Shown piece after piece: positions 1 to 19,616 of a stretch of DNA of 19,616 bases. Numbering within the stretch: the first letter of the stretch is position 1; each line of letters begins with the position of its first letter. Position numbers and translations under genes: made by a program. The notes under the pieces are model-generated. The model was not told where the DNA came from and did not search any database. It saw nothing but the letters and a program-made list of their open reading frames with translations. Source of the stretch: Oligoflexus sp. (GTDB taxonomy: Bacteria; Bdellovibrionota_B; Oligoflexia; Oligoflexales; Oligoflexaceae); assembly GCA_030151925.1 (NCBI GenBank), contig JASLCY010000213.1, positions 1 through 19,616 of the forward strand. The letters are read 5' to 3'.

Positions 1-816
1 CTCCGCCGGCGAACCGAACATATTGGAGATGCCGAAGTTGTCGATCGCTTCCTTGATCTTCCAGGGATCGACTTTCGCCGGCTGCGTGAAATCCATCTCG
101 GGGATCACGGCGGTCATGCCCAGCGCCGGCGCGAAGAGCGCGAAGAGCGGGAAGGTGCAGAGATCGCGTTCGCCCGCCTTGATCTGCAGGCTGCTTTCGA
201 GCAGCTTCACCTGCGCGAGGAAATTCCGCTGCGTGTAGACCGCGCCCTTCGGAGCGCCGGTGCTGCCGGAGGTGAAGAGGATCGCGGCGACATCATCGAG
301 TCGGCTCGCCTTCAGCTCGGGCGAGTCGTCGGCCTGAACGAGGAGCGAAGCATAGGAGCGTGTGCCGGGAAAGGTCCGGCTGCAGATGCTGATCTTGTGT
401 TTCCAGCCTTTATCCTGCCCGCGCCAGCGCAGGAGGACGCGCGCCGCATGCGCCGCGGGGATGCCGACGAAGGCTTCCGCTTTCGCTTCCGCCAGGCAGC
501 GTTTCATATTCTTGAGCCCGATGCCCGGATCGATCAGCACGGGGACCGCGCGCGCCTTGAAGAGGGCGAAGGTCATGATGAAGAATTCGAGCGACGGCGT
601 CACCATGAAGGCGGTGCGCAGGCCGTCGGTGATTCCGAGTTTGACCAGGTTCTTCGCCACGGTCTCGCTGATCGCATCGAGCTGGGCATAGGTGAGATGC
701 TGATAGGCGGTGCGGCCCGCGGCATCGCGTGAGGTCGGCATGATCACGGCTTCCTGGAAGGGGCGTTCGGAAGCTCGAAGGGTCAGGTAGCGGGCGATAT
801 TCGTGATGCTGGCCAT
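1..816 (-). CDS. oleC: OleC, beta-lactone synthetase (AMP-ligase family), C-terminus cut by window edge
   Basis: The first 272 codons read without a stop from an ATG at 816 to the left edge of the window. The product belongs to the acyl-adenylate-forming family. The phosphate-binding loop TSGSTGAPKG lies at residues 182-191, and is followed by the OleC-like segments TFPLFALFAPALGMT (about 225-239) and VIPEMDF (242-248). From family knowledge, OleC uses ATP to turn the 2-alkyl-3-hydroxy acid made by OleA and OleD into a cis-beta-lactone, which OleB decarboxylates. The start overlaps the oleB stop by one base (TGATG), which suggests translational coupling. The adenylation core and the C-terminal lid domain are off the window. 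Alone, this fragment could be taken for an ordinary acyl-CoA synthetase; the flanking oleB and oleA genes and the PLFALF segment favour OleC. Confidence 0.9.
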   Translation of the reverse strand, partial: MASITNIARYLTLRASERPFQEAVIMPTSRDAAGRTAYQHLTYAQLDAISETVAKNLVKLGITDGLRTAFMVTPSLEFFIMTFALFKARAVPVLIDPGIGLKNMKRCLAEAKAEAFVGIPAAHAARVLLRWRGQDKGWKHKISICSRTFPGTRSYASLLVQADDSPELKASRLDDVAAILFTSGSTGAPKGAVYTQRNFLAQVKLLESSLQIKAGERDLCTFPLFALFAPALGMTAVIPEMDFTQPAKVDPWKIKEAIDNFGISNMFGSPAE

Positions 817-1730
817 CAGTGCGGCGCCTGCTGCGAGAGGGGATGCCGTTTGAGGAAGTCCTTCACCAGGTCGATCGCCTCGTCGCCGAGTTCTTCCAGG
901 ATATAGTGCCCGGCGTCCGGATAACTGTGGATCTCCGCATCGGGGCGGCGTTTGCGCCACTCGGTGAGGAAGTGGTGGTCGAAGATGAAATCCTGTTCGC
1001 CCCAGATGATCATCAGGGGGACCTTATCCAGCGTCTTGAGATTCTCATCGGTGAATTTCACCGCGGCCCACGACGGCTCGCGCGGCCCGAGCGGAATATC
1101 CTGCACGAAACGATGAACCGCGCGGCGCGACCGCCAGTCGCTGTAAGGCGCGCGATAAGCGCGGCGCAGGGTCTGGGACAGCGGCTTGCGTTTGCACGCC
1201 ACGTAGCTCGCGGTCAGGGCGAAGGCGTTGAAGCCGCGCAGGAGGACGTCGCCCACGACCGGCGTGCGGCTCAGGTGCAGCGCGAACGGGAAGGGTTTGT
1301 CCTTGGGCAGCGGGAAGCCCGCCGTGTTCATCAGCACGATGCGTTTGATGAGCTGCGGGTTGCGGCACGCGAAGTTGAGGCCGATCATGCCGCCCCAATC
1401 GTGGAGGACGAGCGTGATATCCTTGAGGCCGAGCGTCCGCACGAGCGTTTCGATATCGGCCACGCGCTGCTCGAGCCTGTAGCTGTAGTGCGCGTCGTCG
1501 GGTTTATCCGAGAGGCCGCAGCCCACGTGGTCGGGCACGATCACCCGATAGCTATTGCGGAGGCGGCCGACGAGATTCCGGTAATAGAACGACCAAGTGG
1601 GATTGCCGTGCAGCGCGAGCACGACTTCGCCCTGGCCTTCGTCGAGGTAATGCATGCGCGCCTTGGATTCCGGCAAGGCGAGATAGGCTCCCTGGAAGGG
1701 ATAGAGTTTTTCACTGATGCCGAAGTTCAC
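816..1730 (-). CDS. oleB: OleB, beta-lactone decarboxylase (haloalkane-dehalogenase-like alpha/beta hydrolase)
   Basis: This 304-residue protein is an alpha/beta hydrolase of the haloalkane dehalogenase type. The oxyanion-hole motif HGNPTWSFYYR is at 41-51, the nucleophile-elbow Asp is D111 in LVLHDWGG, an acidic residue lies in GEQDFIFD (D247 or D251), and the catalytic His is H275 in DAGHYILEE. In the ole pathway this enzyme opens and decarboxylates the cis-beta-lactone made by OleC, giving a cis internal alkene. The start is a GTG at 1730 that overlaps the oleA TAG stop by one base; an AGGA at 1738-1741 (minus strand) serves as ribosome binding site. Alone it could pass for a true haloalkane dehalogenase, but its place between oleA and oleC makes OleB far more likely. 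Confidence 0.92.
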   Translation of the reverse strand: MNFGISEKLYPFQGAYLALPESKARMHYLDEGQGEVVLALHGNPTWSFYYRNLVGRLRNSYRVIVPDHVGCGLSDKPDDAHYSYRLEQRVADIETLVRTLGLKDITLVLHDWGGMIGLNFACRNPQLIKRIVLMNTAGFPLPKDKPFPFALHLSRTPVVGDVLLRGFNAFALTASYVACKRKPLSQTLRRAYRAPYSDWRSRRAVHRFVQDIPLGPREPSWAAVKFTDENLKTLDKVPLMIIWGEQDFIFDHHFLTEWRKRRPDAEIHSYPDAGHYILEELGDEAIDLVKDFLKRHPLSQQAPH

Positions 1731-2767
1731 TATTCCAGTCCTAATATGAGGCAGTTGAGGTTGCTGTCGATGCCGAGCCAGCCGACCTGATCGTTTTGCT
1801 GCAAAAAGCCCTTTTCGTCGGCGATCGCCGCGGTGAGAGGCAGGGAGACGGTTCCCATGTTGCCGAGGTAGGAGAAGGTCATGTAATCCTTCGCCTCTTC
1901 GATGCCGAGAGCGTTCAGCACGGTTTTCCTATGGGTTTGGCCGACCTGGTGCGAAATGATCTTATCGACCTTATCGTGCCGCCAGCCCAGCTCGAGCAGC
2001 AGCGCCTGCCAGGTCTTGAGGCCCAGCGCCACGCCGTGCTTCATCACGTTGATGGCGTCGGTGATCATGAATTGCTCGAAGACCGCCTGCCGTAATTTCT
2101 GGAAGCCCCAGCGGCAGAGATCATGCTGCGTAATATCGTTACGCACGACGCCGCCGAGCAGCTTGTGCGAACGGCCGAGCGTCGGATCGTTGCTCAGCAC
2201 CACGGCGACGGCGCCGGAGCCGCCGGTGAAGGTCGCGACGCTGTCGCGGAGGATATCCATCCCGGGGTTCTTGAGCAGTTTCTGCAGCGTGTCTTCGTTG
2301 ATGTCGCGCGACGATTCGCACGAGACGATCATACCGACTTTGGCCTGCCCGAGGGCGATGCGATTGGCGACTTCGATCATGCCGTTCAACACGCCGACGC
2401 AGGCGTTGCTGAGATCGTACATCGTCGCGTCCGGGCTCAGGCCGAGCTCCGACGCAATTCGACAGGCTGTAGCCGGTTCTTGGTAATCACGACACACGCC
2501 GGCGTAGATCAGGACATCAACGTCATTTCCGCTGAGATTCAGCGCCTTAAGAGCTTTGCGGCCCGCAGCGATCGCGCCGTCGCTCACCTTGAAGTGACGC
2601 GGCCACCAGCGGCGTTCTTTGATACCGGTCAAGGCTTCCAGTTGTCCCGAAGGAATACGGAGAGCTTGGTACACAGGCTTTAGAGCGTCCTCGATCGCAG
2701 CGGTGCTCACCGCCTCGTAAGGAAGTTCGTAAGTCAAGGCGTTCACGTAAACGTTTTGATAGCGCAT
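1730..2767 (-). CDS. oleA: OleA, head-to-head acyl condensing thiolase (ketoacyl synthase III-like)
   Basis: This 345-residue thiolase-fold enzyme carries the full OleA active site: nucleophilic C123 in DLSNACVG, E97 in YQEPATA (the glutamate that acts as general base in characterised OleA), H273 in ISHQVG and N303 in LGNMGTVSLP. OleA condenses two long acyl thioesters without decarboxylation to a 2-alkyl-3-keto acid, the committing step of long-chain olefin synthesis. The Glu and the ole neighbourhood separate it from the FabH ketoacyl synthases. It is the first gene of the minus-strand operon and is transcribed away from pfaD. The ATG at 2767 has no strong Shine-Dalgarno sequence. I found no convincing promoter for it in the divergent intergenic region. 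The next gene overlaps it by one base. Confidence 0.93.
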   Translation of the reverse strand: MRYQNVYVNALTYELPYEAVSTAAIEDALKPVYQALRIPSGQLEALTGIKERRWWPRHFKVSDGAIAAGRKALKALNLSGNDVDVLIYAGVCRDYQEPATACRIASELGLSPDATMYDLSNACVGVLNGMIEVANRIALGQAKVGMIVSCESSRDINEDTLQKLLKNPGMDILRDSVATFTGGSGAVAVVLSNDPTLGRSHKLLGGVVRNDITQHDLCRWGFQKLRQAVFEQFMITDAINVMKHGVALGLKTWQALLLELGWRHDKVDKIISHQVGQTHRKTVLNALGIEEAKDYMTFSYLGNMGTVSLPLTAAIADEKGFLQQNDQVGWLGIDSNLNCLILGLE

Positions 2768-2974
2768 TGAGGCCCATATATGAAATTGCTAGGTCGCTGA
2801 GACTTCCAGCCCAGATGACGCTTGTCAGAGGTGCGGCTAGGCGGGAATGTTAGCAAGCCCCGATGTTTGCTGCTAGCTAAAAAAGGACAGTCCTTATAAG
2901 CTCGAACCGGTCCTCAGACAAGGAACCCCACATCCGCGTAGGACGGAGCCCAGGCCATTGAACCGGAGAGAGCG
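2768..2974. promoter_or_regulatory. Divergent intergenic control region between the ole and pfa operons
   Basis: These 207 nt separate the starts of oleA (minus) and pfaD (plus), so promoters for both operons should lie here. The middle part (about 2845-2900) is more AT-rich than its surroundings. It contains a TATAAG box at 2895-2900, a 13-nt palindrome at 2883-2895 and the weaker inverted pair AGCAA/TTGCT (2852-2856, 2867-2871). A leader of about 70 nt would precede pfaD, whose ATG has a clear GGAGAG at 2965-2970. I see no complete sigma-70 promoter for oleA. A shared control region would allow the two operons to be regulated together; this is inferred from layout only. Confidence 0.6.
2883..2900 (+). 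promoter_or_regulatory. Candidate operator palindrome overlapping a -10-like box of pfaD
   Basis: AAGGACAGTCCTT at 2883-2895 is a perfect inverted repeat with 6-nt arms and one central base. It runs directly into TATAAG at 2895-2900, a five-of-six match to the -10 consensus. A regulator bound there would cover the spacer and the -10 region, as many repressors and MerR-type activators do. The matching -35 is poor (TGCTAG at 2871-2876, 18 nt away), so the promoter call is weak. Confidence 0.35.
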
Positions 2975-4501
2975 ATGAGCGTTCTGCAAGTGCAGGCGGA
3001 AACCCTATTAACCCTTCACCACGAAATCGACTTCCACGCCGTCGAAGGCCAACGCATCTTCGCGCCTCGCGTGAACCTCGCCGATTGGGGCGACAGGGCT
3101 TTCGCGCGAACGCACGGCCTGCGTTTCAACGTGATGGCGGGATCGATGGCGCACGGCATCTCGAGCGTCGAGCTCGTGAAGACGATGGCGCGGGAAGGCC
3201 TGCTCGCCTCCTTCGGTGCGGCGGGGCTGAATCTCGCCGCGGTGGAAGACGCGATCGCCGTGCTCAGGCGTGATCTCGACGGTTTGCCTTTCGCGGTGAA
3301 CTTTATCCATACGCCGCAGGAACCGCAGATCGAAGAACGGCTCTGCGACCTGCTCCTCGCGAAGGACGTCCACCTGGTCGAAGCCTCGGCTTTCATGCGC
3401 CTCTCGAAACCCCTCGTGCGTTATCGCGTGAAGGGCCTGCGCCTCGGCGCCGACGGCGAAGTGATCGAACGGCACCGCATCATCGCGAAGGTCTCGCGCG
3501 TCGAGCTCGCGAGGATGTTCTGGGCGCCCGCGCCGCTCGCGATCCTGGACGAGCTGCTCGGCGAAGGCGCGATCACCCGCGAAGAGCATACGCTCGCGCA
3601 GCGCCTTCCGCTCGCGCAGGATCTGACGGCCGAAGCGGATTCGGGCGGGCATACCGATAATCGCCCGCTGGTGACGCTGCTGCCGCAGATGCTGCTGTTG
3701 AAGAGCGAGATGGAAGCGGCGCACGGTTATCGCGAAGCCTTGCGCGTCGGCGCCGCCGGCGGCATCGCGACCCCGCATGCGGCGCTCGCGGCCTTCAGCA
3801 TGGGCGCTTCGTATATCGTCACCGGCACCGTGAATCAGGCCTGCCTCGAATCCGGCACGAGCGACGAGGTCCGCAGGATGCTCAGCGAGACCGGGCAGAG
3901 CGATCTGATCATGGCGCCGGCCGCGGATATGTTCGAGATGGGCGTGAAGCTGCAGGTGCTGAAGCGCGGGACGATGTTCCCGATGCGCGCGCAGAAGCTC
4001 TACGAGCTCTACCGGCAGCATCCCGACCTCGGCAGCCTCCCGGAGAAGGACCGCAAGACGCTCGAGGAGACCTTCTTCCGCATGCCGCTGGAAGAGGCCT
4101 GGCAGAGCACGAAACGCTTCTTCGAAGAACGCGATCCGACGCAGATCGCCCTCGCCGAGAAGAATCCTAAACATAAGATGGCGCTCGTCTTCCGCAGTTA
4201 TCTCGGCCAGTCCTCGCACTGGGCGAACCGCGGCGTGGGCGATCGCAAGATCGATTACCAGGTCTGGTGCGGACCGGCGATGGCGGCCTTCAACGACTGG
4301 GCGAAGGGTTCCGCGCTGGAGCCCGTGCAAGGCCGCAGGGCCGGGCTCGTGAACCTCAATATCCTCTATGGTTCAGCCGTCCTGCAAAGGCTTCGCCTGC
4401 TCGCGCAGCAGGGCGTGCGGGATCGTGAGTGGGAGAGGCTCACGAAGCCGCTCGACGAGGCGACTTTGCGTTATCATCTCGAAGCAGGGAGACACGGATG
4501 A
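2975..4501 (+). CDS. pfaD: PfaD-type FMN enoyl reductase of the PUFA synthase
   Basis: This 508-residue TIM-barrel flavoprotein belongs to the PfaD branch of the nitropropane-dioxygenase-like enoyl reductases. Visible marks are the barrel start VMAGSMAHGISS (53-64), the active-site/flavin region EADSGGHTDNR (220-230), the phosphate-binding strand RVGAAGGIATP (257-267), VTGTVNQACLESGTS (282-296), and the PfaD-type tail with DMFEMGVKLQVLKRGTMFP (318-336). In PUFA synthases it reduces the trans-2-enoyl-ACP intermediate in those cycles that need a saturated bond; omitting this step leaves double bonds. The ATG has GGAGAG four bases upstream. It seems to lack the longer N-terminal leader of marine PfaD proteins. 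Its TGA overlaps the pfaA ATG (ATGA), so the two subunits are probably made together. Confidence 0.93.
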   Translation: MSVLQVQAETLLTLHHEIDFHAVEGQRIFAPRVNLADWGDRAFARTHGLRFNVMAGSMAHGISSVELVKTMAREGLLASFGAAGLNLAAVEDAIAVLRRDLDGLPFAVNFIHTPQEPQIEERLCDLLLAKDVHLVEASAFMRLSKPLVRYRVKGLRLGADGEVIERHRIIAKVSRVELARMFWAPAPLAILDELLGEGAITREEHTLAQRLPLAQDLTAEADSGGHTDNRPLVTLLPQMLLLKSEMEAAHGYREALRVGAAGGIATPHAALAAFSMGASYIVTGTVNQACLESGTSDEVRRMLSETGQSDLIMAPAADMFEMGVKLQVLKRGTMFPMRAQKLYELYRQHPDLGSLPEKDRKTLEETFFRMPLEEAWQSTKRFFEERDPTQIALAEKNPKHKMALVFRSYLGQSSHWANRGVGDRKIDYQVWCGPAMAAFNDWAKGSALEPVQGRRAGLVNLNILYGSAVLQRLRLLAQQGVRDREWERLTKPLDEATLRYHLEAGRHG

Positions 4502-7500
4502 CTCAGCAATCGACCGACACGCAGGGCGAACGCAAAGGTATGGCGCTCGCCGTGGTCGGCGTGGGATGCATGTTTCCCGACGCTGCGAACCTCAAGGAAT
4601 ACTGGGCGAATATCGTCCAGGGCAAAGATTCCATCGGCCCCGTTCCCGTCAGCCACTGGCGTCCGGACGATTATTTCGATGCCGATCCCAAGCGCCCCGA
4701 TCACACCTATGGCCGCACGGGCGGATTCCTGAAACCCTATGCGTTCGATCCGCTGCAGTTCGGCATCGCGCCCCATGCGATCGAAGCCACCGACGCCACG
4801 CAACTGCTCGGCATGGTCTGCGCGCACGAAGCCCTGGTCGACGCCGGCTACGGGCCGGGCCGCGAATTCAATCGGGAACGCACCTCCTGCATCCTGGGCG
4901 TGACGGGAACGCTCGAGCTCGTCATTCCGCTCGGCGCTCGTCTCGGACATCCGCATTGGAAAAGAGCGCTTAAAAAAGCCGGCGTCGCCGACGACGTCGC
5001 GGCCGAGGTGATGGCGGAGATAGCCGATTCCTACGTGCCTTGGCAGGAAAACTCCTTCCCCGGCCTGCTCGGCAACGTGGTGGCGGGACGGATCGCGAGC
5101 CGCCTCGATCTCGGCGGCAGCAACGCCGTGGTGGATGCCGCGTGCGCAAGTTCCCTCGCGGCGCTGCATATGGCGGCGATGGAACTCGAATCCGGTCGCT
5201 CGGATATGGTCATCACCGGCGGCATGGATACGTTCAACGATATCTTCATGTATATGTGCTTCAGCAAAACGCCCGCGCTGTCCAAGGCCGGGCATGCGCG
5301 GCCCTTCGATGCGGAGGGGGACGGGACGATACTCGGCGAAGGCCTCGGGGCGGTGATACTCAAGCGCCTCGAAGACGCCGAGCGCGACGGCGACCGCATC
5401 TATGCGGTGGTTCGCGGAGTCGGCTCGGGCAGCGACGGCAAGGGCCAGGCGATCTATGCGCCGGCGGCGAAGGGCCAGGTGAAGGCGCTCAGCCGCGCGT
5501 ATGCGATAGCCGGCGTGCCGACCGAAACCATCGGCGTCCTGGAAGCGCACGGCACGGGCACCAAGGTCGGCGACGGCGTGGAGCTCGATGCTCTGGCCGA
5601 GGTCTACGGCGAATCCTCGCGTAAATCCAGCGTCATCGGCTCGGTGAAATCGCAGATCGGCCACACCAAGGCCGCGGCGGGCGTCGCGGGGCTCATCAAA
5701 TGCGTGATGGCGCTTCATCATAAGATCCAGCCTCCGACTTTGAAGGTCTCCGCCCTGCATCCGCGGCTCGCGGCGACGCCTTTCAAAGTGCTGGATAAAG
5801 CGCGGCCTTGGATACCCGAAGGGGATTTCCCGCGGCGGGCCGGCGTCAGCGCCTTCGGTTTCGGCGGCAGCAACTATCACTGCGTGCTCGAGGAATATAA
5901 AGCGGACGACAAACCCGTGAACTGGCGCGACGAGGATTATCTCTTCGCCTGGTCCGCAGGCGATAAAGAGGCGCTGGGCGCTGCGGTTCAGGCGACGATC
6001 GCCTCGATCGCCGGGCTGGAGAATGCGGCCGTGCAGATCCTCGCGCGGCAGACGCGTCGGGCTTTTGATCGTGAGGCCGCGGCGAGGCTTACGGTCTGGG
6101 CCGGGTCGTTCGAAGAGCTGCAAAAACGTTTGGCCGCGGCCCAGGAACTGCTCGCACAGGGCGGTGAATCAGCGTCGGGCGTGAGTTACCAGCAGGGCGC
6201 TGCGCGGTCTGATCTGGGGCTGATTTTTGCGGGCCAGGGCTCGCAGGCGCCCGGTATGCTGCGCGATCTGATGCTCGATTTCCCGGAAGCCCTGGAACCC
6301 TTAAAGGCGGCTGCGGACGTTTTGCGTCAGGCGGAGCCGGATGGACCGGCGCTGATGGATTTGATCTATCCGCCGCAGGCTTTCGGCGATGAAAAAGCCC
6401 AGCAGCAGAAAGCGCTGACGGCGACGCGATACGCTCAGCTGGCTTTGGGCGCCGTGGGAGCCGCGGTGCTGGCTATCCTCGATCGTTTTAAAGTAAAGGC
6501 CGCGCAGGTCGCCGGACATTCCTACGGTGAACTGCTCGCGCTTTATGCGGCCGGAGTGCTGAAGCTCGAGGATATGCTGAAGGCTTCCTATCAACGCGGC
6601 CGCCTGATGGAAGAGGTCGGGCGTGAGGGCGGCGGGATGCTGGCGGTGATGGCTTCCGCGGAAATCGTGGAAAAGATCCTCGTTCAGGAAAGCTTCGAAG
6701 CGCGCATCGCCAACTATAACGCGCCCGAGCAGGTCGTGGTCGGCGGCTCGACCTTGGAGCTCGAACGCCTGCAGAACCTGCTTAGATCGCAGCGCGTCAC
6801 CAGCAAGAAACTCGAGGTCGCAACCGCGTTTCATACTCCTTATGTGAGCGACGCGGCTCAGAAATTCGCGGCCTGGCTCAGGGAATTCGTGAGCCTCGAG
6901 GCGGCGAAGATTCCTGTTTTCAGCAACCAGCTCGCGGCTTCTTATCCAGAGGCGGCGGATGAAAAGAACGCGGCGCTGAGCGAGCAGCTGGGTTCGCCCG
7001 TACGTTTTGAAGCGATGCTGAGAGCGATGCGCGAGGCGGCTCCGGCTCAATGGGTCGAAGTCGGACCAGGGCGTAAGCTGCTCGGTCTGCTGAAGGCCGT
7101 CCAGCCCGAAGCGCTCTCGCTCGACAGCGAAAACACCGGCAGCACCCGCGGTCTGCTGGCTCTGATCGCCGAACTCGCCGCGCGCGGCGTGCCTCTCGAT
7201 CTCAAGGCTTGGCATCCGGGCGCGGAAGAGCTGCCGGCCGCGAAGAAGAAGACCTTTACCGTGACCTTAACCGGCGCGAACTATAGAGCCGAACGCAGTC
7301 CGAAGCCGGCTGAGGCTGTTCAGGCGGGCGCGAAGAGCGCCGTAGCAGCGAGTGCCACGGCTTCGCATGCAGCCACTAAATCTCCGCGCTCAGCTGATAT
7401 CGCGGCGGCCGAGGCTCCGCGTGCAGCTGGTCTCACGGCGGCCGCTGGAACTGCGGCCCAACCAGCAGCAACCGCGCCTCGGACGGTTGCCAAGACGTCA

Positions 7501-10500
7501 TCGATTTCGACTTCATCGACACCAAAGAGTGAGGAATCCATGCCCCCGAAGACGAGCCAAGAGTGGTCGCAGCTAGAAAGCCTTCTGCAGAGCATGCAAG
7601 AGGCCCAGAAGAAGACGACCGATGCCCACACTCTGTTCCTCGAAAACCAGCGCCAATTCCAGCAGATTCTGCGTGAAGCGCTGCTCGGTGGCTCGCCCGC
7701 GCAATGGAACACCACGGCTCAACCGGCGTCCGCTGCCAATAACACGGCTTCGCACGCCGCGCCCGCGTCGGCATTCCATAACGCGGCTTCGCACGCCGCG
7801 CCCGCGTCGGTATTCCATAACGCGGCTTCGCACGCCGCGGCTCCCGCATCTCTCGCCCAGCCAGCGTCCGCATACACGGCTTCGCACGCGGCACCCGCAC
7901 AGCCGGCTCACCAGAAGCCCGCGGATGCGGCCCCATCACACCCAACCGCGACTCAACCCGCGAACTCGTTTTTCGCTCCCGCTCGTTCTGCTGCTCAGGC
8001 AGCTTCGCCTGCGGCCGCCGCAGCGCAATCCGCTCCGGCGAATACCCAGGAGATTTTGAAAATCGTCAGCGATGCGACCGGATTCCCAGTCGAAATGCTG
8101 AACGGCGACATGCATCTCGAGAGCGATCTCGGCATCGATTCGATCAAAAAGGTCGAGATCTTCTCGCAAGTGCAGGCAGCGCATCCCGGCCTGCAAGCCG
8201 ATGCATCCCGCATGAAAGAAACGCAGACGATCGCCGATCTCTTCGCCTACGTCCAAAGCCACGATACCGCGTCCGCACCCAAAGCCGCCGCCTCGAAAGA
8301 AGCGGAAGCGACGGAAGACCGGCAAGGCGCCTGGTCGGCGAGCCCCGTGGCCTTCGTCTCGACCCGCACGCAGGATTCCGCCGAGATCCGCACCAAAGTC
8401 CTGACGGTCATCAGCGAAAAAACCGGCTTCCCGACGGACATGCTCCAGGACGAGATGGATCTGGAAGCGGACCTCGGCGTCGATTCCATTAAAAAAGTGG
8501 AGATCGTCTCGAGCCTGCAGGAGCAGTTCCCCGGCGTGCCTTTCGCCGCCAACGCGCTGGCTGAGATCCATCGCATCGCCGATATCCTCGCGCATCTGCA
8601 AGGCGGCGAGGAAAGCGCTCGCACGCCCCAGGGCGCAACCCTGCATTCCGTTCCTGACGACGCTCCGCTGGGCGATGAGTACGCCCGCGAAATCCTCTGG
8701 GACGTGATAGCCGAGAAAACCGGCTACCCGGCGGAAGTGCTCACGCCTTCGATGGATCTCGAGAGCGATCTCGGCATCGATTCGATCAAACGCGTCGAGA
8801 TCGTGGCGGCCCTCACGGAGAAGTTGCCGAGGCTCAAGGAGCAGCCGATCACCGAGGTCAGGACGCTCGAAGACCTGCTGCATCTCCTGAAGGGGCCGGC
8901 GCCCCTGCCGAACGAAGAAGGCCTCGCCGCGAGCCTGCTTCATCCTGAGACCTTCGACTGGGATCTCAGCGCAAAAAAAAAATCTCCCGAACCAGAGCCT
9001 GAGGCGCTCGTCCCGGAGGTAAAACCCTCTTCGGCCCACGTCTCGTGCTGGAAGCTCAAAGCCGTGCCCTGGGCGCCAGGGCACGAACGTTACGAACTCA
9101 AGGCGCAGGGCGAGATCTGGATCGTCGACGACGGCAGCAACCTCGCCCGCAACCTCATGCTGCGTTTGCAGGAACGCGGCTGCAATCCCAAGCTCGTCTC
9201 GCAGACCAGCGCGGAGCGCCTGACGATTCCCGATCATCTGCAGGGCCTGTTCCTGATCTCGCCGGTGCGCTTCGACCAGCTCCCGCTCCGTTGGCTGCAA
9301 AATGCCTATAAACTATTGCGCCGCTGCGCGGAGCCTCTTCTGGCCAACGAAGGTTTCGTCGTCACGATCAGCCGCCACGGCGGTCAGTTCGGGCTCGACG
9401 GACTCAACAATATCCAGCAGGTTTATGCCGGCGGCGCCGCGGCTTTCGTCAAAACCATCGCTCACGAATGGCCTGGCGTGCACGTCCGGGCGATCGATAT
9501 GGGCAAGGACTTCACCGACAGCGTGGAGGCCGTCCACCGCTGCATCGAAGGCTCCTTCCTCAAAGGTCCCGTCGAACTCGGGGTCGCACGCGAACGTTAT
9601 TATACCCTGAAGCTCGAGACCGAGGCCTTCGCCGACGAGGAGCCGACCAAGGCCCTGCAATCGGGCGACACAGTCCTCGTCACGGGCGGCGCGCGCGGCG
9701 TGACCGCGGCGACCCTGATCGCGCTCGCGAAGCGTTATCCCGTGCGTTTCGTGATCTGGGGCCGTACGGCCCTCGAAGCGGCGGAAGGCCCCGAGACCAG
9801 GGACCTCACCGATGCCGCCGCGATCAAAAAACAGCTGCTCTTCAATCATCCCGAGCTCGCGCATCCGCGCGACCTCGAAAAAGCCTATAAAAACCTGCTG
9901 TCGCAGCGCGAGCTGCAATCGACCTTCGCCGCCCTCCGCAGCTACGGTGCGGAAGTCGTCTACGAGGTCGTCGACGTCAGCCGCGAAGCCGACGTCCGTC
10001 GGGCCGTGGCGAGCCTTGAGGAACGTTACCGGACCATCGCCGGCGTGATCCACGGCGCCGGCGTGATCCGCGATAAACTGATCGTCGATCAGAACGAAGA
10101 GGAGCTGGCGGACGTGCTCGATACGAAGCTGCGTATCCTGCCTTCGCTCGAGGCCCTCGCGCAAAAGGGCACGAAGTGGATGGTGTTCTTCTCTTCGTCG
10201 ACCGCGCGTCTCGGACGGAAAGGGCAAGGCGCCTACGGCCTCGCGAACGAGGTGCTGAACCGCATGGCCGCTTATATCAGCTCGCAGTATCCCTGCCGGG
10301 CCCTGTCTCTGAACTGGGGGCCTTGGGACGGCGGCATGGTGAATGACGGCCTCAAGAAACTCTTCGCCAGCGAAGGCCTCGGCACTATCCCCCTGGCGAG
10401 CGGCGCTGCCGTGCAGACCTTCCTGCTCGAGCATGCGAGTCGCGGCAGCGGTGAGTGGCTGGTGCTCGGCGAAGGCGGGGAGGAGATCCTCAAAGGCCTT

Positions 10501-11346
10501 ATCATCAATCCGGAAGCGATACTCGAGAAGAGGCTCCTCTCCCTCTCGACGACTCCTATCCTGATCGATCACGTGATCAAAAACCGCGCCGTGGTCCCCG
10601 CGGCGTTGATAGCGGAATGGTTGAGCGCCGCGGCTGAGCCGCTCTTCCCGGGGCTCGTCCTGCAGGAGATCGGCGCGTTCCAAGTCTGGAAAGGGCTGGT
10701 GCTCGACGTCGGAACCGAGATTCCGCTCGAGATCGTCCTGAGCAACCAAAGCACGGACAGCGCGGAATGCATACTGCGCAGCCGCACCGCGGAAGGCCAG
10801 ATCAGGCTGCACGCCCATGCGAAACTCACGTTCGCGCCCGCGAAAGCCCAGGGCGCGGCGCAGGCTATCCCCGAGGATCACGACCTCGCGATCAAGCTCT
10901 ATCCCGATCTGCTGTTCCACGGCGAGACCTTGCACCTGCTCGATCACGTCATCGAGCAGGATGAACGGCATCTGCTGGTGAAGCTCGATCCGCGCGGCTC
11001 GCCCCAGGATTGGGACGAAGCGCTGGTAGCGTGGCGAGCCGAGGCGCCTTTGCTCGATGCGGTCTTCCAGGCGGCGATCGTCTGGTCGCGTCTCGAGAAG
11101 AAGATCCCCTGCCTCCCGAGCAAGTTCGCAGCCGCGCGTTACTACGAAGGCGCAGGCGCTCCGCCCGCTTATCTCGAACTCACGCTGACCGGCGGCGGCG
11201 ATCATCGCCTCGTCGCGGACGCCGTGATCCGGGATGCGCAAGGCCACGCGATCCTGCGTGTGGAAGGGTTTGAAGCCACCCTCGACGCTTCGTTGAGCGA
11301 GGCCTTCGCGGGCCGCGATTTGTTCGGCCAGGATGCTGGCCTCTGA
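4498..11346 (+). CDS. pfaA: PfaA-type PUFA synthase subunit (KS-MAT-ACP-ACP-ACP-KR-DH)
   Basis: This 2282-residue multidomain synthase subunit has a ketosynthase at about 14-465 (C216 in DAACASS, H351 in EAHGTGT, H389 in GHTKAAAG) and a malonyl-CoA acyltransferase at about 570-905 (GQGSQ, S675 in GHSYGE, H779). An Ala/Pro-rich linker (about 906-1185) leads to three acyl carrier domains with phosphopantetheine serines S1215, S1330 and S1429 in LG(I/V)DSIK. Next come a ketoreductase at about 1515-2010 (VTGGARG near 1728, S1900, Y1913) and a PKS-type dehydratase at about 2015-2265 (H2025, D2187). The domain order is that of PfaA/Pfa2. It builds chains from malonyl units together with PfaC and PfaD. 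I chose the ATG at 4498: it has AGGGAG upstream and overlaps the pfaD stop by 4 nt, while an ATG at 4429 would lie well inside pfaD. The three ACPs are few compared with marine EPA/DHA synthases, which commonly have four to nine. Confidence 0.95.
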   Translation: MTQQSTDTQGERKGMALAVVGVGCMFPDAANLKEYWANIVQGKDSIGPVPVSHWRPDDYFDADPKRPDHTYGRTGGFLKPYAFDPLQFGIAPHAIEATDATQLLGMVCAHEALVDAGYGPGREFNRERTSCILGVTGTLELVIPLGARLGHPHWKRALKKAGVADDVAAEVMAEIADSYVPWQENSFPGLLGNVVAGRIASRLDLGGSNAVVDAACASSLAALHMAAMELESGRSDMVITGGMDTFNDIFMYMCFSKTPALSKAGHARPFDAEGDGTILGEGLGAVILKRLEDAERDGDRIYAVVRGVGSGSDGKGQAIYAPAAKGQVKALSRAYAIAGVPTETIGVLEAHGTGTKVGDGVELDALAEVYGESSRKSSVIGSVKSQIGHTKAAAGVAGLIKCVMALHHKIQPPTLKVSALHPRLAATPFKVLDKARPWIPEGDFPRRAGVSAFGFGGSNYHCVLEEYKADDKPVNWRDEDYLFAWSAGDKEALGAAVQATIASIAGLENAAVQILARQTRRAFDREAAARLTVWAGSFEELQKRLAAAQELLAQGGESASGVSYQQGAARSDLGLIFAGQGSQAPGMLRDLMLDFPEALEPLKAAADVLRQAEPDGPALMDLIYPPQAFGDEKAQQQKALTATRYAQLALGAVGAAVLAILDRFKVKAAQVAGHSYGELLALYAAGVLKLEDMLKASYQRGRLMEEVGREGGGMLAVMASAEIVEKILVQESFEARIANYNAPEQVVVGGSTLELERLQNLLRSQRVTSKKLEVATAFHTPYVSDAAQKFAAWLREFVSLEAAKIPVFSNQLAASYPEAADEKNAALSEQLGSPVRFEAMLRAMREAAPAQWVEVGPGRKLLGLLKAVQPEALSLDSENTGSTRGLLALIAELAARGVPLDLKAWHPGAEELPAAKKKTFTVTLTGANYRAERSPKPAEAVQAGAKSAVAASATASHAATKSPRSADIAAAEAPRAAGLTAAAGTAAQPAATAPRTVAKTSSISTSSTPKSEESMPPKTSQEWSQLESLLQSMQEAQKKTTDAHTLFLENQRQFQQILREALLGGSPAQWNTTAQPASAANNTASHAAPASAFHNAASHAAPASVFHNAASHAAAPASLAQPASAYTASHAAPAQPAHQKPADAAPSHPTATQPANSFFAPARSAAQAASPAAAAAQSAPANTQEILKIVSDATGFPVEMLNGDMHLESDLGIDSIKKVEIFSQVQAAHPGLQADASRMKETQTIADLFAYVQSHDTASAPKAAASKEAEATEDRQGAWSASPVAFVSTRTQDSAEIRTKVLTVISEKTGFPTDMLQDEMDLEADLGVDSIKKVEIVSSLQEQFPGVPFAANALAEIHRIADILAHLQGGEESARTPQGATLHSVPDDAPLGDEYAREILWDVIAEKTGYPAEVLTPSMDLESDLGIDSIKRVEIVAALTEKLPRLKEQPITEVRTLEDLLHLLKGPAPLPNEEGLAASLLHPETFDWDLSAKKKSPEPEPEALVPEVKPSSAHVSCWKLKAVPWAPGHERYELKAQGEIWIVDDGSNLARNLMLRLQERGCNPKLVSQTSAERLTIPDHLQGLFLISPVRFDQLPLRWLQNAYKLLRRCAEPLLANEGFVVTISRHGGQFGLDGLNNIQQVYAGGAAAFVKTIAHEWPGVHVRAIDMGKDFTDSVEAVHRCIEGSFLKGPVELGVARERYYTLKLETEAFADEEPTKALQSGDTVLVTGGARGVTAATLIALAKRYPVRFVIWGRTALEAAEGPETRDLTDAAAIKKQLLFNHPELAHPRDLEKAYKNLLSQRELQSTFAALRSYGAEVVYEVVDVSREADVRRAVASLEERYRTIAGVIHGAGVIRDKLIVDQNEEELADVLDTKLRILPSLEALAQKGTKWMVFFSSSTARLGRKGQGAYGLANEVLNRMAAYISSQYPCRALSLNWGPWDGGMVNDGLKKLFASEGLGTIPLASGAAVQTFLLEHASRGSGEWLVLGEGGEEILKGLIINPEAILEKRLLSLSTTPILIDHVIKNRAVVPAALIAEWLSAAAEPLFPGLVLQEIGAFQVWKGLVLDVGTEIPLEIVLSNQSTDSAECILRSRTAEGQIRLHAHAKLTFAPAKAQGAAQAIPEDHDLAIKLYPDLLFHGETLHLLDHVIEQDERHLLVKLDPRGSPQDWDEALVAWRAEAPLLDAVFQAAIVWSRLEKKIPCLPSKFAAARYYEGAGAPPAYLELTLTGGGDHRLVADAVIRDAQGHAILRVEGFEATLDASLSEAFAGRDLFGQDAGL
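7531..7542 (+). other. Internal Shine-Dalgarno plus in-frame ATG inside pfaA
   Basis: GAGGA at 7531-7535 sits four bases before an in-frame ATG at 7540 (Met1015 of PfaA). The residues that follow (MPPKTSQEW) read like a natural N-terminus and lead into a helical segment. An out-of-frame TGA at 7530-7532 lies just upstream, as at an old gene boundary. Use of this site would give a separate 3xACP-KR-DH protein. It may equally be chance or the scar of an ancient fusion. Confidence 0.3.
7741..7851 (+). repeat. 39-nt in-frame tandem repeat in the PfaA pre-ACP linker
   Basis: Two nearly identical 39-nt units (7741-7779 and 7780-7818) differ at two bases. A third, partial unit (7819-7851) carries a 3-nt insertion. 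Each encodes 13 residues of the pattern N(T/A)ASHAAPAS(A/V)FH. A further degenerate copy of TASHAAPA follows near 7876-7899. The unit is a multiple of three, so copy changes keep the frame. It lies in the flexible tether between MAT and ACP1. Confidence 0.9.
8114..8148 (+). repeat. 35-nt identity between ACP1 (8114-8148) and ACP3 (8756-8790)
   Basis: The DNA around the phosphopantetheine serine is identical over 35 nt in ACP1 (8114-8148) and ACP3 (8756-8790), covering LESDLGIDSIK, and matches again at the following GTCGAGATC. The middle domain ACP2 encodes nearly the same residues with different codons (LEADLGVDSIK). This points to recent duplication or gene conversion between the outer domains. 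Confidence 0.85.
8973..8982 (+). other. A10 homopolymer within pfaA between ACP3 and KR
   Basis: Ten consecutive A residues encode part of AKKK at about residues 1492-1495, in a GC-rich gene. A shift to the -1 frame meets TGA at 9000-9002; a shift to the +1 frame meets TAA at 9020-9022. Slippage there would therefore yield a KS-MAT-3xACP protein of about 1500 residues without KR and DH. Confidence 0.9.
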
Positions 11347-11359
11347 GAGTGGGAAGAGA

Positions 11360-14300
11360 ATGAAATCTATAGCGATCGTCAGTGCAGGCCTTAGGTTCCC
11401 CGGTGCGAAGAATCTTGATGCGTTCAAGGCTCTGCTCGAACAGGGCCTCGATATGTCCAGGCCGGTGGCCGAAGAACGATGGGCGGCTCGCGGCCGACGC
11501 GCGGCGAAGGAAGAGGGTTTTTTCCACGCCCGGGCCTATCGGCTCGAATCGTGGCATGAGACCGCGGAAGGCCTGCGCCTCTCGCAAGAGCAGATCGACA
11601 GTCTCGATCCGTTGTTCCATATCGGACTGGGCGCTGCGAAGGACGCTTTTTACAGCGCGAAGACGCAGGCCTTGGATCTTACGCGAGCCGGCGTCATACT
11701 CGGCAACATCGCCCTGCCGACCGAGACTTCGTCGCGCATGGCTTCGGCCTGGCTCAGCGAAAGCTGGGGGCTGGGCGAAAGTCCGGCGGCGCCTGCGAGC
11801 GCTAATCTTACTCCCGCGGCCTTGCCCGGCATCGTGATCGCCCAGGCCTTGGGGCTCGGCGGGACCACATTCACTCTGGATGCCGCCTGCGCTTCGACCC
11901 TTTATGCTTTGAAGCTGGCCTGCGACGAACTCATGGAAGGCCGGCTCGATTTTGTCCTCGCCGGCGGCCTCAGTCGGCCCGATCCGCTTTATACGCAGGT
12001 CGGCTTCACCGCGCTGGACGCACTCTCGCGGCAGGGGCGTTCCTATCCTCTCGACGGTCGCGCCGATGGCCTCATGGTCGGCGAGGGTGCGGGGATCTTC
12101 GGACTCAAACGGCTTGAGGATGCCGAGCGGCAAGGCGATAGGATCCTGGCCGTGGTTCGCGGCATAGGCCTTTCGAATGATCGTGAAGCGGGGCTCATGG
12201 CGCCTTCGCGCGAAGGGCAGGTGCGCGCTATGCGCGCCGCTTACCACGATGCCGAGTGGGATGCGCGTTCGGTGGAATGCGTGGAGTGCCACGCGACCGG
12301 CACGGCGCTGGGGGATGCGACGGAGATTCAGAGCCTGAGCGAGATTCGCGGCGGCGCCCCGGCGGTGATCGGCTCCGTGAAAAGCAACGTGGGGCATATG
12401 CTGACGGCCGCGGGCGCGGCTGGTGTGGCGAAGATACTGCTCGGCTTCCGCGAGAAGACGTACTGGCCCACGGCGAACTATCAATCGTCGCCCGAGAGTT
12501 GGGATCTCGAGCGTCGCGGCCTCAAGGTCCTCCATAAACCCGAGCCGTGGAATACGCGGCAGGAGTTGCGCCGGGCCGCGATCAGTGGTTTCGGTTTCGG
12601 TGGGATCAACGCCCATCTTCTGCTCGAGGAATATAACGCCGAGATCAGCGAGCGCCCCGTCCGCATTCGGCCGAGGAAAAAAGTTGCGGTCGTGCGCGCG
12701 GCGGATTATGCGGCGCAGGGCGACGTGGGCGAATTCGCGATCGGTTACACCGAGTTCCGCATTCCGCCCAAGGAGATGCAGGAGATCCTCCCGCAGCAGA
12801 TCGCGGCTCTTATGAGCCTGGCCGCGCTCGATCCCAAGGCGGCTTTCGATAAAGAAACCATGGGCTGTTTCGTGGGCGTGGAACTGGATCCGCTCACCAG
12901 CCTTTATGCGACGCGTTGGCAAATCCAGGATAGTTTGCCCGCGGCCGATCTCTCCGCCTATCATCCCGCGCTCGGAGCCAACCAGGTCATGGGTTCGCTG
13001 GCGAGCATCGCCGCGTCGCGGCTTTCGCGTGAGCTGGGTTTGGGTGGGGCGTCCTTCACGGTGGCTGCCGCGGAGGCTTCCGGGCTACGCGCGCTGGAGC
13101 TCGCCTCGCGAGCGATCGCGAGAGGGGAGATGACGTCCGCTCTGGTGATGGCGATCGATATGGGCACGAGCCATAGGGCGAAGGCGCAGCTCGCGGCGCG
13201 TTATGGTGGGCTTTGGTCCCAGGCTGCGGATGAGGCGGTCGCGCTGCTCTTGGTCGAAGAGCAGAAGGCCCGCGAACTGGGTTTGCCGATCGCGGTGATC
13301 CTCGACGACTTCGCGGAGTTCGCGAACGAACTCGATCTGCCTTTCGCCGAAGGTCCGCTGTGGATCGAAGATATCAAACGGGATGCGGCCTGGGTTCAGG
13401 CTTTGCCGCATAGTCAGAAGATTGTGGTGGACGAGCATCGTTACGGCGGCGCGGCCCACGGTCTCAAGGCTTTGCTGCATATCTGGGGCCATCAGAGTCA
13501 CTATCCCCTGCGCGCGAGTTTCCTCCTGCGCGATCACACGCATCATTTCGTGCACTGGTTGCAGGAACAGGCTTTGGATATTCGCACGCCCGGCGCTTCC
13601 CAAGGACAAAGTTATAAAGTCGCGCGGCGCGATAGGATTTTGCCGGGTTTATCCGAAGTGTTCGGCGGCCTTGCCGCCGCTCCGAACTCGGCGACAGCCA
13701 CCCAACCCGCTGCTGCGGCGCCGGCGGCAGCTATGTCCTCGTCCTCTGGTTTTCTCCATACGCTCGTTCAATCCGAACTCGCGACGATCGCGGCGCATGC
13801 GGAGTTCCTGCAATTCCGCAGCGAAGGCGATGCCTTGGTCGCCCAGCTTCTGAACGGCTCAGTCAGCGTTCCTCGCAGGGAGGCTGCGCAGCCAGCACCA
13901 GCCTCACCCGATCAAAAACCAAAAGCCTGGCGCTGGGTCCATGCCCCGCTCAATCCCAAGCCGCCCTTGCTCGACTACGCGGCGTGCACGGAATTCGCCG
14001 AAGGACTCATCAGCAAAGTCTTCGGGGAAGCCTTTGCCGAGGCCGATACCTATCCGCACCGCGTGCGGCTTCCATCCGAGCGACTCCTGCTCTGCCACCG
14101 CGTGATGTCCATCACCGGCGAGGCCAAGAGCCTGCAAAACGGCAAGATGACCACCGAGCACGACGTCTTCGCCGATGCGTGGTACCTCGAGGACGGCCAG
14201 ATGCCGACCAGCATCGCGGTTGAATCCGGGCAGGCGGACCTTATGCTGTCCGCTTATCTCGGCGCCGATTTCGCGACCAAAGGCCAAGCCGTCTATCGCC

Positions 14301-16327
14301 TGCTCGATGCGCGCGTGAGTTTCCACGGCGCCTTGCCTCGCGTGGGCGACACGATTCGCTACAATATCGAGGTGAAGCGTTTCTTCGAGCAGAACGGGAC
14401 GCTCTTCTTCAACTTCGCTTTCGAAGCCTTCCTCGGCGATCGGCCCCTGATGAGCATGGTCGACGGCTGCGCCGGCTTCTTCTCGGACGCAGCGCTGGCC
14501 GAAGGCCGCGGCGTTAAACGCAGCCAACTGCAGCTGCAGGGCGCCGCTCCGAAGATCACCGGCGGCTTCGAACCTTTCGTGCCGATGCAGCGCGAGAGTT
14601 ATAACGATCTTCAGCTCGACGCCCTCAGGCGCGGGGATTATGCTGCGTGTTTCGGCGAGGCTTTTGCCGGCCTCGCGCTGCGCGCTCCCAAAACGCTGCC
14701 CGGCGGCGATATGAAACTCGTGCATCGCATACTCGAGCTCGAGCCGCGCGGCGGGCGCTTCCAATGCGGGCGGATCGTCGGTGAAGCCGATATCGATCCC
14801 GAGGCGTGGTTCCTCACGTGCCACTTCGTGGACGATCAGGTCATGCCCGGCACGCTCATGTTCGAATGCTGCCTCCACACGCTGCGCGTGTATCTGATGC
14901 GCGCGGGCTGGGTCGGCGAACGCGATCAGCAGGACTTCATGCCGAAGCCCGGCCTCTGGTCGCAATTGAAGTGCCGGGGGCAGGTGCTGCCTTCGACCCG
15001 CAAAGTCACATATGAGATCGAGATCAAGGAGATCGGTTACGGCCCTGACGCCTACGTGATCTGCGATGCCTTGATGTATGCCGACGGCAAGCCTATCGTC
15101 GATATCACCGATATGAGCCTGCATGCGCCGGGTTTCACCAAGGCGACGTTCGCCTCGATCTGGTCGTCGCGCGTCGCGGCGAGCAAGGCCCCCGCGAGCC
15201 AAGCTCCAGCGAACAGCGCTGCGGCGAGCAAGGCCCCCGCGAGCCAAGCTCCAGCGAACAGCGCTGTATCAGTCGCGACGAGCCAAGCCCCTCTTTATAC
15301 CTACGACCACATCCTCGCGTTTTCAAACGGTAAACCGTCGGATTGTTTCGGCCCGGTCTATCGGCCTTTCGATCATCAAAGAAAGATCGCGCGCCTGCCG
15401 CGGCCGCCGTTCCAATTCCTCGATAGCGTGGAAACCGTCGACGGACCCTTCATGAAACAGCATGTCGGGACTCATCTCGTCGCTCATTACGAGCTGCCCG
15501 ATGACGCCTGGTTCTGGGCCGCGAACAACGATAGGCTGCCCTTCTCGGTGCTCGTGGAGATCGCCCTGCAGCCCTGCGGTTTCATGGCCGCCTATATGGG
15601 TTCGGCCTTGCAAAGCCCGCGCGACCTGAAGTTCCGCAACCTCTCAGGCGAAGCCGTCCAGTCCCTCGACGTCCGCAAGGGGCACGGGCGCCTCTCGATC
15701 GAAGTCGCCTCGACCAAGATCGCGCGCAGCGGGGATATGATCATCCAGGATTATAGATTCCGAGTCTACTCGGCGGCCGGCGATATCTATGTCGGCACTA
15801 CGAGCTTCGGTTTCTTTACGGACGAGGCGCTCGCCTCGCAGGCGGGTATCCGCGGAGCCGCGGCTTGGTCGGAGAGATCGATCGCGCAGCCTTATCCGGC
15901 TGCCAAGGCTCTGCCTCAGGATCCGCTCCGTATGGTCGATCGCTGGGAAACCGACGGCTCGAAGATCTACGGCGCGAAGAAGGTGAATCCCGAGGAGTGG
16001 TTCTTCGAGGCTCATTTCTTCGAAGATCCCGTCATGCCCGGTTCGCTCGGGCTCGAATCGCTCCTGCAGGTCCTCGAGGCGGAAGCGGACCGACGCTGGC
16101 CGGAGGAAAAGGCCTGGCGCGTCGCTCTCGGCACTCGCCACAACTGGATGTATCGCGGTCAGGTGAGAAAACACAACCAGGAGGTGCGCCTCGCCCTCGA
16201 TCTCGCCGAGCCAGCCGTCGCGCCTAGCGGCCACGGCCTCACGGCGAACGGCGTGCTCTACTGCGACGGCACCGCGATCTATACGCTGAACGACCTGAGC
16301 ATCGAAGCCTGCTCGGAGCGCGAATAG
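11360..16327 (+). CDS. pfaC: PfaC-type PUFA synthase subunit (KS-CLF-DH-DH)
   Basis: This 1655-residue subunit begins with an intact ketosynthase at about 2-430 (C177 in DAACAST, H311 in CHATGT, H346 in GHMLTAAG). A chain-length-factor domain follows at about 455-745; its Cys position is Glu (E572 in VAAAEASG) and the two His motifs are absent. After a linker (about 775-855) come two FabA-like double-hotdog dehydratases. DH1 (about 856-1270) has H1155 in CHFVDDQVMPG; DH2 (about 1310-1655) has H1552 in AHFFEDPVMPG. In PUFA synthases these domains set chain length and place the cis double bonds. No acyltransferase domain is present, unlike myxobacterial Pfa3. I prefer the ATG at 11360, with GGGAAG upstream and the KS fold starting at once; an ATG at 11333 would overlap pfaA by 14 nt and has a poorer binding site. 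The gene ends one base from the converging SPFH gene. Confidence 0.94.
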   Translation: MKSIAIVSAGLRFPGAKNLDAFKALLEQGLDMSRPVAEERWAARGRRAAKEEGFFHARAYRLESWHETAEGLRLSQEQIDSLDPLFHIGLGAAKDAFYSAKTQALDLTRAGVILGNIALPTETSSRMASAWLSESWGLGESPAAPASANLTPAALPGIVIAQALGLGGTTFTLDAACASTLYALKLACDELMEGRLDFVLAGGLSRPDPLYTQVGFTALDALSRQGRSYPLDGRADGLMVGEGAGIFGLKRLEDAERQGDRILAVVRGIGLSNDREAGLMAPSREGQVRAMRAAYHDAEWDARSVECVECHATGTALGDATEIQSLSEIRGGAPAVIGSVKSNVGHMLTAAGAAGVAKILLGFREKTYWPTANYQSSPESWDLERRGLKVLHKPEPWNTRQELRRAAISGFGFGGINAHLLLEEYNAEISERPVRIRPRKKVAVVRAADYAAQGDVGEFAIGYTEFRIPPKEMQEILPQQIAALMSLAALDPKAAFDKETMGCFVGVELDPLTSLYATRWQIQDSLPAADLSAYHPALGANQVMGSLASIAASRLSRELGLGGASFTVAAAEASGLRALELASRAIARGEMTSALVMAIDMGTSHRAKAQLAARYGGLWSQAADEAVALLLVEEQKARELGLPIAVILDDFAEFANELDLPFAEGPLWIEDIKRDAAWVQALPHSQKIVVDEHRYGGAAHGLKALLHIWGHQSHYPLRASFLLRDHTHHFVHWLQEQALDIRTPGASQGQSYKVARRDRILPGLSEVFGGLAAAPNSATATQPAAAAPAAAMSSSSGFLHTLVQSELATIAAHAEFLQFRSEGDALVAQLLNGSVSVPRREAAQPAPASPDQKPKAWRWVHAPLNPKPPLLDYAACTEFAEGLISKVFGEAFAEADTYPHRVRLPSERLLLCHRVMSITGEAKSLQNGKMTTEHDVFADAWYLEDGQMPTSIAVESGQADLMLSAYLGADFATKGQAVYRLLDARVSFHGALPRVGDTIRYNIEVKRFFEQNGTLFFNFAFEAFLGDRPLMSMVDGCAGFFSDAALAEGRGVKRSQLQLQGAAPKITGGFEPFVPMQRESYNDLQLDALRRGDYAACFGEAFAGLALRAPKTLPGGDMKLVHRILELEPRGGRFQCGRIVGEADIDPEAWFLTCHFVDDQVMPGTLMFECCLHTLRVYLMRAGWVGERDQQDFMPKPGLWSQLKCRGQVLPSTRKVTYEIEIKEIGYGPDAYVICDALMYADGKPIVDITDMSLHAPGFTKATFASIWSSRVAASKAPASQAPANSAAASKAPASQAPANSAVSVATSQAPLYTYDHILAFSNGKPSDCFGPVYRPFDHQRKIARLPRPPFQFLDSVETVDGPFMKQHVGTHLVAHYELPDDAWFWAANNDRLPFSVLVEIALQPCGFMAAYMGSALQSPRDLKFRNLSGEAVQSLDVRKGHGRLSIEVASTKIARSGDMIIQDYRFRVYSAAGDIYVGTTSFGFFTDEALASQAGIRGAAAWSERSIAQPYPAAKALPQDPLRMVDRWETDGSKIYGAKKVNPEEWFFEAHFFEDPVMPGSLGLESLLQVLEAEADRRWPEEKAWRVALGTRHNWMYRGQVRKHNQEVRLALDLAEPAVAPSGHGLTANGVLYCDGTAIYTLNDLSIEACSERE
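15179..15268 (+). repeat. 45-nt in-frame direct repeat in the PfaC inter-dehydratase linker
   Basis: Two adjacent 45-nt copies (15179-15223 and 15224-15268) differ only in the last codon (GCG versus GTA). Each encodes 15 residues, ASKAPASQAPANSA plus A or V. A shorter echo, TSQAP, follows. The repeat sits in the flexible Ala/Pro linker between DH1 and DH2, so loss or gain of a copy changes only linker length. Confidence 0.93.
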
Positions 16328-16328
16328 A

Positions 16329-17324
16329 TCAGATGCGCGAGAGGAGGTCGGCTTTCTTCTTGTCGAACTCCTCGGGCGTCAGCACACCTTTTTTCACGAG
16401 TTCGTGCAGCTTCTCGAGCATCGCCACGGCATCCTCCTTGCCGCCGCCGGCCGCGCCCTGAGCAGGAGCCGGCTGGAAGGCGTTGGCCATCGCCTGGCCG
16501 AAACCCACGCCGGCGCCGAGGCCGATGCCGATCCCCGCCGCGCCGCCTTGATTCTCAGCCGCGATAGGGATGCTGTCCGCGGCCTGGAACTGCGCGTAGC
16601 GTTGCATATCGCCGACCATGCGCATCGACGAGGCCTTGTCGAAATACTTCTGCAGCTCTTCGGGAAGGCTGATGTTCTGGATGAGGAAGGTCGCGAGCTC
16701 GAGTCCGTACTGCGCGAACGCGGGCGCGAGGACGCCCTTCAGCGTCTGCGAGAAACGCTCCTGCTCAGCCGCCATATCCATGAAGGACACCGCCGCGGAA
16801 CCGAAGTGGCTCGAGAGCGAAGTGATGATCAGCGAGCGGAGCTGAGCGTCGAGCTCCTCCGTGCGATAGACGGGGCGCGTGCCCGAGATCTTCTGGAAGA
16901 AGAGCCGCGGGTCCGCGATCTTATAGGAGAAGGTGCCGAAGGCGCGCAAGCGGATCGGCCCCGCTTCTTTATCGCGGATGATGATAGGGTTCTGCGTGCC
17001 CCAGCGCTGATCGATCTGCTCGCGGGTCGAGAAGAAGAACACGTCCGACTTGAAGGGCGAGGCGAAGAGCTTGTCCCAGTTCTTCAGGTTCGTGAGCAGC
17101 GGCAGGGTCTGCGTATTCAGCGTGTGCAGGCCGGGGCCGAAGAGGTCGGCGATCTTGCCTTCGTTGACGAAGAGGGCGAGCTGCGATTCCCGGACGGTGA
17201 GTTTCGCCCCGTTCTGGATCTCGCGGTCCTGCATCGGATATTGGTAGGCGAGGAGGCCGTCGCCCGGCTCCTGCCAATCGATGACGTCGATGAACTGCTT
17301 TTTGATAAAATCCATAATGCTCAT
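16329..17324 (-). CDS. SPFH/Band-7 family protein with C-terminal SHOCT domain (YdjI-like)
   Basis: This 331-residue protein resembles the soluble SPFH/stomatin-like family (COG4260 type, sometimes labelled virion core protein). An N-terminal beta-rich part (about 10-130) leads into the SPFH core (about 130-225, with ADPRLFFQK and QNISLPEELQKYFDK). A Gly-rich stretch (260-296) follows, and the tail (about 300-331) reads LEKLHELVKKGVLTPEEFDKKK, typical of SHOCT oligomerisation domains. There is no N-terminal membrane segment and no zinc-ribbon cysteines at the end. The family is thought to form membrane-associated scaffolds; the exact role is unknown. I chose the ATG at 17324 because AAGGAG lies at 17335-17340; the ATG at 17348 lies upstream of that site. 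It is not obviously linked to the lipid operon. Confidence 0.85.
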   Translation of the reverse strand: MSIMDFIKKQFIDVIDWQEPGDGLLAYQYPMQDREIQNGAKLTVRESQLALFVNEGKIADLFGPGLHTLNTQTLPLLTNLKNWDKLFASPFKSDVFFFSTREQIDQRWGTQNPIIIRDKEAGPIRLRAFGTFSYKIADPRLFFQKISGTRPVYRTEELDAQLRSLIITSLSSHFGSAAVSFMDMAAEQERFSQTLKGVLAPAFAQYGLELATFLIQNISLPEELQKYFDKASSMRMVGDMQRYAQFQAADSIPIAAENQGGAAGIGIGLGAGVGFGQAMANAFQPAPAQGAAGGGKEDAVAMLEKLHELVKKGVLTPEEFDKKKADLLSRI

Positions 17325-17398
17325 AAAGAACTCACTCCTTCTCCGCATCCTATCCGAGCGCCGGTCCCGGATTCAGGATTTATGGTGCGAAGTTTGTT

Positions 17399-17427
17399 AA
17401 TATAGGGGGCGGTATTATCCGGCTCAA
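17399..17427 (-). promoter_or_regulatory. Sigma-70-like promoter for the SPFH gene
   Basis: On the minus strand, TTGAGC (17427-17422) and TATATT (17404-17399) are separated by exactly 17 nt, giving four-of-six and five-of-six consensus matches. Transcription would begin near 17392, leaving a leader of about 68 nt before the ATG at 17324. The -35 box overlaps the stop codon of the small ORF at 17424-17570. Confidence 0.5.
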
Positions 17428-17570
17428 GCGATTTTTCCGGCCAGACTTCCGTGGGGACTCTCACGCTTGAGCTTGGTGAGGTCGAGCTGATCGCTGCGGT
17501 CGCTCGCACAAGCGGGTGCATTGCTTACAAGCAGATGAAAGGCTAAACTCAAAAAAGCATTCATAGTCAT
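17424..17570 (-). CDS. Possible small secreted peptide (48 residues)
   Basis: A 48-codon frame runs from an ATG at 17570, preceded by GGGGGA, to a TGA at 17424. The first 22 residues look like a short signal peptide: a hydrophobic core (AFLSLAFHLLV) and an Ala-x-Ala style end (ACA before SDRSD), although no basic residue precedes the core. The predicted mature part is 26 residues, polar and Lys/Arg-containing (LTKLKRES). I do not recognise a family. It points the same way as the SPFH gene, 99 nt upstream. It may be a real small gene, a remnant of a longer secreted protein, or chance. Confidence 0.4.
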   Translation of the reverse strand: MTMNAFLSLAFHLLVSNAPACASDRSDQLDLTKLKRESPHGSLAGKIA

Positions 17571-17668
17571 ATTCCCCCAACAATGGACTGGAATTACGAT
17601 CTAAGAACTATAAATCCCTAACACAGACCGGCGTCTAACCTTAATATATTTGGAAGAAATAGCTTGTG

Positions 17669-17715
17669 TCCGTCTCGGGTTACGGTCTAACGTTCCCTGC
17701 TTGAATCGAGACGGA
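17669..17715. promoter_or_regulatory. 9-bp inverted repeat in the region upstream of the DedA gene
   Basis: TCCGTCTCG (17669-17677) and CGAGACGGA (17707-17715) form a perfect 9-bp inverted repeat with a 29-nt interval, ending 42 nt before the DedA ATG. It could be a pair of operator half-sites or a leader hairpin. The wider non-coding stretch 17571-17757 is AT-richer than the rest of the window; I see no tRNA or other RNA gene in it and no clear promoter for the DedA gene. Confidence 0.5.
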
Positions 17716-17757
17716 TCGGGCTTAAGGTCGATTCCGCCTTTTGTACAGGACTGAGGC

Positions 17758-18410
17758 ATGGGTTTTTCCGACGCAGAAATTTTGCAATGGTTTACGCAGT
17801 ATGTCTATCAGCCTTGGCTTGTTTATCTAGGCATTTTTGTCTTGATGATGGCTTCAGGGTTTGGGCTCCCCATTCCCGAAGAAGTGACGCTCGTGAGTTC
17901 TGGCCTGGTGTGCTTTGCCGCAACACGTCCGAACCTTCCACCGCCACCTTATCCCAATGCTCATCTCGTCGATCCCTACATCACGGCCGGGGTCGCGTTC
18001 TTCTCGGTGATCTTCGCCGATTGCCTGGTCTATTTCCTTGGGAAGTTCTTCGGCGGCAAGGTCCAGAGATCGCAGTTCATCGATCGCTACCGATCGCGCT
18101 TCGATCAGGTATCGGACTGGACCAAACGCTACGGGATGTGGGCCGCGGGCGCGTTCCGCTTCACGCCGGGGCTGCGTTTTCCGGGGCACTTCGCCTGCGG
18201 GATGATGGGGCTCAGCATCAGTAAGTTCATCGCCGTCGATGCCATGGCGGCCGCCGTGAGCGTGCCGACCCAGGTGCTGCTCGTCGCTTTCTACGGTGAG
18301 ACCATCCTCTACTACTTCAAGCAGTTTAAGATGGGGATCCTGGCCGTCGTCATCGCCCTCGTCCTCTTCTACCTCGGCCGCTGGCTCTGGCGCAGAATCC
18401 CTCACGAATC

Positions 18411-18414
<4 letters not shown>
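17758..18414 (+). CDS. DedA family (VTT-domain) inner-membrane protein
   Basis: This 218-residue membrane protein has the DedA/VTT layout. A first hydrophobic segment (about 20-55) contains the re-entrant motif GFGLPIPEE (34-42). A second segment lies at about 75-98, the conserved RFTPGLRFPGHFACG loop at 134-148, a further segment at about 155-180, and a C-terminal membrane helix at about 192-210. DedA proteins are membrane transporters or scramblases, some of which recycle lipid carriers such as undecaprenyl phosphate; the substrate of this member cannot be read from sequence. The ATG has a GAGG close upstream. The ORF ends in a 4-nt tail-to-tail overlap with fumC. It is probably a single-gene unit. 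Confidence 0.88.

Positions 18415-19616
<1,202 letters not shown>

Follow-up and report, generated by a model that had tools for sequence, protein, structure and literature searches.

Divergent olefin and PUFA-type synthase operons with an acyltransferase-less PfaC in Oligoflexales

In an Oligoflexaceae-like bacterium, two divergent operons, oleC(partial)-oleB-oleA and pfaD-pfaA-pfaC, probably constitute one polyunsaturated-hydrocarbon pathway, in which the output of a synthase without acyltransferase (AT) would be largely committed to OleA or to some other dedicated acceptor; co-control of the two operons is also probable. The window analyzed here is the whole stretch of DNA, 19,616 nucleotides in length.

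Gene content and layout

The following features were considered:

1..819, minus strand: oleC (beta-lactone synthetase), truncated at base 1 by the window edge so that just its N-terminal half is present
816..1730, minus strand: oleB (alpha/beta hydrolase; by position a beta-lactone decarboxylase), Abhydrolase_1, HDWGG at 110-114
1730..2767, minus strand: oleA (head-to-head condensing thiolase), NF006720 425.5 bits, cut-off 285
2845..2903, no strand: conserved intergenic block of 59 nt, possible shared control element
2975..4501, plus strand: pfaD (enoyl reductase), TIGR02814 598.9 bits, cut-off 449.25
about 4498..11346, plus strand: pfaA, TIGR02813 1429.6 bits, cut-off 1010.1
within pfaA, plus strand: KS about 4549-5748, MAT 6223-7068, KR 9670-10329, C-terminal DH 10534-11280
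about 8050-8898, plus strand: three ACPs of pfaA, three DSIK motifs
11333 (or 11360)..16327, plus strand: pfaC, with KS, CLF and FabA-like domains and no AT
within pfaC, plus strand: KS about 11363-12481, CLF without Cys about 12695-13642, two FabA-type DH units about 13940-16324
13640..13942, plus strand: Ala/Pro/Ser-rich stretch of pfaC, the site of the AT in AT-bearing relatives

Open reading frames and families match the gene assignments and divergent layout of the initial annotation, which had also correctly counted 207 nt between the start codons of oleA and pfaD. On the olefin side, residues C123, E97, H273 and N303 of OleA, which we take to be the catalytic ones, align with the OleA structure 3row. 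For OleB the nearest NCBIfam models are haloalkane dehalogenases, and these stay below their cut-offs, so that its name rests on position and on the HDWGG motif. The likely oleC start is an ATG at 819 that overlaps with the stop codon of oleB. The oleC half scores 297 bits with OlefBLtnSynXan and 275 bits with OlefBLtnSynShew, two models of olefin beta-lactone synthetases, over about 266 positions, to be read against cut-offs (900 and 850) that are set for whole proteins. The window contains no oleD, a gene which comes next after oleC in the two relatives checked (L174, L178).

On the synthase side, the start of pfaA overlaps the end of pfaD (ATGA), and solved relatives of PfaD are the PfaD structures 4yx6 and 6lkc. 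The features of a Pfa-type synthase are present: PfaD and PfaA above their cut-offs, tandem ACPs, a KR, and a PfaC with KS-CLF-DH-DH architecture. Neither pfaB nor pfaE lies within the window, and scans of the window's ORFs and of seven ORFs on the ole side of L174 turned up no thioesterase or PPTase. Matches to the ACPS family, at a family level that does not distinguish the PfaE type, occur elsewhere in all ten related genomes.

We consider it quite unlikely that the synthase makes another secondary lipid (non-PUFA, maybe with few or no double bonds) from which OleA would form an unusual hydrocarbon, ketone or beta-lactone: PfaA exceeds the TIGR02813 cut-off, and the window PfaC retains two FabA-type dehydratase units with HF...PG motifs, as in the AT-bearing Geobacter-type relatives. 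Such a lipid would be consistent with the lack of any specific model above its cut-off for the window OleB, with the other products known for Pfa-like synthases, e.g. heterocyst glycolipid chains and phenolic lipids (PMC3098273), and with the reduced ole-linked PfaC of G035, which has only 1258 aa and a single FabA-like stretch.

Loss of the acyltransferase

The approximately 110 residues between CLF and DH of the window PfaC contain no GxSxG acyltransferase motif, and the AlphaFold2 model of this CLF-linker region is poor (mean pLDDT 50.3). Of the 25 PfaCs closest to it none has this AT, against 94 of the 95 next ones. As a test for stand-alone PfaB, Pfam PF00698 was dropped: it overlooked the Shewanella PfaB in G061 and was thus unable to show absence, so that a profile of the AT segment (A3; controls at 451 and 440 bits) was used instead. 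With A3, no PfaB-type AT was detected in the related genomes G001-G005 and G034. Against a committed pathway, two of these genomes, G002 and G034, each have another AT, scoring about 52-57 bits with A3, on a second synthase that is unlinked. The loss of PfaB/AT had not figured in the initial annotation.

According to PMC12895367, PfaB is the terminal acyltransferase and is reported to set the PUFA product; a Moritella synthase expressed in E. coli without PfaB gave no longer-chain PUFA peaks. Since the PfaB-type AT is lost here, most of what the synthase makes probably goes to OleA, or to some other dedicated acceptor, and not to phospholipids. The locus might instead make mainly ordinary membrane PUFA, with OleA skimming a side stream as in Shewanella and release ensured by the PfaA MAT, by FabD, by the AT of another synthase or by an unlinked thioesterase. 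In Shewanella, according to PMC6463001, one synthase does lead to both PUFA and polyene, and the additional AT of G002 and G034 would fit such a scheme, as would the Oligoflexus tunisiensis subclade, whose PfaC is also AT-less and where OleA was not found. The Moritella result, the lack of a PfaB-type AT in six linked genomes, and the fatty acids of the O. tunisiensis type strain, of which C16:1w5c and C16:0 make up over 93% of those reported (PMC4179278), all argue against it, and we regard it as unlikely.

The O. tunisiensis subclade, with its AT-less PfaC and yet no OleA found, also counts against a committed pathway. Among the matches listed, none of its nine members has an OleA on a contig of the same length. 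On the 7,569,109-base contig of O. tunisiensis, no OleA appeared in the best 120 of 4,748 in the search with the window OleA, nor in the best 120 of 7,914 with a profile built from nine further OleAs of Oligoflexia, both being limited negatives.

Distribution and phylogeny

Linkage in Oligoflexales was counted in a sample of 58 genomes, ten of which carry pfaD. The divergent ole/pfa pair lies on a single contig in six of these ten and probably also in a seventh; the adjacency is thus not unique to one genome. Both gene sets are present and unlinked in G032, which counts against a committed pathway. The pairing is more than chance, as it is seen again in several genomes, though these are related by descent. 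In an OleA neighbourhood scan in which 80 loci were kept, 46 were directly preceded, on the same strand, by a pfaC-like gene, and four had a divergent pfaD. No pfa gene was present within the examined flank of any of 20 Shewanella/Psychromonas OleA loci, in agreement with the earlier statement that the two sets are not adjacent in Shewanella. In the phylum of G062, pfaD is above its cut-off in 16 of 198 genomes, a count that does not enter the linkage figures given here.

In the OleA tree, the window copy and seven linked or inferred-linked relatives form one clade (support 100) that includes all divergent ole/pfa cases, while eight other OleAs from Oligoflexia fall outside it. The PfaA tree has the same inner pattern. 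In the tree of PfaC KS domains, the copies of G005 and G035 are not grouped with the window copy, a placement that counts against a committed pathway.

Between the operons, 54 of the 59 positions of the intergenic block are invariant across four lineages, represented by the window, G001, G002 and G034, compared to 10 of 61 in the flanks; its 35-nt core occurs once in each of these three genomes. Promoter, terminator and Rfam scans gave no match. From its sequence conservation, we infer that the ole and pfa operons are probably co-controlled from this element.

Simple inheritance by descent, the adjacency being functionally meaningless and the two pathways independent, would agree with the confinement of the divergent cases to one OleA clade and with the separate gene sets of G032. 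It is nevertheless very hard to credit, as linkage persists across lineages whose OleAs are about 60% identical, same-strand linkage exists independently in other phyla, and conservation of the intergenic block is far above that of its flanks. The idea of a matched substrate supply, put forward in the initial annotation, gains support from the conserved linkage, the separate clade of pfa-linked OleAs, the agreeing PfaA and OleA trees and the intergenic block.

Comparison with known systems

Adjacent or tandem pfa-ole genes are already published (PMC6463001, PMC3098273, PMC4882568): adjacency has been described in Photobacterium profundum SS9 and in Geobacter bemidjiensis, and a 2011 survey calls the genes "often linked". 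These cases and the neighbourhood count rule out novelty of the adjacency itself, and the earlier hint that it might be undescribed does not hold.

The G. bemidjiensis cluster pfaDABC-oleABCD-pfaE (Type I of Shulse and Allen) resembles the window in having pfaD first, then pfaA and pfaC, with ole adjoining, and in the kind of its OleA and DH motifs. The strain produces a C31:9 polyene (PMC4882568, PMC3098273). There, however, ole is downstream on the same strand and an AT is present, whereas in the window ole is divergent, and AT and pfaE are lacking; without an AT, the window PfaC also departs from the Type I pfaBC fusion, KS-CLF-AT-DH2. As AT-bearing synthases are ole-linked too, AT loss is not required for the pfa-ole partnership.

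With pfaABCDE and oleABCD of Shewanella and Photobacterium, the window shares the enzyme set and the inferred logic that OleA takes Pfa-made chains (PMC6463001), but PfaB is a separate gene in those organisms. In P. profundum SS9 the pfa and ole operons are adjacent as in the window; between them lies a thioesterase gene (orf6/pfaT), absent from the window, and no polyene was detected. The myxobacterial pfa1-2-3 (Type L, Aetherobacter) likewise consists of three genes, led by the pfaD homologue, but its pfa3 bears an AT as well as an AGPAT domain at the C-terminus (PMC4882568), neither of which was found in the window. In the Type L scheme of Shulse and Allen, pfaD is 5' and pfaBC is KS-CLF-DH2-AT; the window has pfaD 5' but no AT. 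The apparently new element is the Oligoflexales variant: a divergent pair, an AT-less PfaC, a near-invariant 59-nt block and an own clade of pfa-linked OleAs.

Proposed pathway

In the committed pathway that we favour, PfaA, PfaC and PfaD would convert malonyl units into an ACP-bound chain, presumably polyunsaturated. OleA would condense two such chains head to head, possibly by direct transfer from ACP, and OleC, OleB and OleD (the latter outside the window) would process its product to a very long polyene olefin. The synthase of this lineage has lost the PfaB-type acyltransferase, the usual deliverer of the finished fatty acid, and both operons would probably be co-controlled from the conserved intergenic element. 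For Shewanella, PMC6463001 has OleA using Pfa-made chains, most likely as acyl-ACP, and the model of OleA unloading the synthase was proposed there in 2019.

A bolder version is conceivable, though doubtful: the Oligoflexales PUFA-type synthase would be a hydrocarbon-only machine, its AT gone, its PfaA carrier domains off-loaded by OleA and a single intergenic switch shared, the O. tunisiensis branch being a derived synthase that lost OleA and serves another acceptor.

These results place the pfa-ole partnership in Oligoflexales and provide a small candidate set of genes for making very long polyenes. A natural family of AT-less synthases, located beside OleA in many members, makes the unloading of the synthase by OleA directly testable.

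Organization of the pfa-ole locus

The initial annotation described oleA, oleB and oleC as divergent from pfaD, pfaA and pfaC, and both the genes and their spacing were confirmed, with 207 nt separating the start codons of oleA and pfaD. The genes of the window are distributed as follows:

from 819 to the window edge, minus strand, oleC, first half only
816-1730, minus strand, oleB
1730-2767, minus strand, oleA
2975-4501, plus strand, pfaD
about 4498-11346, plus strand, pfaA, domain order KS-MAT-ACP-ACP-ACP-KR-DH
11333 or 11360-16327, plus strand, pfaC, domain order KS-CLF-DH-DH
within 16329-19571, minus strand, first of three genes 3' of pfaC, SPFH/SHOCT protein
within 16329-19571, plus strand, second of the three, VTT/DedA-like protein
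within 16329-19571, minus strand, third of the three, class II fumarase

Neighbouring genes overlap or almost touch within each of the two operons. By alignment, C123, E97, H273 and N303 of the window OleA match positions in the solved OleA 3row, presumably the Xanthomonas enzyme; we take these four residues to be catalytic. The three genes in 16329-19571 have no evident tie to the pfa-ole pathway. Different genes are found 3' of pfaC in the related genomes G001 and G002, where three genes of similar size lie on the opposite strand (loci L175:4835-8977 and L176:2058-6231); those of G001 encode a membrane-like protein without Pfam match, a FAD amine-oxidase-like protein and a spermine-synthase-like protein.

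Conservation of the association

A scan of genome contigs by means of a 20-row OleA alignment confirmed 567 stretches; the 80 best of these were retained, and tblastn with the window proteins served to call their neighbours. These 80 loci were chosen by similarity to the window OleA and are not a random sample; the nearest named ones belong to Oligoflexus and Oligoflexaceae assemblies (OleA identity 67-81%). The gene-neighbourhood search suggested by the initial annotation shows that the adjacency recurs: among these best 80 of 567, oleA is preceded on its own strand by a pfaC-like stretch ending no more than 2.2 kb away in 46 loci, and pfaD is divergent in four (two Oligoflexus, one Oligoflexaceae and one Pseudobacteriovorax). 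Another pfa arrangement was seen in one locus, and the flank was too short to judge in three. No pfa gene was detected by tblastn within the examined flank of the remaining 26, which comprise 20 Shewanella or Psychromonas loci, in agreement with the annotation's statement that the two gene sets are not adjacent in Shewanella, and 6 planctomycete loci. In Candidatus Uabimicrobium amorphum (G007, locus L202) the order on one strand is pfaA-pfaC-oleA-oleB-oleC-(336-aa gene)-pfaD, the ole genes sitting within the pfa set.

The hint that such adjacency may be undescribed does not hold. One publication finds ole genes together with synthases of this kind in 44 of 80 genomes, often in linked form, and states that Geobacter bemidjiensis produces C31H46 (PMC3098273); another gives for this species the tandem order pfaD, A, B, C, oleA, B, C, D, pfaE (PMC4882568). 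Among the publications listed by our literature searches, none was seen to describe this locus in Oligoflexales; the active Oligoflexia OleA named in PMC7064751 is the Halobacteriovorax marinus enzyme.

In the 58-genome phylum sample, pfaD exceeds the cut-off in 8 genomes and is present in pieces in G004 and G010 (ten in total), and OleA exceeds it in 17. The divergent pair lies on a single contig in G001, G002, G004, G005, G034 and G035, with a 492-aa gene without Pfam match intervening in G035. For G003 the pair was deduced, since the genes end two contigs which both bear the same few codons near the oleA start. Both sets are present about 0.85 Mb apart in G032; in G010, pfaD and OleA are on separate contigs, OleA being in two pieces, and no OleA exceeds the cut-off in the pfaD-bearing G040.

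In an OleA tree (quick method), the window and these seven relatives (G001-G005, G034, G035) form one clade (support 100). Eight further Oligoflexia OleAs make up a distant clade: that of G010 and seven from genomes in which no pfaD exceeds the cut-off. The placement of G023, G026 and G032 is unsure because of long branches. The PfaA tree repeats the grouping (8 rows, 95/91) and its inner pattern: G005 with G035 contig 9, G003 with G004, and the window with G001, G002 and G034. In the PfaC KS tree the window groups with G001, G002 and G004, and G005 and G035 contig 9 fall outside this group on long branches, a disagreement that may reflect long-branch trouble.

A PfaC without acyltransferase

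The window PfaC (1664 aa) has lost the ACYLTRANSFERASE; an Ala/Pro/Ser-rich stretch occupies the position of the PfaB-type acyltransferase (AT). Of eight PfaC proteins compared from further genomes with ole genes, seven are encoded next to oleA; all eight measure 2266-2385 aa and carry the AT motif GYSLG (7) or GQSLG (1). With A3, a profile built from ten AT/PfaB segments, no AT was matched (E at most 10) in the 25 PfaCs closest to the window's, itself included, among the 120 listed, and 94 of the other 95 scored above 100 bits. The exception, P0199 (1836 aa), is possibly a second AT loss or a split gene. PfaB is described in PMC12895367 as a terminal acyltransferase, without which no longer-chain PUFA peaks were reported.

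On whole genomes, A3 gave 451 bits for PfaB of Shewanella and 440 for that of Psychromonas, both being rows of the profile. Pfam PF00698 alone was rejected as a PfaB detector, as it misses the Shewanella protein. No PfaB-type AT was found in G001-G005 and G034, assemblies that may be incomplete (best A3 score at most 71 bits); the matches trace to the MAT domain in PfaA-like proteins, to FabD or to ATs of PKS type. In G002 and G034, some of them belong to a second PfaA-like synthase that includes another protein bearing an AT (about 52-57 bits), which could act in trans. This second synthase measures 2311 aa at G002:C134 and 2291 aa at G034:C1247; the AT-bearing protein of G002 (946 aa) also matches PPTase. 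In G035, the ole-linked PfaC of contig 9 (L182/L183) is shortened, having 1258 aa and just one FabA-like stretch, and a second, ole-unlinked pfa cluster on contig 22 (L184) has a PfaC with AT (199 bits by A3).

AT loss may be earlier than, or independent of, commitment to Ole. A quick tree splits the AT-less PfaC family into three subclades, and co-location with OleA was judged by contigs of equal size, taken as the same contig. Among the matches listed, co-located OleA was seen for 0 of 9 members of the Oligoflexus tunisiensis subclade, which is what suggests this possibility, and, leaving the window aside, for 10 of the 15 in the other two. Neither of two OleA searches placed an OleA on the 7,569,109-base contig of O. 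tunisiensis among the 120 matches listed. C16:1w5c and C16:0 make up >93% of cellular fatty acids in the type strain (PMC4179278), which gives no sign of membrane PUFA; the word hydrocarbon is absent from the text of that paper. Linkage to ole is seen for AT-bearing synthases as well. Organism labels conflict for P0010 and P0127 (299,474-base contig): the source name is Chitinophagaceae, and a contig of equal length is titled Oligoflexus in locus L001.

A conserved intergenic block

Between oleA and pfaD, 54 of the 59 positions of bases 2845-2903 are invariant among the window, G001, G002 and G034, against just 10 of 61 flanking columns in the same ungapped frame. The core of the block (35 nt) contains the palindromes GGACAGTCC and CTTATAAG. 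One exact copy is present between oleA and pfaD in each of G001, G002 and G034; the other seven genomes searched contain none, even with as many as 3 mismatches allowed. G004 retains two words of the block with unchanged spacing; none of the words tried occurs in the oleA-pfaD gap of G005 or G003. No sigma-70-like promoter was found. The block would be a control element common to both operons.

Proposed pathway

In Shewanella, Pfa-made chains are joined by OleA; the authors infer an acyl-ACP substrate, since an E. coli fadD mutant yields the ketone and EPA falls to the same extent when OleA is inactive (PMC6463001). By the same scheme, PfaA, PfaC and PfaD of Oligoflexus would build a polyunsaturated acyl-ACP, OleA would unload and join two chains, and OleC, OleB and OleD would complete the olefin. 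The pfa-ole partnership at this locus is real and conserved, and as such already known; what looks new is the divergent layout, the missing terminal acyltransferase and the conserved intergenic element.
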